64,000 bases of DNA from Amnibacterium flavum. GTDB lineage: Bacteria > Actinomycetota > Actinomycetes > Actinomycetales > Microbacteriaceae. The stretch spans positions 620,001 to 684,000 of the forward strand of contig NZ_QEOP01000002.1 of the NCBI RefSeq assembly GCF_003097495.1, written 5' to 3'. Below are positions 1 to 64,000 of the stretch, in pieces; position 1 is the stretch's first letter; each line of letters begins with the position of its first letter. Position numbers and translations under genes: made by a program. The notes below the pieces were generated by a model. The model searched no databases, was not told the DNA's origin, and saw nothing but the letters and a program-made list of their open reading frames with translations.

Positions 1-454
1 ACTCGAGCACCTCGTCGGCCCGAGCGCGCGCATCGCGACGGCGAACCCCGTCGAGGATCAGCGGCCGAGCGACGTTGTCCCGAACGCTCACCGTCTCGAG
101 CAGCTGGAACTGCTGGAAGATCATGCCGGTCGTCTTCTGGGCTGCGCGGAGTCCCGCCGGGGGGAGGGAGGCGAGGTCGGTCCCTTCGAGGAGCACGCGA
201 CCACCCGTGGGCCGATCGAGGCCGTTGACCATCCGCACCAGGGTGCTCTTGCCCGCACCGCTGTGCCCGATCACCCCGAAGATGCTGCCGCGCGGCACGT
301 CCAGCGAGACACCGTCGAGAGCCGACACCTGACCCGTCTTGTGCGGGTACTCGCGGAAGACGCCGTCGAACCGGACGGCAACGGATGCGGACGACCCCGC
401 CCCCGGAGCGACCGGAGTCGCCGCGGGAGCGGAGTCGGCGGGACGACGGGGCAT
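1..454 (-). CDS. metN: Methionine ABC importer ATP-binding protein, 5' part (runs off left edge)
   Basis: N-terminal ~151 residues of an ABC ATPase. A Pro/Ala-rich leader of about 25 residues precedes the domain. Walker A reads GHSGAGKST and is followed by a Q-loop in MIFQQFQLL. ATP hydrolysis would energise D/L-methionine uptake together with a MetI permease expected beyond the edge. The start codon ATG overlaps the stop of the upstream solute-binding protein (ATGA), so translation is coupled. Assignment to MetN rather than another importer rests on this pairing with a MetQ/NlpA lipoprotein. Signature motif and Walker B lie outside the window. Confidence 0.88.
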   Translation of the reverse strand, partial: MPRRPADSAPAATPVAPGAGSSASVAVRFDGVFREYPHKTGQVSALDGVSLDVPRGSIFGVIGHSGAGKSTLVRMVNGLDRPTGGRVLLEGTDLASLPPAGLRAAQKTTGMIFQQFQLLETVSVRDNVARPLILDGVRRRDARARADEVLE

Positions 455-1305
455 CAACTCTCCAGGGCGGCGGGCAGGTGGTACCCGTCGTACTGGGAGT
501 TGGAGGCGATGTACTCGGCGAACTCGGGCGACTCGTATGCCGCCTTGATGGCCTTGGCCCAGTCGGAGTCGACGTTCTTCTCATCGACGGCGACGATGAC
601 GGAGAACTCGTCTGTCAGGTCCTCGAGCAGCAGCGCGTCGGTCAGCTTGAGTCCACCGGCGACGACGAAGTTGCCCTGGATGACGTCGTAGTCGACGTCC
701 TGCAGCGCCGGAACCTGCTGTGCGTTCTCGAGGGTCACGAATTGCAGGTTGTACGGGTTCGAGGTGACATCTGCGGGCGAGGCGGTCGCGGGGTCGATCG
801 TGTCGCTGAGCTCGATCCATCCCGCGTCGACGAGCACCTGGAAGGCGCGGTACATGTTCGAGGGCTGGTTCGGCACGGCGACGGTCGAGCCGTCGGACAC
901 GTCGTCGAGCGACTCCTTCTTGCCGCCGAAGAGTGCCATCGGCGGGCCGGGGACCTGGACGAGCGACACGTTCGTGTAGCCCTCCTGCACGTTGATCGAG
1001 TCCATGTAGACCGAGTGCTGCATGATGTTGGCGTCGATCTCGCCGGAGTTCAGAGCGCCGTTGACGATGACCCCGTCGGTGAAATCGACGGTCTCGACGG
1101 TGTAGCCGTCCTCCTCGAGGATGGGCAGGATGCCGGCGTTGAACATGTCCTCGTAGGGGCCGGGGTTGAAGCCGATCTTCAGCGCGGTCTTCGTTTCGGG
1201 CGCTGATCCTGTCGTGTCATCGCTCGTCTCGCCGGCGCAGGCCGTGAGAGCGATCGCGAGAGCGGTGACGGTGGCGACTGCGGCGAATCTGGGGACGAAC
1301 CTCAT
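454..1305 (-). CDS. metQ: MetQ/NlpA-family substrate-binding lipoprotein
   Basis: 283-residue lipoprotein that presents methionine (or a related amino acid) to the MetNI importer at the outer face of the membrane. The chosen start gives MRFVPRF followed by a hydrophobic segment and lipobox LTAC, with Cys as lipid anchor. Upstream in-frame codons would bury this signal. AGGAG lies 10-14 nt upstream (1316-1320). Family features are LKIGFNPGPYEDM near the N-terminus, the NALNSGEIDANIMQH-type segment (here GALNSGEIDANIMQH) and VPNQPSNMYRAFQ. First gene of the operon metQ-metN. Substrate is inferred from family only. Confidence 0.88.
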   Translation of the reverse strand: MRFVPRFAAVATVTALAIALTACAGETSDDTTGSAPETKTALKIGFNPGPYEDMFNAGILPILEEDGYTVETVDFTDGVIVNGALNSGEIDANIMQHSVYMDSINVQEGYTNVSLVQVPGPPMALFGGKKESLDDVSDGSTVAVPNQPSNMYRAFQVLVDAGWIELSDTIDPATASPADVTSNPYNLQFVTLENAQQVPALQDVDYDVIQGNFVVAGGLKLTDALLLEDLTDEFSVIVAVDEKNVDSDWAKAIKAAYESPEFAEYIASNSQYDGYHLPAALES

Positions 1306-1388
1306 GAGGCGTGGGCTCCTGCTGTGGAAGGAAGGGGACCTCACGACGTTAACCGGGGATCGTCGACGCCTCACGCAGTGTTACGCCA

Positions 1389-1404
1389 TGCGACATCTGT
1401 CGCA
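1389..1404. promoter_or_regulatory. Perfect palindrome upstream of metQ, candidate operator
   Basis: TGCGACA-TC-TGTCGCA: perfect 7-bp arms with a 2-bp spacer, 84 bp before the metQ start. On the minus strand a possible -10 (TAACAC) follows about 5 bp downstream, so a bound protein would cover the -35 region. This would fit methionine- or SAM-dependent repression. The regulator is not identified. Confidence 0.5.
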
Positions 1405-1498
1405 CTGAGGGCGTGTCCCCGCGGACGCGCGTCGCCCGGTTCCGCCCGCTCGATCGAGCCGGAGGGGCGGAAGAACCGTGCGACGGTGAGTGCTCGCT

Positions 1499-1783
1499 CT
1501 ACTTCTTGGTGGGGAGGTAACCGGCGTCCTTGAACAGCTTGCGCAGGTCGAGCACGAGCTGCTCGTCGACGTTCTTGTGGCGCGGCTTCGTGATCGTGAT
1601 GCGGTCGTCGCCGAGCTTCACGACGAACTTGCCGTCGTGCTCCTCGCGGACGTCGGCGACCTCGTTCAGCAGCCCGATGACGTCGTCCCACTCCAGGTTG
1701 TGGGTCGTCGGGTGGTGCTCGATGTGCTCGAGGGTGGCGCGGTGATGCTGGCTGACGTGGCCGGGGCCGGTTGCGTCGGACAT
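1499..1783 (-). CDS. Small conserved hypothetical protein, HicA/dsRBD-like length and pattern
   Basis: 94 residues, hydrophilic, His-rich N-terminus (HHRATLEHIEHHPTTH), then an alpha-beta pattern: LEWDDVIGLLNEVADV, FVVKLGDDRITITKP and VLDLRKLFKDAGYLP. The helix-strand-strand-helix order recalls HicA-type or dsRNA-binding folds, but the catalytic His of HicA toxins is not evident at its usual place and no antitoxin partner is adjacent. GAAAGGAC lies just upstream as ribosome site. Function not recognised. Confidence 0.65.
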   Translation of the reverse strand: MSDATGPGHVSQHHRATLEHIEHHPTTHNLEWDDVIGLLNEVADVREEHDGKFVVKLGDDRITITKPRHKNVDEQLVLDLRKLFKDAGYLPTKK

Positions 1784-1959
1784 GGGCTGACGGTCCTTTC
1801 GAGATGGAGCGGTGTACCTGCCGTCACGCTAGCGGTCGGCATCGGCGCGATCATGCTCATCTGGTCGCGACGTGATGGGCGAGACGCGAGGAGGAAACCG
1901 CGGTTCGACGGGCTGGGCATCCGCGTGTTGCGCCGAGGCCTGCCTGCCGTTTGGACCGG

Positions 1960-2877
1960 TCATCGTCCTGCCGGATCGAGCGCCTCGGCGAGTGCGTTCC
2001 ACTCGGCGTTGAGCTCTTCGATCCGGTCTCTGAGCTCCTGCGCGGCGGCCGCCTGCGAGGACGCGGCGTCGTAGTCCCGGCCGAGTTCGGCCAGCTTCGC
2101 GTAGTCCTGGTCCAGCTCGACGGCGATCGACTGGAACAGCGCCTGCTGCGCCGCGTAGATCTCGACGAGCGCGAGACGGTCGGCGATGAACCGCGCGTAG
2201 TACGTCTCCAGCTTCGGCGCCAGATCGATGATCTGCGTGCCGAGGTAGGCGAAGCGCTCCGTGCCGAGGTTGAACGGCTGATCACCGACGGAGGCGGCGA
2301 TCTGCTCGTGCACGGGGTCGCCGATGGGAACCGCATCGACGGCGGCCTCGGTGAGCTGGTCGATGTCGGTTCGCTCGGTCAGGTTGAGCCGTTCGTAGGC
2401 GGCATGCAGCAGCTCATGTGCGGCTGTGGTCACGGCCGACCCGGCCAGTCGCGGATCCGCGGGCTGGAAGACGACGATGCGGTCGAACCCGCCGTAACAG
2501 CCGACCGTCGAGTACTCGTCCGCGTCGTCCCCCGTCTGCTCGGGAACCCCGTCGCAGCGGTCACGGAACCCCGCCCCGGACAGCAGTTCGGGGTTGGTGT
2601 CGTAGAAGATCGTCCGCCCCTCCTCGGTGAGGTGCATGTCGTCGGCGAGCTGCACGATCTCCTCCGACGGAGGAGCGAGGAACCCGAAGGCCGCCAGCGG
2701 TGAATCGCCCGGGGTTGTGACCATCAGCATCACGATGATGAGAGCCGCGGCCCCGAGCGCCGATCCCACGACGGTCAGGGCATTGCGGAGGCCGTCGCGG
2801 CGGCGGCGCGGGGGAGTGGACCGGGGCTGCGAGCCCGAGGACCAGCCGGCTGGCCCGTCCGGCTCGAAGAAGGTCAC
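1960..2877 (-). CDS. Membrane-anchored HExxH putative metalloprotease
   Basis: 305 residues. A short cytoplasmic Arg-rich N-terminus (RRRRDGLRNALTV) is followed by one transmembrane helix (about residues 31-53), leaving the rest outside. The extracellular part contains AAHELLHAAYERL, a zinc-protease HExxH motif, and a downstream E in GTERFAYLG that could be the third ligand. A C-terminal coiled coil (about 230-295) follows. The single-helix anchor, HELLH and helical tail fit a cell-surface peptidase of unknown substrate. No classified peptidase family could be assigned by eye. Stands alone on its strand. Confidence 0.7.
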   Translation of the reverse strand: MTFFEPDGPAGWSSGSQPRSTPPRRRRDGLRNALTVVGSALGAAALIIVMLMVTTPGDSPLAAFGFLAPPSEEIVQLADDMHLTEEGRTIFYDTNPELLSGAGFRDRCDGVPEQTGDDADEYSTVGCYGGFDRIVVFQPADPRLAGSAVTTAAHELLHAAYERLNLTERTDIDQLTEAAVDAVPIGDPVHEQIAASVGDQPFNLGTERFAYLGTQIIDLAPKLETYYARFIADRLALVEIYAAQQALFQSIAVELDQDYAKLAELGRDYDAASSQAAAAQELRDRIEELNAEWNALAEALDPAGR

Positions 2878-2999
2878 CCGCCGGATTCTTCCAGGGCGCG
2901 CCTCCGGGGTCGATCACCGCGAACGGGGGTGGTCACCGCTTTGACGGAGAATGTACTGCGACCGCTCGCGGCCTGAACGACGCCGACGCGCTCGCCCAC

Positions 3000-3035
3000 G
3001 ACGTGCATGCCAGAACAGACGTGCATGCCAGAACA
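3000..3035. repeat. Tandem 18-bp duplication at a gene start
   Basis: Two perfect head-to-tail copies of an 18-mer beginning GACGTGCATGCCAGAACA. Each copy contains an ATG in the frame of the following membrane protein, so the duplication creates two upstream alternative starts (MPEQTC-MPEQ). It lies just before the likely ribosome-binding site. Confidence 0.9.
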
Positions 3036-3048
3036 ACCGGAGAGTGAA

Positions 3049-3456
3049 ATGAAGGACTCGACGAGGGTGCGTGCCATGCCGACCAAGGCCGCCGTGCTGA
3101 TCGTCTCGATCATCGTCGTCTTCTTCGCCACCTTCCTCGCCTCGACCGTGTGGGGTCTGCTCGCGGGCGCCGTCGCCATCGTTCTGGTGGGGACCGCCGC
3201 GGTCGTCGTGTGCGCGCGCAACTTCCGCGTCGAGGGTGAGAGCGACGCGCCCCGTCCGTGGTGGAAGCTCACCGGGCAGCCTCTGGCCGGATACTTCGTG
3301 GGACTCATCGCCGTGCTGCAGGCCGGCAGCCAGGCCATCTCGGGGGCCGGCATCGCCGAGCCGTCGCAGCTCATCGTGGGGATCTGGTACCTCCTCGTCG
3401 CCGCCGCGTTCTTCCACTCGTCCTGGCGCCTGCGCTCCATCGCCGCCGCGGACTGA
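3049..3456 (+). CDS. Small membrane protein, four predicted helices
   Basis: 135 residues with an N-terminal helix (AAVLIVSIIVVFFATF), a second (AGAVAIVLVGTAAVVV), then a loop with APRPWWKL and two further helices (YFVGLIAVLQAGSQAI, IVGIWYLLVAAAFF). The start was chosen at MKDSTRV because CCGGAGAG sits 7 nt upstream. Two in-frame ATGs further upstream lie in the 18-bp tandem repeat. No family recognised. Probably a small uncharacterised actinobacterial membrane protein transcribed alone. Confidence 0.65.
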   Translation: MKDSTRVRAMPTKAAVLIVSIIVVFFATFLASTVWGLLAGAVAIVLVGTAAVVVCARNFRVEGESDAPRPWWKLTGQPLAGYFVGLIAVLQAGSQAISGAGIAEPSQLIVGIWYLLVAAAFFHSSWRLRSIAAAD

Positions 3457-3519
3457 CTCGGTCGGCCCCTCCCGAGCTGCCAGGAACCCGATGTCGGAGG
3501 TTGCTGGCAGAGTCAGGAC

Positions 3520-4920
3520 ATGGAGACGACGACGAGGCGCTTGGCTGAAGAGGCCGCTCGTCTCGACGCTCGCGTCCAATCGCTGCGCGGCATCGTTCCC
3601 GGGTCGACCGTCGAGACCCTCATGGGCGCAAGCGACAGTGACGTGCTCGACTACGTGTCCGACGCCATCGAGGTCCTCCGCCTGGCCGAGGCAGCGGTGG
3701 CGTTCGGCGTCGGCGAGATAGCCCGCCGCAGCGAGCCGACTCTGCCCGACCCCTTGGCCCGACGCCTCGGCGAGAAGAGCGCCGCTTCGCTCGTGGCGAC
3801 GCGGACTCGCATGGCTCGAGCCGAAGCCGCGCGGTTCGCCCAGCTGGGCCTGTCGTTGACTCCCCGAGAGGGCCTCACCGGCGAGATCCTCCCTCCGTTC
3901 TTCGCCGTCACGGCCGACAGTCTCGCCGCGGGAGCGATCGGGGGCAGTGCGGCACGCACCATCGTGGCGACTCTCGAGCAGATCGAACCGCACACGAGCG
4001 CGACCGACCTCGAGACTCTCGAGCGCGCCCTGGTCGAAGGGGCCGCCGAGCACTGGTCTGCGCAGACTCTCCGCGATGTCTGCGTCGAGCTGCAGGACCG
4101 CTTCGAGTCCGAAGCCGACCTCGAAGCCAGGGAGCAACTCGCCTACAAGCGCCGGTACGCGCGCGAGACGGTGCTCCCCGACGGCAGCAGTGAATGGCGA
4201 CTGCGCCTCGACCCCGAGAAGGCGCCGACCTTCCGAACTGCCATCGAGTCGATCATCGCGCCACGCAGGCAGGTCCGATTCTCCGACGACGGCGAACCGA
4301 GCGAGACGGCCGACGATGCCACCTCGGACACCCGCACCTTCGACCAGAAGCGTGCCGACGCGGTCGTCAAAATCGCCCAGGCTTACCTCCGTGCCGACGG
4401 CGGCGACCTCGGTGGTGTCGACACCACCGTCGTCGTGCACCTGACCGATGCGGTACTCGCCGGTCACCCGGGCAGCGCCTGGATCGAAGGGTCCCCGGTC
4501 CCCATCAGCGGTGCGACCGCCCGGCGGATGGCGCAGAACGCCGAGATCATCCCGCTTACGATCGGCGGCGACGGCCAACCGCTCAAGCTGGGCGCGACCC
4601 GGCGGTTCTTCACGCGGGCGCAACGACGGGCCATGGCTGCGAGGGACGGTGGCTGCACGTGGCCCGACTGCGATGCATCGCCCCGGAGATGCGACGCTGC
4701 GCACATCGTCCCGTGGAGCCGCGGTGGCCCCACCGACATCGACAACGGCGCACTGCTCTGCCCGTTCCACCACCGCCGATTCGATCTCGACGGCTGGCTC
4801 CTCGAGTACAGGAACGGCACCCCGTGGTTCACCCCGCCACCCCACGTCGACTCCACCCGGACACCCCGGCAGGGCGGCAACCGCCGCACGCTCGCCCACA
4901 CTGCCGTAAGCGCGCTCTGA
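3520..4920 (+). CDS. DUF222 / HNH endonuclease domain protein
   Basis: 466 residues with the usual actinobacterial architecture: helical DUF222 region (about 40-340) and C-terminal HNH nuclease. The HNH part shows CTWPDC, then CDAAHIVPWSRGG and LLCPFHHRRFD, giving the zinc-knuckle cysteines and HNH histidines. Such proteins occur in many paralogous copies per genome and their role is unsettled; homing, self-splicing or defence have been suggested. No intein or intron boundary is visible here. The full HNH core is intact, so it is probably functional. Flanked by unrelated genes. Confidence 0.92.
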   Translation: METTTRRLAEEAARLDARVQSLRGIVPGSTVETLMGASDSDVLDYVSDAIEVLRLAEAAVAFGVGEIARRSEPTLPDPLARRLGEKSAASLVATRTRMARAEAARFAQLGLSLTPREGLTGEILPPFFAVTADSLAAGAIGGSAARTIVATLEQIEPHTSATDLETLERALVEGAAEHWSAQTLRDVCVELQDRFESEADLEAREQLAYKRRYARETVLPDGSSEWRLRLDPEKAPTFRTAIESIIAPRRQVRFSDDGEPSETADDATSDTRTFDQKRADAVVKIAQAYLRADGGDLGGVDTTVVVHLTDAVLAGHPGSAWIEGSPVPISGATARRMAQNAEIIPLTIGGDGQPLKLGATRRFFTRAQRRAMAARDGGCTWPDCDASPRRCDAAHIVPWSRGGPTDIDNGALLCPFHHRRFDLDGWLLEYRNGTPWFTPPPHVDSTRTPRQGGNRRTLAHTAVSAL

Positions 4921-5009
4921 GGCGCGGCTGATCGCTGCAAGCTCTTGCGGTGTCCAGGGGTAGTCCCCGGGCACTGTTCCGACGGGGCCCCGAGTGCTCA
5001 GATGGACCC

Positions 5010-5804
5010 ATGAAGATCGAACTGACCGAGAAGACCGCGCTCGTCACCGGATCCACCAAGGGCATCGGCCTGGCCATTGCCACTCAACTCGCGGAGTCGG
5101 GGGCGACCGTCGCGATCAACGGCCGCAGTCAGGAGAGCGTCGACGAGGCCATCGCCGACATCACCCGCTCGACACCGTGCGCGCAGCTGATCGGAGTGGT
5201 CGCCGACGTGGCAACGGCCGAGGGGGCGGCGAAGGTCCGCGAGCAGCTCCTCGAGATCGACATCCTCGTCAACAACCTCGGCATCTTCGGCGCGGTCGAC
5301 CCGCTCGAGATCAGCGACGAGGAATGGCTCCGCTACTTCGAGACCAACGTGCTGTCGGCAGTCCGGCTCACCCGCGCCTACCTGCCCGACATGATGCACC
5401 GGGGGTGGGGCCGCGTGCTCAACATCGCCAGCGACTCCGCCATCGTCATCCCCGCCGAGATGATCCACTACGGCATGTCCAAGACCGCCCTGCTCGCCGT
5501 CTCCCGCGGATTCGCCAAAGCCGCCGCCGGCAGCGGCGTCACCGTCAACTCCGTCATCGCCGGCCCCACCCACACCGGAGGCGTCGAGGACTTCGTCTAC
5601 AGCCTCGTCGGCAGAGACCTGGCGTGGGCCGAAGCGGAACGCGAGTTCATGAAGCAGTACCGGCCGCAGTCGCTCATCCAGCGACTCATCGAGCCGCACG
5701 AGATCGCGAACCTCGTGACCTATCTGGCGTCGCCCCTCGCCTCAGCGACGACCGGGGGAGCGATCCGGGTCGACGGCGGTTACGTCGACTCGATCCTCCC
5801 CTGA
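5010..5804 (+). CDS. Short-chain dehydrogenase/reductase (SDR)
   Basis: 264 residues. Glycine-rich cofactor motif TGSTKGIG near residue 14, NNLG in the NAG position, and the catalytic Tyr/Lys in YGMSKTALLA preceded by a Ser in NIASDSA. Cofactor selectivity looks NADP-like from NGRS after the second strand, typical of FabG-like classical SDRs. The C-terminus DGGYVDS is the usual SDR ending. Substrate unknown. Start chosen at MKIELTEK; upstream codons give a non-family extension. Single gene, convergent with the aldo/keto reductase. Confidence 0.88.
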   Translation: MKIELTEKTALVTGSTKGIGLAIATQLAESGATVAINGRSQESVDEAIADITRSTPCAQLIGVVADVATAEGAAKVREQLLEIDILVNNLGIFGAVDPLEISDEEWLRYFETNVLSAVRLTRAYLPDMMHRGWGRVLNIASDSAIVIPAEMIHYGMSKTALLAVSRGFAKAAAGSGVTVNSVIAGPTHTGGVEDFVYSLVGRDLAWAEAEREFMKQYRPQSLIQRLIEPHEIANLVTYLASPLASATTGGAIRVDGGYVDSILP

Positions 5805-5815
5805 CCGCCGCACGC

Positions 5816-5834
5816 GCCCGCCGGTCAGGCGGGC
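5816..5834. terminator. GC hairpin between convergent genes
   Basis: GCCCGCC-GGTCA-GGCGGGC: 7-bp perfect stem and 5-nt loop, 11 bp after the SDR stop and just before the stop of the opposing aldo/keto reductase. There is no U-tract, as is common in high-GC actinobacteria, so it may serve both strands. Confidence 0.6.
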
Positions 5835-5841
5835 ACCCCGC

Positions 5842-6777
5842 TCACGGGACGAGGTAGCCGGCGGCCGTGAACAGGCGGTACCACTCCTGACGGGTCAGCG
5901 GGATGTCGGACCCGGCCGCCGCCTCGGCGACCCGAGCCGGCTTGGTCGTGCCCAGAACGACCTGGATGTCCGCGGGGTGGCGGGTGATCCAGGCGACCGC
6001 GATCCCGGTCGGAGTCACGTCGTACTTCGCAGCAAGCTCGTCGAGGGCGTCGTTCAGCTCGCGATAGGTGTCGCGGTCACCGAGGAAGACGCCGTCGAAG
6101 AACCCCTTCTGGAACGGCGACCACGCCTGCAGGGTGATCCCGTTCAGGCGGGAGTAGTCGAGGATGCCGTTGTCGCGGTCGACGGACTGTGCCAGACCCT
6201 GCATGTTGGACGCGACACCGCTCGCGATGATCGGCGCATGCGTGATGCTCAGCTGCACCTGATTGATCTGCAGGGGCTGGGTGACGGACTTCTTGAGAAG
6301 CTCGACCTGGTACGGGGTGTGGTTCGAGACGCCGAAGTTGCGCACCTTGCCCGCCGAGGCCAGGGTGTCGAATGCCGCCGCCACCTCGTCGGGTTCGACG
6401 AGAGCGTCGGGGCGATGCAGCAGGAGCACGTCGAGGTAGTCCACGTTGAGCGCAGCCAGCGAGCCGTCGACGGCCTCGAGGATGTGCTCGGTCGAGAAGT
6501 CGAAGTAGCCGGGCTTGCGGATCCCCGCCTTGCTCTGGATGATCGTCTGCTCGCGTTCCGACGGCGAGAGCGTGATCGCCTCGCCCCAGCGCTTCTCGCA
6601 GCCGTGGACCTCCCCGCCGTACACGTCGGCGTGGTCGAAGTAGTTCATGCCGTTGTCTCGAGCGGTGCCGACGAGGGTGCGGATCTCCTCATCGCTCATC
6701 TCCCGGATGCGCATCAGTCCGAGGATGATGTTGGAGGCGTCGGGAGCTTCTTCTGACAGCACTGGCAGGGTCTTCAT
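5842..6777 (-). CDS. Aldo/keto reductase (YdhF-like subgroup)
   Basis: 311 residues, NADPH-dependent carbonyl reductase TIM barrel. Catalytic tetrad candidates are Asp and Tyr in FDHADVYGG, Lys in QSKAGI and His in LLLHRPDAL. The sequence GEVHGCEKRWGEA and LNVDYLDVLLLHRP match the YdhF/oxidoreductase subgroup. Physiological substrate unknown. Oriented away from the next gene, so it has its own promoter in the short gap at 6778-6850. No operon partner. Confidence 0.9.
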   Translation of the reverse strand: MKTLPVLSEEAPDASNIILGLMRIREMSDEEIRTLVGTARDNGMNYFDHADVYGGEVHGCEKRWGEAITLSPSEREQTIIQSKAGIRKPGYFDFSTEHILEAVDGSLAALNVDYLDVLLLHRPDALVEPDEVAAAFDTLASAGKVRNFGVSNHTPYQVELLKKSVTQPLQINQVQLSITHAPIIASGVASNMQGLAQSVDRDNGILDYSRLNGITLQAWSPFQKGFFDGVFLGDRDTYRELNDALDELAAKYDVTPTGIAVAWITRHPADIQVVLGTTKPARVAEAAAGSDIPLTRQEWYRLFTAAGYLVP

Positions 6778-6850
6778 GTCTCGAATCTACGGCAGCCCGA
6801 GTGCGAGAAGTCTCAGCACGCTCGCACCGACGCGTCCCTACGCTGGCGGC

Positions 6851-7657
6851 ATGCCGACCAGTGCGAAAGCCACCGCGTCCAACGTCTCCTCCAGCAAACC
6901 GGTCCAGATCCTCGCCCGCGGCGGCTACGCCGCCAACGGGGTGCTGCACATCCTCATCGGGTTCCTCGCCATCTCGGTCGCGTGGGGCGGTGGTGGGAAC
7001 GCCGACCAATCGGGCGCCCTCGGCGCGGTCGCGGCCAACCCCGGCGGGGTCGTACTGCTCTGGCTCATGACCGTCGGGCTCTTCGCGCTCGCACTGTGGA
7101 GTGTGACGCAGGCCTTCCTGGCGACGGAGAGCGACACGAAGAAGCTGTGGGCGGAACGGGCCAAGGACGTCGGAAAGGCCATCGCCTACGGGGCGATCGG
7201 GGCGACGGCGCTCCGTTTCGCCATGGGCGGCGGAGGCGGCAGCGGCGATCAGGACGCCCAGTCGCTGAGCGCCCAGCTGCTCCAGTCTCCGTTCGGGGTG
7301 GTCGCCCTGGTGGTCGTCGCCCTCGGAATCCTCGCGATCGGCGTGTACTTCATCGTCAAGGGAGCGCGGAAGAAGTTCCTCGAGGACATCGTCCCGCCGA
7401 GCGGCAAGGCGGGGCGCGCGACGCAGCTCACCGGCATGGTCGGCTATATCGCCAAAGGCGTCGCGCTGATCGTCGTGGGGATCCTCTTCGGCGTGGCCGC
7501 GGTGACCTCCGACGCGAGTCGGACGGCCGGTCTCGACGGCGCGCTCAAGAGCCTCGTCGAACTGCCGTTCGGGCCCGTGATCCTCACCGCTGTGGGGCTC
7601 GGATTCATCGCGTACGGCGTCTACAGCTTCGTACGAGCGCGCCGCGCGAAACTCTGA
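6851..7657 (+). CDS. DUF1206 membrane protein
   Basis: 268 residues, six predicted helices made of three internal two-helix repeats. The repeat signature of Gly, aromatic residue and GxxH/K appears as ARGGYAANGVLHIL, KDVGKAIAYGAIG and MVGYIAKGVALIV. That is the DUF1206 arrangement, common in actinobacteria and of unknown function. The start at MPTSAKAT follows a TACGCT hexamer (6839-6844) by 6 nt, typical of a leaderless mRNA in this window. Ends RARRAKL. Confidence 0.87.
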   Translation: MPTSAKATASNVSSSKPVQILARGGYAANGVLHILIGFLAISVAWGGGGNADQSGALGAVAANPGGVVLLWLMTVGLFALALWSVTQAFLATESDTKKLWAERAKDVGKAIAYGAIGATALRFAMGGGGGSGDQDAQSLSAQLLQSPFGVVALVVVALGILAIGVYFIVKGARKKFLEDIVPPSGKAGRATQLTGMVGYIAKGVALIVVGILFGVAAVTSDASRTAGLDGALKSLVELPFGPVILTAVGLGFIAYGVYSFVRARRAKL

Positions 7658-7717
7658 CACGGCCCGCCCGGGATGCCCGCGCGCGTTCAGCGAAGCGTGG
7701 CGATCCCGACATCTGCG

Positions 7718-7739
7718 GTTATTTGTTGGAAGTAACAAC
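7718..7739. promoter_or_regulatory. AT-rich imperfect inverted repeat upstream of xylX-like gene
   Basis: GTTATT and AACAAC flank a 10-bp centre containing TTGTTGGAAGTAACAA, whose own arms TTGTT/AACAA are perfect. It stands out in ~70% GC sequence and lies 111 bp before the xylX-like start, where a repressor or activator site would be expected. It is unlike the 26-bp operators found elsewhere in this cluster, so a second regulator is implied. Confidence 0.45.
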
Positions 7740-7849
7740 GAGATACGATCGTCGGCGAAGACCCCGATGGCGCGGTGAGTCGCTCCAGCCGGGTTCCAGT
7801 CCGGTGTCGTCCGCGCGACGGCACCGATGCATGACACGGAGGTCAGTCG

Positions 7850-9058
7850 GTGACGCAGGTGGATGAAACCCGAGACGGCGAGCGCCCGTGGTTCGTTGAG
7901 GTGGCGGACCTGCTGCCGGCCGACGGATACGCGGGTGCCCTCGCGGGCCGCGTCTGGCTGCCGAGCGTGGAGGGACCCGCTGTCGTCGCCGTTCGAGAAG
8001 ACGGCCTCTACGACCTGTCGGCCTCCGCCGCGACGATGCGCGTCCTGTTCGAGGCCGACGATCCCGCGGCGCTCCTCGCCTCGATCGAGGGCGTCCGCAT
8101 CGGGGCGCTTGCCGACGTGCTCGCCAACACCCCGCCCGAGTCGCGCGACACGACGAAGCCGTGGCTGCTGTCGCCCATCGACCTGCAGGTCGTCAAGGCA
8201 GCCGGGGTGACCTTCGCGGTCTCGATGGTCGAACGCGTCATCGAGGAGAAGGCCCGCGGCGACGCCGAGCTCGCCGAGCAGATCCGCGGTGCCATCGCGG
8301 AGCGCATCGGGTCCGAGCTGCGCAGCCTCATCCCCGGCTCCGAGCAGGCGGCGAAGGTCAAGGAGTACCTGATCGAGCAGGACCTGTGGAGCCAGTATCT
8401 CGAGGTCGGCATCGGTCCCGACGCCGAGATCTTCACCAAGGCGCCGGTGCTCGGCAGCGTGGGAACCGCGGTCGAGGTGGGCATCCATTCGTCCTCGACC
8501 TGGAACAACCCCGAGCCCGAGGTGGTGCTCGCCATCTCGTCGTCGGGTCGGATCGTGGGTGCGACGCTCGGCAACGACGTCAATCTCCGCGACGTCGAGG
8601 GACGGTCGGCTCTCCTCCTGCCGAAGGCGAAGGACAACAACGCCTCCGCTGCCCTCGGACCGTTCATCCGCTTCTTCGACGACGGATTCGGCCAGGACGA
8701 TCTCCGCCAGATCTCCGTCGACCTCCTCATCACCGGCAAGGACGGATTCCGCCTGGAGGCGACCTCGCCGCTCTCCGAGATCAGCCGCGACCCCGCAGAC
8801 CTCGCGGCGCAACTGGTGGGGCCCCATCACCAGTACCCCGACGGAGCGGTGCTCTACCTCGGCACGCTGTTCGCCCCCATCGTCGACCGCGGCGAGGCGG
8901 GCCGCGGCTTCACCCACAAGCGCGGCGACATCGTGCGCATCAGTGCACCCCAACTGGGCGGACTGGTGAACAGGGTCGCGACGAGCGAGTCCGCCGAACC
9001 CTGGACCTTCGGCATCGCGGCGCTCATGACCAACCTGGCGGGTCGCGGACTGCTCTGA
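7850..9058 (+). CDS. 2-keto-3-deoxy-pentonate dehydratase, FAH superfamily (XylX-like)
   Basis: 402 residues. Strong resemblance over the whole length to the XylX branch of the fumarylacetoacetate hydrolase superfamily: KAAGVTFAVSMVERVIEE, WSQYLEVGIGPDAEIFTK, WNNPEPEVVLAI, GNDVNLRDVEGRSALLL, KAKDNNASAALGPFIRFF and the ending WTFGIAALMTNLAGRGLL. XylX dehydrates 2-keto-3-deoxy-D-xylonate to alpha-ketoglutarate semialdehyde (Weimberg pathway). The metal-binding glutamates are in NPEPE. GTG start with GGAGG 8 nt upstream. The next gene encodes the dehydrogenase that uses its product. Sugar-acid stereochemistry (xylonate or arabinonate) cannot be told. Confidence 0.88.
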   Translation: MTQVDETRDGERPWFVEVADLLPADGYAGALAGRVWLPSVEGPAVVAVREDGLYDLSASAATMRVLFEADDPAALLASIEGVRIGALADVLANTPPESRDTTKPWLLSPIDLQVVKAAGVTFAVSMVERVIEEKARGDAELAEQIRGAIAERIGSELRSLIPGSEQAAKVKEYLIEQDLWSQYLEVGIGPDAEIFTKAPVLGSVGTAVEVGIHSSSTWNNPEPEVVLAISSSGRIVGATLGNDVNLRDVEGRSALLLPKAKDNNASAALGPFIRFFDDGFGQDDLRQISVDLLITGKDGFRLEATSPLSEISRDPADLAAQLVGPHHQYPDGAVLYLGTLFAPIVDRGEAGRGFTHKRGDIVRISAPQLGGLVNRVATSESAEPWTFGIAALMTNLAGRGLL

Positions 9059-9124
9059 CCGTCCGCAGCCCGATCGAATCCAGAACATCGACCGTTTCAT
9101 CCCGAGACAGTGAAGAGAGAAACC

Positions 9125-10630
9125 GTGCTCACAACGACCGACCCCCGCACCGGCGAGCGCTCCGAGACCACCATCGAGCCGACGACGACCGAGGAGGTGC
9201 ACGAGGTCGCCGCACGGGCCGCTGCCGCCTTCACCGAGCTCGCCGGTCACGGCCGCATCTGGCGTGCCGCCCTGCTCGACGCCCTCGCCGACGGGCTCGA
9301 GGCCCGACGCGACGAACTCGTGGCGACCGCCGACAGCGAGACCGGTCTCGGCGCCGCGCGCCTGGGCGGCGAGCTGACCCGCTCCGCCTTCCAGCTGCGC
9401 CTGTTCGGCGAGGCGCTCCGTGACGGCGGTTACCTCGAGGCCACCATCGACCACGCGGGCGACACCCCGATGGGACCGGGCCCCGACCTGCGCCGCATGC
9501 TCGTCCCGATCGGACCCATCGCGGTGTTCGGCTCGAGCAACTTCCCGTTCGCCTTCTCGGTACCGGGCGGCGACACCGCCTCGGGCCTCGCGGCGGGCTG
9601 CCCCGTCGTGCTCAAGGCGCACAGCTCGCACCTGCTCACCTCCGCGCTCGCCTACGAGGCGCTCTCCGACGCGGCGACCGCGTACGGCGCTCCCGAGGGC
9701 ACGCTGGGCATCGTCTTCGGAACCCAGGCGGGAGCGGCCCTCGTCGCCGACCCGCGGATCAAGGCGGTCGGCTTCACCGGTTCGCTCGGCGGCGGTCAGG
9801 CGCTGCTCGACATCATCGAGAAGCGCGACGAGCCCATCCCGTTCTACGGCGAGCTCAGCAGCCTCAACCCGCTGATCATCACCGAGGGCGCCGCGACCGA
9901 GCGCGCCGCGGACATCGCGCAGGGCCTGTTCGGATCGTTCACGCTCGGTGCCGGCCAGTTCTGCACCAAGCCCGGTGTCGCCTTCGTGCCCCGCGGAGCG
10001 GCGGGGGAGTCGATCGTCGACGGCATGATCGAGAAGGTCACCGCCGCCGCGCCCGGAGTGCTGCTGAACTCGCGCATCAGCGAATCGTTCGGCGAGATCC
10101 GCGAACGTCTCATCGCCGACGGGCACGCCACCCTCGTCGCGACCGGCCAGTCGACGGGCGAAGGGTTCTCCGCGGCCCCGAGCCTCCTCACCATCGACGC
10201 GTCGGATGTGACGGCGGATGTCACGGAGGAGGCGTTCGGACCGCTCATCGTCGTCGCCTACTACGACGACATCAGCGACATCGAGAAGGCCCTGCGGCAC
10301 ATCCCCAAGTCGTTGACCGCCACCATCCACAATGCCTCCGACGAGACGGAGCTGACCGCGGATCTCGCCCGCCGGGTGAGCGACTACGCGGGCCGGCTCG
10401 TCTTCAACGGCTACCCGACCGGCGTGCGCGTCAGCTGGGGGCAGCACCACGGCGGACCATGGCCGGCGACGAACTCGCAGCACACCTCGGTGGGCGTGAC
10501 CGCGATCCGGCGGTTCCTGCGGCCGTTTGCATGGCAGGACGCTCCCGAGACGGTCCTCCCGGAGGAGCTGCGCGACGGCTACACCGGCGTTCCCCGCCGG
10601 GTCGACGGCGTGCTCTCGCTCGCCTCCTGA
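9125..10630 (+). CDS. Alpha-ketoglutarate semialdehyde (2,5-dioxovalerate) dehydrogenase
   Basis: 501 residues, aldehyde dehydrogenase fold. Catalytic Cys in GAGQFCTKPG, general base Glu in FYGELSSLNP, NADP-type region GSSNFPFAFS and PVVLKAHSSH. This pattern (FGSSNFPFAFS, GQFCTKPG, late NGYPTGV) is that of the KGSADH subgroup rather than betaine or acetaldehyde dehydrogenases. It oxidises alpha-ketoglutarate semialdehyde to alpha-ketoglutarate, which enters the TCA cycle. Start at the GTG after AGAGAG; an alternative GTG lies 15 nt upstream without a ribosome site. Coupled in pathway to the XylX-like gene 66 bp upstream. Confidence 0.88.
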   Translation: MLTTTDPRTGERSETTIEPTTTEEVHEVAARAAAAFTELAGHGRIWRAALLDALADGLEARRDELVATADSETGLGAARLGGELTRSAFQLRLFGEALRDGGYLEATIDHAGDTPMGPGPDLRRMLVPIGPIAVFGSSNFPFAFSVPGGDTASGLAAGCPVVLKAHSSHLLTSALAYEALSDAATAYGAPEGTLGIVFGTQAGAALVADPRIKAVGFTGSLGGGQALLDIIEKRDEPIPFYGELSSLNPLIITEGAATERAADIAQGLFGSFTLGAGQFCTKPGVAFVPRGAAGESIVDGMIEKVTAAAPGVLLNSRISESFGEIRERLIADGHATLVATGQSTGEGFSAAPSLLTIDASDVTADVTEEAFGPLIVVAYYDDISDIEKALRHIPKSLTATIHNASDETELTADLARRVSDYAGRLVFNGYPTGVRVSWGQHHGGPWPATNSQHTSVGVTAIRRFLRPFAWQDAPETVLPEELRDGYTGVPRRVDGVLSLAS

Positions 10631-10642
10631 CGCACGATGCTC

Positions 10643-10668
10643 AGCCCCGGGATCCTTCTCCCGGGGCT
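10643..10668 (+). terminator. Hairpin after KGSADH gene
   Basis: AGCCCCGGGA-TCCTTC-TCCCGGGGCT: perfect 10-bp stem, 6-nt loop, 12 nt after the stop codon and just before the promoter of the next gene. No U-tract. It separates the xylX/KGSADH unit from the operator-controlled oxidoreductase unit. Confidence 0.8.
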
Positions 10669-10675
10669 GGCGCTC

Positions 10676-10701
10676 GAAAAGTGCACAGCTATATACTTTT
10701 G
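10676..10701. promoter_or_regulatory. 26-bp operator A overlapping promoter of Gfo/Idh operon
   Basis: Half-sites GAAAAGTGC and ATACTTTTG (reverse complement CAAAAGTAT) separated by 8 bp. TATACT inside the right half is a near-ideal -10 hexamer (10692-10697), 52 bp before the gene start. Same 26-bp length and AAAAGT/ACTTTT core as the sites at 13321 and 38824. The TetR regulator encoded 2 kb downstream is the obvious candidate ligand-responsive repressor. Confidence 0.8.
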
Positions 10702-10748
10702 CTCTCAGTGCTGAGCGCTCGGCTCCGCTTTCGAGATCAGGAGGAGCC

Positions 10749-11807
10749 ATGGCTGATTCGACGATCGGTGTCGGAATTCTCGGCTGCGGACCGGTGACGC
10801 AGGCGATCCACATCCCCACGATCGACCGGATCCGCGACTCGGTGCAGGTCGTGAACGTCATGGATGTGAATGCGCAGGTCGCGGAGGCGATCGCTTCCCG
10901 GGTCGAGTCCCGGTGGACCACGAGCGCCGACGAGCTGATCGCCGACCCGGCGGTCGAGATCGTCGTCGTCTGCAGCCCGAACAAGTTCCACGCCGCCCAG
11001 GTGATCGCCGCCTGTCGCGCCGGGAAGAAGGCCGTGCTCTGCGAGAAGCCGCTTGCGCTGACCGAGGCGGAGGCACGGGAGATCGCGCAGGTCTCCGCCG
11101 AGACCGGGGTGCCGGTCGTGGTCGGTGCGATGCACACCTTCGATCCCGCGTGGCTCTCCGCGAGGGCCGAATGGGGTGATCTGGTCGAGACCGCTCACAC
11201 CATCCGGTACTCCATCGTGCTCACCCCGAACACCCGCTCCGAGGACTTCGCCTCCGAGATCTTCGGACGCCCGGGGGCGCGCATCGACGCCCGCTCCGCG
11301 GTCGACATCGCCGCCGACGTCATGCACGGCAGCATCATGGGGCTGGCCATCCACGACCTGCCGCTCGTCCGGGTGTTCTGCCCCGACTTCACCGACGTCG
11401 AGCTCCTGTCCTCCCAAGTGCTCGACCCCGGTGGATACCTCGTCAATCTGCGCGTCGGCGCCAAGAACGTTCAGCTCTACGGCCTCAACAACGAATCGTG
11501 GAGGCCCGAGTGGCGGTTCGAGGCGGTATCGGACGACACGGTTATGCGGATCGACTTCCCACCGCCCTACGTCCACGCCGGTTCCGGCGTCACCACGTTC
11601 TTCGACGGCGAGTCCACGCGCAGCTTCGGGCCCACGGGAGTGAACGGCTACGAGCGCGAATGGCGCTACGTCGCCGACCTCGCCAGAGGTGAGGCGGAAC
11701 CGCTCGATGTCTCCTACCTCGCCGACGATCTGGCCTTCGCCGTGGGCATCGCCGACGCGGCGACTGCCAACGTCCGCGCAAGGTTCGGATCCGAGGTGAC
11801 CGCATGA
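10749..11807 (+). CDS. Gfo/Idh/MocA-family NAD(P)-dependent oxidoreductase
   Basis: 352 residues. N-terminal Rossmann motif GVGILGCGPVTQAIH, then VVVCSPNKFHAAQVI and the family hallmark CEKPLALTEAEAREI containing the conserved Lys. The C-terminal domain contains the His-bearing segment IHDLPLVRVF. Enzymes of this family oxidise sugars or cyclitols at C1, C3 or other hydroxyls. Substrate unknown. AGGAGGAG precedes the ATG. The stop overlaps the start of the next ORF (ATGA), so the two products are probably made together. Transcribed from the promoter covered by operator A. Confidence 0.88.
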   Translation: MADSTIGVGILGCGPVTQAIHIPTIDRIRDSVQVVNVMDVNAQVAEAIASRVESRWTTSADELIADPAVEIVVVCSPNKFHAAQVIAACRAGKKAVLCEKPLALTEAEAREIAQVSAETGVPVVVGAMHTFDPAWLSARAEWGDLVETAHTIRYSIVLTPNTRSEDFASEIFGRPGARIDARSAVDIAADVMHGSIMGLAIHDLPLVRVFCPDFTDVELLSSQVLDPGGYLVNLRVGAKNVQLYGLNNESWRPEWRFEAVSDDTVMRIDFPPPYVHAGSGVTTFFDGESTRSFGPTGVNGYEREWRYVADLARGEAEPLDVSYLADDLAFAVGIADAATANVRARFGSEVTA

Positions 11808-12652
11808 CCGACAGCAGCACGACGACGGACGCACCAATCGCGTTCGGCGTCGACCGCCTCACGGTCACGTCGCCCGGTTCGGGCCCCTACGGAGACCCGC
11901 TTCTCGTCCTCGCGTCGCTTCCGGAGTCGCTGCATCCGGTCTCCTCGGATGCCGACCTGGTCGGTCTCCGCGGAACCGTCGGCTGGACTCGGGTCGCGCA
12001 GGGGGCCCTCGATTCCGGCGCCCGAGGCGTCGTCGTCGTCGCACCGGAACCGGTCGACCGTGATGCTCTCGTCGCGCTTGCCGACCGGAGCTCCGCGCCC
12101 GTCGTGCTCGACTCGCCGTGGGTTCACAATCCAGCGGTCTCCGCAGCTGCAGAGCACTTCCGCCGCCTGACCGGACCGAGCGCGCTGGTCGAGGCACGCG
12201 TCGAGCTGCCCCTGGCGAGCGACCTCTTCCAGGCCGCCCTCGACCAGCTGTCGCTCCTCCGCGCCGCGATCGGTCCCGTCGTCGCTCTTCGCTATCTGCG
12301 CCTCGACGGACGCGGCTACGACGCGCTCGGCACTCTGGCGGACGGCACGACCGTTAGCCTCGCGGCGATCCTCACCGGTGGCCTGCCCGCGGCGGCCACG
12401 GTGCGTCTCGTGCGCCCGACCGAGGCGGTCGAGGTTCATCTGCCCGCCCCCGACACGGCGACTCCCGGCCAGGCGATCGTGAGCGGTCCCGACGGTGCCG
12501 TCCTCCAGGTGACGAAGTACGAGTCGGCGCATCGCGCCGCGTGGCGGCGTGTCCGAGAACTCGTGCTGACCGGTGGTCGGTCGGACGACGCGCGCGGGTT
12601 CGCCGACGACCTCGACCTGCTGTCCGCGGCGGTCAGGACCGCGACCCCCTGA
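11804..12652 (+). CDS. Small partner of Gfo/Idh/MocA oxidoreductase, degenerate family member (inferred)
   Basis: 282 residues, not directly recognised. Parts align by eye with Gfo/Idh/MocA proteins: GARGVVVVAPEPVDRDAL corresponds to the VVVCSPN strand, and SAPVVLDSPWVHNPAVSAA to the CEKPLALTEAEA region. The N-terminal GxGxxG nucleotide loop and the EKP Lys are absent. It could therefore be a non-catalytic subunit or substrate-binding partner of the preceding oxidoreductase, with which it is translationally coupled by ATGA overlap. Alternatively it is an unrelated sugar-binding protein. No signal peptide. Confidence 0.55.
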   Translation: MTDSSTTTDAPIAFGVDRLTVTSPGSGPYGDPLLVLASLPESLHPVSSDADLVGLRGTVGWTRVAQGALDSGARGVVVVAPEPVDRDALVALADRSSAPVVLDSPWVHNPAVSAAAEHFRRLTGPSALVEARVELPLASDLFQAALDQLSLLRAAIGPVVALRYLRLDGRGYDALGTLADGTTVSLAAILTGGLPAAATVRLVRPTEAVEVHLPAPDTATPGQAIVSGPDGAVLQVTKYESAHRAAWRRVRELVLTGGRSDDARGFADDLDLLSAAVRTATP

Positions 12653-12686
12653 TGCCCGCCCACCACGGAGTCCCTAAACTTCTGGC

Positions 12687-13313
12687 GTGACCATCGCGAA
12701 CCCCGCCTCGAGAGACGGCCAGCCGCGCGGTCCCTACAAGCGCGGCATCGAGCGCCGGCGCCAGGTCGTCGTCACGGCGACCGACGTGTTCGGGGAGTTC
12801 GGCTTCCGCGGTGGCACGCTCCAGCAGGTCGCGGATCGCGTGGGGGGAACGCCCGCCGCGATCCTCAAACTGTTCGGCAGCAAGGAGAGGCTTCTCATCG
12901 CCGTGCTCGACCACTGGGGTTCCGTGACGGGGGAGATCGTCGCCCGGGGGACCGAGGAGCGCGCGTTCCTCGACGGCTTCGTCGAGTTGATGAACTACCA
13001 CGTGAACCACAAGGGTCTTCTCCAGCTCTACACGACGATGGCCGCGGAGGCTTCGACCCCGCAGCACCCGGCGCACGAGTTCATGACGAACCGGTACCGA
13101 CGCACCCTCGAGAGCATGCGCAACGGATTCCGTGCGGCGAGTGAGGGCGGCCACTTCCGGCGTCTCTCCGAGAAGCAGATCGCGCACGAGGCCGAATACC
13201 TGCTGGCGATCCTCGACGGTCTCGAGATCCAGTTCATTCTCAACCCGGCGTTCGACCTCGAGACGTCGTTCGCCGCCTACGTCGACACCGTCTACGAGCG
13301 ACTCGCGGTGTGA
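12687..13313 (+). CDS. TetR-family transcriptional regulator
   Basis: 208 residues. N-terminal HTH of TetR type: RRQVVVTATDVFGEFGFRGG, LQQVADRVGGTPAAILKLF and GSKERLLIAVLDHW. The ligand domain is divergent. The GTG start comes 7 nt after TAAACT (12675-12680), so the message may be leaderless and the gene could have its own promoter at the end of the operon above it. Lies between two copies of a 26-bp inverted repeat (10676 and 13321), which makes it the likely regulator of those sites. Ligand probably a sugar derivative handled by the neighbouring enzymes. Confidence 0.85.
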   Translation: MTIANPASRDGQPRGPYKRGIERRRQVVVTATDVFGEFGFRGGTLQQVADRVGGTPAAILKLFGSKERLLIAVLDHWGSVTGEIVARGTEERAFLDGFVELMNYHVNHKGLLQLYTTMAAEASTPQHPAHEFMTNRYRRTLESMRNGFRAASEGGHFRRLSEKQIAHEAEYLLAILDGLEIQFILNPAFDLETSFAAYVDTVYERLAV

Positions 13314-13320
13314 GGCTCGC

Positions 13321-13346
13321 CAAAGGTATCCGGTGAGATACTTTTG
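13321..13346. promoter_or_regulatory. 26-bp operator B overlapping thuA promoter
   Basis: Half-sites CAAAGGTATC and GATACTTTTG match as inverted repeats in 9 of 10 positions with a 6-bp centre. GATACT (13337-13342) serves as a -10 hexamer. It lies 33-58 bp before the thuA start, in the 65-bp gap after the TetR gene, and shares length and core with operators A and C. Confidence 0.8.
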
Positions 13347-13378
13347 AGAGCCTGCCCCACGATGAAGCGAGGAAGTAC

Positions 13379-14086
13379 ATGACCGACGAGAGTTCCCCGA
13401 AGCACGCCATCGTCGTCCGAGGTGGATGGGACGGCCACATGCCCGTCGAGTCGACGGAGATGTTCATCCCCTTCCTCGAGGAGAACGGCTACACGGTCGA
13501 TGTCTACGAGGACCCCGCCGTCTACGCCGACGCCGACGTCATGTCGGGTGTCGATCTCATCGTCCAGTGCAACACGATGAATGTGATACAGAAGCCCGAG
13601 ATCGCCGGCCTGCGCGCCGCCATCGAGGCGGGCACCGGCATCGCGGGCTGGCACGGCGGCATCGCCGACTCCTATCGCAACGAGGCCGACTACCTCCAGC
13701 TCATCGGCGGCCAGTTCGCGCACCACCCCGGCAAGCACCCGTCGGAGCTGATCGGCGAGCAGGTCGACAACTACATCCCCTACCGCATCGACATCACACC
13801 CCTCGGCCGCGAGCACGAGATCACGCAGGGCATCGAGGACTTCGAGCTCACGACCGAGCAGTACTGGGTTCTGAGCGACGACCTGAACGACGTCCTCGCC
13901 ACGACGACCCTCGACGCCCGCCCCTGGGACCAGTGGCAGCGCCCCGTCACGTCGCCCGCGATCTGGACGCGTCAGTGGGGCAAGGGGCGCGTCTTCGTGA
14001 GCACCGCCGGCCACCGGGTCGAGGTGCTCGAGGACCCCAACGTGCGCACGATCATCGAGCGCGGACTGCTCTGGGCCTCGCGCTGA
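13379..14086 (+). CDS. ThuA-family protein (trehalose utilisation-like)
   Basis: 235 residues with a class I glutamine amidotransferase-like (flavodoxin-like) fold. Typical ThuA segments are IVVRGGWDGHMPVEST, AGTGIAGWHGGIADSYR, FAHHPGKHP and KGRVFVSTAGHRVEV. ThuA proteins occur with ThuB-type Gfo/Idh/MocA dehydrogenases in catabolism of trehalose and other glycosides through 3-keto derivatives. The exact reaction is still debated. The next gene is such an oxidoreductase. AGCGAGGAAG provides the ribosome site. Expression should follow operator B. Confidence 0.88.
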   Translation: MTDESSPKHAIVVRGGWDGHMPVESTEMFIPFLEENGYTVDVYEDPAVYADADVMSGVDLIVQCNTMNVIQKPEIAGLRAAIEAGTGIAGWHGGIADSYRNEADYLQLIGGQFAHHPGKHPSELIGEQVDNYIPYRIDITPLGREHEITQGIEDFELTTEQYWVLSDDLNDVLATTTLDARPWDQWQRPVTSPAIWTRQWGKGRVFVSTAGHRVEVLEDPNVRTIIERGLLWASR

Positions 14087-14211
14087 TCCTCTGTGCGCGC
14101 CCGATCGCCCGGCCGACGGGTCGCGGGCGGCAGCACGGGCACGCAAGAATGCTGTAGCGCGACGTCACAGATGACCCTGCGCGAGACCAACACGATCGAT
14201 GAGGAGAACTG

Positions 14212-15378
14212 ATGGCTGCACCACTGCGGGTGGCGATGATCGGGCAGGGATTCATGGGTGCCGCGCACTCACAGGGCTGGCGGGTCGCACCGCGGTTCTT
14301 CGACCTTCCCGCCCCGGTCGAGATGGCGGTTCTCGTCGGCCGCGACGCCGGTCGAGCCGCCGATGCCGCGGCCAAGTGGGGCTGGACCGAGTCGAGCGCC
14401 GATTGGCGTGAGGTGATCGCCCGCGACGACATCGACATCGTCGACATCGTCACGCCCGGCGACACCCACGCCGAGATCGCGATCGCCGCCCTCGAGGCGG
14501 GCAAGCACGTCATGTGCGAGAAGCCGCTCGCGAACACGGTCGAGGAGGCCGAGCAGATGGCCGCGGCCGCGGAGCGCGCCGAGGCGAAGGGCATCCGGTC
14601 GATGGTGGGCTTCACCTACCGCCGGGTTCCCGCCGCGACGTTCGCTCGCGACCTCGTCGCCTCAGGTGCCGTCGGCGAGATCCGTCAGGTCCGTGCCAAC
14701 TACCTCCAGGACTGGCTGGTCGACCCCGAGGCGCCCCTCACCTGGCGTATGAAGAAGGAGCTCGCGGGCTCCGGTTCGCTGGGCGACATCGGCGCGCACG
14801 CCATCGACCTCGCCCAGTTCATCACCGGTCAGCGCCTCACGACCGTGTCGGGCATGCTCGAGACCTTCGTCAAGGAGCGCCCGCTGCTCGCCGAGGGATC
14901 CGGCCTGAGCGGAACGGCGTCCGCTGAGCGCGGAGAGGTCACCGTCGACGACCTGGCGCTGTTCACCGGCCGGTTCGACGGGGGAGCGGTCGGCTCGTTC
15001 GAGGCCACCCGCTTCAGCACCGGACGCAAGAACGCGTTCCGGATCGAGATCGCCGGATCGAAGGGTGCCATCTCGTTCGACCTCGAGGACATGAACGTGC
15101 TGAGCGTGTACGACGGGACGGCCCCAGGCGACCGGCTCGGCTTCACTCGGGTGCTCGTGACGGAGGAGGTGCACCCGTACATGGCCAACTGGTGGCCGAC
15201 GGGCCACATCATCGGTTACGAGCACGGCTTCTCGCACCAGGCGAAGGACTTCGTCGAAGCCGTTGCGAACGGCACGAACCCGTCGCCGTCGTTCGCCGAC
15301 GGACTTCAGGTGCAGCGCGTCCTCGACGCGGTCGAGCGCAGCGCCGAGTCGGGCAGCGCCTGGACTCCCACGGCGTAG
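14212..15378 (+). CDS. ThuB-like Gfo/Idh/MocA oxidoreductase
   Basis: 388 residues. Rossmann loop MIGQGFMGAAHSQGW, nucleotide-end motif TPGDTHAEIAI and CEKPLANTVEEAEQM with the conserved Lys. The catalytic-region signature GDIGAHAIDLAQFITG contains the His characteristic of the family. The length and MGAAHSQGWR start are those of the ThuB/levoglucosan-dehydrogenase-like branch, which oxidises C3 hydroxyls of sugars in intact glycosides. Follows thuA on the same strand after 125 bp and has AGGAGA before the start. Substrate remains unknown. Confidence 0.88.
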   Translation: MAAPLRVAMIGQGFMGAAHSQGWRVAPRFFDLPAPVEMAVLVGRDAGRAADAAAKWGWTESSADWREVIARDDIDIVDIVTPGDTHAEIAIAALEAGKHVMCEKPLANTVEEAEQMAAAAERAEAKGIRSMVGFTYRRVPAATFARDLVASGAVGEIRQVRANYLQDWLVDPEAPLTWRMKKELAGSGSLGDIGAHAIDLAQFITGQRLTTVSGMLETFVKERPLLAEGSGLSGTASAERGEVTVDDLALFTGRFDGGAVGSFEATRFSTGRKNAFRIEIAGSKGAISFDLEDMNVLSVYDGTAPGDRLGFTRVLVTEEVHPYMANWWPTGHIIGYEHGFSHQAKDFVEAVANGTNPSPSFADGLQVQRVLDAVERSAESGSAWTPTA

Positions 15379-15405
15379 AGCCGGGGACGCCGCTGGTTCG
15401 GAGAG

Positions 15406-15444
15406 GCGGAATGCAGGCTCCTGATGAGGAAGCCTGCGTTCCGC
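15406..15444. terminator. Strong hairpin between convergent genes
   Basis: 14-bp arms GCGGAATGCAGGCT and AGCCTGCGTTCCGC (one T/G wobble) around an 11-nt loop, followed by TTCGTT. It ends the thuA/thuB-like unit and lies 35 bp from the stop of the opposing secreted protein, so it may act in both directions. Confidence 0.82.
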
Positions 15445-15478
15445 TTCGTTCGGCATGCGTCCGAGCGGTGAGGGCCGG

Positions 15479-16615
15479 TCAGTACCAGCCGACGTCCTCC
15501 GAATGCGCCCACGCCCCGCACGGTGTTCCGTATCGACCGGCGATGTAGCCGAGACCCCAGTTGATCTGGGTGGACGAGCTGGTGCGCCAATCGGCGCCGG
15601 AGGCGGCCATCTTGCTGCCCGGAAGCGACTGCGGGATTCCGTAGGCGCCGCTCGAGGTGTTGTAGGCGTCCCATCTCCAGCCCGATTCCCGGTTCCACAG
15701 CCACACCAGGCACTGGTTCTCCGCCTCGCTCCAACCGCGCGCCCGCACCTGTCCCGCGGCGTAGGCGCGCGAATCGGCGGGGCTGAGCGAGCCGGAACCG
15801 CTCGGAGTGGTCGCCAGATCGTCGGCCGGACCGCCGGTGCTCGGCGGGGTGTAGGACTGCGCAAGGGCCTGCCCCTCGCGGAACTCCTGCTCCAGCTGCG
15901 CGGAGGTGCCCTTGAGCGAGGCGAGCTGGTCGTACAGCGTCGACGCCCGCGACTGGGCCTCGGCGACCCGCGCATCGGCGGCCTGGCGCGCGCTCTCCGC
16001 CTCGGCCGCGCTCGCGGTGGCAGCCGCGGCGAGCTGATCCCGCGCGGTCGCCGCGTCGGCTGCCTGTTCGATGAGCGCGGCGGCTCCGCTGCGCTCGTCC
16101 TCCGCCCGCTGACGCAGGGCCGCGAGCGACTCGCTGAGCTTGGTGAGATAGCCGGTCTTCGACAGGAGCATCGATGCGTCGCCGCCCGAGAGCCAGAGTC
16201 CGAGTGCGGGGTCGCCGCCACGAGCCAGACTGGCGGCGAGTGCCCCGGCCTGCTTCGTCGCCGCGGCCGCGCGGTCCTGCGCGGCAGCCGCTTCGGCCTG
16301 GAGCGACGCGAGCGACGCGTCGGCCTGGTCGGCGGCCCGCTGCGATTCCACCGCTGCCGCTGATCGGCGCACGGCCTCGTCGCCGAGGGCCGCCGCGTCC
16401 GCCTGGAGCCCGTCGAGGAGTCCCTCGATCCGGGCGGCCTCCGCCGCGGCTGCGCTCTCGTTCGCCTTCGCAGCCTCGACCTCCTCCCAGGTGGGGTAGT
16501 CATCGGCGGCGTTGGCGGGGCCGACCACGCTGACGGTCACCGCCGCGGCGCCGACGAGGGCCAGCGCGACGACGACGGTCGCGACGGACCTCAGTCGAGT
16601 TCGCCGGGAGTTCAC
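15479..16615 (-). CDS. Secreted coiled-coil protein with lytic transglycosylase-like C-terminus
   Basis: 378 residues. A Sec signal peptide ends at ANAADD (about residue 37). A long Ala/Glu coiled coil (about 40-250) resembles the N-terminal hairpin of RipA-type and FtsX-regulated cell-wall hydrolases. A Pro/Ser/Gly linker and a lysozyme-like domain follow, with catalytic Glu in LWNRESGWRWDAYN and the SSGAYGIPQSLPGSKM / NWGLGYIAGRYGTPCGAW pattern of aggregation-promoting-factor-like transglycosylases. Likely cleaves peptidoglycan at division or elongation sites. Single gene. Confidence 0.86.
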   Translation of the reverse strand: MNSRRTRLRSVATVVVALALVGAAAVTVSVVGPANAADDYPTWEEVEAAKANESAAAAEAARIEGLLDGLQADAAALGDEAVRRSAAAVESQRAADQADASLASLQAEAAAAQDRAAAATKQAGALAASLARGGDPALGLWLSGGDASMLLSKTGYLTKLSESLAALRQRAEDERSGAAALIEQAADAATARDQLAAAATASAAEAESARQAADARVAEAQSRASTLYDQLASLKGTSAQLEQEFREGQALAQSYTPPSTGGPADDLATTPSGSGSLSPADSRAYAAGQVRARGWSEAENQCLVWLWNRESGWRWDAYNTSSGAYGIPQSLPGSKMAASGADWRTSSSTQINWGLGYIAGRYGTPCGAWAHSEDVGWY

Positions 16616-16800
16616 GGCATCAGGCTAGGTCGACCCGGCTGCGCCGGGCATTTCCCCCGCGGTCGGAGACCGGATGCACAGGGATCGGGGGCTCGGCGCG
16701 TGGCGCTCGGCGGCCGGGCGGTGCTAAGACGGACGGGTGCCCGGAATCAGGCGGGCCGCACAGGCGCTCGCTCCGCGCGGCGCCGGACGAGGAGTTCTCC

Positions 16801-17733
16801 GTGCCCGCTGCTGTTGTCGCCACCGCGTTCGGCGGTCCCGAGGTGTTCGAGCTCGCCGACCTCGACACGCCCGCTCCGGGGATCGGCGAGGTGACGATCG
16901 CGGTCCGTTCAGCCGCGGTGAACCCCTCCGACATCAAGACCGCGGCGGGGGTCTTCGGTCGCAACGAGGCGAACCTGCCACTGCGGATCGGCGCCGAGGT
17001 CTCCGGTGTGATCTCGGCGGTCGGTGACGATGCAGGTCCGTTCGCGATCGGTGACGAGGTGGTCGCCTACCGGGTCCGCGGGGGCTGGTCGGCCGAGATC
17101 ACCACAGCCGCGCGCAGCGTGTTCGCCAAACCGGAGGGGTTGGGCTTCGACGCGGCGGCAGGGCTTCTCCTCGTCGGCGTCACCGCCCAGCACCTTCTGA
17201 CGGCGACCCGCGTCGGAGCGGGAGACACCGTCCTCGTCCATGGCGCTTCCGGTTCCGTCGGATCCATCGCCACCCAGCTCGCGCGCCTCGCGGGAGCGAG
17301 CGTCATCGGCACGACGAGCGATGGGGGAGCCGAGTACGTCCGCTCGCTCGGCGCGACCCCCGTGCTCTACGGCGACGGTCTGGTCGGGCGCGTCCGTGCT
17401 CTCGCGGCGCGGGTCGACGCGGCGCTCGACACGGTCGGCAGCGACCAGGCCATCGACGACTCCGTCGCACTGGTCGCCGATCGGTCCAGGATCGCGACGA
17501 TCAACGGCTTCGCGCACGGTGCCGCGGCGGGCATCCTTCTCCTGGGCGGCGGCTCGGGCGCCGACCCGGGAACGGATATCCGCAATGCGGCACGCGGACC
17601 GCTCCTCGAGCTGGCCGGTGACGGACGGGTCGTGGTGAGGCTCGGCCCTTCGTTCGCTCTCGCGGATGCCCGGGAGGCGGCGGAGCTGGTCGCCGGCGGC
17701 CACCCCGGCGGCAAGGTCGTGCTGCACCCCTGA
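16801..17733 (+). CDS. NADP-dependent quinone oxidoreductase-like MDR protein
   Basis: 310 residues, medium-chain dehydrogenase/reductase lacking the zinc ligands, as in the QOR class. GroES-like N-terminal half (AAVNPSDIKTAAGVFG) and Rossmann domain with VHGASGSVGSIATQLARLAG. The C-terminal HPGGKVVL motif is standard. Probably reduces quinones or enones with NADPH. GTG start with GAGGAG 9 nt upstream. Unrelated to its neighbours. Confidence 0.88.
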   Translation: MPAAVVATAFGGPEVFELADLDTPAPGIGEVTIAVRSAAVNPSDIKTAAGVFGRNEANLPLRIGAEVSGVISAVGDDAGPFAIGDEVVAYRVRGGWSAEITTAARSVFAKPEGLGFDAAAGLLLVGVTAQHLLTATRVGAGDTVLVHGASGSVGSIATQLARLAGASVIGTTSDGGAEYVRSLGATPVLYGDGLVGRVRALAARVDAALDTVGSDQAIDDSVALVADRSRIATINGFAHGAAAGILLLGGGSGADPGTDIRNAARGPLLELAGDGRVVVRLGPSFALADAREAAELVAGGHPGGKVVLHP

Positions 17734-17769
17734 GGTAGCGGCGTCGGGGGGCGCGGCTACGCTCGATGA

Positions 17770-19791
17770 GTGACTTCCGACGCCTCCCGCAGCTCCGCCG
17801 ACCGTCAGCCCGCGCCTTTCGGATCCTGGGTCTCGCCGATCTCCGCCACCGATGTCGCGGCGGGAGTCCACGCGATCGAGGGCGGCCGTTTCGTCGGCGA
17901 CGAGATCTGGTGGTCCGAGAGGCGACCCACCGAAACGGGCCGGACCGGCGTCTTCCGTCACGGCCCCGACGGCGAGATCGTCGCGGTCCTCGCTGCGCCC
18001 GCCAGCGCGCGCAGCCGGGTCCACGAATACGGCGGCGGTGCCTGGACCGCGACTCCCGATGGTCGCCTCGTCTACGTCGAAGGCTCCGACCAGCGCGTCC
18101 GCGTCGTCCCGCCCGCGGGGGCGGCGGTCGCCCTGACCCCCGAGGTCGAATCCGAGGACACCTCGATCGCCTACGGAGAACTCTCGGTGCGCGGTCACGA
18201 GGTCATCGCCGTCCGCGAGGTCACCGGTCCCGAGGCGGTGAGCCGTCACATCGTGGCGATCCCGCTCGACGGCAGCGCCGCCCATGACCCGTCGCTGATC
18301 AGGACGATCGTCGGCGGATCGGACTTCGTGGCCTACCCGCGCTTCTCGCCCGACGGCGGACGACTGGCCTGGATCGCCTGGGACCACCCGCAGATGCCGT
18401 GGGACGGCACCGAACTGCGCGTCGCCGATCTCAGCGCCGACCGCTCGGTCGAGACCTGGCGCACGCTCGCCGGCGGATCGCACGAATCGATTCTGCAGCC
18501 CGAGTGGCGCGACGAGGACTCGCTGTGGGCGGTGGCCGACCGATCGGGCTTCTGGCGCCCGGTCGTCGTCGATCTCACCGGGCAGGTCACCGAGTGGGCG
18601 GGTGACGGGCGCGAAACGGGCGGCCCGCTCTGGAACCTCGGGGTGTCGTGGTACCTGCCCCTCGGGCCCGACCGGATCCTGGCCAGATCGAGCTTCGGCA
18701 GCGACCGGCTCGAGCTGTTCGGCCCCGACGGTTCGACCGGCGTCCTCGAACTTCCGTTCACGAGCGTCGACCTGGACGACGTGAGGACGTCGTCGGACGG
18801 GAGGACGCAGATCCTGCTCACCGGAGGCAGCGCCGAGATCGCCGGCGGCCTCCGCCTCATCGACGTCGACTCCGCATCCGTCGAGCTGATCAGATCCGAC
18901 CATGACGAGCTCCCGGACCCCGCCTACCTGCCCCACGCCGAGGAGCGCACCTTCTCCGCGAACGAGAAGGACGGCGCGGTGCCCTCAGGCCCCGCTCGTG
19001 AGGTCCATGCGGTCGTCTACCCGCCGCGCAACCCGTCCTTCGCCGCGCCCGACGGCGAGCTTCCGCCGTACGTCCTGTTCGTGCACGGAGGTCCGACCGC
19101 CCACGCGCAGGCGAGCGTCAACCTGACCTACGCGTATTACACGAGCCGCGGTATCGGCGTGGTCGACGTCAACTACGGCGGATCGACGGGCTACGGGCGC
19201 GAGTACCGCGAGCGCCTCAAGGGCCAGTGGGGTGTCGTCGACGTCGAAGACGTCGAGACCGTCGCCCGCGGCCTCGCGGCCGACGGGCTCGCCGATCCGG
19301 CGCGCATCGCCATCGAGGGCGGATCCGCGGGGGGCTGGACCGTGCTCTCCGCCCTGGTCCGGGGCGATGTGTTCGCCTGCGGTGTCTCGCTGTACGGGGT
19401 CGCCGACCTGCGCTCGCTCGCCGAGGGCACACACGATTTCGAAGCCCGGTACACCGACGGCCTCGTCGGCCCCCTGCCCGAGGCCGAGGAACTCTACGTC
19501 GAGCGGTCGCCGCTCACCCACTTCCATGCACTCGACAGGCCGGTTCTGCTGCTGCAGGGACTCGACGACAAGGTCGTTCCCCCTGCGCAGTCCGAACGGT
19601 TCCGCGATGCGATGATCGCCGCCGGCGTGCCGCACGCCTACCTCGAGTTCGAAGGGGAGTCCCACGGCTTCCGACGAGCCGAGACCCGCATCCGGGTTCG
19701 GGAGGCCGCTCTGTCGTTCTACGGGCAGACACTCGGATTCACCCCTCCCGGGGTGCCCGTGCTCGAGCTCTGGCGTCCGACCCAGCCGTGA
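17770..19791 (+). CDS. S9 family prolyl oligopeptidase-like serine peptidase
   Basis: 673 residues. N-terminal seven-bladed propeller (about 30-400) with WTA/SPDG-type blade motifs such as YPRFSPDGGRLAWIAWD, then an alpha/beta-hydrolase domain. Catalytic triad: Ser in GGSAGGW, Asp in QGLDDKVVPP and His in GESHGFR. NYGGSTGYGREYRERL is the usual S9C oxyanion-region motif. No signal peptide, so cytosolic oligopeptide degradation is likely. The GTG start lies 7 nt after TACGCT, a leaderless arrangement. Confidence 0.9.
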   Translation: MTSDASRSSADRQPAPFGSWVSPISATDVAAGVHAIEGGRFVGDEIWWSERRPTETGRTGVFRHGPDGEIVAVLAAPASARSRVHEYGGGAWTATPDGRLVYVEGSDQRVRVVPPAGAAVALTPEVESEDTSIAYGELSVRGHEVIAVREVTGPEAVSRHIVAIPLDGSAAHDPSLIRTIVGGSDFVAYPRFSPDGGRLAWIAWDHPQMPWDGTELRVADLSADRSVETWRTLAGGSHESILQPEWRDEDSLWAVADRSGFWRPVVVDLTGQVTEWAGDGRETGGPLWNLGVSWYLPLGPDRILARSSFGSDRLELFGPDGSTGVLELPFTSVDLDDVRTSSDGRTQILLTGGSAEIAGGLRLIDVDSASVELIRSDHDELPDPAYLPHAEERTFSANEKDGAVPSGPAREVHAVVYPPRNPSFAAPDGELPPYVLFVHGGPTAHAQASVNLTYAYYTSRGIGVVDVNYGGSTGYGREYRERLKGQWGVVDVEDVETVARGLAADGLADPARIAIEGGSAGGWTVLSALVRGDVFACGVSLYGVADLRSLAEGTHDFEARYTDGLVGPLPEAEELYVERSPLTHFHALDRPVLLLQGLDDKVVPPAQSERFRDAMIAAGVPHAYLEFEGESHGFRRAETRIRVREAALSFYGQTLGFTPPGVPVLELWRPTQP

Positions 19792-19852
19792 CTCGGCTCC
19801 GAACCATCCCCGGCTCGAAATAATCGGTACACGAACAGGGTTTTCACCGCTG

Positions 19853-20659
19853 ATGGATACGCAGGAAGCAGGTCACCCGATGACGACGGACGAGTACGAG
19901 TCGAATCCGACCGGTCCGCTGGTGAGCGACGCGGAACTCGATCGGCGCCTGAAGGCCCGGCGGGTCGAGAACGCGGTATCGGCGTTCGGCCCGCTGGCGC
20001 TCGTCAACAGTCAGCGCATCGACGCCCCTCAGCCGGTGTGGGGGGTCCCCGGTCTCTGGTCGCCGCTGCCCGACGGCCAATCCGGCCTCCTGGTCACGGC
20101 GGAGGCCTCCGACGGGATACTCGTCGATGGCGACCCGGTCGACGGCGACGTGATCGTGGCCGGAGCGGACGCGATGGTCGCGAGCACTCTCGTCTTCGAC
20201 GACCACACCCGTGGGACGGTCGTGCGCGTCGAGGACGGCGGCTACGCGCTACGCGTCTGGGATTCCCGGTCCGAGGCTGTCGACGGCTTCCAGGGCATCG
20301 CCGCATTCGACTACGACCCGGCCTGGGTCGTTCCGGCGCGACTCGACGGCGACGAGGTCACCTTCGAGCGCGAAGGCGAATCGCACACCCTCGAAGTCCG
20401 CCGCGAGGGCAAGGCGCTGCAGCTGATCTTCTCCGACGCGACCAGCGGGGTGAGCAGCTACAGCATGGGCCGGTTCCTGTTCTTCCCGCCCAGCGAGGAC
20501 GGCGAGATCGAGCTCGACTTCAACCGCGCCGTACTGCCGCCCTGCGCGTTCAGCTACCAGTTCAGCTGCCCGATCCCTCCGGCGCGCAACCGACTCGACT
20601 TCGAGATCGCGGCGGGGGAGAAGACGGTACTGACCGTGGACGGCGACGGGCTGCACTGA
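19853..20659 (+). CDS. DUF1684 protein
   Basis: 268 residues, soluble. The C-terminal signature of DUF1684 is clear: GRFLFFPPSEDGEIELDFNR region followed by AVLPPCAFSYQFSCPIPPAR and LDFEIAAGEK. A possible second start, MTTDEYES, is 27 nt downstream and is about as plausible as the one used. Function of the family is unknown. Lies after the S9 peptidase and opposite a PadR regulator. Confidence 0.82.
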   Translation: MDTQEAGHPMTTDEYESNPTGPLVSDAELDRRLKARRVENAVSAFGPLALVNSQRIDAPQPVWGVPGLWSPLPDGQSGLLVTAEASDGILVDGDPVDGDVIVAGADAMVASTLVFDDHTRGTVVRVEDGGYALRVWDSRSEAVDGFQGIAAFDYDPAWVVPARLDGDEVTFEREGESHTLEVRREGKALQLIFSDATSGVSSYSMGRFLFFPPSEDGEIELDFNRAVLPPCAFSYQFSCPIPPARNRLDFEIAAGEKTVLTVDGDGLH

Positions 20660-20713
20660 CCCTCCGCGCCACGAGGGGAGCCTGTCGGCCGTCTGACGGA
20701 TCGGGAGTCACGA

Positions 20714-21268
20714 TCAGGAGACCGATGCTGCGGGGCGCCCCCGGCGCGGTCTGACCACCGTCAGGGGCCGGACGAGCGTCCCTGTCGCGGCGGTGTCGCG
20801 GGCTCGAGCCAGCCAGCGAAGAGCGGCACCGGCGAGTTCGGCGGACGCCGCGTCGGCGAGGGTCGTCGCCGACGCCGTCTCGGGATCGCCCGCGACGGCG
20901 ATCATCGCCGTCCAATGCCGCAGGTAGCCGTCGATCACCGCATGCGGGTCACCGGCCGGAACCGTGCTCGAGATGAGCACTCGGTCGAGCATCTCCGTCC
21001 AGTCGGAATCCAGGGGAGCCGTACCCGTCAGCCAGGCGAGAGCCTCGTCGTTGCCGGCCGGTGTCAGTGCATAGAGCGGTAACCCGTCGGAAGTGCTGCC
21101 GGCGCGACGGATCCTCTCCTGCTTCAGAAGCCGCTCGAGCGTGCCGTAGATCTGTCCCACGTTCACGGAACCGCGGTGGGCGGCACGCGCCAGCAGTTCG
21201 CCGTGAAGCTGCAGGCCGTACGCCGGACCCAGCGTGAGGACACTGAGGAGGCCGTGTCGAACCGACAT
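20714..21268 (-). CDS. PadR-family transcriptional regulator
   Basis: 184 residues. N-terminal winged helix: VRHGLLSVLTLGPAYGLQLH, VNVGQIYGTLERLLKQERI and the wing LPLYALTPAGNDEALAWL. C-terminal dimerising helices are longer and variable. PadR proteins repress genes for phenolic acid or drug responses, often next to the target. No transporter is divergent from it here; the divergent gene is DUF3145. It may autoregulate through the palindrome just upstream of its start. Confidence 0.85.
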   Translation of the reverse strand: MSVRHGLLSVLTLGPAYGLQLHGELLARAAHRGSVNVGQIYGTLERLLKQERIRRAGSTSDGLPLYALTPAGNDEALAWLTGTAPLDSDWTEMLDRVLISSTVPAGDPHAVIDGYLRHWTAMIAVAGDPETASATTLADAASAELAGAALRWLARARDTAATGTLVRPLTVVRPRRGRPAASVS

Positions 21269-21324
21269 CCGCGCCTCCCTCCGCCTGTTCAGGCACCTGT
21301 TCGATGGTCGCTCAGGTGAGGGCG

Positions 21325-21342
21325 AATAACCTTGTTGTTATT
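21325..21342. promoter_or_regulatory. Inverted repeat between PadR and DUF3145 genes
   Basis: AATAAC-CTTGTT-GTTATT: perfect 6-bp arms, 57 bp from the PadR start. The surrounding 21300-21420 stretch is unusually AT-rich and contains CATAAT and TAATAT, either of which could be a -10 for the DUF3145 gene, and a repeated CGGTGCAA. Candidate PadR operator. Confidence 0.5.
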
Positions 21343-21471
21343 CCGGCGTGTCGTCCGGCATAATTCCAATGTCCGGCGGTGCCGGTGCAATAACTTAATA
21401 TCGGTGCAACAGGGGTGAACCGTTCACCAGGTCGTAGGGGAAGACGTACCTATCCGAACGGAGAACCATTC

Positions 21472-21975
21472 ATGTCCGCACCATCTGCCCGGGGTGTGCT
21501 GTACGTGCACTCCTCCCCACGCGCGCTGTGCCCCCACGTTGAATGGGCCGCAGGTCGCGCTATCGGTCGCGCAGTCAACTTCAAATGGATCGACCAGCCG
21601 GTGCTGAAGGGCGCCCAGCGGGCCGACTTCTACTGGGAAGGTCCCCAGGGCACCGGTGCTGCCATCGCGTCGGCGCTTCGCGGGTGGGAGCACCTCCGCT
21701 TCGAGGTCACCGAGGATGCCGGTTACGGCACCGACGGCGCCCGGTGGATGCACACCCCCGACCTCGGCATCTTCTACGCCCAGACCGACACGTCGGGCAA
21801 TGTCGTCATCCCCGAGGATCGTCTGCGCTACGCGATGGACGTCGCCGGCGTGAACGCGCTCGAACTCCACCGCGAGCTCCGGCTGGCCCTCGGTCAGGCC
21901 TGGGACGACGAACTCGAGCCCTTCCGTCACGTCGGCGAGAGCAGCCCCGTCGTGTGGATGCACCGGGCCGGCTGA
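21472..21975 (+). CDS. DUF3145 protein
   Basis: 167 residues. The family features are the N-terminal GVLYVHSSPRALCPHVEWA, then QPVLKGAQRADFYWEGP, RWMHTPDLGIFYAQTD and LRYAMDVAG. DUF3145 is an actinobacteria-specific family of unknown function. Here it lies near fabF, separated only by a repeat array, which may hint at a link with fatty-acid synthesis. ACGGAGAA 8 nt upstream supports the start. Confidence 0.88.
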   Translation: MSAPSARGVLYVHSSPRALCPHVEWAAGRAIGRAVNFKWIDQPVLKGAQRADFYWEGPQGTGAAIASALRGWEHLRFEVTEDAGYGTDGARWMHTPDLGIFYAQTDTSGNVVIPEDRLRYAMDVAGVNALELHRELRLALGQAWDDELEPFRHVGESSPVVWMHRAG

Positions 21976-22107
21976 CCGAGTCGCGACACGCCGGGCGTGT
22001 GCCGCGAACGGGGCACACCGGCTGGATATTCTTCTCCTGTTCGCCTCGCGCTCCAACCCGTTCGGGTCGTAAGGGTAACGGCCCTCGAACTTAGCGACAG
22101 CGACAGA

Positions 22108-22152
22108 AGAGCCCCGATCGGATGGGTACCGACCGGGGCTCTTCCCTTTTCA
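22108..22152 (+). terminator. Rho-independent terminator
   Basis: 15-bp arms AAGAGCCCCGATCGG and CCGACCGGGGCTCTT around a 6-nt loop, followed by CCCTTTTC. The only well-formed terminator with a T-rich tail in this part. It lies 132 bp after DUF3145, so the intervening RNA (21976-22107) would be a long 3' UTR or a small separate transcript. Confidence 0.8.
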
Positions 22153-22189
22153 TGAGGTCGCGCCGCCCGCCGAAGCCCGCTCTGCTCCC

Positions 22190-22620
22190 GGGAAGACGGA
22201 CTTGCCGCCCGCTGAGCGCAGCGAAGCGCAGGCCGACACCCGCGACAGCTGCTCCCGGCGCGTACTGCCCGCTGAGCCCGCCGAAGTGCACTCTGCTCAC
22301 GGGAAGACGGACTCGCCGCCCGCTGAGCGCAGCGAAGCGCAGGCCGACACCCGCGACAGCAGCTGCCGTCGCTGCACTGCCCGCTGAGCCCGCCGAAGCG
22401 CACTCTGCTCACGGAAAGACGGACTTGCCGCCCGCTGAGCGCAGCGAAGCGCAGGCCGACGCCCGCGACAGCCGCTGCCGGCGCTGCACTGCCCGCTGAG
22501 CCCGCCGAAGCGCACTCTGCTCACGGGAAGACGGACTTGCCGCCCGCTGAGCGCAGCGAAGAGCAGGCCGACGCCCGCGACAGCCGCTCCCGGCGCTGCA
22601 CCGCCCGCTGAGCCCGTCGA
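22190..22620. repeat. Tandem array, four copies of a ~111-bp unit
   Basis: The motif GCTGAGCGCAGCGAAGCGCA begins at 22211, 22322, 22434 and 22546 (last copy GAAGAGCA), so the period is 111-112 bp. Each unit also contains the companion motif GCTGAGCCCGCCGAAG and a linker with CTCTGCTCACGGGAAGACGG. The short motifs resemble the CTGAGC-nn-GTCGAAG extragenic elements common in Microbacteriaceae. Open frames exist on both strands, but all are repeats without ribosome sites, so it is taken as non-coding. Confidence 0.88.
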
Positions 22621-22639
22621 AGCGCGCTACGAGACTCTG

Positions 22640-23875
22640 TCAGTACGTCTTGAGCGCCACTACGGCGTTGTGGCCGCCGAAGCCGAACGAGTTGCTGATC
22701 GCCAGCAGGTCGCCGTCGCCGAGGGCGCGCGGCGAGCGGACGACGTCGAGGTCGATCTCGGCGTCCTGCTCGTGCAGGTTGATGGTCGGGGGAGCGGTGC
22801 GCTCCGCGAGCGCGAGGATGGTGAAGATCGCTTCGATGCCACCCGCAGCACCGAGCAGGTGTCCGGTGGACGCCTTGCTCGCCGTGACGGGCACGTTCGC
22901 CAGATGCGCCCCGAAGACGTGCTTGAGAGCGTTGTACTCGGCGATGTCGCCCACCGGTGTGCTGGTGGCGTGAGCGTTGATGTGCACGACGTCGTTGCGG
23001 CTGTAGCCGGCGCCCTCGATCGCCGCGATCATGGCGCGCGCTGCCGCCGAACCCTCGGGGTCGGGAGCGGTGATGTGGTACGCGTCGCTCGTGACCGCGC
23101 CGCCGACGACCTCGGCGTAGATGCGCGCTCCGCGGGCGAGTGCGTGCTCCTCCGTCTCGAGGACGATCGCGGCACCACCCTCGCCGAGCACGAACCCGTC
23201 TCGGGTCGCGTCGTACGGTCGTGATGCGCTGGCCGGGTCGTCGTTGCGCTTCGAAAGCGCCTGCATCGACGCGAACGCGGCGAGCGGCAGCGGGTGGATC
23301 GAAGCCTCGGATCCACCGGCGATGATCACGTCCGCGAGGCCCGCCTGCAGGTGGTCGTAGCCGTTCGCGATCGACTCGGTGCTGGACGCGCACGCCGACA
23401 CGACAGTGCGCGCCCCGCCTCGGGCGCCGAGCGCCATCTCGATGGCGGCAGCCGGTGCGTTCGGCATGAGCATCGGGACGGTCATCGGGAGGACGCGTCG
23501 GGGCCCGCGCTCACGCAGCGTGTCCCATGCGTCGAGCAGGGTCCAGACGCCGCCGATCCCGGTGGCCCAGTCGATGCCGAACCGTTCGGGGACGACCTCG
23601 TCGAGGCCCGCGTCCGCCCATGCCTCACGCGCTGCGATGAGCGCGAACTGGCTTCCGGGGTCGAGTCGCTTGGCCTCGACGCGTTCGAGCACTTCGCTCG
23701 CCGGGACCTTCGCCTGAGCGGCGAAGGTCACCGGCAGCTGGTTCTGCTCCACCCATTCGGCTTCGATCGTGCTCGCGCCGGATGCGCCGGCGAGCAGCGC
23801 ATCCCACGATTCGCGGGCTGTGCCACCCAGCGGGGTTGTTGCGCCCAGTCCGGTGACGACGATCTTCTTGCTCAT
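22640..23875 (-). CDS. fabF: Beta-ketoacyl-ACP synthase II
   Basis: 411 residues. Elongates acyl-ACP with malonyl-ACP. Nucleophile Cys162 in VVSACASSTESIA; the two histidines are in HINAHATSTPVGD and STGHLLGAAGG, and the conserved Lys in SKASTGH. C-terminal NSFGFGGHNAVV is the usual ending. Last gene of the fabD-fabH-acpP-fabF cluster, 27 bp after acpP. AAGAGGAGC gives a ribosome site. Confidence 0.95.
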   Translation of the reverse strand: MSKKIVVTGLGATTPLGGTARESWDALLAGASGASTIEAEWVEQNQLPVTFAAQAKVPASEVLERVEAKRLDPGSQFALIAAREAWADAGLDEVVPERFGIDWATGIGGVWTLLDAWDTLRERGPRRVLPMTVPMLMPNAPAAAIEMALGARGGARTVVSACASSTESIANGYDHLQAGLADVIIAGGSEASIHPLPLAAFASMQALSKRNDDPASASRPYDATRDGFVLGEGGAAIVLETEEHALARGARIYAEVVGGAVTSDAYHITAPDPEGSAAARAMIAAIEGAGYSRNDVVHINAHATSTPVGDIAEYNALKHVFGAHLANVPVTASKASTGHLLGAAGGIEAIFTILALAERTAPPTINLHEQDAEIDLDVVRSPRALGDGDLLAISNSFGFGGHNAVVALKTY

Positions 23876-23902
23876 CTGGATGGAGCTCCTCTTCTGCTTG
23901 TC

Positions 23903-24151
23903 TCAGCCCTGGGCGTTGACGATGAACGTGACGGCGTCTCCGACGGTCTTGAGGTTCTTGACCTCTTCGTCGGGGATCTTCACGTCGAACTTCTCTTCGG
24001 CGTTGACCACGATGGTCATCATCGAGATCGAGTCGATGTCGAGGTCGTCGGTGAACGACTTGTCGAGCTCGACGGTGTCGGTCGCGATGCCGGTCTCGTC
24101 GCTGACGAGTTCGGCGAGTCCGGCGAGGACTTCTTCAGTGGTCAGGGCCAT
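23903..24151 (-). CDS. acpP: Acyl carrier protein
   Basis: 82 residues, acidic, four-helix carrier. The phosphopantetheine attachment Ser41 is in DIDSISMMTIV (usual motif DSL; here DSI). Carries growing acyl chains between FabD, FabH and FabF encoded around it. A strong AGGAG lies 10 nt upstream and a separate promoter is visible in the 101-bp gap after fabH, as expected for a protein needed in excess. Confidence 0.95.
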   Translation of the reverse strand: MALTTEEVLAGLAELVSDETGIATDTVELDKSFTDDLDIDSISMMTIVVNAEEKFDVKIPDEEVKNLKTVGDAVTFIVNAQG

Positions 24152-24252
24152 GGGGTTTTCTCCTATACGAAAAAAGCGGATTGACGCGGATTCGAGCCTA
24201 GCTAACAGCTGCGGGTTGTCCCGTGAAGCGGGGACCGTTCAGGTCGGTGACT
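24152..24252 (-). promoter_or_regulatory. Internal promoter in front of acpP
   Basis: On the minus strand TAGGCT (24195-24200) is a good -10; it lies about 44 nt before the acpP start. The leader then runs through a T6 tract and TATAGGAG, unusually A/T-rich for this genome. This would allow extra acpP mRNA beyond readthrough from fabD-fabH. Confidence 0.55.
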
Positions 24253-25251
24253 TCAGGGGAGCACGACCACCTGGGCACCGTAGACGAGCCCCGCCCCGAA
24301 CCCGATCTGCAGGGCGAGACCGCCCGACAGCTCGGGATGCTCCTGCAGCAGCCGGTGGGTTGCGAGCGGGATCGATGCGGCGGAGGTGTTGCCGGTGGTC
24401 TGGATGTCGCGGCCGATGAGGACGGTCTCGGGCAGCTTGAGCTGCTTCGCGAACTCGTCGACGATGCGCATGTTGGCCTGATGGGGGATGAACGCGGCGA
24501 GGTCGTCGACGGTCACGCCGGCCTGGTCGAGGGCCTTCTGCGCGACCTTCGCCATCTCCCACACCGCCCAGCGGAAGACGGTGGGGCCTTCCTGACGCAG
24601 GGTGGGCCATGCGGCGCTGCCGTCGCGGAAGTCGGTGAGGGTGGCGTTCATGCCGACGGCGTCGGCCTTCGATCCGTCCGACCCCCACACGGTTGCGGAG
24701 ATCCCGGGCGTCTCGCTGGGGCCGATGACGACGGCGCCTGCGCCGTCTCCGAGCAGGAAGGAGATGCTGCGGTCGGTGGGATCGACGACGTCGGAGAGCT
24801 TCTCGGCACCGATCACGAGGGCGTAGTGGGCGGCTCCCGCACGGATGAGGGCGTCGGCCTGGGCGACCGCGTAGGTGTATCCGGCGCAGGCGGCGTTGAG
24901 GTCGTAGGCGGGTGCCGGGTTGGCGCCGACCCGGTCGGCGACGACGGCCGACATCGACGGGGTCTGAAGCACGTTGCTGATGGTGGCGACGAGCACGAGG
25001 TCGATCTCGGAGGCCGGGATGCCGGATGCGGCGATCGCGTCGCGGGCGGCGTCGGTTGCGAGGTCGACGGCGAGGATGTCGTGCGAGGCGCGGGTGCGGG
25101 TGACGATGCCGGTGCGCTGACGGATCCACTCGTCCGAGGAGTTGATGGGTCCGACCAGGTCGTCGTTCGGGACGACGAGATCACCGCGTGCCGCGCCGAA
25201 GCCGAGCATGCGGGTGTAGCGGGGCCCTTCGGCCTGCTTGAGCGTTGTCAT
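24253..25251 (-). CDS. fabH: Beta-ketoacyl-ACP synthase III
   Basis: 332 residues. Starts fatty-acid synthesis by condensing acyl-CoA with malonyl-ACP. Catalytic triad: Cys122 in LNAACAGYTYAV, His in FIPHQANMRI and Asn in TTGNTSAASIPLA. Actinobacterial FabH often prefers branched-chain primers. The start ATG overlaps the fabD stop (ATGA), so the two are coupled. Confidence 0.95.
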   Translation of the reverse strand: MTTLKQAEGPRYTRMLGFGAARGDLVVPNDDLVGPINSSDEWIRQRTGIVTRTRASHDILAVDLATDAARDAIAASGIPASEIDLVLVATISNVLQTPSMSAVVADRVGANPAPAYDLNAACAGYTYAVAQADALIRAGAAHYALVIGAEKLSDVVDPTDRSISFLLGDGAGAVVIGPSETPGISATVWGSDGSKADAVGMNATLTDFRDGSAAWPTLRQEGPTVFRWAVWEMAKVAQKALDQAGVTVDDLAAFIPHQANMRIVDEFAKQLKLPETVLIGRDIQTTGNTSAASIPLATHRLLQEHPELSGGLALQIGFGAGLVYGAQVVVLP

Positions 25252-26189
25252 GCTGCTCCTGAGGTTTCGGTGGCGAGGAGGTCACGGGCGGCCTGCAGAT
25301 CGTCGGGCGTCTTGACGGCGACGCTCGGGACCCCGCGGAGGCCGCGCTTGGCGAGGCCGACGAGGGCGCCGGCCGGTGCGAGTTCGATGATGCCCGTCAC
25401 GCCGGCCTCGGCGAAGGACGCCATGGTGAGGTCCCAGCGGACGGGGGAGGAGATCTGCCCGACGAGCAGGTCGAGGAACTCCGAGCCGCCCTGGACCTCG
25501 GTGCCGTCGCGGTTCGTCCAGATGGTGAAGCGCGGGTCGGCGGTCGTGAGGTCGGCTGCGACCTCGCGGACGGCGTCGACCGCGGTGGCCATGTAGTCGG
25601 TGTGGAACGCGCCGGCGACCTGCAAGGCGATCACCCGGGAGCCGGCCGGCGGCTCGGCTGCCAGCTCGGCGAGTGCACTGCGGGGCCCGGCGACGACGAT
25701 CTGTCCGCCGCCGTTGTAGTTCGCGGGGGAGAGTCCGACCTCGGCGAGTCGGGCGAGCACGGTCTGCTCGTCGCCGCCGACGACGGCGCTCATGCCGGTG
25801 TCGGCGAGCGAGGCGGCACCCGCCATGGCGCGGCCGCGAGCCCCGACGAGACGCATGGCGTCGAGGCCGGTGAGAACTCCGGCACCGGCGGCCGCGGTGA
25901 TCTCGCCGACCGAGTGACCGGCGAATCCGGCGGGCGCCTGGGCGGGCTCGCCATCGGCCGGGTCGAACAGAGCGGAGAGCGTGAGCAGTCCCGCGGCGAC
26001 GATGAGGGGCTGAGCGATGCGTGTGTCGCGGATGGTGTCGGCATCGGACACTGTGCCGTGCTCGGCCAGGTCGAGTTCCGCGGCGTCAGAGTACCCCGCC
26101 AGTTTCTCAGCGAGCCCGGGCTGTTCGAGCCAGGGGGTGAGGAAACCAGGGGTCTGAGAGCCCTGCCCGGGGGCGACGACGACGATCAC
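25248..26189 (-). CDS. fabD: ACP S-malonyltransferase
   Basis: 313 residues. Transfers malonyl from CoA to ACP. Active-site Ser93 in GFAGHSVGEI, with N-terminal GQGSQTPGF and His in AGAFHTDYM. GTG start chosen because AGGA precedes it by 7 nt and the family begins at this point; the longer frame adds 26 residues of non-family sequence over the promoter. First gene of the fab operon. In most relatives the FasR-type regulator gene is immediately upstream, whereas here three opposite-strand genes intervene. Confidence 0.94.
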   Translation of the reverse strand: MIVVVAPGQGSQTPGFLTPWLEQPGLAEKLAGYSDAAELDLAEHGTVSDADTIRDTRIAQPLIVAAGLLTLSALFDPADGEPAQAPAGFAGHSVGEITAAAGAGVLTGLDAMRLVGARGRAMAGAASLADTGMSAVVGGDEQTVLARLAEVGLSPANYNGGGQIVVAGPRSALAELAAEPPAGSRVIALQVAGAFHTDYMATAVDAVREVAADLTTADPRFTIWTNRDGTEVQGGSEFLDLLVGQISSPVRWDLTMASFAEAGVTGIIELAPAGALVGLAKRGLRGVPSVAVKTPDDLQAARDLLATETSGAA

Positions 26190-26346
26190 CCATCCATCCT
26201 GCCAAGGGTTGACCGTATTCTCGGTATGGACCGCACCAACAATCGAGGAAACCTTTAGAGGTGTCATCTAGGTGGTGCCAGTCCGGGGGAGCGAAGGGGT
26301 ACGACCGTCCTCCCGGGATTACTTATGCCAGCCGAATATTAGCTAT
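26190..26346 (-). promoter_or_regulatory. fabD promoter region / divergent control region
   Basis: On the minus strand TTGGTG (26234-26239) and TACGGT (26212-26217) form a -35/-10 pair with 16-bp spacing, 20-odd nt before the fabD start. A FasR-type activator site would be expected just upstream; none could be assigned by eye. The other end contains the AT-rich palindrome of the satD-like gene. Confidence 0.5.
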
Positions 26347-26356
26347 ATGCTTATAT
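26336..26356. promoter_or_regulatory. AT-rich palindrome at satD-like promoter
   Basis: 21 bp: ATAT-T-AGC-TATAT-GCT-T-ATAT, imperfect palindrome of 7-bp interrupted arms, almost touching the gene start at 26359. It contains possible -10 hexamers (TATATG, TTATAT). A product with a C-terminal helix-turn-helix is encoded just downstream, so autoregulation is likely. Confidence 0.6.
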
Positions 26357-26358
26357 CT

Positions 26359-27006
26359 ATGCAGTATAAGTCGATAGCAGTGATTGTCGACATCGTCGGA
26401 TCGCGCAACGCACCGGACCGAGTCGGCGCTCAGCGCGCCGTCAGAGAGGCATTCGACCGAGCGGATGCTGCTCGCCCGGTCCTCGCTCCTCTCTGGTCGA
26501 CGGCCGGCGACGAGTTCCAAGCGGTCTACGGATCGCTGGCGGATGCGCTGCGCTCCACCCTCATCGCGCGCCTGGTCATGCCAGACGGACTCGACTTCCG
26601 GGTCGGGCTCGGCAGCGGGGAGGTGCGAGAGATCGAACGCACGAGTGCGGGTCACCCCATCCAAGACGGATCGGCGTGGTGGGCCGCGCGGGACGCGATC
26701 GAGGAGGCGCATCGCCGCGAGAACAGCGGCAGCCCGTTCGTGCGGTCGTGGTACGCGGCAGCCGACGAGAGTGCCGATTTCGTCGCGACCGTCGACTCGT
26801 ACCTGCTGCTGCGCGACCATCTCGTCTCCGCGATGACCGGACGTGCTCGACGCCTTGCCGCCGGAGCGCTCGAGGGCCGAGCGCAGCTCGACCTGGCCGA
26901 ATCGGAGGACATCACGCAATCGGCCGTGTCCCAGAGCCTGCAACGATCAGGAGCGGCCGCACTCCTCGCCGCGCAGCAACTGATGGAGGAGCGGGGAGCC
27001 CGATGA
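26359..27006 (+). CDS. SatD-family protein
   Basis: 215 residues. N-terminal SatD signature YKSIAVIVDIVGSRNAPDR, then WSTAGDEFQAVY and LDFRVGLGSGEV (nucleotidyl-cyclase-like strand order), and a C-terminal helix-turn-helix (LAESEDITQSAVSQSLQRSG). Family members have been seen with membrane partners, and so is this one: its stop overlaps the next start by ATGA. An in-frame ATG 12 nt upstream is possible. Role unknown; nucleotide binding plus DNA binding is inferred. Confidence 0.8.
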   Translation: MQYKSIAVIVDIVGSRNAPDRVGAQRAVREAFDRADAARPVLAPLWSTAGDEFQAVYGSLADALRSTLIARLVMPDGLDFRVGLGSGEVREIERTSAGHPIQDGSAWWAARDAIEEAHRRENSGSPFVRSWYAAADESADFVATVDSYLLLRDHLVSAMTGRARRLAAGALEGRAQLDLAESEDITQSAVSQSLQRSGAAALLAAQQLMEERGAR

Positions 27007-27860
27007 TCGCCTCGTTCCTCATCCTGACGGTCGGCGCCGTCGACCTCGTGGCGCCGGTCGCGAGACCGGCGATCAGGCGGGTGTCTACGGCGATCGTTCT
27101 CGTCGCGCTGTCGGCCGTCGCGGTGTGCGGGCTCGGGATCGACTTCTCCGCCGTTCTGGCGATCGTCGTCGTCGCGGTGGCGTGGCTGCTGCTCATGCCA
27201 TGGCAGGTCGGAACGAGCGTTGCGGGGAGGGCACGGGATGCCCGCTCGAGCCGCTCCGGGGAGCGTGCAGCGCCCCGGCGTCCGCGCATCTGGCCCGTGT
27301 CGATCCTCGTCGTCGCCGTGGTGCTCGCGATGCTCGTCGGCCCGAACTTCGAATCGGGGCCCGCGCCCCTTGTCGCCGCGTACGGGTCGGCACTCGCCGG
27401 CGCTCCGGACCTCGTGGCGGGCGTCTCGTTCTCTGCGATGTTCGCCGCTGCCGCGATCGTCATCTTCCTCACTCAGAGCGCCAACGCGATCGTGCGCAAC
27501 GCACTCGGGCCCGCGTCGCCACCGCTGCCGCTCGCCGATTCGGCTCCGGTCAAGGCCAAGGGTCGACGTGGCCGGCCGACCGACTCCGTGGAACCGGCGG
27601 GGGAGATCGACACCCCGTCTGTGCTCAAAGGGGGCCGACTGATCGGCCCGCTCGAGCGGATCCTGATCGTCGTCCTCGCGTTCTCGGGGATGGCCACCGT
27701 CATCGCTGCTGTCATCGCAGCGAAGGGCATAGTCCGGTTCCCGGAGATCTCGTCCGACCGCGGCGCCGGCTCGAAGGCCGAACAGTTCCTGGTCGGCACA
27801 CTGACGAGCTGCGCTCTGGCGGCGGCAGCAGCGCTGTACCTCTACGGCACGGCCGGCTGA
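27003..27860 (+). CDS. Integral membrane partner of SatD-like protein
   Basis: 285 residues. About seven predicted helices, in two blocks: ASFLILTVGAVDLVAPVA, STAIVLVALSAVAVCGLG and SAVLAIVVVAVAWLLLMPW, then WPVSILVVAVVLAMLVG and later helices around LERILIVVLAFSGMATVIA. A charged central cytoplasmic loop lies between. Resembles the membrane proteins commonly coupled to SatD. Translation coupled by ATGA overlap with the preceding gene. Function unknown. Confidence 0.78.
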   Translation: MIASFLILTVGAVDLVAPVARPAIRRVSTAIVLVALSAVAVCGLGIDFSAVLAIVVVAVAWLLLMPWQVGTSVAGRARDARSSRSGERAAPRRPRIWPVSILVVAVVLAMLVGPNFESGPAPLVAAYGSALAGAPDLVAGVSFSAMFAAAAIVIFLTQSANAIVRNALGPASPPLPLADSAPVKAKGRRGRPTDSVEPAGEIDTPSVLKGGRLIGPLERILIVVLAFSGMATVIAAVIAAKGIVRFPEISSDRGAGSKAEQFLVGTLTSCALAAAAALYLYGTAG

Positions 27861-27926
27861 CCCCGCGACCGCGCTCGTCGACTCCCTATCAGCCCCCGCT
27901 CGGGAACGATTGCCAAGGTCGGAGGC

Positions 27927-28430
27927 ATGACGACGCCGAACACATCCGACGCCGAGCTCTACGGAACCGCGAGCGCCGACGGAGAACCGACACCGGGTTA
28001 CCGGCCCGCGTACGCCGCTCCGGCCGCCAACGGCACTGTCGCCTGGGCCATGGGATTCCTCGCCTACATCCCGATCCCTTTCCTTGGGAGCATCGTGACG
28101 GGCATCGTGATGGCGCTGGTCGGCAGGGCCCAGCGCGGCAAGGGCGAGGTGGCGCGTCTCAATGGGCGCAACGCCGCGAATTGGGGCCTCACCTACCTGC
28201 TGCTCACCGTGCTGCTACCGGGTGTCGCGTTCCTTACCCTCGCGCTCTCGACCGGGCCCGACGGCACGGTTCCCGGCGACTCACCGGCCGGGATCGTCGC
28301 GGCGACGTCGATCCTCATCTGGGCGTTCCCGCTGCAGATTCTTCACCTTGTGCTGGTCATCGTCGGCACGGTGAAGTCCGCCAAGGGCACGGTCTTCCGT
28401 ACCAGGTTCGCTCTGCCGCTGCTCAAGTGA
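27927..28430 (+). CDS. DUF4870-like membrane protein
   Basis: 167 residues. Disordered N-terminus of ~40, then four helices. MGFLAYIPIPFLGSIVTGIV, ARLNGRNAANWGLTY and LHLVLVIVGTVKSAKGT resemble the DUF4870/Tic20-like pattern in which N-G-R-N-A-A-N-W replaces the usual H-x-x-x-A-x-N-F box. Function unknown. Same strand as the SatD pair; convergent with the fasR-like gene, with only 39 bp between the stops. Confidence 0.78.
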   Translation: MTTPNTSDAELYGTASADGEPTPGYRPAYAAPAANGTVAWAMGFLAYIPIPFLGSIVTGIVMALVGRAQRGKGEVARLNGRNAANWGLTYLLLTVLLPGVAFLTLALSTGPDGTVPGDSPAGIVAATSILIWAFPLQILHLVLVIVGTVKSAKGTVFRTRFALPLLK

Positions 28431-28469
28431 CGAAACGAAAGTCGCGCTCCCGCAGCCCCGGAGTGAGAC

Positions 28470-29666
28470 TCAGCGGCGTTTGACCGGGGTGGAGGGTTCG
28501 GCGATCGCGCCCAGGATGAGGGCCGACTGCAGGATGACCGCTTCGCGGGCGCCGGTCGCGTCGTACCCGATGACCTCGGAGACGCGCTTGAGGCGGTACC
28601 GGACGGTGTTCGGGTGCACGAAGAGCTCACGGGCCGTCGCCTCGAGCGAGCGACCGTTGTCGAGGTAGCACCAGAGCGTCGTGAGCAGTTCGGACGAATG
28701 GTCGGCGAGCGGCCGGAATACCCGGTTGATCAGGGTGGTCCGTGCGAGCGGGTCTCCGGCGAGTGCGCGCTCGGGCAGGAGATCGTCGGCGAGAACGGGA
28801 CGGGGTGCGTTGCGCCACGCCCGCGCCACCGCGAAGCCGGCGAGTGCCGCCCGTGCACTCCGCGACGCCTGGACGAGGTCGACGACCTCGTGCCCGAGGA
28901 CGAGGTGTCCGGGCCCGAAACCGGGTTCGAGCTTCTCGGCGATCTCGAGGAAGCTCAGCTGCGGTCCGCCCGGCCTCGGCTCGTCGCCCTCGGCGGCCAT
29001 CGGCTCGGCCCGCCCGATGACGAGCACCAGCCGGGTGCCCTGGACGCCGATCAGGACGTCGGCCTGCACGTGTCGCGCTGTGCGCCTGAGCTGGTCGACG
29101 TCGAGCATCTTGGGAGTGGTCCCGACGAGCACGCAGACCTCGCCGTGCCCGTGCCAGCCGAGCGCGGCGATCCGACTCGGCAGCTCGTCGTTGGGCTCGC
29201 CCGACAGGATCGAGTCGACGACCAGCGCCTCGAGGCGCGCATCCCACAGACCGCGAGCCTCCGCGGCCCGGGCGTAGACGTCGGCCGCGGCGAACGCGAT
29301 CTCACGCGAGTAGAGGAGGATCGCTTCGCGCAGCCCGTCGCCGTTGTCCTTGACGCGTTCCTCGACCACCTCGACGACCACGCGGATCAGCTGCAGCGTC
29401 TGCTGCAGGCTGACCGAACGCAGCAGCTCACGAGGCGCCGAACCGAAGACATCGGCCGCGATCCACGGGGTGGAGCGGGGGTCGTCGTACCAGCTGATGA
29501 ACGACGTGATGCCGGCCTGTGCGACCAAGCCGACCGCGGAGCGCCGCCCCGGCGGCATGTCGCCATACCAGGGCAGCGTCTCCTCGAGTCGTTTCAGGGT
29601 CGCCGTCGCGAGTTCACCCGAGACCGTACGCAACCATGCGAGAGTCTCGGCCTTGCTCCGTGCCAC
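28470..29666 (-). CDS. fasR: PucR/CdaR-type regulator, FasR-like regulator of fatty-acid synthesis
   Basis: 398 residues. Helical N-terminal region and GGDEF-like middle, then a C-terminal HTH of PucR type: SLEATARELFVHPNTVRYRL and KRVSEVIGYD. In actinobacteria a protein of this design encoded between aceE and fabD activates the fab operon in response to acyl-CoA; this gene has that position, with fabD 2.3 kb further on. Name is by synteny and family. The gene lies 40 bp after aceE on the same strand, so it may be cotranscribed. Confidence 0.85.
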   Translation of the reverse strand: MARSKAETLAWLRTVSGELATATLKRLEETLPWYGDMPPGRRSAVGLVAQAGITSFISWYDDPRSTPWIAADVFGSAPRELLRSVSLQQTLQLIRVVVEVVEERVKDNGDGLREAILLYSREIAFAAADVYARAAEARGLWDARLEALVVDSILSGEPNDELPSRIAALGWHGHGEVCVLVGTTPKMLDVDQLRRTARHVQADVLIGVQGTRLVLVIGRAEPMAAEGDEPRPGGPQLSFLEIAEKLEPGFGPGHLVLGHEVVDLVQASRSARAALAGFAVARAWRNAPRPVLADDLLPERALAGDPLARTTLINRVFRPLADHSSELLTTLWCYLDNGRSLEATARELFVHPNTVRYRLKRVSEVIGYDATGAREAVILQSALILGAIAEPSTPVKRR

Positions 29667-29706
29667 AGCGATGCTCGTCGTCTCCGTCGTCAGCCGGGAG
29701 TCCGGC

Positions 29707-32448
29707 TCAGCTCTCGCCGCCGGCGTTGCCGGTGGTTCCCGCGTTCACGTCGTGCAGTCGGTACTTCTCGATCGCCTGCGCGGCGAGGGAGCGGTCGACC
29801 TCGCCGCGACGCGCGAGCATCTCGAGAGTGCGGACGACCACCGACGGTCCGTCGATCTTGAAGTAGCGCCGGGCGGCCGCACGCGTGTCGCTGAAACCGA
29901 AGTCGTCAGCGCCGAGCGTGGCGTAGTCGCCGGGAACGAACTGCCTGATCATGTCGGGAACCGCGTGCGAGAAGTCGCTCACGGCGACGACGGGGCCGTC
30001 GGTGTGGGCGAGCTTCGAGGTGACGTAGGCGGCGCGCGGAGCGGCGTCGGGGTTGAGGAAGTTGTGAGCCTCGGCGGCGATGCCGTCGCGGCGCAGCTCA
30101 CCCCATGAGGTGACGCTCCACACATCGGCGGAGATACCCCAGTCCTCGGCGAGCAGCTTCTGCGCCTCGAGGATCCACGGCACGGCGACCCCGGATGCGA
30201 GGAGCTGGGCCTTGGGGCCCTGGTTCTCCGCACGGTGAAGCAGGTAGATGCCGCGGACGACGCCGTCGACGTCGAGTGCCTCGGGCTCGGCGGGCTGCGC
30301 CATCGGCTCGTTGTAGACCGTCAGGTAGTACATGACGTTCGGGTCGGCGTGCGGGTTGCCCTGCTCGTCGGTGCCGTACATGCGGTCGATGCCGCTCTTG
30401 ACGATGTGGCCGATCTCGTAGCCGTACGCCGGGTCGTACGCGACGACCGCGGGGTTCGTGCTCGCGAGGAGGAGCGAGTGACCGTCGGCGTGCTGGAGGC
30501 CCTCACCCGTGAGGGTGGTGCGACCGGCTGTCGCGCCGATCAGGAATCCGCGCGCCATCTGGTCGCCCGCCGCCCACAGGGCGTCGCCCGTGCGCTGGAA
30601 CCCGAACATCGAGTAGAAGACGTAGACCGGGATGAGCGGCTCGCCCTGCGTCGAATACGCGGTTCCCGCGGCCTGGAAGGCGGCGAGGGCGCCGGCCTCG
30701 TTGATGCCGACGTGGATGATCTGGCCCTGCGGGCTCTCCTTGTAGGCGAGCAGCAGACCGCGGTCGACCGAGGTGTAGTGCTGGCCGAACGGGTTGTAGA
30801 TCTTCGCGTTCGGGAAGAACGCGTCCATGCCGAAGGTACGCGCCTCGTCGGGGATGATCGGGACGATGCGGTTCCCGAAGTCCTTCGAGCGCAGCAGGTC
30901 CTTGAGGACGCGGACGAACGCCATGGTCGTGGCGACCGGCTGCTGACCGGAGCCCTTCTTCGCGACCGCGTACGCCGAGTCGTCGGGGATCGTGATGGCC
31001 GTGTGCTTGGTGCGGCGCTCGGGGATGTAGCCGCCGAGCTCGCGGCGACGCTCCTGCAGGTACTGGATCGCCTCGTCGTCCTGACCGGGGTGGTAGTAGG
31101 GAGGCGTGTACGGGTTCTCCTCGAGCTGCGCGTCGGAGACGGGGATGCGCATCTCGTCGCGGAACTGCTTGAGGTCGTTCAGGTTGAGCTTCTTCATCTG
31201 GTGGGTCGCGTTGCGGCCCTCGAAGCTCTTGCCCAGACCGTAGCCCTTGATCGTCTTCACGAGGATGACGGTGGGCTGACCCTTGTGCTCGACGGCTGCC
31301 TTGTAGGCGGCGTACACCTTGCGATAGTCGTGGCCACCGCGCTTGAGCGCCCAGACCTGGTCGTCGGTGTAGTCCTTGACCAGCTCGAGGGTGCGGGGGT
31401 CGCGACCGAAGAAGTTCTCGCGCACGAACGCGCCGTCCTCGGTCTTGTAGGTCTGGAAGTCGCCGTCCGGGGTGCGGTTCATAAGGTCGACGAGCGCGCC
31501 CTCGGTGTCGCGGGCGAGCAGGTCGTCCCATTCGCGACCCCAGATGACCTTGATGACGTTCCAGCCGGCGCCGCGGAAGAAGCTCTCGAGCTCCTGGACG
31601 ATCTTCCCGTTGCCGCGCACGGGGCCGTCGAGGCGCTGGAGGTTGCAGTTGATGACGAACGTCAGGTTGTCGAGGCCGTCGTTCGCGGCGACCTGGAGCT
31701 GCCCGCGGCTCTCGACCTCGTCCATCTCGCCGTCGCCGAGGAACGCCCAGACGTGCTGGTCGGAGGCGTCCTTGATTCCGCGGTTGGTCAGGTACTTGTT
31801 CGACTGCGCCTGGTAGATCGCGTTGATCGGGCCGAGACCCATCGAGACGGTCGGGAACTGCCAGAACTCGGGCATGAGGCGCGGGTGCGGATAGGAGGAC
31901 AGGCCGCCGCCCTCGTGGGACTTCTCCTGACGGAAGCCGTCCATCTGGTGCTCGTTGAGTCGGCCTTCGAGGAATGCGCGCGAGTACATGCCGGGGGAGG
32001 CATGGCCCTGGAAGAAGACCTGGTCGCCGCCGCTCGGGTGATCCTGAGCGCGGAAGAAGTGGTTGTAGCCGACCTCGTAGAGGGTGGCGCTCGACGCGTA
32101 GGTCGAGATATGGCCGCCGACGGCGATGCCCGGACGCTGGGCGCGGTGCACCATGATCGCGGCGTTCCAGCGGAGCCACGCACGGTACCGGCGTTCGACC
32201 GCCTCGTCACCGGGGAACTCGGCCTCGTTCTCGGGGGCGATGGTGTTGATGTAGTCGGTGGTCGGGACCATCGGCACACCGAGGTGCAGGTCCTTCGACC
32301 GCTTCAGCAGACTGAGCATGATCTCGCGACCACGTTCGGGGCCGTGGGCGGCGACGAGTGCATCGAGCGATTCGTTCCACTCGGCGGTCTCCTGCGGATC
32401 GAGATCGGTGTTCTTCACCGAGTACGGATCCTGATCGTTGACAGTCAA
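29707..32448 (-). CDS. aceE: Pyruvate dehydrogenase E1 component, homodimeric type
   Basis: 913 residues. Decarboxylates pyruvate with thiamine diphosphate and passes acetyl to the E2 lipoyl domain. Family segments: [34 protein letters not shown], ThDP motif [10 protein letters not shown] through [11 protein letters not shown], and C-terminal GTDGFGFSDTR-type segment (here [10 protein letters not shown]). TTG start (VNDQDPYS) chosen because AAAGG lies 6 nt upstream; the longer frame continues without family similarity through the promoter. Supplies acetyl-CoA to the adjacent fab genes. Confidence 0.94.
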
Positions 32449-32885
32449 CTGCGACCTTTCTTCGAGGTGGTGGTCGAGCGCGGCGGTAAACCGCGTATCG
32501 AGATCCAAATCTCCTCCGGCCCCGCCGGAAGCCGGGCTTGTCGGATTACGACAGAACTCTCGGCCAAGAGATGAGCCTAGTCTCTCGTCGGAAGCCTCGG
32601 GGCCGCTGGAGATCGCCCGCCCGGGGTGTCCGGGGGACAGCTCTCCGTCCCCCGAAGCGACGACTTGACCGGCTGTGCCGTCGCCGCCGTTCCGCGGTCG
32701 GCAGACCTGATCGGGGGCGTTTCCCGTCCCCCGGGTGCGCGCCCCCGGTGTGTCGCCGGGCGCCCGTGCGTCGCGTGGATAGATTCCCCTCAAGAGGACG
32801 CGCTGTTCATAGCTCGGGCATAGTCGCCGGCAAGCCCGCCTCGGTCCGCTCCATCGATCCCCCCTGAAACGAACTGAGGTACGAC
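32449..32885. other. 437-bp divergent intergenic region, aceE / surface protein
   Basis: No gene seen. The aceE side has a possible -10 TAGGCT near 32575. Two GC-rich inverted stretches, CGGGGGACAGCTCTCCGTCC near 32631 (arms GGGGGAC and GTCCCCC) and CCCGTCCCCCGGG near 32728, could form hairpins. On the plus side TAGATT (32780) and CATAGT (32818) are possible -10 hexamers for the surface protein. Confidence 0.5.
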
Positions 32886-34052
32886 GTGATCAGCCCTACC
32901 CGCACGCCCTTCCGACGAGCGTCCGCTCTCGCAGTCGGAGGAGCGCTCGCCCTCGGCGGCGCCTTCGTCGCGGCCGCCCCCGCGCACGCCGTTCCGAACG
33001 AGACCTACTACGTCTACAGCACCGCCGGATTCGCGACTGCGGATGGACCTCGTTACTCCGATGGAGGAGTCGAGGTCAAGCTCTACGACCTCGACACCGA
33101 AGACCTGGTGGGTACCACCACGACGTCGCCCTACGGCGACTGGAGCTTCTCCGACGTCGTCGACGGGGACTACGTGCTGGTCTTCACGTCGAAGGACTAC
33201 TGGTACCCCGCCGACGACGAGGAGCTCCTCGTGACCGTCGAGGATGCCGAACCGGAGGTCGAGGAAGTGCTCCTCACCCCGTATCCCGAGCTCGGCGGCG
33301 GCGCGGTCACCGTGACCGGCAACCCGGTGCTCGGTGAGACCCTCACGGCGACGGTCGGGGCGTACACGGGCGCGAACAACGCCTCGGTCACCCCCGATTC
33401 GGTCGAATACTCCTGGGGTTACAGCCGCGGCGAGAGCGGCGACAGCATCGAGGGCGCGACCGGGCTCTCCGTCGTCGTCCCCGAGGAGGCCGTCGGGGCG
33501 CACATCGGCCTGAGCGCGATCGCGGAGAAGGACGGTTATTCGCCGACCATCACGGGCGGCGGTCCTGAGGCTCTCGTCTCGGCTCCCCAGAAGCCTGCTG
33601 CTCCGGCGCCCGTCGCCGACTCGTCGGGTCTCGCCGCCTTCCTGGCCGCGAACTACGCCGCGGAGTTCAGCTCCGAAGCCGTCGGTCTGCCCAAGGGCTC
33701 GCTGTCCTCGGACTCGACCTACACGGCGAAGATGGACTGGTACTCGGGTGACTCGTTCGTCGACGTCTACGCGTACTCGTCGCCCCGACTCGTCGGCACC
33801 TTCCCGGTCGTCGACGGTGTCGTCCAGGTGACCCTGACCCCCGCCATCCTCGCGATGATCGGATCCGGTTCGCACACTCTCGTCTACGTGGGCCAGAGCT
33901 CGGGTGGCGTGCAGTCCGTCGCACTCGAGATCAGCGCCGCGCTGGCCAGCACGGGTGCTGACATCACCGCGCCGCTGATCGGCGGTTCCGTGCTGCTCGT
34001 GCTCGGCGGGGTGCTTCTGGTGGCTCGTCGCCGGAAGGCCACCAAGGCCTGA
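32886..34052 (+). CDS. Secreted surface protein with LAxTG sortase signal
   Basis: 388 residues. Signal peptide ending at AHAVPNE (about residue 35). First domain is an SD-repeat/Cna B-like fold ([36 protein letters not shown]), then an Ig-like region around [18 protein letters not shown]. The C-terminus reads LASTGAD, a hydrophobic helix ([17 protein letters not shown]) and RRRKATKA, the class-E sortase sorting signal of actinobacteria. Predicted to be linked covalently to the cell wall. GTG start with GAGG upstream. No sortase gene lies in the window. Confidence 0.88.
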
Positions 34053-34064
34053 CCACTGAACTGC

Positions 34065-34096
34065 GAAGGGGCGGAGCCGGTCGGCTCCGCCCCTTC
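34065..34096. terminator. Strong hairpin between convergent genes
   Basis: Perfect 15-bp arms GAAGGGGCGGAGCCG and CGGCTCCGCCCCTTC with a 2-nt centre, 12 nt after the surface-protein stop and 25 bp from the stop of the opposing SDR. Followed by GTCATT, so little U-tract. Confidence 0.85.
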
Positions 34097-34120
34097 GTCA
34101 TTCCCGCCGAGGTGAGGAGA

Positions 34121-35080
34121 TCAGCGCGTGCGGGCGCCGACGACTCGGAGGATCGCGAGCAGCGACGCCGCGACGAGACCGGCGGAGGCGAGCCGGATCC
34201 GGCGTCTCCGACGCCATCCGCCGGAGATGCCGTTGGACTCGGGGGTCGGGGCGAACACGTTTCCGTCGCTATCGGCGACGGGGCCCTTCCGGAGTGCGAT
34301 CGCGAGGAGCGCCGGCTGGGTGAGTCGTGCGAACAGGGTGGGGAACAGGATCTGCAGCGGGATCGTCAACCGCTGCGTCTGCCCGACGACGACCTGGCGC
34401 CGCGGTCGCCTCGCGGATCTGACGATGGCCCGGGCGACTCTCTCGGGGGCGACCGCGGGCGGGAGCGCATGCACCTCCTTGCCGGTGAAATTCGCGCCGT
34501 GCTGGTAGATCGGGGTGTCGATCGTGGTGGGGAGGATCAACGACAGGCTGATGCCGCGAGGGAGTTCGGGGCGGAGCGCTTCCGCGAATCCGAGCAGACC
34601 GTGCTTGCTGGCGATGTAGCCGCTGGTGTACGGCGCGGCCACCTTCGAGAAGACGGAGCCGACGAGGATCAGCCCGCCGCGGCCCTGGGCGCGGAACACG
34701 GGGAGCACCGCCCGGACACTCGAGATCACGCCGATGAGGTTGGTGTCGATGATCTTCCGGAACACGTCGGCGGGGACATCCTCGAACCGGCCGTAGGCGA
34801 ACACCGATGCCGCGCAGACCCAGGCGTCGATCCGACCGAACTCGCTTACCGCGGCGTCGACGAGGCCCTGCACCTGCGTCTCGTCGCTGATATCGGTCGG
34901 AACGATCAGGGTGGGGGAGCCCAGCCTGCGTGTTTCGCGGGCCACGACCTCCAGGGTGCCGGCATCGCGTGAGGCGAGCACGATCCGATAGCTGTGACGC
35001 GCGAACCTCAGCGCGCTCGCGCGGCCGATCCCGCTCGATGCGCCGATGACGACGGCGACGCGGTCCTGATTCCTGGTCAC
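34121..35080 (-). CDS. SDR oxidoreductase with C-terminal membrane anchor
   Basis: 319 residues. SDR motifs VIGASSGIGRASALRF, catalytic YIASKHGLLGF with preceding SVFS, and CAAS in the NAG place. After the ~250-residue SDR domain there is an extension with ALPPAVAPERVARAIV, LTIPLQILFPTLFARL and a terminal helix after RRRRRIR (ASAGLVAASLLAIL). This layout is the short-chain SDR_c family often acting on lipids at the membrane. GTG start. Substrate unknown. Confidence 0.86.
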   Translation of the reverse strand: MTRNQDRVAVVIGASSGIGRASALRFARHSYRIVLASRDAGTLEVVARETRRLGSPTLIVPTDISDETQVQGLVDAAVSEFGRIDAWVCAASVFAYGRFEDVPADVFRKIIDTNLIGVISSVRAVLPVFRAQGRGGLILVGSVFSKVAAPYTSGYIASKHGLLGFAEALRPELPRGISLSLILPTTIDTPIYQHGANFTGKEVHALPPAVAPERVARAIVRSARRPRRQVVVGQTQRLTIPLQILFPTLFARLTQPALLAIALRKGPVADSDGNVFAPTPESNGISGGWRRRRRIRLASAGLVAASLLAILRVVGARTR

Positions 35081-35191
35081 AGTGGGGCCTCCTGGGGTCG
35101 GCCCTCACGCTAGGCGTCTGCGCAGGCCGCGTACCGTCGACCAGCACGACCGTCAGCCATTCCAGGGGCCGCTCCCAGCCCGGCGCACCGT

Positions 35192-35228
35192 GTGCGTCAG
35201 CCGAGGAGCGGGTGCGTCAGCCGAGGAG
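35192..35228. repeat. 17-bp direct repeat spanning a stop codon
   Basis: GTGCGTCAGCCGAGGAG occurs at 35192 and 35212 with 3 bp between. The right copy contains the end (codons Leu-Leu-Gly-stop) of the minus-strand DUF1345-like gene; the left copy repeats it beyond the stop. Probably a small slip duplication. Confidence 0.88.
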
Positions 35229-35909
35229 ACTGACCGCCCGCGAGATGACGAGGGCGAGGAGGACGAATCCGGCGAACGCCTCGAACCCCATCAGCGCTTT
35301 GGCGCGATGGGAGAGCGGCATCGTGTCGGTGGGGCTGAAGGCCATGGAGTTGCTCAGTGAGAAGTAGAGGTAGTCGATGAATGCGGGCACCCAGTCGGCC
35401 TTCACGGAGGAGCGGACGGCGACCTCGACGACGGCGTCGTGGTCCTCGTCCTGCGGGAACCGGAAGTCGGCGGGCTCGAGCTTGTCGCGTGCCCGGAGCC
35501 GGCGCGAGACGGGGCCGCCCCGGTCGAGTTCCCAGAAGATGAGCGCGAAGGCGATGACGTTGGTCACCCATACCTGCAGCGCCGCGAGCAGTAGAGGATG
35601 TCCGTCGTTGTTGGGCACCGTGACGAGCTGGATGACGAGCTGGACGAGCGCGACCTGGTTGGCGAGGAGCAGGACGAGTGACTGGCCGATCGACAGCCAC
35701 CGCGACCATCGCTGCTCGCGGTTCAGTCGACGGGGGTTCAGCACGACCAGGGGGATCAGGAGGACGATCCCGATCGCCAGGACGACGTAGCGCAGCTGGG
35801 GGAAGAACGAACCGGGGAGGGTCGTGTAGAGGGTGAGCGCGACGATGATCGCGAGAGCTGCGGGCCATCGCGATTCGGCAGCGGCGCGCCGCGAAGGATC
35901 CCTGGTCAT
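35217..35909 (-). CDS. DUF1345-like membrane protein
   Basis: 230 residues with about five helices: AALAIIVALTLYTTLPG, VVLAIGIVLLIPLVVL, LSIGQSLVLLLANQVAL, VWVTNVIAFALIFWELD and the last pair. The end segment FIDYLYFSLSNSMAFSPTDT and MGFEAFAGFVLLALVISRAV is the typical DUF1345 ending, which resembles a pore-loop region of two-helix potassium channels. Single gene, function unknown. Confidence 0.8.
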   Translation of the reverse strand: MTRDPSRRAAAESRWPAALAIIVALTLYTTLPGSFFPQLRYVVLAIGIVLLIPLVVLNPRRLNREQRWSRWLSIGQSLVLLLANQVALVQLVIQLVTVPNNDGHPLLLAALQVWVTNVIAFALIFWELDRGGPVSRRLRARDKLEPADFRFPQDEDHDAVVEVAVRSSVKADWVPAFIDYLYFSLSNSMAFSPTDTMPLSHRAKALMGFEAFAGFVLLALVISRAVSLLG

Positions 35910-35978
35910 GTCGCGAGCCTAGAGCCGTGCGCGGCCCGCACCTGCGTGCACCGCGGTACTAAACTCGCCCTCAGCTAA

Positions 35979-36052
35979 GGGCTCTTAGCTCAGTTGGTTA
36001 GAGCGCCACGTTTACACCGTGGATGTCGGGGGTTCGAATCCCTCAGGGCCCA
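35979..36052 (+). tRNA. tRNA-Val (anticodon TAC)
   Basis: 74-nt cloverleaf: acceptor GGGCTCT pairs with AGGGCCC (one G-U), D arm GCTCAGTTGGTTAGAGC, anticodon stem CCACG/CGTGG with loop TTTACAC giving TAC, and T arm GGGGGTTCGAATCCCTC. The 3' CCA is not encoded (sequence continues CCG after the discriminator A). Reads GTA and related valine codons. Confidence 0.96.
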
Positions 36053-36122
36053 CCGGAGGGCTACCGCCCGAGGGGCCGCCCTCAGGTGGGCCCCTGGCGC
36101 ACGCTTGCGCCGGGGATCGAGT

Positions 36123-36138
36123 CCCTCAGGGCCCACCG
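36123..36138 (+). repeat. Partial duplicate of tRNA-Val 3' end
   Basis: CCCTCAGGGCCCACCG is an exact copy of the tRNA 3' end at 36040-36055, 83 bp downstream. The stretch before it (GGGGATCGAG versus GGGGGTTCGAA) is a diverged T-loop, so about 27 bp of the tRNA 3' half is duplicated. This is the usual footprint of integrase attachment sites, but no integrase or element lies between the copies. Confidence 0.8.
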
Positions 36139-36170
36139 TGAACCGGCCGTTCGGAGAGTCGCCCGACTGC

Positions 36171-36299
36171 TCAGCGGCGGCGGCCTCGATGCTCGGGCGG
36201 CAGCGGCTTCAGGCGGAGAAACTCCCGCACCTTCTTGTTGCGCAGCACCATGCGGGCGATCGGGATCAGCACGGGCAGGAATCTCACTAGTCGGAGCAT
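36171..36299 (-). CDS. Small conserved basic protein (42 residues)
   Basis: Reads MLRLVRFLPVLIPIARMVLR, then NKKVREFLRLKP and ends HRGRRR. A hydrophobic helix followed by a strongly basic tail suggests a membrane-surface or nucleic-acid-associated microprotein. GAGAGG lies 7 nt before the ATG. Lies between the tRNA remnant and an SDR. Similar short proteins occur in Microbacteriaceae from memory; function unknown. Confidence 0.65.
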   Translation of the reverse strand: MLRLVRFLPVLIPIARMVLRNKKVREFLRLKPLPPEHRGRRR

Positions 36300-36433
36300 C
36301 AGGACCTCTCGGTTGTCGCGGGGCGGTGTCCGGCGATCTTCCCCGACTCGGGCTGGGAACCACTCGGGGGAGCCGCGTTCCGGGGGTCTGACAGGGCCTC
36401 GGAGACTTCGGAACGGCGACTTAGCGTCGCCTC

Positions 36434-37195
36434 ATGGACATCACTTCACGTTCCGTATTCATCGCCGGCGGCACCTCCGGAATCGGGCTCGAGCTGGCCC
36501 GACGCTTCAGCGCGGCAGGCAGCACCGTCGTCGTCGGCGGACGCCGCACCGACCTCTTAGAACGGCTCGACGCCGAGGGGCTCGGCACCGTCGAGATCGA
36601 CGTCACAGATCCCGAGTCGGTCACCCGCGCGCGTGACCAGGTGCTGACGCGCTTCCCGAGTATCGACACAATCGTGACCATGTCGGGGATCGGGCAGCCC
36701 GAGGATCTCCGCGACCCGGCGCACTTCGCGACGACCGAGGCGACGATCGCCGTCAACGTGCTCGGCACCATCCGCGTCGTCGACGCGTTCACACCCCACC
36801 TCATCGCGCAGGGAAGCGGCACCATCATCACCGTCAGCTCGGGCATCGGCTTCCTGCCGTTCCCGCTCATGGCGACCTATGGCGCATCGAAAGCCGCGGT
36901 CCACGCCTACAGCGAAGCACTCCGGGCACAACTCGCCGGGACGGGTGTCGAGGTCGCCGAGCTCGTTCCGCCCGCGGTGGCGACCGACTTCGGACCGAGC
37001 AACCCGCACGCGCTCCCTCTGGACGACTACGCGACAGAGGTCATGGGACTGCTCGCGCAGCAGCCGACCCCGCAGGAGATCCTCGTGCAGGGCGTGCTCA
37101 TGCACCGGTGGGCCGAGCGGGACGGCACCTACGCCGCACTCGTCGAGCAGCGGTCGAGGGCCCTCGCCGGTCTGCCCGGCCGGTCACGGGACTAG
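36434..37195 (+). CDS. DltE/SDR-family oxidoreductase
   Basis: 253 residues. Nucleotide motif IAGGTSGIGLELARRF, SGIG in the NAG region, catalytic Ser in TVSSGIGFLP and Tyr/Lys in YGASKAAVHAYSEAL. The layout (SSG-GF-P-YGASKAA, PPAVATDF) belongs to the DltE-like SDR group. The start follows TAGCGT (36422-36427) by 6 nt, a leaderless pattern. The next gene, an XRE/MmyB regulator, starts 10 bp after its stop; such regulator-SDR pairs are common in actinobacteria, so it is probably the regulated gene. Confidence 0.88.
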   Translation: MDITSRSVFIAGGTSGIGLELARRFSAAGSTVVVGGRRTDLLERLDAEGLGTVEIDVTDPESVTRARDQVLTRFPSIDTIVTMSGIGQPEDLRDPAHFATTEATIAVNVLGTIRVVDAFTPHLIAQGSGTIITVSSGIGFLPFPLMATYGASKAAVHAYSEALRAQLAGTGVEVAELVPPAVATDFGPSNPHALPLDDYATEVMGLLAQQPTPQEILVQGVLMHRWAERDGTYAALVEQRSRALAGLPGRSRD

Positions 37196-37204
37196 CGTGC
37201 CGGT

Positions 37205-38035
37205 ATGAGCGACGAATCGAACGAGAACCGGTTGGGCGCGTACCTGCGCGCCCGGCGCGGTCTCGTCTCGCCGGAACAAGCGGGCCTGCCCCCGGGCGGC
37301 TTCCGGCGCGTGCCCGGGCTGCGCCGTGAAGAGGTCGCCATGCTCGCGGGCATCAGCGCCGACTACTACCTGCGCCTCGAACGCGGACGCGACGCCCACC
37401 CGTCCGGCCAGGTGCTCGATGCCCTGGCGCGAGTCCTGCGCCTCGACGACGTCGAACGCGACTACCTGCGCGGGCTCGTCGAAACGGGGCCGCGGCCTCG
37501 CACCCGGCAGGGGATCGTCGAGCGGGTGCCCGCCCGCCTGCACGAACTGCTGGCGGGGATCGGACTCCCGGCCTTCATCGAAGGCCGCGCCTACGACGTC
37601 CTCGCGGCGAACGAACTCGCGACCGCCCTGTCACCCCGGATCCGGCCCGGCGAGAACCGACTCCGCTCGCTCTTCCTGGACCCCGAGGAGCAGTCGTTCC
37701 AGAAGGACTGGGCGGCGTCGTCCGCGGAGTTCATCGCCGCATTCCGGCAGTCGGTGGGCGACGACAACGACGATCCTCGATTCGTCGAGCTCGTCGGTGA
37801 GCTGTCGCTGTCCAGCGGGCGCTTCCGTGAGCTGTGGGCGCGGCACGACGTGCGGATGCTCGAAGGCGGGACCACGACCGTCGACCACCCGGTCGTGGGT
37901 GAACTGCGACTCCACCGCGACAAGTTGCCTGTCGAGGGCCTGATCCTCGTCATCTACTACGCCGATGCGGGGAGCGAGAGTGCTGAGAAGCTCGAACTCC
38001 TCGCCTCACTCGCGGCCCAGGGGCCGCTCGTCTGA
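37205..38035 (+). CDS. XRE-family regulator with MmyB-like ligand domain
   Basis: 276 residues. Helix-turn-helix with VPGLRREEVAMLAGISADYY and LRLERGRDAHPSGQVLDAL, then the MmyB-like PAS-type domain (RAYDVLAANELATALSP, ENRLRSLFLDPE, FRQSVGDD, WARHDVRMLEGGTTTVDHP, GELRLHRDKLPVEG). This family often regulates an adjacent SDR and binds a fatty-acid-like ligand. TAGCGT at 37194-37199, 5 nt before the ATG, indicates a further promoter. Confidence 0.9.
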   Translation: MSDESNENRLGAYLRARRGLVSPEQAGLPPGGFRRVPGLRREEVAMLAGISADYYLRLERGRDAHPSGQVLDALARVLRLDDVERDYLRGLVETGPRPRTRQGIVERVPARLHELLAGIGLPAFIEGRAYDVLAANELATALSPRIRPGENRLRSLFLDPEEQSFQKDWAASSAEFIAAFRQSVGDDNDDPRFVELVGELSLSSGRFRELWARHDVRMLEGGTTTVDHPVVGELRLHRDKLPVEGLILVIYYADAGSESAEKLELLASLAAQGPLV

Positions 38036-38053
38036 CCGTCCGCCCGGGGCCCC

Positions 38054-38323
38054 TCAGCCGATGACTTCGGCGACGACCTGCCGCCAGTCGTCGTCGGACA
38101 CGACCTGACGGGACGGGTCGAAGTTGTCGGCCACGAACTTGCCCTCGCGTCGGCTGATGTGCGCGATCAGCGCCTCCTCCGCGTGGAGGGTCCAGGTCGG
38201 TTCCGCGTCCTCCGAGCCGTCGGCGCGGATCGTGTGCTGGACGCCGTCGCGCCAGAAGGTCGCCTCACCGGTCTCGGGGATCTCGATGTCGTCGACGCCG
38301 GGCTGGCCGTTCTCGTTGCTCAT
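38054..38323 (-). CDS. Small acidic hypothetical protein
   Basis: 89 residues, acidic. Begins MSNENGQPGVDDIEIP, contains ATFWRDGVQHTIRADGS and LHAEEALIAHISRREGKFV, ends DDWRQVVAEVIG. A WRDGVxHTIR beta-hairpin and two helices are likely. No known family recognised. Convergent with the MmyB-type regulator, 18 bp between stops. Confidence 0.62.
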   Translation of the reverse strand: MSNENGQPGVDDIEIPETGEATFWRDGVQHTIRADGSEDAEPTWTLHAEEALIAHISRREGKFVADNFDPSRQVVSDDDWRQVVAEVIG

Positions 38324-38493
38324 GCGCGCACACTATGCCTCACCGGCGACGACCGGCAATCATCTGCTGCACCGGGAACTCCCACCCGCCAGTCAGCCTG
38401 GGGGAGGGGCAGCCAGGCCGTTGGCCAGGTGAGTGGCGCACTGTTGTCGCCTCGGTCCCACATCCGGTGCCGTGCACCGAGCAGGAGTTCCCT

Positions 38494-38658
38494 TTGTCCT
38501 CGCCCGCACTGACTTCCGCGCTTCGCCAGCAGCGGATCATGCAGTGGGTGACGCCCGCCGTCACCGCAGTCCTGATCGTCCTCGCAGCCCAGCAGGGTGA
38601 GCAGCAGCGCGAATCCGTCGATCTGCTCCACCGGGTCAAGGGCGTCTTCTCCCGCTGA
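38494..38658 (+). CDS. Small membrane protein (54 residues, TTG start)
   Basis: Reads SSPALTSALRQQRIMQWV, then helix TPAVTAVLIVLAAQQGEQQR and tail ESVDLLHRVKGVFSR. AGGAG lies 8 nt before the TTG start. One membrane-spanning helix, N-terminus inside. Codon use fits coding. Function unknown. A longer frame upstream (to 38335) lacks a ribosome site and coding character. Confidence 0.55.
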   Translation: MSSPALTSALRQQRIMQWVTPAVTAVLIVLAAQQGEQQRESVDLLHRVKGVFSR

Positions 38659-38679
38659 GCCCACCCCTTCCGGGTGTGT

Positions 38680-38719
38680 GACCGGTGCACGGCGGCCCCG
38701 TCGTCATCGCGCACCGGTC
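38680..38719. terminator. Inverted repeat after small membrane protein
   Basis: GACCGGTGC and GCACCGGTC, perfect 9-bp arms with a 22-nt loop, 22 bp after the small ORF and 100 bp before the operator-controlled isomerase. Could be a terminator or a protein site. The U-tract is missing. Confidence 0.45.
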
Positions 38720-38823
38720 GAGCAGGATCGTGTTCGACATTCCTCGCAGCAGGGTGCGACCGTCCCGCCCGCAGCGCGGAAGCCGCTCGCAGGGAGACGG
38801 AAGATCAGCCGATGCCTATCGGT

Positions 38824-38849
38824 GAAAAGTGTTCGGAAATACACTTTTC
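38824..38849. promoter_or_regulatory. 26-bp operator C, perfect, overlapping isomerase promoter
   Basis: GAAAAGTGT and ACACTTTTC are perfect 9-bp inverted half-sites around 8 bp. TACACT (38840-38845) serves as the -10, 6 nt before the ATG at 38852, so the mRNA is leaderless and the operator covers the whole core promoter. Same length and core as sites at 10676 and 13321, 25-28 kb away. Best-conserved of the three. Confidence 0.85.
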
Positions 38850-38851
38850 GC

Positions 38852-39703
38852 ATGACCATCGATGTTCATACTCACCCGTCGCGTCCGAACCGTCTGTCGT
38901 TCATGGGGGCCAACCTCGTCGCTCAGCAGCTCGGCTGGAACATGACCGAGGGATGGTTCCAGGGCGACGCGGCAGCGAACGCGCACTATGCGCCCCTCGC
39001 GACGTATGAGGAGCGCTTCGAAGCCTTCATCGACAGTGCCGTGGAGGCCGGGTTCGACACCGTCGACGTGTGGCATCCGCAGCTCAGCTACGAATGGGCG
39101 ACCGATGAGCACTTCGCGATCGCCCGCCGGGTGCTCGACCGGCACGGAGTCCGCGTCGCCAGCTACGGAAGCCACTACGGCGAGACGGTCGAGCAGTTCC
39201 GCCGCGCCAACGAAGTCGCCCGCGTGCTCGGCACGCGCGTGCTGGGCGGGAACACGCACCTGATCGAACGCGACCGTCCCGCACTGGTCGAGATCCTCCG
39301 CGAGTTCGGGCATGTGTTCGCCCTCGAGAACCACCCCCAGAAGAGCACGGCGGAGCTCCTGTCCGACATGGGCGAAGGTGACTCCGATGTGATCGGCGCG
39401 ACCGTTGACACGGGGTGGTTCGCCACCCAGGGATACGACGCGGCACGTGCGATCCGCGAACTCGGCGCTCGCGTCTTCTACGTCCACCTCAAGGATGTCC
39501 GCGCTGTGGGAGCCCACGATACCTGCGCGTACGGTGACGGGATCGTCCCGATCGCCGACTGCGTCGCTGCGCTGCAGGAGGTCGGCTACACCGGTGTCAT
39601 CAGCATCGAGCACGAACCGGAGCACTACGACCCCTTCCCCGAGATCGAGCGCAATCGCGTCGTCCTCACCGACCTTCTCGAACGGGGTGTCTCAGGCCCC
39701 TGA
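38852..39703 (+). CDS. Sugar isomerase/epimerase, AP-endonuclease-2-like TIM barrel
   Basis: 283 residues. Metal-ligand positions of the xylose-isomerase-like barrel: Glu in FALENHPQKS, Asp/His-type in GATVDTGWFATQG, YVHLKDVRAVG, and Glu in GVISIEHEPEHYDPF. Early GFDTVDVWHPQLSYEW is also typical. Related barrels handle inosose, 3-keto sugars or act in glycoside cleavage. Its operator matches those of the thuA and Gfo/Idh genes, so it is probably part of the same pathway. Starts directly after operator C. Confidence 0.86.
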   Translation: MTIDVHTHPSRPNRLSFMGANLVAQQLGWNMTEGWFQGDAAANAHYAPLATYEERFEAFIDSAVEAGFDTVDVWHPQLSYEWATDEHFAIARRVLDRHGVRVASYGSHYGETVEQFRRANEVARVLGTRVLGGNTHLIERDRPALVEILREFGHVFALENHPQKSTAELLSDMGEGDSDVIGATVDTGWFATQGYDAARAIRELGARVFYVHLKDVRAVGAHDTCAYGDGIVPIADCVAALQEVGYTGVISIEHEPEHYDPFPEIERNRVVLTDLLERGVSGP

Positions 39704-39731
39704 CGGCCTTGAGGGTTAAGCTGGTCACCTG

Positions 39732-39815
39732 CCTGGCGACTGATGCCAGGGTGGTCGGCCTCCAGCGGTCGATCCGAGGCTTGAAACCTCCGGCATCCAC
39801 ATCACCGGAGGTTTC
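39732..39815 (+). promoter_or_regulatory. Structured leader of MFS exporter mRNA, SD-sequestering hairpin
   Basis: Three consecutive hairpins: CCTGGC/GCCAGG (39732-39750), GCCTC/GAGGC (39758-39780) and GAAACCTCCGG/CCGGAGGTTTC (39783-39815, 11-bp perfect stem). The last one holds the GGAGG ribosome site, 8 nt before the ATG. Unfolding would be needed for translation, so a riboswitch, ribosome-mediated or antibiotic-sensing control is likely. The class is not identified. Confidence 0.6.
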
Positions 39816-39819
39816 TTCC

Positions 39820-41253
39820 ATGTCCGCTGCCCTACGCACCCACAATCGGTGGCTCGCGCTCGTCGTCCTGGCCCTCACCCAGCTCGTCGTCGTGCTCGAC
39901 GGCACCATCGTCAACATCGCCCTCCCCGAGGCTCAGCTGGAACTCGGCCTCACCGACGGCGAGCGCGGATGGGTGGTTACCGCCTATGCGCTCGCATTCG
40001 GCGCTCTGCTCCTCCTCGGCGGTCGCATCGCGGACTATTGGGGCCGCAAGCGCGCGTACATGCTCGGCATGATCGGCTTCGGTCTCGCCTCCGTCTGGGG
40101 CGGGCTCGCGCAGAACGGCTTCGAGCTCATCCTCGCCCGGGGGCTGCAGGGTGCCTTCGCCGCGCTCCTCGCGCCCGCCGCTCTCGCTCTGCTCACCGTC
40201 ACGTTCCCGTCGGGCCGCGAGCGCAACACGGCCTTCGCCGTCTTCGGTGCCATCGCCGGCGCCGGAGCCGCAGTGGGGATGGTGCTCGGCGGAGTGCTCA
40301 CCGAGTTCGCCGACTGGCGCTGGTGCCTGCTCGTCAATGTCTTCTTCGTGATCGTCGGCGTCATCGGCGGCGCGCTGTTCCTCGACGAGAGCCGCGCCGA
40401 GGGGGACAACAGATACGACGTCCTCGGCGCCGTCACCGTCACCCTCGGGCTCGGCTCGCTCGTCTACGGCTTCAGCCTCGCCGAAGGCGGATGGGGTCAG
40501 CCGACGACCATCGGGTTCCTGGCCCTCGGCGCAGGTCTCCTCGTTCTCTTCGTCTACGTCGAGATGAAGGTCGCGCAGCCGCTGCTCCCGTTGCGCATCG
40601 TCGCGGACCGGATCCGTGCAGGCGCATTCCTCATCCAGCTCCTCGCCGGAAGCGTCATGATCGGCGCCCTGCTCTACCTGACGTTCCACCTGCAGATCGT
40701 GCTGGGTCTGTCGCCTCTCGCCGCGGGGCTCGCCAGCCTGCCCCTGCCGTTCGCCATCACCCTGGTCGCGCCGATCGTCACCAAGCTGCTCCCGAAGGTG
40801 GGGCCGCGACCGCTTCTCATCGGCGGGCCTCTGGTCGTTGCAGCCTCGATGCTGTTCCTGAGTGGGATCACCGCCGACGGCACCTATGTCGCCCAGGTCC
40901 TCCCGGGCCTTATCCTGCTGGGCATCGGGATGGGCTTCGTGTTCGTTCCCCTGCAGAACGTCGCGCTCGCGGGGGTCGCCCCGCACGACGCGGGCGCAGC
41001 GTCGGCCACCGCCAACTCGGCGATGCAGATCGGCGGGTCCATCGGTCTCTCGGTCTTCACCGCGATCTACGTCGCCGCGGTCCCGAGCGGCGGCAACCCG
41101 CTCGTCGGCTTCACGACCGGGTACTCCGCTACGTTCGTCGCCGCGGCCGTCGGAATGGTCATCGCCTCGATCGTCGCCGCGACTCTGCTCCGCGGCGGGC
41201 GCGCCCGCCTCCGGCTGCAGGCGACCGGAGCACCCATCCCGCACCTCGGCTGA
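39820..41253 (+). CDS. MFS drug exporter, DHA2 (14-helix) type
   Basis: 477 residues. Helix 1 includes motif D1-like LDGTIVNIALPEAQ, then motif A as GGRIADYWGRKRAYMLG, and motif C-like GAIAGAGAAVGMVLGG. The arrangement is that of EmrB/QacA-type proton antiporters. Many exporters of this kind are induced by their substrate. The hairpin-rich leader suggests post-transcriptional control here. Start chosen at MSAALRTH behind GGAGG. Confidence 0.9.
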   Translation: MSAALRTHNRWLALVVLALTQLVVVLDGTIVNIALPEAQLELGLTDGERGWVVTAYALAFGALLLLGGRIADYWGRKRAYMLGMIGFGLASVWGGLAQNGFELILARGLQGAFAALLAPAALALLTVTFPSGRERNTAFAVFGAIAGAGAAVGMVLGGVLTEFADWRWCLLVNVFFVIVGVIGGALFLDESRAEGDNRYDVLGAVTVTLGLGSLVYGFSLAEGGWGQPTTIGFLALGAGLLVLFVYVEMKVAQPLLPLRIVADRIRAGAFLIQLLAGSVMIGALLYLTFHLQIVLGLSPLAAGLASLPLPFAITLVAPIVTKLLPKVGPRPLLIGGPLVVAASMLFLSGITADGTYVAQVLPGLILLGIGMGFVFVPLQNVALAGVAPHDAGAASATANSAMQIGGSIGLSVFTAIYVAAVPSGGNPLVGFTTGYSATFVAAAVGMVIASIVAATLLRGGRARLRLQATGAPIPHLG

Positions 41254-41338
41254 CCGGCCAGCTGGACCCGGCACGCGGATTCAGTGTGGGCTGCATCACG
41301 ACTCGGATGCCGCAGCATGTCGCTCCGCGTGCTCCCGG

Positions 41339-41695
41339 CTAGGACAGCTCCTGGTAGAGCCCGAGCGGGTTGCCGTCGGGGTCGTCGAAGTCGCACCACG
41401 AGATGAGGCCGGGTACGGACTCGATCTCGCCGACCGCGACGCCGAGATCGCTGAGGTCGGCTCGCGCCTCGGCGATATCGATCACCCCGAATCGCAGGCG
41501 CGACGAAGGAGACGGCGCGTCCTGGACGCTCAGCTGCAGCCACAGGCCCGGATGAGGCTGATACTCCTGCAGGTCGTCGTCGATGACCAGATCGGGCTCG
41601 GCGCCGAGAACACGGTCGTAGAAGCGGCGCGAGGAAGTCATGTCGGTGACTCCGATCTCCAGGGTGGCACCGGTGATGCGGCTGAGGAGGCTCAT
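41339..41695 (-). CDS. VOC-family (glyoxalase/bleomycin-resistance fold) protein
   Basis: 118 residues. Two beta-alpha-beta-beta-beta modules: TLEIGVTDMTSSRRFYDRVL and the C-terminal WCDFDDPDGNPLGLYQEL, which is the characteristic VOC ending with a metal-ligand Glu/Gln. Substrate unknown. Divergent to the nuclease-like gene next to it. Confidence 0.85.
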   Translation of the reverse strand: MSLLSRITGATLEIGVTDMTSSRRFYDRVLGAEPDLVIDDDLQEYQPHPGLWLQLSVQDAPSPSSRLRFGVIDIAEARADLSDLGVAVGEIESVPGLISWCDFDDPDGNPLGLYQELS

Positions 41696-41778
41696 GGTCC
41701 AACAGTCGCGAATGGCGAGGCGGCGCGCAACCCGGGCCGCGACGATGGGTGACGGTGGTCACGTCTACCGTGCACCGT

Positions 41779-42618
41779 ATGTCGGAGCCGGTTGAGTCAT
41801 GGTGGGCGCGGCGGCAGTTCTCCCGCGGGGCTGACGTTCCCTATCCGATCGGGCGGTACCGCGAGGCCTGGGCGAGCTACCCGGCCCTCGTCCGCCAGTA
41901 CCATCACGATCTCAACAACGGCATCATGCTCAGCCAGATCCCTCCGGCTGCCGAGGTGTTCCTCCGTTGGCAGTGCGACGCCGGTCACATCTTCGTCGCC
42001 ACGCCGACGGAGCAGCGCACGCGGCCGGGTCGTCAGCGGCGCAAGTCATCGTGGTGCCCCGAATGCCTCCAGCTCGCGCAACCGGGGCGTGCCCCCGTCG
42101 TGCTCGGCGAGGTCAACGTGAGGAGCACGCCGAAGACGCCTCGCCCGCCCAGACCGGTCTGCGGGAAGACGCCGAACCTGCGGGTGGGGGAGCCGTTCGT
42201 GAGCGTCTGCGCACCGAAGCCCGCCTCCGCCGCCGAGGGATCCCTGCGCTACGAGCTGGCCGAACGGCTGGAGTTCGACGGCGGGTTCACGGCGGTCCGC
42301 CTCGCGAGGCCGTTCTTCGATCACCTCGAGGCGTGGCCCGACATCCTGCTGCCCGAACTGCGGGTCGCGATCGAGTACGACACGATCGGCCGATTCGGTC
42401 TCGAGCACGTCGGCGGCCGCGAGGCGACCGATCGTCGCAAGGATCGAGCCCTCCGTTCCGCCGGGTGGGAGGTCGTGCGAATCCGGACCGCCCCGCTGCT
42501 CGCGCTCGGTCCTCACGATCTGCTCGTCACAGGACTGAGCAGGAAGGTCTACCCGCGGCTGCTCGAGGAGCTGCGCGACATCCGGGGCCCTCTCATGGTC
42601 GACGCCTACCTGAAGTGA
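41779..42618 (+). CDS. Zinc-ribbon plus PD-(D/E)XK nuclease-like protein
   Basis: 279 residues. The N-terminal domain resembles treble-clef/zinc-ribbon repeats found in restriction-associated proteins: WQCDAGHIFVATPTEQR then WCPECLQLA (CxxGH...CxxC). The C-terminal domain has the Vsr/DUF559 nuclease pattern: LRYELAERLEF, AWPDILLPELRVAIEYDT (D...ExD-like) and RKDRALRSAGWEVVRIR. Start at MSEPVES, 7 nt after TACCGT (leaderless). Function may be DNA repair or defence. Opposite a T5orf172-like protein with which it converges. Confidence 0.75.
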   Translation: MSEPVESWWARRQFSRGADVPYPIGRYREAWASYPALVRQYHHDLNNGIMLSQIPPAAEVFLRWQCDAGHIFVATPTEQRTRPGRQRRKSSWCPECLQLAQPGRAPVVLGEVNVRSTPKTPRPPRPVCGKTPNLRVGEPFVSVCAPKPASAAEGSLRYELAERLEFDGGFTAVRLARPFFDHLEAWPDILLPELRVAIEYDTIGRFGLEHVGGREATDRRKDRALRSAGWEVVRIRTAPLLALGPHDLLVTGLSRKVYPRLLEELRDIRGPLMVDAYLK

Positions 42619-42644
42619 CCCTCGCGAGCACCGAACGCGCTCGC

Positions 42645-43214
42645 TCAGATCCGATGGACGGCGTGGCTTCGCCAGCGCGCGTAGAGCAGCCACGGGTCGT
42701 CGACGCCGGCCCGCAGCTCATCGACGTGGGCGGTCAACGGGGCGTTGATGCTGAACCATTCGCTGCGCCCGAGTCGATGCTCGGCGAACTGCTCGTGGCG
42801 GCGACGCTCCACGAGGCGGTCGCCGCGCTCGAAGGCGAGCAGCTCCTCATGCCAGAGGGTGCCGAGGCGCTGCCGCGGGTTGGCCGTCGTGCCGATCTTG
42901 ATGCGATCGTCGAAGCGGATGTAGTAGACGACATCGACCCGCGGCGCCGGGAGTTCACCGTCGGGGACGTCGCCCAGACGCCACTCGCAGACCGCGCAGA
43001 TCCAACCCGACGCATAGCGTGTGCCGACGGTCGACCCGCAGGCGACGCAGGGGGACGGGAGCAGGTCGTCGACCGCTCCGATGCTGACGGCCCAGTCGGC
43101 CGCGAGCACCAGGTGGGACTCGCAGAGTGCGAGAGGCGCGGCGGCGTGCGCCGGTCGTGGGCACGGTGCGCCGTCGTGGTCGTGCGCGAGGCAGGCGACA
43201 GTCGGGGGAGACAT
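42645..43214 (-). CDS. GIY-YIG/T5orf172-like domain protein with N-terminal zinc knuckles
   Basis: 189 residues. N-terminal half has Cys pairs (CLAHDHDGAPCPRP and SPCVACGS ... WICAVCEW), probably a zinc ribbon. C-terminal half: DVVYYIRFDDRIKIGTTAN, RQRLGTLWHEELLAFERGD, ERRRHEQFAEHRLGRSEWF are the core of the T5orf172/GIY-YIG-like (DUF) family. Start at the second Met (ATG); the longer frame uses TTG. Often encoded by actinobacteria and phages. Convergent with the preceding nuclease-like gene (26 bp between stops). Confidence 0.78.
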   Translation of the reverse strand: MSPPTVACLAHDHDGAPCPRPAHAAAPLALCESHLVLAADWAVSIGAVDDLLPSPCVACGSTVGTRYASGWICAVCEWRLGDVPDGELPAPRVDVVYYIRFDDRIKIGTTANPRQRLGTLWHEELLAFERGDRLVERRRHEQFAEHRLGRSEWFSINAPLTAHVDELRAGVDDPWLLYARWRSHAVHRI

Positions 43215-43269
43215 GGAAGGAGTCAACCCGCCGCGTCCGACAATGGGTGACGAGGTCCGGCGGCGACGG

Positions 43270-43536
43270 CTACCGGTTGAGGATCGCGCGCCCCTTCGGA
43301 GTCGCCTCCGCGGTGTCCTCGTCGAGATAGCCGCGCAGGATCAGGGTCTCCATCGCGTGAGGCATGCGCTGCTTGAGGGCGTACCAGTCGTCGGTTCCGC
43401 CGCCCTGCTCGACGTGCACCTTGGAGATGGCCGCCATGCCGAGGTCATGCCGGTTGCCGGTCTCGGGCGGTTCGATGCGCCAGTTGACGATCGCGCGCAG
43501 GATCGCCAGTTCGAGATCGTCGAGTTCGTCGGCCAT
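43270..43536 (-). CDS. Small hypothetical protein, winged-helix-like
   Basis: 88 residues: MADELDDLELAILRAIVNWR, then WYALKQRMPHAMETLILRG and DEDTAEATPKGRAILNR. Strand/helix spacing (ILRAIVNW ... LILRGYLDED ... TPKGRAIL) resembles a winged-helix domain, which would make it a possible DNA-binding protein. TAGCGT lies 8 nt before the start. No family confirmed. Confidence 0.6.
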   Translation of the reverse strand: MADELDDLELAILRAIVNWRIEPPETGNRHDLGMAAISKVHVEQGGGTDDWYALKQRMPHAMETLILRGYLDEDTAEATPKGRAILNR

Positions 43537-43608
43537 GCCCTCGACGCTAACCGTTCCCGCCGCGTCCGCCGAGCCGTGCGGGGATGCCGGCGACGGCATC
43601 CCCAGCTC

Positions 43609-44430
43609 TCAACGGGCCGTGTCGGTCAGTCCGTCCAGTACGCCCATGTCGTCGACGGAGATCTCGAAATCGACATCTGCGTTCTCCGCCATCCGCGACG
43701 GAGTCGTCGTCTTCGGCAAGGGCAGCACGTCCTTCTGCAGGACGTAGCGGATGCTGAGCTGCGCGACGGTGCGGCCGTAGCGGTCGGCGATCGCCTTCAC
43801 CTCGGGGTTGTCGAGGATGGCGCCGGTCGCAAGCGGCGAGTAGCCCTCCACGAGGATCCCGTTCGCCTGGCAGTAGTCGGTCACCTCGGCTTGGGTGCTG
43901 CCGATGTAGAACTTGATCTGATTGGCCTGCGGTGCAAGTCGCGACGCGCTCGCCAGCTTCTCGAGGTCCGAGACCACGAAGTTGGAGACCCCGATGGTGC
44001 GCGCCCGGCCCGCCTCGTAGAACTCCTCCATGGCCCGCCACACCTCCGCGTTGCCTGCGGCGTAGTCGGCGCCCATCTCGGACCAGGGCCAGGGTGCGTG
44101 GATCAGGTAGAGGTCGACGTGGTCGGTGCCGAGGGCGGCGATGCTCTCCTCGAAGCTCGCGACGGCGCCGTCGTAGTCCTTGATCTCGGCCGGGAGCTTG
44201 GTGGTGATGAAGATCTCGTCGCGCGGAATGCCGCTGTCGGCGATCGCGCGCCCCACGGATCCTTCGTTCCCGTACCCGCGGGCGGTATCGATGTGGCGGT
44301 AGCCCGCTGCGAGTGCGGCCGCGACCGCGTCGTAGGCGTCGTCGCCGTCGGGGATCTGCCAGGTGCCGAACCCGAGCTTCGGGATTTCGACGCCGTTGGC
44401 GAGAGTGAAGTGTTCGGAGAGAGCGGTCAT
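43609..44430 (-). CDS. Aldo/keto reductase, AKR5/2,5-diketo-gluconate reductase-like
   Basis: 273 residues. LNGVEIPKLGFGTWQI-type start (here LANGVEIPKLGFGTWQI), Asp/Tyr in DTARGYGNEGSVG, Lys in TTKLPAEI, His in LIHAPWPW. C-terminal PKTTTPSRMAEN binds NADPH phosphate. This subgroup reduces diketo acids, methylglyoxal and related carbonyls. GGAGA 8 nt upstream supports the start. Downstream neighbour of the lipoprotein gene, on the same strand but probably separate. Confidence 0.9.
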   Translation of the reverse strand: MTALSEHFTLANGVEIPKLGFGTWQIPDGDDAYDAVAAALAAGYRHIDTARGYGNEGSVGRAIADSGIPRDEIFITTKLPAEIKDYDGAVASFEESIAALGTDHVDLYLIHAPWPWSEMGADYAAGNAEVWRAMEEFYEAGRARTIGVSNFVVSDLEKLASASRLAPQANQIKFYIGSTQAEVTDYCQANGILVEGYSPLATGAILDNPEVKAIADRYGRTVAQLSIRYVLQKDVLPLPKTTTPSRMAENADVDFEISVDDMGVLDGLTDTAR

Positions 44431-44467
44431 GGTGTTCTCCTTCGTCGGGACGGCGGTGCCGCCGAGG

Positions 44468-44947
44468 TCAGCTTGCCGCGCACTCCGACAGGTCTGCTGA
44501 GAGTCCGAGCGCCTCGCGAACCCGCGCCCCCGCCTCACCGGCCGCTGTGCCGTCGGGGAGCGGCACGACGGCGGCGTCGGTGACCGAGGGGGCGGCGGCC
44601 ACCTCGGTCAGCCCGTCGACCTGGGCGACGAGATTGTCGTGGATGATCACGATGTCGTCGGCCACGGCTTCGGGCCAGACGTGGTCCGGGTCGGCGAAGG
44701 CCTCGGCATTCGCCTCGCGCTGGTCGCGGAACGCCGTCGCGGCGGGAACGAGCCTCGCCATGTCGAGGCTCTTGAAGGCGTCGGCGAAGTCGGCGCGGAG
44801 CGGGATCCCCGGGCAGACGTTCTCGAGGTAATAGGCCGCCGCGTCGTCGGTCGACATGGCGCCGTCGCCGGAGCAGCCCGACAGCGAGAGCACTGCGGTG
44901 AGCACGACGGCAGGGGCGGCGAGAGCGGAGGTGAGGCGGAATTTCAC
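44468..44947 (-). CDS. Lipoprotein, hypothetical
   Basis: 159 residues. Signal peptide APAVVLTAVLSLSGCSGD with lipobox LSGC. Mature part is helical: DDAAAYYLENVCPGIPLRAD, RLVPAATAFRDQREAN and DDIVIIHDNLVAQVDG. GTG start; GAGGAG lies 12 nt upstream. No family recognised. Confidence 0.7.
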   Translation of the reverse strand: MKFRLTSALAAPAVVLTAVLSLSGCSGDGAMSTDDAAAYYLENVCPGIPLRADFADAFKSLDMARLVPAATAFRDQREANAEAFADPDHVWPEAVADDIVIIHDNLVAQVDGLTEVAAAPSVTDAAVVPLPDGTAAGEAGARVREALGLSADLSECAAS

Positions 44948-45054
44948 TGCGGGAGGACTCCTCGGATCGGTCCCCGAACAGTACCCGCGCAACGCGCTCC
45001 AGCCGGCGGCGCAGGTCCGAACCGATTCGCAGGGTGGCGTGGCAGGGTGACCCC

Positions 45055-45969
45055 ATGGACACCCCGTCCGCCGGAGACCGCGATGAAGCGGAGCGCCGAC
45101 GACTGCAGCGCATCGTGTACGGACCCGACGCATCGGACGAGGAGCGGGACCGGGCGCAGCAGGCTCTGGACGCGATGTCCGCGGCGCGCGAGGCCGCCCG
45201 CCGCGACAGCGAATCGGCCCCGGCAGGGGGCGTGGACGGGACCCCCGATCCGTCCTCCGCCGAGGCGATGGCCGATTACGGCGACGGTGCCGAGTCGGAG
45301 GACGGAACGGAGGCCGCGGCAGGTCCGTCGCGGAATCGGCGCACCCTGCTGATCATCGGTGCTGCGGTCGTGGCGATCGTCGCTCTCGCGCTCATCGTGC
45401 CCCGGCTGATCCCGCAGGACCCGCTCGCGATCTTCGAGCAGTCGCCGGGGACGAGCGCTGACGCTCTGCCCGAATGGTTCGTCACCACCATCGAGGAGTC
45501 GGTGAGCGACACCGAACGCGCGGCGGCGCTGATCTCGGCGACGCACATCCTCTCGGAGGACGGCGTGGAGGCGTACCTGTTCCGCGACGATCCCACCGAG
45601 ACCTACTGTCTCGCGGCGGAGCGGGCGTTCGACTGCGCATCACCCGGCAGGTTCCGCCTCGAGGGCCTTGCGATCGAGCCGCTCCCGTCCTCCGAGCGTT
45701 CGGGGTCGCATCGGGTGACCTTCGACGCCGAGAGCGGGCTGACGGTCGAGGACGCGCCAGCCGAGGACGCCTCCCTCCCCACCGACGGATACGCGTGGGC
45801 CGACATCTTCGAGAGCTGCGTCGGCGATCAGGGCTTTGTGATCGCTGTCACCGAGGGAGGCCTCGTCGTCGCCGCGCCCATCGCGGAGGAGGACGTACTG
45901 GACTTCGCGCTCACCACGCGGGACTGCCGTGCCCGGCATCCCATGAATGTGACCTACCTGATCGACTGA
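45055..45969 (+). CDS. Membrane-anchored protein, paralogue 1
   Basis: 304 residues. N-terminus RDEAERRRLQRIVYGPDASD (a short helical motif), acidic linker, one helix (LLIIGAAVVAIVALALIVP), then an extracellular domain with VEAYLFRDDPTETYCLAAER and two Cys pairs (YCLAAERAFDCAS; SCVGDQGF...TRDCRA). It is followed directly by a related gene with the same layout, EAYLFRDD motif and cysteine pattern, so they come from a tandem duplication. Function unknown; N-terminal motif also found in other small actinobacterial proteins. Confidence 0.72.
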   Translation: MDTPSAGDRDEAERRRLQRIVYGPDASDEERDRAQQALDAMSAAREAARRDSESAPAGGVDGTPDPSSAEAMADYGDGAESEDGTEAAAGPSRNRRTLLIIGAAVVAIVALALIVPRLIPQDPLAIFEQSPGTSADALPEWFVTTIEESVSDTERAAALISATHILSEDGVEAYLFRDDPTETYCLAAERAFDCASPGRFRLEGLAIEPLPSSERSGSHRVTFDAESGLTVEDAPAEDASLPTDGYAWADIFESCVGDQGFVIAVTEGGLVVAAPIAEEDVLDFALTTRDCRARHPMNVTYLID

Positions 45970-46043
45970 TCTCCGTGCCGCCGCTCGGTGCGGCTACGGC
46001 GGGCGAGGCGCCGACGTGCAGGATCGGATGCGATCCTGACTCC

Positions 46044-47027
<984 letters not shown>

Positions 47028-47079
47028 GCTGGACGGCTGTCGCGGGTCGCCCCCAGCAGGGCGGGAGCATGATGGGGGA

Positions 47080-48102
47080 GTGGATGCCGTCGCCGCCCTC
47101 AACGAGATCGCCTTCTGGCTCGAACGCGAACGCGCCCCCGTCTTCAAAGTGCAGGCGTTCCGCAAGGCGTCCGCGATCATCGAGGGCGTCGGCGAGGACG
47201 AGCTCGCCGCACGGGCGCGGGACGGCCGGCTGAAGCGCACGAAGGGCATCGGCGGCCGCACCTTCGAGGTGATCAGCCAGGCCGTCGCAGGGGAGGTGCC
47301 GGACTACTTGGCGGCCCTGCGCGAGCGCGGCGCGGGTTCGCTGGCATCCGGCGGCGCCGAACTGCGAGCCGCTCTTCGCGGAGACCTCCACGTCCACAGC
47401 GAGCGATCCGACGGCACAGCTCCGATCGAGACGATGGTCGCCGCCGCGCGAGTCCTGGGACGCGAGTACATCGCCCTCACCGACCACTCGCCGCACCTGA
47501 CCATCGCGAACGGGCTCAGCGCGGAGCGCCTCGACGAGGAGCTCTGCGACGTCGATTCCCTCAACGCCGCCTCGACGGACGACTTCGTCCTCCTGAAGGG
47601 CATCGAGGTCGACATCCTGGAGAGCGGCGAGCTCGATCAGACGCCCGACATGCTGGACCGCCTCGACATCGTGGTGGCGAGCGTCCACTCCAAGTTGCGC
47701 GCCGACTCGGCGACCATGACGGCGCGCATGCTGGGCGGTGTCCGCGATCCCCGCACGACGGTGCTGGGCCATGTGACGGGGAGACTCGTCGAAGGGTCCC
47801 GCGGAACCCGCCCGCAATCCGAGTTCGACGCGAAGCGCGTCTTCGCCGAGTGCGCCGAGCGCGGTGTCGCGGTCGAGATCAATTCTCGGCCCGAGCGACA
47901 GGATCCGCCCGACGAGCTGATCGCGATAGCGCTCGCGGAGGGCTGCCTGTTCAGCATCGACTCCGACGCGCACGCGCCCGGACAGTTGGCCTTCCTCGAC
48001 TACGGAGCCGAGCGGGCCGCCGCGAACGGCGTCCCCGCGGACAGGATCATCACGACGTGGAAGGCGACACGGCTCCTGGACTGGACGAAGTCCCGTCACT
48101 GA
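47080..48102 (+). CDS. PHP domain protein, PolX-like N-terminal HhH
   Basis: 340 residues. N-terminal region NEIAFWLERERAPVFKVQAF and RTKGIGGRTFEVISQAVAGE is the helix-hairpin-helix part of PolX-type proteins. The PHP phosphoesterase domain follows: GDLHVHSERSDG, LTDHSPHLTIANG, GIEVDILESGELD, ASVHSKLRAD, GHVTGR, INSRPERQDPP and IDSDAHAPGQL give the metal-binding His/Asp set. The polymerase domain is absent, so it may be a nuclease or phosphoesterase in DNA repair. GTG start near CATGAT. Confidence 0.88.
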   Translation: MDAVAALNEIAFWLERERAPVFKVQAFRKASAIIEGVGEDELAARARDGRLKRTKGIGGRTFEVISQAVAGEVPDYLAALRERGAGSLASGGAELRAALRGDLHVHSERSDGTAPIETMVAAARVLGREYIALTDHSPHLTIANGLSAERLDEELCDVDSLNAASTDDFVLLKGIEVDILESGELDQTPDMLDRLDIVVASVHSKLRADSATMTARMLGGVRDPRTTVLGHVTGRLVEGSRGTRPQSEFDAKRVFAECAERGVAVEINSRPERQDPPDELIAIALAEGCLFSIDSDAHAPGQLAFLDYGAERAAANGVPADRIITTWKATRLLDWTKSRH

Positions 48103-48334
48103 CGCCGTCGGCTTCGAGGGCCGCGACCTCGTCCTCGCTCACCCCGCGCTCCTCGAGCGCCTTGCGGTAGAGGAGGAACATCGTGCTGTTCTCCTCGAAC
48201 TCCTCGGACTCGAGGGCGACTCCACGTTCACGGAGGTCGTTGTATTCGGCGACGTTCTCCTCGAAGAGCTCGAGCAGAACCGAGAGCGGTGTCGAGCGCA
48301 GCTCGGCAACGAGTCTCGACATCGACCAATCCAC
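48050..48334 (-). CDS. Small hypothetical protein, convergent overlap with PHP gene
   Basis: 94 residues, acidic. MDWSMSRLVAELRSTPLSVL, FEENVAEYNDLRERG and MFLLYRKALEERGVSEDEV suggest helices. The gene's last 53 bp overlap the end of the opposing PHP gene. GTG start lies 6 nt after TAACAT (minus strand), a leaderless arrangement. A second start (MSRLVAEL) is 12 nt downstream. Not recognised. Confidence 0.58.
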   Translation of the reverse strand: MDWSMSRLVAELRSTPLSVLLELFEENVAEYNDLRERGVALESEEFEENSTMFLLYRKALEERGVSEDEVAALEADGVSDGTSSSPGAVSPSTS

Positions 48335-48447
48335 CCCGCGATGTTAGCCACGGCCCCTGCGATTCGGCCGGGCGGCCCGCCGCGCGGGTTCCGGGTGCAC
48401 AGCTCCGTTCCAGGATCGGGAACGGCGTTCTCAGCTAGCCTCGCGCC

Positions 48448-49299
48448 ATGAGCGCCCGCTCCCGCATCGGCATCTCCGGGTGGCGGTACGCCTCGTGGCG
48501 AGGCGATTTCTACCCGACCGGACTCGTGCACCGGCGGGAGCTCGAGTACGCCGCCGAGAGGTTCGATTCCGTCGAGATCAACGGCACGTTCTATTCGCTC
48601 CAACGGCCGTCGAGCTTCGAACAGTGGGCCGAGCAGACCCCGTCGGGGTTCGTCTTCGGCGTCAAGGGCGGGCGATACCTGACCCACATGCTGCGGATGC
48701 GGAACGTCGAGGCCGCGCTCGGCAACTTCTTCGGCAGCGGCGTGCTCGCCCTGGGCGATCGTCTGGGGCCCGTGGTGTGGCAGCTCCCCGCCCGAGCCGT
48801 GTTCGAGCCGGAGGTGCTCGACGGCTTCCTGGGCCGGCTGCCGCGCACGACGGGTGCCGCGTCAGATCTCGCCCTGCGGCATGACGCGAAGCTGAAGCAC
48901 GATCCCGTACTCGCGATGGACCCGGGCATCCCGATCAGGCACGCCCTCGAGGTCCGGAATGCCGGCTTCGCCGAGCCCGGGAGTCTCGACATCCTCCGCC
49001 GGCACGGTGTGGCCCTGGTGCGTTCCGACGGAGCGGGGCAGTGGCCGCTTCTCCGGCACGACACCGCGGACTTCGCCTACGTGCGGCTGCACGGGGCGGA
49101 CGAGCTCTATGCCAGCGGGTACACCGACGCCCAGTCGGAGGCGTGGGCCGACGAAGTCGCAGGGCTCGTGACGGGCGTCGGGGACGGCGTGGAACGCGAC
49201 GTCTACGTGTACTTCGACAACGATGCGCGAGGTCGCGCACCCTGGGATGCCGAAGCGCTGCAGGCCCGACTGGCCGCCCGCGGGGTGGGCGACGGCTGA
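48448..49299 (+). CDS. DUF72 family protein
   Basis: 283 residues, TIM-barrel-like. Family marks: RIGISGWRYASWRGDFYP, ELEYAAERFDSVEINGTFYS, FVFGVKGGRYLTHM, and the C-terminal YVRLHGADELYASGY with YVYFDNDARGRAPWDA. DUF72 proteins have no settled activity; conserved acid and His residues suggest a nuclease or sugar enzyme. Starts 6-8 nt after TAGCCT at 48435, a leaderless pattern. Confidence 0.9.
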   Translation: MSARSRIGISGWRYASWRGDFYPTGLVHRRELEYAAERFDSVEINGTFYSLQRPSSFEQWAEQTPSGFVFGVKGGRYLTHMLRMRNVEAALGNFFGSGVLALGDRLGPVVWQLPARAVFEPEVLDGFLGRLPRTTGAASDLALRHDAKLKHDPVLAMDPGIPIRHALEVRNAGFAEPGSLDILRRHGVALVRSDGAGQWPLLRHDTADFAYVRLHGADELYASGYTDAQSEAWADEVAGLVTGVGDGVERDVYVYFDNDARGRAPWDAEALQARLAARGVGDG

Positions 49300-49375
49300 C
49301 CGTCTTCGGAGTGGATCTTCAGCGCGCCGTGCCAGGGTTCGACCATCGAGCCCCCGTCGCCGGTAGCATCTGCCC

Positions 49376-52300
49376 ATGTCCGAGCCGCACGACGAGGCCT
49401 CAGGCGAGCCCCCGTCGCAGCCGCGTGAGCCCGCCGGTCTCCACGACGACGACGAACTCGCGAATGCGCTGGCCGCTCAGCTCCTCCGGTTCGCGCCTTC
49501 GGGGCCGATCCCGATAGTCCGCCCGCAGGACCTCGCGGCGGCAGCCGACAAGGCAGCGGCCCAGAAGGCGGCGGACGACAGCGCGGCAGCCGAGAAGACG
49601 GACCCCGACTCCGCTGACAACGGTCCGCAGGCCGCTTCCGCCGCGACGAGCGTCGAGTCCGCCGCGTATCCGGCCGCGCCGCCCGCTGCTCCTCTCACGC
49701 CGCCGGCTGACCTGCCTCCCGTCGCGCCTGCCGCTGACGTTTCGCCCGCCGCGCCTGCTGCTGATGTGCCGCCCGCTGACGTGCCGCCCGCTGACGTGCC
49801 GCCCGCTGTCGTGCCGCCCATGACACGCCCGCTCCTCCCCGTGCCCGGGGTCGCCGTTCCCCCGTTCGATGACGCTTCCGCCGACCCGTCCGCTGCTCCG
49901 GCTGAGCCCGCTCCGCCTGCCGAGTCCGGAGCTCCTTTTGACAACGGCACGGCCGACCGGTCGTCTATCGATGCCAGTCCTTTCGAGGCGCCTGTGGACA
50001 CGGACGTCCCGCAGGTCCCGGTTCCGTCGATGCCGCTCGCCCCCGACACGGGGATCACCGAGACGGCCGTCACCGATGGCGCCGCTGCCGCTGCCGCCGC
50101 CGCTGCGGCTGGTCCGACAGCCGGTTCCGCACTCGAACGAGCGGAGCAGCTCGAGGGCCTCCTCTCGCGCATCCAGCTCGACGACGCGGCGTACCGCGAA
50201 TGGGAAGCGTCCCTCCAGGCGCTCGCTCCCGCGCAGGTCCCGCTGCCCCCTCATCCTGATCCCGTCCCGTCGACTCCTGACGAAGCGATTCCCGCTTCGG
50301 CGGCCGTGGCGGCGCCGGTCGATCTCGCACCGGGTGCATCCGCCGTCGACGAGCGTGCCGCGTCGGATACGGCGGCCGAGGCCGTCGCGCACCGTCAGAC
50401 GTTCCGCCCGGTCACGGGGGCGGAGGGCTCGTCGCCGGCGCCGGGGACGGCGCTCGAAGCGACTCCCGTCATCGTCCCGTCGGACGAGTCGACGATCGAC
50501 GCTCAGGTCGACGAGACCGAGACGGACGCGACTCCCGTCACCTCGAGCATCGACATCGACACCCAGCCTCGATCCCTGGTCCCCGAAGCCGAACTCGTGG
50601 CCACCGCGATCTCCGGCGGGCACTCGGAGGAAGTCGTCGAAGCGGAACTGGTCGACGGCGCTCCTGACGCGCCGGTGGCCGATGAAACCGTCGTCGATGC
50701 GCCGGCCGCCGCCCCACCCGGATCGGATGAGCTCGCGGGGACGGGCTCGGATGTCGCGCCGGATGGCGACGTTCCGGGCGTGCCCGCCCCGGTCGAGGAT
50801 GAGGATGCCCTCGACGAGGATCTCGGAACCGAGCCGGCACCCGGTGTGCCGGTCTGGGCGGCCGCTGCCGGGCTCGGCGCGATGGCGCGACCGAGCGTCC
50901 CCATCGTGGGCGATGCCCCGACGGTCGACGGCGATCAGCCCGCTGCGGAGATTCCGCTCAGCGAGCGCGCCGCAGCTCTGCACTCCCGCTTCGACAGTCG
51001 TCGGCAGCCCGGCGAGGACCCGGACACCGACCTCTACTCCGAGCCCGATGATGAGGCCGCGCCCGACGAGGCCGCCGGTCGCCCGGCGTCGGCGTTCGCC
51101 GACCGACCCGAAGCGCCCAGCGCCTTCGACAGCATCCTGGGAGCCGGCGCGAGCGGCGATGCCGCGGCGACCCCCGTCAGCTGGGCCGACGCATTCCCGT
51201 CGGCGGGCACTCTGCCGGCAACCGACGGTGTTCCGACGACGACGGGCCCGATCGACCCGATCACGGTCAGCCCGATCGAGATCACCGACACCGGGTCCAT
51301 CCCCGTCTTCGACGCGCCGATGAAGCTCGACGTCGACCTCCACGACGACATCGACGATGTCGAGGCGCCCGAGGAAGTGCTGCCGGGCGCCATCGACGCC
51401 GCACTGCCGGTCGGGCCGCCCGAACCCGGCCAGCACACCGGGCCGATCCAGACGATCTCGACCGCGAGTCTCATCGCCGGCCCGTCGCTGCTTCCCGACG
51501 ACGTCGCAGACGCGGAGGCCCTCGCGGCCGCCGAGACGGTCGCGGCGGAGCCCCGGATCGAGCGGGTCGGCATCGAGCCGACGCCGATCGACCGCCGGAT
51601 CGGCGGCGTGGCGCGCATGTTCTGGCTGTGGCTGGCGCCCAACACGTCGATCCTGACCTTCTCGCTCGGGGCGGTGCTCATCGGCTACGGCGTCAGCGCG
51701 CGCCAGGCGATCCTCGCCGCCCTCGCCGGACTCCTGCTGGCATGCCTCCCGCTCGGGCTCAGCACCCTCGCCTCGAAGCGGAGCGGTCAGCCGACCGCGA
51801 TCGTCTCGCGCGCGAGCTTCGGGGTGGTCGGCAACATCGTGCCCGCGCTGATGCTCCTGATCGTGCGGCTGTTCTGGATCGCCATCCTGCTGTGGCTGCT
51901 CGCCACCTCGTTCGCCTCCCTGGTCTTCAACGCCGGGTACGACATCTTCGTCAGCCCCGGCATCGCGGGTCCGGTCGCCCTCGCCCTGTTCGGGATCATC
52001 GCGGCGGTCATCGCGGTCTTCGGGTTCCGTCTCCTGGCGGGCGCGCAGGCGATCCTCGCATTCCTCGGCGCGGTCGTCGCAGCCCTCGTGATCGGGCTCA
52101 CGGCTCCGCAGATCGACTTCGCGACCATCACCGAGGGCACCGATGGCGATTGGCTCCTGGTCCTCGGCGGGGCGATCACCGTGTTCTCGCTCCTCGGCAC
52201 CGCATGGGCGGCCGCGGGCGGCGACCTCGCCCGGTACCAGAGCCCCGAGTCCTCCGGGGTCGCCACCGTCGCCGTCACCGGTCTCGGAGCGGCACTGCCG

Positions 52301-53041
52301 GCCGGAGCCATGATCGGCTGGGGCATCCTGCTCGCCGCCTCGAACGAGGCCACGAGCGTCGGTCTGCAGACCGATCCGATCTCCACGATCACCTCGTCGC
52401 TGCCCGGGTGGTATCCGCTGCCCCTGTTCTTCGCCATCACCGTGAGCGTCGTCTCCGGTGTCGCCTCCATCGCCTACTCGGGCGGGCTCACCCTGCTCTC
52501 GGTCGGCGTGCGGATGTCGCGCATCACGGCGACCATCGTCGTCGCCGTGGTCGGGATCGCCGGCGGGCTGGGCATCCTGTTCCTGCTTCCCTCGTTGACG
52601 CCCGTCCTCCTCGACCTCGCGCCGACGATCGCGGTCCCGGTGGCGGCGTGGGGCGGCATCATCGCCTCCGAGATGTTCATCCGGCGCCGCGGGTTCGACT
52701 CGGAGTCGCTGCTTCGTCGCGGCGGGGTGTACCCCGATGTGCGCTGGGCCAACCTGATCGCTCTCGTGCTGATCAGCGTGATCGGTCTCGGGCTCATCTC
52801 CGGCACGCAGGGGTGGTTCCAGTTCGAGGGCTACCTCTGGAACCTCCTGGGCGTCGACACGGATACGGGGATCGGCGGAATCGACCTCGGCGTGCTCGTC
52901 GCACTCGTCCTCGGCCTGCTGACTCCCGTCGCAACCGGGATCGCCGCGATCCGTCGTCAGGAGCAGGGGGAGGCGCCGCCCGCCGCCGCCCGCATTGCCT
53001 CCGCGGAGGCTCCCGCGTCGGCGCCCCCCGCCGCTGGGTAG
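49376..53041 (+). CDS. NCS1-family permease with ~740-residue disordered N-terminal extension
   Basis: 1221 residues. From about residue 743 on there is a complete 12-helix NCS1 (purine/cytosine permease-like) transporter: FWLWLAPNTSILTFSLGAV, then LPLGLSTLASKRSGQPT and VSRASFGVVGNIVPALMLL. Before it come ~740 residues rich in Ala, Pro, Asp and Glu, with repeats such as ADVPPADVPPADVPP and no Cys; this part is predicted disordered and cytoplasmic. Typical NCS1 proteins have 420-500 residues, so this is a large extension. A single start fits: TAGCAT 7 nt upstream (leaderless). Substrate unknown. Confidence 0.85.
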   Translation: MSEPHDEASGEPPSQPREPAGLHDDDELANALAAQLLRFAPSGPIPIVRPQDLAAAADKAAAQKAADDSAAAEKTDPDSADNGPQAASAATSVESAAYPAAPPAAPLTPPADLPPVAPAADVSPAAPAADVPPADVPPADVPPAVVPPMTRPLLPVPGVAVPPFDDASADPSAAPAEPAPPAESGAPFDNGTADRSSIDASPFEAPVDTDVPQVPVPSMPLAPDTGITETAVTDGAAAAAAAAAAGPTAGSALERAEQLEGLLSRIQLDDAAYREWEASLQALAPAQVPLPPHPDPVPSTPDEAIPASAAVAAPVDLAPGASAVDERAASDTAAEAVAHRQTFRPVTGAEGSSPAPGTALEATPVIVPSDESTIDAQVDETETDATPVTSSIDIDTQPRSLVPEAELVATAISGGHSEEVVEAELVDGAPDAPVADETVVDAPAAAPPGSDELAGTGSDVAPDGDVPGVPAPVEDEDALDEDLGTEPAPGVPVWAAAAGLGAMARPSVPIVGDAPTVDGDQPAAEIPLSERAAALHSRFDSRRQPGEDPDTDLYSEPDDEAAPDEAAGRPASAFADRPEAPSAFDSILGAGASGDAAATPVSWADAFPSAGTLPATDGVPTTTGPIDPITVSPIEITDTGSIPVFDAPMKLDVDLHDDIDDVEAPEEVLPGAIDAALPVGPPEPGQHTGPIQTISTASLIAGPSLLPDDVADAEALAAAETVAAEPRIERVGIEPTPIDRRIGGVARMFWLWLAPNTSILTFSLGAVLIGYGVSARQAILAALAGLLLACLPLGLSTLASKRSGQPTAIVSRASFGVVGNIVPALMLLIVRLFWIAILLWLLATSFASLVFNAGYDIFVSPGIAGPVALALFGIIAAVIAVFGFRLLAGAQAILAFLGAVVAALVIGLTAPQIDFATITEGTDGDWLLVLGGAITVFSLLGTAWAAAGGDLARYQSPESSGVATVAVTGLGAALPAGAMIGWGILLAASNEATSVGLQTDPISTITSSLPGWYPLPLFFAITVSVVSGVASIAYSGGLTLLSVGVRMSRITATIVVAVVGIAGGLGILFLLPSLTPVLLDLAPTIAVPVAAWGGIIASEMFIRRRGFDSESLLRRGGVYPDVRWANLIALVLISVIGLGLISGTQGWFQFEGYLWNLLGVDTDTGIGGIDLGVLVALVLGLLTPVATGIAAIRRQEQGEAPPAAARIASAEAPASAPPAAG

Positions 53042-53050
53042 GCTGAGCGC

Positions 53051-53791
53051 GTGACAGTGCGCGCGAGACCCGATGAACAGAAGAGACTGCTCGACCTGCA
53101 GGCCCTCGACAACCGAGTCGGGCAGCTCGTCCACTCCCGTCGCACGCTGCCGCAGGCGGCGCTCCTCGAGACGCTGACCCGCGACGCGGATGCGCTCCGC
53201 CGCCGCACCACCGAGGCACGTGGGGTGCACGAGGATGCGAGCATCGAACTGCGCCGGGTCGAATCCGATGTCGCGGTCGTCGAGGCGCGGATCGCGCGGG
53301 ACAACGCGCGGCTCCAGCAGGTGACCTCCGCGAAGGATGCTCAGGGACTCGAGCACGAACTGACCTCGCTCTCGGGGCGGAAGGCCGACCTCGAGGACAT
53401 CCAGCTCGCGGTCATGGAGCGGGTCGACGAGGCGCGCGCGACGGTCACGGAGCTCGAGAGCGAGCGCGCGACGCTCACGGAGCGCATCGCCGAACTCGAG
53501 CGGGAACGCGACGCCGCCCTCGCCGTGCTCGATGAGGAGACCGCTGCCGTCACCGCGAACCGGGCGACCGTCGTCGCGGGGCTTCCCGCCGACCTGGTCG
53601 AGCTCTACGAGAAGCAGCGCGCCCGTTACGGAGTCGGGGCGGCATTGCTGCGCCGCGGCATCTCCGGCGGCAGCAACGTGGCACTCAACGCCTCCGACCT
53701 GGCGATGGTTCGCGCCGCCGATCCCGACGAGGTCGTCCTCGATCCCGAGAGCGGCTGCATCCTGGTCCGGACGGAAGAATCCGGCCTCTAG
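53051..53791 (+). CDS. Coiled-coil protein with degenerate C-terminal zinc ribbon (CT398-like)
   Basis: 246 residues. Long coiled-coil hairpin (about 30-170), then DLVELYEKQRARYGVGAALL and a C-terminal zinc-ribbon-like part: SGGSNVALNASDLAMVRAAD followed by PDEVVLDPESGCILVRTEE. The usual family (DUF164/zf-RING_7-like) has four cysteines in this ribbon; here only one remains, so zinc is probably not bound. Transcription may start at TAGGCT, 6 nt before GTG. Usually precedes rnpB in actinobacteria, as here. Confidence 0.83.
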   Translation: MTVRARPDEQKRLLDLQALDNRVGQLVHSRRTLPQAALLETLTRDADALRRRTTEARGVHEDASIELRRVESDVAVVEARIARDNARLQQVTSAKDAQGLEHELTSLSGRKADLEDIQLAVMERVDEARATVTELESERATLTERIAELERERDAALAVLDEETAAVTANRATVVAGLPADLVELYEKQRARYGVGAALLRRGISGGSNVALNASDLAMVRAADPDEVVLDPESGCILVRTEESGL

Positions 53792-53885
53792 CCCGCCCCG
53801 GCCGCCGCGCTCCCCGCGAGCCCAATGTGCCCGGAACATGCGGGCAACCGGCCGTGCAGGCGGGCAGCGGGTAGAGTTGCCGCTC

Positions 53886-54268
53886 GAATGGGTCGGCAAG
53901 ACGGTCACGTCATCCCACGATCTCCGGATCATGGGATGCCGAGGAACGTCCGGGCTCCACAGAGCGAAGGCGGTGGGTAACGCCCACCCGGGGCAACCCG
54001 AGAGCAAGTGCAACAGAAAGCAAACCGCCACGAGCCGTATGGCTCGGGGTAAGGGTGAAACGGTGGTGTAAGAGACCACCAGAGACCTGAGTGATCAGGC
54101 CTGCTAGGTAAACCTCGCCTGGAGCAAGGTCAAGCAGAGGACGCTGAGGCTGCTCGCCGAGTCCTCGGGTAGACCGCTAGAGATGTGCGGCAACGTACAT
54201 CCGAGATAGATGACCGTCCCGTGTGCCCCTGGCACCTGACAGAACCCGGCGTATGCGCCGGCCCATTC
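53886..54268 (+). ncRNA. rnpB: RNase P RNA, bacterial class A
   Basis: 383 nt. P1 pairs GAATGGGTCGGC (5') with GCCGGCCCATTC (3') with one G-U, which fixes both ends. Conserved core blocks: GAGGAACGTCCGGGCTCCAC, ACAGAAAGCAAACCGCC, GGGTAAGGGTGAAACGGTG, AGACC, TAGATGACCGT and ACAGAACCCGGCGTA. Promoter -10 TAGAGT (53872-53877) lies 8 nt before the 5' end. Catalytic RNA that matures tRNA 5' ends together with RnpA. Confidence 0.97.
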
Positions 54269-54287
54269 CCTACTTGAGGATCGCACC

Positions 54288-54737
54288 ATGCCGCAGAAGC
54301 CCTTGACAGCGAACGTGACCGAGTTCCTCCGTCGACCGAACCCCGCCGTGGTCGCGTCGGTCCGACCCAACGGCGAACTGCACACCGCGGCGACCTGGTA
54401 CGAGCTGACGGACGACGGCACGATCCTGCTCAACATGGACGGCACCCGCGCCCGGCTCAAATACCTGCGGAATGATCCGCGGGTGTCCCTCTCCGTCGTC
54501 GGCGCTGACGACTGGTACGCCCACGTGTCGCTCAGCGGACGGATCCGCGAGATCCGGCGCGACCCCGACCTCGCCGACATCGACCGCATCTCGACCCACT
54601 ACCTCGGGCAGATCTATGCCGATCGGGAACGAGACAGCTGGACCGCTGTGATGGAGGTCACGACCTGGTTCGGTTGGGGCCCCGGCCTCACCGACCTCGA
54701 CGAGATGGCCCAGCGCGGAGCCAAGCCGCCGCTCTGA
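54288..54737 (+). CDS. PPOX-class flavin/F420-dependent oxidoreductase
   Basis: 149 residues, split beta-barrel. NPAVVASVRPNGELHTAATW, then NMDGTRARLKYLRNDPRVS and YAHVSLSGRIREI, are typical of the F420-binding (Rv1155/Rv2607-like) family. Could act on quinone- or biliverdin-like substrates. GAGGA precedes the ATG by 9 nt. First gene after rnpB. Confidence 0.85.
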   Translation: MPQKPLTANVTEFLRRPNPAVVASVRPNGELHTAATWYELTDDGTILLNMDGTRARLKYLRNDPRVSLSVVGADDWYAHVSLSGRIREIRRDPDLADIDRISTHYLGQIYADRERDSWTAVMEVTTWFGWGPGLTDLDEMAQRGAKPPL

Positions 54738-54753
54738 CCCGTCGTTCGGTCGG

Positions 54754-55902
54754 TCAGACGGCGAGCAGCAGGACCGCCGGGACCACCGTCAGCGGTACGA
54801 CGATCAGCCCGAGGGCCGCGTACCGCCACCACGAGATGGTCACCCCCATCGACGAGACACGCTCATGCCAGAGAAGTGTCGCGAGCGACGCCCACGGCGT
54901 GATCAGCGGACCGGCGTTCACTCCGACGAGCAGAGCGGCCAGACGCTCCGGGCTGCCCGCGATCGGCTCGAGGGCCAGGTAGGCCGGCAGGTTGTTGAGC
55001 AGGTTGGCCCCGCCGGCACCCACCCCGGCGATGGCCAGCAGACCGCCCACGCCGTCGCCGCCGGCGACGAACGAACCGAGGGCATCCGAGAGCCCCAGTG
55101 CATGTCCTGTCTCGACCACCAGGAACAGACCCGATGCCAGGAGCATCAGCTGCCATGGCACGAGCCCGAACCGCAGCACCTCGCGTCTGCGCACGAGGAA
55201 TGCAGCGCCCAGCACGATCGCGCCGGCAGTGGCGGGGATCCAGACCTCGATGCCCGACACGAGCAGCGGGAGCAGGAGACCGACAGTTACGGCACTGATT
55301 CCGAACAGCACGGGATCGGCCGCTGCGGACGGCTGCTCGACCTCGTACCGCCGCAGCAGATCGCGTCGGTAGATCACGAAGATGAGCGCGGTCGGCACGA
55401 TCACTCCGACAAGCGCGGAGCCCGCCATCAGGGCCGCGAATTCGAGCGGGCCGACGCCGTCGAGCTCGTGCTGCGCGAGCAGGTTCGTGAGGTTCGAGAC
55501 CGGCAGCAGCAGCGACCCGGTGTTCGCGAGCCACACCGTCGTGAGGGCGAACGGGAGGGGTGAGAGCCCGGCGTGCCGGGCGAGCACGATCACGATCGGG
55601 GTCAGCAGTACCGCCGTCGTGTCGAGCGACAGGAACACCGTGCTGACGACCGCGAGAGCGACGACGAACAGCCAGAGCACCCAGGCGCGCGAGCCGCCCC
55701 AGCGCGCCAGGCGATTGGCCACCCAGGAGAACAGCCCCGCCTCGGCCGCGAGTTCGGTGACGATCGTGATCGCGATGACGAACAGCAGGATCGGCCACAC
55801 GCGTTCGCCGAGCTCGACCGCCTCGCTCGAGGGAAGGATGCCGGTGAGCACGGCGACCGCTCCGAGGACGAGCAGGACCGCGCCGACGAGAGCAGATCGC
55901 AC
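54754..55902 (-). CDS. ArsB/NhaD-SLC13-superfamily transporter
   Basis: 382 residues, about 10-11 helices. Repeated family motifs: LLFVIAITIVTELAAEAGLF, STVFLSLDTTAVLLTPIVIV, ANTGSLLLPVSNLTNLLAQ and the second copy GGANLLNNLPAYLALE with NAGPLITPWASLATLLW. This is the ArsB/anion transporter (ArsB_NhaD) fold. Could export arsenite, anions, or exchange Na+ for H+. GTG start with GGGAG 5 nt before. Follows kdpE on the same strand but a strong hairpin lies between, so it may be independent. Confidence 0.83.
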   Translation of the reverse strand: MRSALVGAVLLVLGAVAVLTGILPSSEAVELGERVWPILLFVIAITIVTELAAEAGLFSWVANRLARWGGSRAWVLWLFVVALAVVSTVFLSLDTTAVLLTPIVIVLARHAGLSPLPFALTTVWLANTGSLLLPVSNLTNLLAQHELDGVGPLEFAALMAGSALVGVIVPTALIFVIYRRDLLRRYEVEQPSAAADPVLFGISAVTVGLLLPLLVSGIEVWIPATAGAIVLGAAFLVRRREVLRFGLVPWQLMLLASGLFLVVETGHALGLSDALGSFVAGGDGVGGLLAIAGVGAGGANLLNNLPAYLALEPIAGSPERLAALLVGVNAGPLITPWASLATLLWHERVSSMGVTISWWRYAALGLIVVPLTVVPAVLLLAV

Positions 55903-55958
55903 GAATGCTCCCAGGGGTCGAGGTCGAGTTGCCCGCTTCGGGCAGTGTTGCGGCGATA

Positions 55959-55981
55959 GAACTGCCCGAAGTGGGCAGTTC
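55959..55981. terminator. Strong hairpin downstream of kdpE
   Basis: GAACTGCCC-GAAGT-GGGCAGTTC: perfect 9-bp stem, 6 nt beyond the kdpE stop (minus strand). A second, smaller hairpin TGCCCG/CGGGCA (55930-55944) carries the same sequence in the opposite order. Either a terminator of the kdp operon or an operator for the following transporter. Confidence 0.65.
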
Positions 55982-55986
55982 GCTGA

Positions 55987-56697
55987 TCAGGCGGGTGCGC
56001 CGCCTGTCGGGATCAGACGGTATCCCATCCCGGACTCGGTGAGCAGATAGCGCGGCGCAGCAGGGTCGTCCTCGATCTTCTTGCGCAGCTGCGACATGTA
56101 CAGCCGCAGGTAGCCGGTGTCGGTGACGTGCTCGTTGCCCCAGATCTCGGTGAGCAGGGTGTGACGTGTGACGAGTCGGCCCGGGTTGCGGGCGAGCAGC
56201 TCGAGCATCGCCCATTCTGTCGGGGTCAACCGGATGTGCTCGACGGTTCCGTCCGCGTTCGTGCGGGTGACCGCCTTGGCCGTGAGGTCGACGCTGACAT
56301 CGCCGAGGACGAGCAGTGGCGATCCCACACTGTCGTCACCGATCCGCCTGGTCAGGGCCCGGATACGCGCCAGGAGCTCGTCGATGGCGAAGGGTTTGGT
56401 CACGTAGTCGTCGGCGCCGGCGTCAAGCGCTTCGACCTTGTCGTCCGACCCGGATCGGCCCGACACAACGAGGATGGGCGCCGAGCTCCAGCCGCGCAGC
56501 CCGTGGATGAGCTGGATGCCATCGAGGTTGGGCATGCCGAGGTCGATGAGGTACAGGTCGGGGCGGTGTTCGATGGCGACGGCCAGAGCCTGCGCACCGT
56601 CGGTCGCGGTGACCACGTCGTAGCCTTTGGCACCGAGCGTGATGCGCAGGGCGCGGAGGATCTGCGGGTCGTCGTCGGCGATGAGGATGGTCGTCAC
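55987..56697 (-). CDS. kdpE: Potassium-responsive response regulator
   Basis: 236 residues, OmpR-type. Receiver: acidic pocket DDD8-10, phospho-acceptor Asp52 in LYLIDLGMPNLDG, Lys101 in VTKPFAIDELL. C-terminal winged helix: HIRLTPTEWAMLELLARNPG, LTEIWGNEHVTDTGYLRLYM and SGMGYRLIP. Controls the kdp operon under K+ limitation or osmotic stress. Its start overlaps the kdpD stop (ATGA). Confidence 0.95.
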   Translation of the reverse strand: MTTILIADDDPQILRALRITLGAKGYDVVTATDGAQALAVAIEHRPDLYLIDLGMPNLDGIQLIHGLRGWSSAPILVVSGRSGSDDKVEALDAGADDYVTKPFAIDELLARIRALTRRIGDDSVGSPLLVLGDVSVDLTAKAVTRTNADGTVEHIRLTPTEWAMLELLARNPGRLVTRHTLLTEIWGNEHVTDTGYLRLYMSQLRKKIEDDPAAPRYLLTESGMGYRLIPTGGAPA

Positions 56698-59192
56698 GGC
56701 GTGCCCTCCACCCGATCGGCGCTCCGCCAGACGGGCAGCTCGACCACCATCGTCAGTCCGCCGCCGGGGGTGTCCTCGGGAACGAGGGTGCCGCCCATCC
56801 CCTCGACGAACCCCTTCGAGAGCGCGAGCCCCAGCCCGAGACCGGTCGTGTTGTCGGTGTCGCCGAGGCGCTGGAATGGCACGAACACATCATCGCGCCG
56901 TTCGGCTGGGATTCCGGGCCCGTGGTCGACGACACGGATCTGGACGTGATCGCCGAACCCGCTGGTCGCGACCCGCACCGCGCGGCCCGCGGGCGAGTGC
57001 CGGACCGCGTTCGCGAGCAGGTTGACGACCACCCTCTGCAGGAGCACGGGATCGGCGGAGACCGGGGGCAGGTCGCCGAGGTCGAGCTCGACGTCGCGCG
57101 GACCGAGGGAGAGCTCCTCGAGCGAGGGCCCGATCACGTCGGCAGTGTCGACGGCGACGGGCGTGATCGCGAGGGCTCCCGCTTCGAGCCGGCTGACGTC
57201 GAGCAGATCCGTGACGAGGGTGGCGAGCGATGCGAGGCTCTCGTCGGCGGTCGCCAGCAGCTCGTCGCGCCCCGCGCGGTCGAGGGCGGCGTCGGCGGTG
57301 CGAAGGCCGCTCACGGAGGCGATCGCCGCAGCGAGCGGGCGGCGCAGGTCGTGGCTGAGCGCGGAGAGGAGCGCGGTGCGGACCCGGTCCGACGCGGTGA
57401 GCGGCCCGAGCTGATCGGCGGCGAGGGCGAGGTCGCTCTGCCGCAGCGACGCCTCGATCTGGCTGACGATGACCTCGAGAAGTCGTCGGTCCGATCCGTG
57501 CAGCTCGCGCCCGTGGAGCTCGAGAACGGCACGCTCGCCGACCGGGACGCTGCGGTGCAGATCGTCGGGGCGCGGCTCGCCATCGCTGGCGAGGATCTCG
57601 TCGCCGGCGCGCAGTCGGACGCCGGTGAGGGCGAACGCCTCGCGGGTGCGACTGACGAGCGCCTCGAGTGCTCCCTCGCCGCGGAGTACGCTTCCCGCGA
57701 CCGTCGCCAGCAGCTCGGATTCGGCGGCGGCCCGGCGGGAGGCGCGGGTCATCTTGGCGGCACTGTCGACGACGAAGCTGACGAGCACGGCGATGATCAC
57801 GTAGAGCACGACGGCGAGCAGGTGGTACGGGTTGCTGATCGTCACCGTGTAGAGCGGCTCGACGAACAGGAAGTCGAGCGTGATGCCCGAGAGCACCGCC
57901 GCGAGGAGCGCCGGCCAGATGCCGCCGACGAGTGCGACGATCACGACCAGGAGCTGGTAGCTGAGCACGTCGCTGGTCAGGGATTCCTCATCGCGCAGCG
58001 AGACGAGGAGCAGCGACAGCAGCGGGCCTCCGAGGAGTGCGAGGACGAAGCCTCCGATCCGCCGCTTGACGGTCAGCCCGCCGCGCAGCCGGGGGAGGGC
58101 GAGTCGCCGCGCTGCCGCCTCGTGGGTGACGATGTGGACGTCGATGGTGCCGGACTCGCGGATGACGGTGGCTCCGATGCCCGGCCCGGTGAGCGCCGTC
58201 GCCAGGCGACCGCGGCGACTCACGCCGATCACGAGCTGGGTGGCGTTGACCGACCGGGCGAACTCGACGAGAGCACGCGGCACGTCGTCTCCGACCACCT
58301 GGTGGTAGCTTCCGCCGAGCTTCTCGACGAGCGCCCGCTGCTGGGCGAGCGCCTCGGGATCCGCGCTGCGGAGTCCGTCCTGGCTGGTGACGTGCACGGC
58401 GAGCAGTTCGCCGCCCGCCGATCGGGCGGCGATGCGCGCGCCGCGGCGGATGAGCGTCGCGCCCTCGGACCCGCCGGTCAGGGTCACGACCACGCGCTCG
58501 CGCGCCTCCCACCTGCGGTCGATGCCGTGCTCGTTGCGGTACGACTTGAGAGCAGTGTCGACCTCGTCGGCGAGCCAGAGCAGCGCGAGTTCCCGCAGCG
58601 CGGTCAGATTGCCGAGCCGGAAGTAGTTGGAGAGGGCCGCGTCGATCCGCTCGGCCGGGTAGACGTTGCCTCCGGCGAGCCGGTCGCGCAGAGCCTGGGG
58701 TGCGAGGTCGACGACCTCGATCTGGTCGGCGGAGCGCAGCACCTGGTCGGGGATCGTTTCGCGCTGCGGCACCTCGGTGATCTGCTGCACCACATCGTTG
58801 AGTGATTCGATGTGCTGGATGTTGACCGTCGAGATGACGTCGATCCCCGCGGCGAGCAGCTCCTCGACGTCCCGCCAGCGTTTGTCGTTGCGCGATCCCG
58901 GCGCGTTGGTGTGGGCGAGCTCATCGACGAGGGCGATCGCCGGATGCCGGGCGAGGACGGCTTCGAGATCCATCTCGCTGAGCTCGACCCCGCGATGCGA
59001 GACGATCCGGCGGGGCACGATCTCGAGCCCGTCCGTCATTGCGGAGGTGGCCGCGCGCCCATGCGTCTCGACGACGGCGATGACGACGTCGCGGCCTTCA
59101 CCTGAGAGCCGACGGCCCTCCTCGAGCATCGTGTAGGTCTTGCCGACGCCGGGGGCAGCCCCGAGCAGCACCCGCAACCGCCCCCGTGTCAT
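56694..59192 (-). CDS. kdpD: Potassium-sensing histidine kinase
   Basis: 832 residues. N-terminal KdpD domain with Walker A GAAPGVGKTY (residues 11-20), then USP-like part (RERVVVTLTGGSEGATLIRR), then about four membrane helices (IGGFVLALLGGPLLSLLLVS, LLAVVLYVIIAVLVSFVVDS). GAF-like linker, phospho-acceptor His in ALLSALSHDLRRPLAAAIAS, N-box NLLANAVRHS and G boxes DHGPGIP and GLGLGLALS. Full-length kinase without losses. Three nucleotides separate it from kdpC. Confidence 0.95.
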   Translation of the reverse strand: MTRGRLRVLLGAAPGVGKTYTMLEEGRRLSGEGRDVVIAVVETHGRAATSAMTDGLEIVPRRIVSHRGVELSEMDLEAVLARHPAIALVDELAHTNAPGSRNDKRWRDVEELLAAGIDVISTVNIQHIESLNDVVQQITEVPQRETIPDQVLRSADQIEVVDLAPQALRDRLAGGNVYPAERIDAALSNYFRLGNLTALRELALLWLADEVDTALKSYRNEHGIDRRWEARERVVVTLTGGSEGATLIRRGARIAARSAGGELLAVHVTSQDGLRSADPEALAQQRALVEKLGGSYHQVVGDDVPRALVEFARSVNATQLVIGVSRRGRLATALTGPGIGATVIRESGTIDVHIVTHEAAARRLALPRLRGGLTVKRRIGGFVLALLGGPLLSLLLVSLRDEESLTSDVLSYQLLVVIVALVGGIWPALLAAVLSGITLDFLFVEPLYTVTISNPYHLLAVVLYVIIAVLVSFVVDSAAKMTRASRRAAAESELLATVAGSVLRGEGALEALVSRTREAFALTGVRLRAGDEILASDGEPRPDDLHRSVPVGERAVLELHGRELHGSDRRLLEVIVSQIEASLRQSDLALAADQLGPLTASDRVRTALLSALSHDLRRPLAAAIASVSGLRTADAALDRAGRDELLATADESLASLATLVTDLLDVSRLEAGALAITPVAVDTADVIGPSLEELSLGPRDVELDLGDLPPVSADPVLLQRVVVNLLANAVRHSPAGRAVRVATSGFGDHVQIRVVDHGPGIPAERRDDVFVPFQRLGDTDNTTGLGLGLALSKGFVEGMGGTLVPEDTPGGGLTMVVELPVWRSADRVEGTP

Positions 59193-59195
59193 GCG

Positions 59196-59807
59196 TCAGC
59201 CTCTCGTCGCGTCCAGGGCCAGGTTGAGCTGGAGGACGTTGACCGTCGGGTCTCCGAGGTAGCCGAGGTCAGGTGACTGGATATTACCTTCGACCAGCGT
59301 CCTGACCTCGTCGACGGGGATTCCGCGCGCCTCGGCGACCCGGTCCACCTGCAGCAGCGCGTAGGCGGGACTGATGTGCGGGTCGAGTCCCGACGCCGAC
59401 GCGGTGACCGCGTCCGCCGGGATCTCCTCGGGCGAGACGCCGTTGAACTCGGCGATCTGCGTCCTGCGGTCCTCGATCGCGGCGATCAGGTCGGCGTTCT
59501 CCGGTCCGTAGTTGCTACCGCTGGATGCACCGGCGTCGTAGCCGTCTCCGGCTGCCGACGGGCGGGGCTGGAAGTACTCGGGCAGCGGGTTGCCGTCCGC
59601 GTCAGCGAACGACTGGCCGATGAGGGAGGACCCGACGGTGTCGCCGTCCTGGTTCGTCACGAGCGATCCGTTCGCCTGCGCCGGGAGGGCGAGCTGCCCG
59701 ATCCCGGTGATGGCGGCGGTGTAGCCGATGCCGAGGACCACTATGAACAGCAGGAGGGCCCGCGCCGCGACACCGTAGGTGCGCACGGCGGTTCTGGTGG
59801 ATGCCAT
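59196..59807 (-). CDS. kdpC: K+-transporting ATPase subunit C
   Basis: 203 residues. Single N-terminal helix (ALLLFIVVLGIGYTAAITGIG) then an extracytoplasmic domain with GSLVTNQDGDTVGSSLIGQS, FQPRPSAAG, SGLDPHISPAYALLQVDRVA, and VNVLQLNLALD at the end. These are standard KdpC motifs. Stabilises the KdpAB complex. Separated from kdpB by 64 bp that hold a T-rich stretch (59818-59832). Confidence 0.95.
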   Translation of the reverse strand: MASTRTAVRTYGVAARALLLFIVVLGIGYTAAITGIGQLALPAQANGSLVTNQDGDTVGSSLIGQSFADADGNPLPEYFQPRPSAAGDGYDAGASSGSNYGPENADLIAAIEDRRTQIAEFNGVSPEEIPADAVTASASGLDPHISPAYALLQVDRVAEARGIPVDEVRTLVEGNIQSPDLGYLGDPTVNVLQLNLALDATRG

Positions 59808-59871
59808 GGTGTGTGTCTCTTCTTCTTATTTTGCGACTGTTGCGTTTGCTGGCTGTCTGGGGGCGTCCGGG

Positions 59872-62046
59872 TCAGAACCCGGGCAGCAGACTGACGACGA
59901 GGTCGATCAGCTTGATCCCGATGAACGGCGCGATGACACCGCCGAGCCCGTAGACGAGCAGGTTGCGGGCGAGGGTCTTCGACGCGTCGAGTGCGCGGTA
60001 CTTCACTCCGCGCAGTGCGAGCGGGATGAGGATCACGATGATGATCGCGTTGAAGATGACGGCCGACAGCACCGCCGATGCGGGGGAGCCGAGCCGCATG
60101 ATGTTGAGCGCGGCGAGGCCGGGGAAGACGCCCATGAACATCGCGGGGATGATCGCGAAGTACTTGGCGATGTCGTTCGCGATCGAGAACGTCGTGAGCG
60201 CACCGCGCGTGATGAGCAGCTGCTTGCCGATCCGGACGATGTCGATGAGCTTCGTCGGGTCGGAGTCGAGGTCGACCATGTTGCCGGCCTCCTTCGCGGC
60301 CGAGGTTCCCGTGTTCATCGCGACGCCGACGTCGGCCTGGGCCAGAGCGGGTGCGTCATTGGTGCCGTCGCCGGTCATCGCGACCAGGTTGCCGCCCTCC
60401 TGCTCCCGGCGGATCAGCGCGAGCTTGTCCTCGGGCGTCGCCTCGGCGAGATAGTCGTCGACGCCCGCCTCCGCGGCGATGGCCTTGGCGGTCAGCGGGT
60501 TGTCGCCCGTGATCATGACCGTGCGGATGCCCATGTTGCGCAGGTCGGCGAACCGCTCCGCGAGCCCCTCCTTGACGATGTCCTTGAGGTGGACGACCCC
60601 CAGGATGCGACCCCGGCCGTCGGCGGCGCGCTCGGCCACCACGAGCGGGGTTCCACCCGACTGGGCGACCCGGTCGGTGACCGTGGTGACCTCGTCGACG
60701 AGCGAGCTCGCGAGGGGGCCGTCCTCCTCGAGCCAGCGCAGCACTGCGGAGCCGGCGCCCTTGCGGATCTGACGTCCGTCGGCGAAGTCGACCCCGCTCA
60801 TACGCGTCTGCGCCGTGAAGGGCACGACCTCGCCGCTCGGGGCGTCGTCTCGGACGAAGCCCTTCGTCTCGGCCAGGGTCACGATCGAGGTGCCCTCGGG
60901 GGTCGGGTCGCTGAGAGACGAGGTTCCCGCCGCGGCGACGAGGGCCCGGACGGTCGAGTGGTCGATGGTGACGAACTCGGTCGCCTGGCGGTTGCCGTAC
61001 GTGATCGTGCCGGTCTTGTCGAGCAGCAGGGTGGTGACGTCACCCGCCGCCTCGACGGCACGACCCGACATCGCGAGCACGTTGCGCTGCACGAGACGGT
61101 CCATTCCGGCGATGCCGATGGCCGAGAGCAGCGCGCCGATCGTGGTGGGGATGAGGCAGACCAGCAGGGCGATGAGGATCGGGATGCTGACCGGGCTCGC
61201 CGCGTACGACGCGATCGGGTTCAGGGTGAGCGCGACGACGACGAACACGATGGAGAGCGCGGCGAGCAGGATGTTCAGCGCGATCTCGTTCGGCGTCTTC
61301 TGCCGGGATGCGCCCTCGACGAGCGCGATCATCCGGTCGACGAACGTCTCGCCGGGCTTCGAGGTGATGCGCACGACGATCCGGTCCGACAGCACCCGGG
61401 TGCCGCCGGTGACCGCGCTGCGGTCGCCTCCCGATTCGCGGACGACGGGCGCCGACTCTCCGGTGATGGCCGACTCGTCGACCGAGGCGATACCCCAGAC
61501 GATGTCGCCGTCGCCGGGGACGAGCTCGCCCGCCGTCACGACGACGTGGTCGCCGAGTCGCAGGTCGGGGGAGGCCACCTCCGCGATGGCGGCCGTCGCC
61601 CCGTCGCCGCCGGTCGCCGGGTCGTAGCCGTCGATGCGATGGGCCATCGTGGTGGTGCGGGTCTTGCGGAGGCTGTCGGCCTGCGCCTTGCCGCGCCCTT
61701 CGGCGACCGCCTCGGCCAGGTTGGCGAAGATGACCGTCAGCCAGAGCCAGACCGCGATGGTTCCGGTGAAGACGCCGGGCACGGGGGTCCCGCCCGACTG
61801 GGCGGGGCCGCCGAGGAACGGTTCCGCGATGGCGAGGACCGTGGTGAACGCGGCGCCGACCCAGACGATGAACATGACGGGGTTCCGCCACATCTCGCGG
61901 GGGTCGAGCTTGCGGAACGCACCGGGGAGGGCCGCGACGACCTGCGCCCAGGTGAAGGCGCCCTTGGGGGCGGTGGAGCCGCCTGCGGGGGCGCCCGGGG
62001 TCGCCGGGCCCGTCTCGGTCGAGTGTGCGGGGAGGAGTGTCGACAT
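59872..62046 (-). CDS. kdpB: K+-transporting P-type ATPase, catalytic subunit
   Basis: 724 residues. Phosphorylation motif [16 protein letters not shown] in [11 protein letters not shown], hinge [20 protein letters not shown], and [20 protein letters not shown]. Hydrolyses ATP to pull K+ through KdpA. All essential motifs are present. Three nucleotides separate it from kdpA. Confidence 0.97.
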
Positions 62047-62049
62047 GGT

Positions 62050-63723
62050 TTATAGAAGCCCTTCCGCCAGGGGACCCAGCGTGAGAACGGGGAAGAAGGT
62101 CAGGGCGGTCACGATGACCGTGACGCCCGCGAGGAGGCCCGCGAAGAGCGGACGGTGGGTGGGAAGGGTCCCCGCGGTGGCGGGCACCCTGTCCTGGGCG
62201 GCGAGCGCGCCGGCGAGGGCGAGTACGAAGACGATCGGCAGGAAGCGGCCGAGCAGCATGGCGGCGCCGAGCGCCGTGTTGAGCCACGGGGTGTTCGCGG
62301 TGAGACCGGCGAACGCCGACCCGTTGTTGTTCGCCGCGGACGTGAACGCGTACACCACCTCGGAGAGGCCGTGGATTCCGGGGTTCCAGATCGACGTGCT
62401 CTCCACGTCCTCACGGACGCCGGGGATCGCGAAGCTGAGCGCGGTTCCCACGAGCACGAGGACGGGCATCACGAGGATGTAGAGGCTCGCGAGTTTGATC
62501 TCGCGCGTCCCGATCTTCTTGCCGAGGTACTCGGGGGTGCGTCCGACCAGCAGACCGGCGATGAACACCGTGATGATGGCGAGGATCAGGATGCTGTAGA
62601 GCCCCGATCCGACACCGCCGGGTGCCACCTCGCCGAGCATCATGTTGATCATCGGCATGAGGCCGCCGAGTGCCGTGTACGAGTCGTGCATCGAGTTGAC
62701 GGCACCCGTCGAGGTGATCGTGCTGCCGGTGGCGAAGAGGGTCGAGCCGAAGATGCCGAACCGGGTCTCCTTGCCCTCCATCGCTCCGCCCGCGAGCTGC
62801 GGTGCGGTGCCGGCCCCGTTCGCCTCGAAGATCGAGAGGAAAGTGAGCGAGACGAGGAAGAGTCCGGCCATGACGCCGAGGATCGCGTAACCCTGCTTGT
62901 TCGAGCCGACCATGCGGCCGAAGGTGCGGGGCAGGCTGAACGGGATGACCGTCATCAGCACGATGGCGAACAGATTCGTCCAGGCGGTCGGGTTCTCGAA
63001 CGGATGCGCCGAGTTGACGTTGAAGAAGCCGCCGCCGTTCGTGCCGAGCTGCTTGATCGCCTCCTGCGACGCGACCGGGCCGCCCGGGATGCTCTGGGCG
63101 CCTCCCGACACCGTGATGATGTCGGTGAAGCCGGCGAAGTTCTGCACGACGCCGCCGATGATGAGCACGATCGCCGCGACCGCGGCGAGCGGCAGCAGCA
63201 GGCGGAAGACACCGCGGATCAGGTCGACCCAGAAGTTGCCGAGTGTGCCCGACGAGGTGCGGGCGAACCCGCGGACCAGGGCGATCGCCACGGCGATGCC
63301 GACCGCGGCGGAGACGAAGTTCTGCACGGCGAGGCCGAGCAGCTGGACCGTGTAGCCGAGGGTGACGTCGCCCGAGTAGCTCTGCCAGTTCGTGTTCGTC
63401 ACGAACGAGATGGCCGTGTTGAACGACAGCCCCTCGGGGACCGCGGGGAAACCGAGCGAGTAGGGGAGTACCGCCTGCAGGCGCTGGATCAGGTAGAGCA
63501 GCAGCACGCTGACGAGCGAGAACGACAGGACACCGCGCAGGTAGGCCTGCCAGGTCTGCTCGGAGTCCGGGTCGACGCCGATGATGCGGTAGATGCCGCG
63601 CTCGAAGCCGAGGTGCCGTCGCGCGGTGAAGGTGTGCGCCATGTAGTCGCCGAGAGGGCGGTACAGCACCACCAGGATGAGGACGAGAGTGGCGACCTGG
63701 AGGATCGCGAAGAGAGCCGCCAT
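62050..63723 (-). CDS. kdpA: K+-transporting ATPase subunit A
   Basis: 557 residues, about ten helices. Selectivity-filter regions: [47 protein letters not shown] and [14 protein letters not shown], in the order of the four pore loops. Binds and passes K+. Its ATG overlaps the kdpF stop by one base (TGATG). Confidence 0.97.
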
Positions 63724-63812
63724 CAGAACCTCTCGGGCTTCACGAGGGCGAAGACGAGGTAGACGGTTGCGGCCACGCCGAGCACGGCGGCCAGCAGTTC
63801 GAAGACGATCAC
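63723..63812 (-). CDS. kdpF: K+-transporting ATPase subunit F
   Basis: 29 residues: [20 protein letters not shown] then FALVKPERF, one membrane helix with the usual KdpF ending. Stabilises the Kdp complex. GTG start overlaps the stop of the preceding tiny ORF (GTGA) and its stop overlaps kdpA, so three genes are translationally chained. Confidence 0.9.
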
Positions 63813-63892
63813 AGCTTCTCCACCGCCTTCGCCACGAGGGCGACCAGTGCGAAGAGGGCTACCGCTCCGAGGATGTACACGATGTCGAGCAC
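63809..63892 (-). CDS. Tiny membrane protein before kdpF (27 residues)
   Basis: Reads [20 protein letters not shown] and ends AKAVEKL: one hydrophobic helix with a basic end, GTG start, 4-nt GTGA overlap with kdpF. The same kind of ORF precedes kdpF in other actinobacteria from memory. It could be an extra small subunit of the Kdp pump. GGAG lies 11 nt upstream, a long spacing. Confidence 0.68.
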
Positions 63893-64000
63893 GTTGAAGG
63901 GACTCCATCACGAGGAAGTTGACCCCGCCGCACACGGCGACGGGCACGCCGGATTCGGCGCGACTCCTGATTGAAAGCCCGTGAGGAGGCGCCCCGCCCG

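Follow-up and report, generated by a model that had tools for sequence, protein, structure and literature searches.

The window, a stretch of 64,000 nucleotides from Amnibacterium flavum, counted here with the genus Naasia, contains three 26-bp sites, hereafter termed operators, that lie upstream of genes encoding sugar-related enzymes, together with a tetR gene situated between the first two of them. The features of the three units are as follows:

10676–10701, + strand: operator 1, 5' of the Gfo/Idh/MocA gene; contains TATACT (10692–10697); exact pattern match
10749–11807, + strand: Gfo/Idh/MocA oxidoreductase, first gene behind operator 1 (PF01408, E=1.6e-23)
11804–12652, + strand: conserved partner of the 10749–11807 gene, which it overlaps by ATGA; predicted Gfo/Idh fold
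12687–13313, + strand: TetR-family regulator, third gene behind operator 1 (PF00440, E=3.2e-08)
13321–13346, + strand: operator 2, between tetR and thuA; contains GATACT (13337–13342); exact pattern match
13379–14086, + strand: ThuA-domain protein (PF06283, E=2.2e-45)
14212–15378, + strand: second Gfo/Idh/MocA oxidoreductase (PF22725/PF01408/PF02894)
38824–38849, + strand: operator 3, a perfect 9-bp inverted repeat; contains TACACT (38840–38845); exact pattern match
38852–39703, + strand: xylose-isomerase-like TIM-barrel enzyme (PF01261, E=5.4e-20)

The sites read GAAAAGTGCACAGCTATATACTTTTG (10676), CAAAGGTATCCGGTGAGATACTTTTG (13321) and GAAAAGTGTTCGGAAATACACTTTTC (38824), with letters and coordinates exactly as an earlier note on this DNA had given them. 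They share the pattern AAARGTRY-N8-RYACYTTT, forming palindromes of 24–26 bp, and all three are intergenic, 48, 33 and 3 nt, respectively, from the next start codon. The two arms agree at 6, 8 and 9 of 9 positions in operators 1, 2 and 3, so that the perfect repeat, which the earlier note had correctly placed at 38824, is found only there and operator 1 is clearly imperfect. Palindromy by itself was rejected as evidence, as 29 of the 63,975 26-bp segments of the window score 8 or 9 of 9. The sequence common to the three sites is nevertheless not due to chance. Allowing up to three mismatches, the consensus from the earlier note gave six strand matches (three places) in the window, compared with a mean of 0.09 after shuffling, and the shared pattern occurs in the 3.57 Mb genome at three places without mismatch and at none with one. 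At two mismatches the whole genome holds one place for the symmetrical pattern (reversed control, two places at two or fewer) and five for a relaxed pattern (reversed control, four at two or fewer); these matches are background, comparable to what the reversed control gives. At 0–1 mismatch the many genome matches outside promoters that would have spoken against a regulon are missing, and the whole-genome scan revealed no other regulon member. No transporter gene lies behind any of the genome's three operators.

Pfam assigns the gene products to the families proposed in the earlier note, GFO_IDH_MocA, ThuA, TetR_N and AP_endonuc_2 (the xylose-isomerase-like TIM barrel), and places a PF00440 protein between the first two sites; its N-terminal TetR helix-turn-helix domain scores 33.7 bits against a cut-off of 24. 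As the third gene behind operator 1, tetR is probably autoregulated. The product of 10749–11807 has intact GxxGxG and Glu-Lys-Pro motifs, invariant in 11/11 aligned sequences. For 14212–15378 the closest solved chain is 4h3v (E=1.2e-168), and an orthologue lies within the tetR cluster of three sister genomes (G003, G005 and G007). This second gfo/idh gene has no operator of its own here; a gap of 125 nt separates it from thuA, with which it is possibly co-transcribed. The TIM-barrel enzyme (38852–39703), henceforth referred to as the isomerase, is a candidate 3-keto-glycoside beta-eliminase or epimerase. None of the regulon proteins passed an NCBIfam cut-off.

The protein encoded at 11804–12652 matched no Pfam or NCBIfam family at E≤0.001, and its profile matched no solved structure. 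An AF2 model built from 11 sequences (pLDDT 78.8, with residues 1–47 at low confidence) found KijD10 as its best Foldseek match (E=7.8e-09, TM-score 0.60 by query, rmsd 6.0), consistent with a Gfo/Idh fold, for which support from sequence was weak (profile comparison probability 17.5%, E 0.0014). The motifs of a dehydrogenase are absent: the protein has no N-terminal nucleotide-binding glycine motif, and the catalytic Lys is missing in 11/11 partner sequences, the column being occupied by A, E, D, R or S. It represents a family, matched by neither Pfam nor NCBIfam, whose gene accompanies that of a dehydrogenase.

Operator and regulator occur together across relatives. Among 398 Microbacteriaceae genomes the exact pattern was present in nine (reversed control, 0/398), seven of which encode a close TetR homologue (E≤1e-40). 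Viewed from the regulator, 7/11 genomes with a close TetR carry the exact pattern, as opposed to 2/387 others; at one mismatch or fewer the figures are 9/11 (E≤3e-63) and 59/387, the latter being the background of the pattern, and 0/13 for genomes with a distant TetR (E 5e-50 to 2e-41), a division between close and distant that was made after the list had been seen. Fisher tests on this co-occurrence take the genomes as independent; since they are related, the p-value overstates that independence. Such sites reappear close to this tetR in Naasia, Planctomonas, Amnibacterium, Curtobacterium and Sinomonas. For 14 of 17 tetR genes with at least 50% identity, the fetched flank contains a site at one mismatch or fewer; two others have a 2-mismatch intergenic site instead, and in the genome of the last (G295) the sites are on another contig, close to the genes for isomerase, gfo and partner. 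Taken together, the window and 16 loci gave 25 matches against none for the reversed control, a count biased by sources mostly chosen beforehand for their sites; the unbiased counts are the family-wide figures above and 10/20 loci with a site at one mismatch or fewer. In relatives the same operators precede sugar-type ABC transporter operons.

Four other Naasia genomes have a site at 0–1 mismatch 5' of the orthologue of 10749–11807, and in the five Naasia genomes the operators of both intergenic regions stand out as islands of conservation. Invariant columns numbered 14/24 in operator 1 (flanks, 1/60 each) and 16/24 in operator 2 (15/16 in the arms; flanks, 1/60 and 0/60), and mean pairwise identity was 0.78 and 0.80, compared with 0.30–0.32 in the flanks. 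Because the unequal flanks of gapped alignments (one G005 piece had 54 nt) favoured the operator columns, these figures come from an ungapped comparison with equal 60-nt flanks, which could miss conservation shifted by gaps.

According to the earlier note each site overlaps a -10 hexamer of a sugar-related gene. The hexamers TATACT, GATACT and TACACT do occupy positions 17–22 of their own sites, and the genes are sugar-related; none of the scanned regions showed both hexamers of a sigma-70-type promoter, a consensus -35 being absent, and position and conservation, rather than a mapped start, are the grounds for the -10 assignment. Of the 11 Naasia sites whose orientation is unambiguous, 10 have the better -10 in the downstream arm and one is a tie. 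This asymmetry is weak or absent outside Naasia and at two Naasia tetR-paralogue sites, which are omitted from our 15-site table; the orientation of four sites lying between divergent genes was our own choice. In operator 3, TACACT ends 6 nt before the ATG of the isomerase gene, making a leaderless isomerase transcript possible.

The isomerase and the close TetR are found in the same five of nine Naasia genomes. In each of the four sister genomes among these (G003, G004, G005 and G007) the isomerase gene lies near tetR, behind operator 2, which bears out the proposed tie between a distant isomerase and the cluster. Only in the present genome is it dispersed, 25 kb from the cluster, behind its own operator and among genes of other families. 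The gene most likely moved these 25 kb outwards, the direction being the one we infer. In an empty-site comparison, a close relative (73%) of the downstream MFS gene was present only in G008 (E≤1e-100), whose 19-kb neighbourhood of that relative had no other gene of the comparison set in common, and the original isomerase site could therefore not be shown. Placed behind its own operator, the moved isomerase would have kept its co-regulation. It is a clear example from nature of a dispersed gene carrying the operator of its regulon, and this operator links an otherwise orphan TIM-barrel enzyme with a defined set of genes.

Site rarity and conservation, co-occurrence with tetR and operon context together give good support to the single regulon that the earlier note predicted. 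We consider it highly probable, from sequence comparison, that this is a small TetR-family regulon for sugar-derivative catabolism, with proposed repression at three operators. The TetR protein, itself encoded behind operator 1, is assigned as the regulator because of its co-occurrence with and closeness to the sites, and very probably this one neighbouring repressor binds all three. With the -10-like hexamer in the downstream arm, bound TetR would repress three units by keeping RNA polymerase off, namely gfo/idh with its partner and tetR, thuA (perhaps together with the second gfo/idh), and the gene of the isomerase-like enzyme, until released by a putative ligand, either an intermediate or the substrate of the pathway. 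The specific operator–regulator pair would be one in a little-studied genus.

The operators might instead be real but bound by another regulator, for example of LacI or IclR type, with tetR a mere neighbour. A LacI gene does lie near sites in G007 and an IclR gene in G005, and exact sites occur without a close TetR in G103 (where, by eye, LacI- and permease-like genes adjoin) and in G166 (in an intergenic gap). However, the G007 LacI protein was unmatched in nine loci that all have tetR (the IclR protein was outside that comparison), the 13 genomes with a distant TetR lack a site at one mismatch or fewer, and tetR paralogues in G003 and G007 adjoin a variant site of their own, leaving this explanation quite unlikely. 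That the regulon comprises the two cluster sites only, the isomerase site being a look-alike or out of use, seems slightly less likely still: the gene is remote and its site abuts the start codon, yet neither of the other two is as good a palindrome, the match is exact in a genome that has just three such places, and the gene belongs to the cluster in all four sister genomes that carry it. There is a similarly small chance that the TetR protein activates transcription, or both activates and represses, rather than simply repressing. The lack of a consensus -35 can mark activated promoters, but an operator covering a -10-like hexamer fits occlusion, and most TetR proteins are repressors.

We favour repression by TetR, and for the enzymes that would be under its control the proposed glycoside or 3-keto-sugar pathway is plausible and partly supported. 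The enzymes would most likely oxidise, beta-eliminate or isomerise, and reduce a glycoside or cyclitol-like sugar via a keto-sugar. On the other side, no regulon protein reached an NCBIfam cut-off, and one of the relatives' two zinc alcohol dehydrogenases has no close orthologue here (best hit 29% with a stop; cut-off E 1e-20). The relatives' second TIM-barrel enzyme has its orthologue on another contig (C1), in a cluster without a site within three mismatches. With no transporter behind an operator, no close orthologue of that dehydrogenase and this enzyme elsewhere, the pathway looks incomplete within the regulon. We regard it as improbable that the pathway degrades levoglucosan like that of Bacillus smithii (LgdA, B1, B2, C), and membership was rejected on score: against the NF052479 levoglucosan dehydrogenase model (cut-off 650) 14212–15378 reached 374.9 bits and 10749–11807 53.4 bits. 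The former is also closer to 4h3v than to 6a3f, which we take to be a levoglucosan dehydrogenase although its record says putative dehydrogenase. In favour, relatives encode two Gfo/Idh proteins and PF01261 enzymes of ~275 and 333 aa that resemble, in family and size, the lgd set as outlined in excerpts of PMC7676230 and PMC10066097; those excerpts do not name ThuA or the Gfo partner as parts of the pathway.

For the sugar-derivative regulon we favour, we found no published description of AAARGTRY-N8-RYACYTTT in the literature surveyed at overview level. It is possible, though doubtful as a whole, that it is an apparently unreported TetR regulon for deglycosylation by oxidation and beta-elimination, in which an intact Gfo/Idh dehydrogenase forms a complex with a conserved, catalytically dead Gfo-fold partner and a pathway gene displaced from its operon stays regulated through an operator copy of its own.

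Among known systems, the levoglucosan pathway LgdA-LgdB1-LgdB2-LgdC, as far as excerpts of its accounts go (PMC7676230, PMC10066097), likewise combines Gfo/Idh dehydrogenases with PF01261 enzymes, and in relatives with ABC transporters. It differs in that the present cluster includes ThuA and an unusual partner of Gfo fold, and in place of two PF01261 enzymes in the cluster there is one behind operator 3 and a second off the regulon on C1. The Agrobacterium operon for beta-elimination of 3-keto-O-glycosides consists of GlycDH, AtOGE, AtHYD and Gfo (excerpt of PMC10628242). Compared by its description there and not by AtOGE sequence, it similarly brings together oxidoreductases and sugar-isomerase-like proteins. 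ThuA/ThuB serve the use of trehalose-type 3-keto-disaccharides. As there, a ThuA-domain protein (PF06283) accompanies a Gfo/Idh dehydrogenase, whereas here the regulon includes no dedicated ABC transporter and the regulator is of the TetR family. Local regulons of TetR-family repressors with palindromic operators over the promoter are a known general kind, which the present system resembles in its TetR_N domain, in an inverted-repeat operator near the regulator gene that overlaps a -10-like hexamer, and in rare shared operators kept near orthologous regulators and seldom found elsewhere; it differs in controlling a sugar-derivative cluster together with one dispersed target gene.

The three 26-bp sites described in the earlier note, at 10676-10701 (operator 1, before a Gfo/Idh/MocA oxidoreductase gene), 13321-13346 (operator 2, before thuA) and 38824-38849 (operator 3, before an isomerase gene), were confirmed in their letters and coordinates when re-read in the window, and Pfam agrees with the note's reading of the genes:

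10749-11807, Gfo/Idh/MocA oxidoreductase, gfo (Pfam)
11804-12652, partner gene between gfo and tetR, no Pfam or NCBIfam match
12687-13313, TetR, the proposed regulator (Pfam)
13379-14086, ThuA (Pfam)
14212-15378, second Gfo/Idh (Pfam)
38852-39703, xylose-isomerase-like TIM barrel, the isomerase (Pfam)

The arms of operators 1, 2 and 3 match at 6, 8 and 9 of 9 positions, and thus only the third is a perfect inverted repeat. A separate perfect 9-bp inverted repeat (AGCCCCGGG/CCCGGGGCT) lies at 10643-10668, between an aldehyde dehydrogenase gene and operator 1; it possibly marks the end of the upstream transcript, has no T run and drew no call in a terminator scan.

The operator pattern is rare. 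Allowing up to three mismatches, the note's consensus occurs at three places in the window (six strand matches); shuffles average 0.09. Across the whole 3.57-Mb genome, AAARGTRY-N8-RYACTTTT with up to two mismatches recovered the three operators only, while the same search with the pattern reversed recovered one place. A symmetrical form added one place at two mismatches (reversed control, two), and a relaxed form gave three places at zero, none at one and five at two mismatches (reversed control, four). A first-order model of intergenic DNA in the window predicts about 0.002 exact symmetrical matches in 3.57 Mb.

Occurrence of the site follows that of the regulator. A TetR with 72-77% identity was found in four of the eight other Naasia genomes searched, and a site with at most one mismatch was present in only five of nine Naasia genomes, namely the window's own and those four. 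In a sample of 398 Microbacteriaceae genomes, 24 encode the TetR at E<=1e-40; split post hoc at a gap in similarity, 11 of these have a close TetR (E<=3e-63) and 13 a distant one (E between 5e-50 and 2e-41). Sites with at most one mismatch occur in 9 of the 11 and none of the 13, and in 68 of the 398 genomes overall, so the background at one mismatch is sizeable. Exact sites are confined to nine of the 398 genomes (reversed control, none), seven of them with a close TetR (7/11 versus 2/387 others; Fisher p = 3.9e-11, a value overstated because the genomes are related). By eye, the two other exact sites lie beside LacI- and permease-like genes (G103) and in an intergenic gap (G166).

The context of the sites is conserved as well. 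Half of 20 fetched loci contain a site with at most one mismatch, and named relatives add loci of Planctomonas, Curtobacterium, Amnibacterium and four Sinomonas species. Where tetR is 50% identical or more (17 genes), the fetched flank contains a site of this kind in 14 cases (that of Sinomonas albida falls inside the called tetR frame); the 17 also include two Planctomonas-type loci with an intergenic site at two mismatches and one Amnibacterium assembly whose sites lie on a different contig, close to the isomerase, gfo and partner genes. Among the five Naasia genomes, 14 of 24 columns of operator 1 are invariant, compared with 1 of 60 in each of its equal 60-nt flanks, and 16 of 24 columns of operator 2, compared with 1 of 60 upstream and 0 of 60 downstream; pairwise identity averages 0.78 and 0.80 in the two operators and 0.30-0.32 in the flanks. 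Gapped alignments, in which the flanks are unequal, concur, placing 14 of 20 (operator 1) and 16 of 18 (operator 2) invariant columns inside the operator. Taken together, site rarity, co-occurrence with TetR and conserved context support well the note's proposal of a single regulon.

In Naasia relatives, sites also stand upstream of operons for sugar-type ABC transporters, one of these operons including a GH10 glycosidase gene. In this last case (L069:10490-15103, genome G005) an exact operator precedes a pair of ABC permease genes, the GH10 glycoside hydrolase gene and a gene for a zinc dehydrogenase, which hints at a substrate linked to plant polysaccharide. Two Naasia genomes have a second tetR paralogue (L072:7273-8004 and L073:5302-6076) with its own variant site, AAAGGTAAAAGGTGACATACCTTT, which in L072 stands before an ABC solute-binding-protein gene; operator divergence after duplication is a possible explanation.

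The operators overlap -10-like hexamers in a consistent register. In 15 Naasia sites (the two tetR-paralogue sites excluded), positions 20-25 read ACTTTT, and positions 17-22 read TATACT or differ from it by one base. Of the 11 sites whose orientation is unambiguous, 10 have their better -10 in the downstream arm and one is a tie; four sites between divergent genes were not counted because their orientation was chosen by the analyst. Outside Naasia, and at the paralogue sites, little or none of this asymmetry is seen, and the regions scanned yielded no promoter bearing a consensus -35. The better downstream -10 suggests, from sequence, that bound regulator would cover the -10 and so repress transcription. 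Since tetR is the third gene behind operator 1, negative autoregulation is likely, judging by gene order.

At E<=1e-40, an isomerase orthologue occurs once per genome in exactly the five close-TetR Naasia genomes. It lies near tetR, downstream of operator 2, in G003, G004, G005 and G007 (with thuA in between in G005 and G007), and adjoins gfo in Amnibacterium; of the five Naasia genomes, the window's alone places it 25 kb away with an operator of its own. Most relatives begin the protein with M-N-x-ISFMGAN or a near variant (M-D-N-K-ISF in G007; the start in G003 is called further upstream). The window's isomerase has a proline at that position and its frame opens 11 residues earlier, at ATG 38852, 6 nt past the TACACT hexamer. 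The shifted start fits recapture behind a new promoter-operator, perhaps leaderless; neighbourhood comparison could show no empty original site. Downstream, a perfect 10-bp inverted repeat (AAACCTCCGG/CCGGAGGTTT) at 39784-39814 could form a hairpin that would hold the ribosome-binding GGAGG of an MFS gene (39820); its leader gains only modestly in folding over shuffles (z -1.76) and has no Rfam match at gathering score. The window also contains an RNase P class A RNA (53889-54269) and a tRNA (35979-36052).

The partner gene adjoins gfo in all 11 aligned sequences (the window and ten named loci). Sequence profiles detect its relation to Gfo/Idh hardly or not at all, but its predicted model (pLDDT 78.8, with low confidence at residues 1-47) has Gfo/Idh structures as its matches, the best at E 7.8e-09 and TM 0.60. 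The predicted fold lacks the nucleotide motif, and the Glu-Lys-Pro lysine, invariant in the gfo product (11/11), is absent from the partner (11/11). The simplest reading is a non-catalytic subunit, which may form a complex with the gfo product.

As to the pathway, the solved structures nearest to the second Gfo/Idh are 4h3v (E=1.2e-168) and then 6a3f (E=4.1e-92), which we take to be a levoglucosan dehydrogenase; assignment of the protein itself to that activity fell below the curated cut-off. By sequence, the isomerase is only weakly related to any solved structure, and its model (pLDDT 74.8 from five sequences; five models, 45.6 to 74.8) resembles sugar epimerases, with a lower-ranking match to DgpB-C, presumably a C-glycoside deglycosidase. 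One zinc dehydrogenase of the relatives' clusters has no close orthologue in the window's genome. The relatives' second TIM-barrel enzyme has one, 83% identical, on another contig (G000:C1:919046-920044, locus L152), in a different ABC-transporter cluster without an operator. Oxidation, beta-elimination, hydration and reduction are described for levoglucosan (PMC7676230; PMC10066097) and O-glycosides (PMC10628242); such a pathway would be plausible for this regulon.

The accessible parts of the open-licence literature yielded no description of this regulator or operator. Extra interest lies in a dispersed gene that carries its own operator and in a conserved protein of predicted Gfo fold without catalytic residues; the proposed regulon itself belongs to a well-known kind of system.
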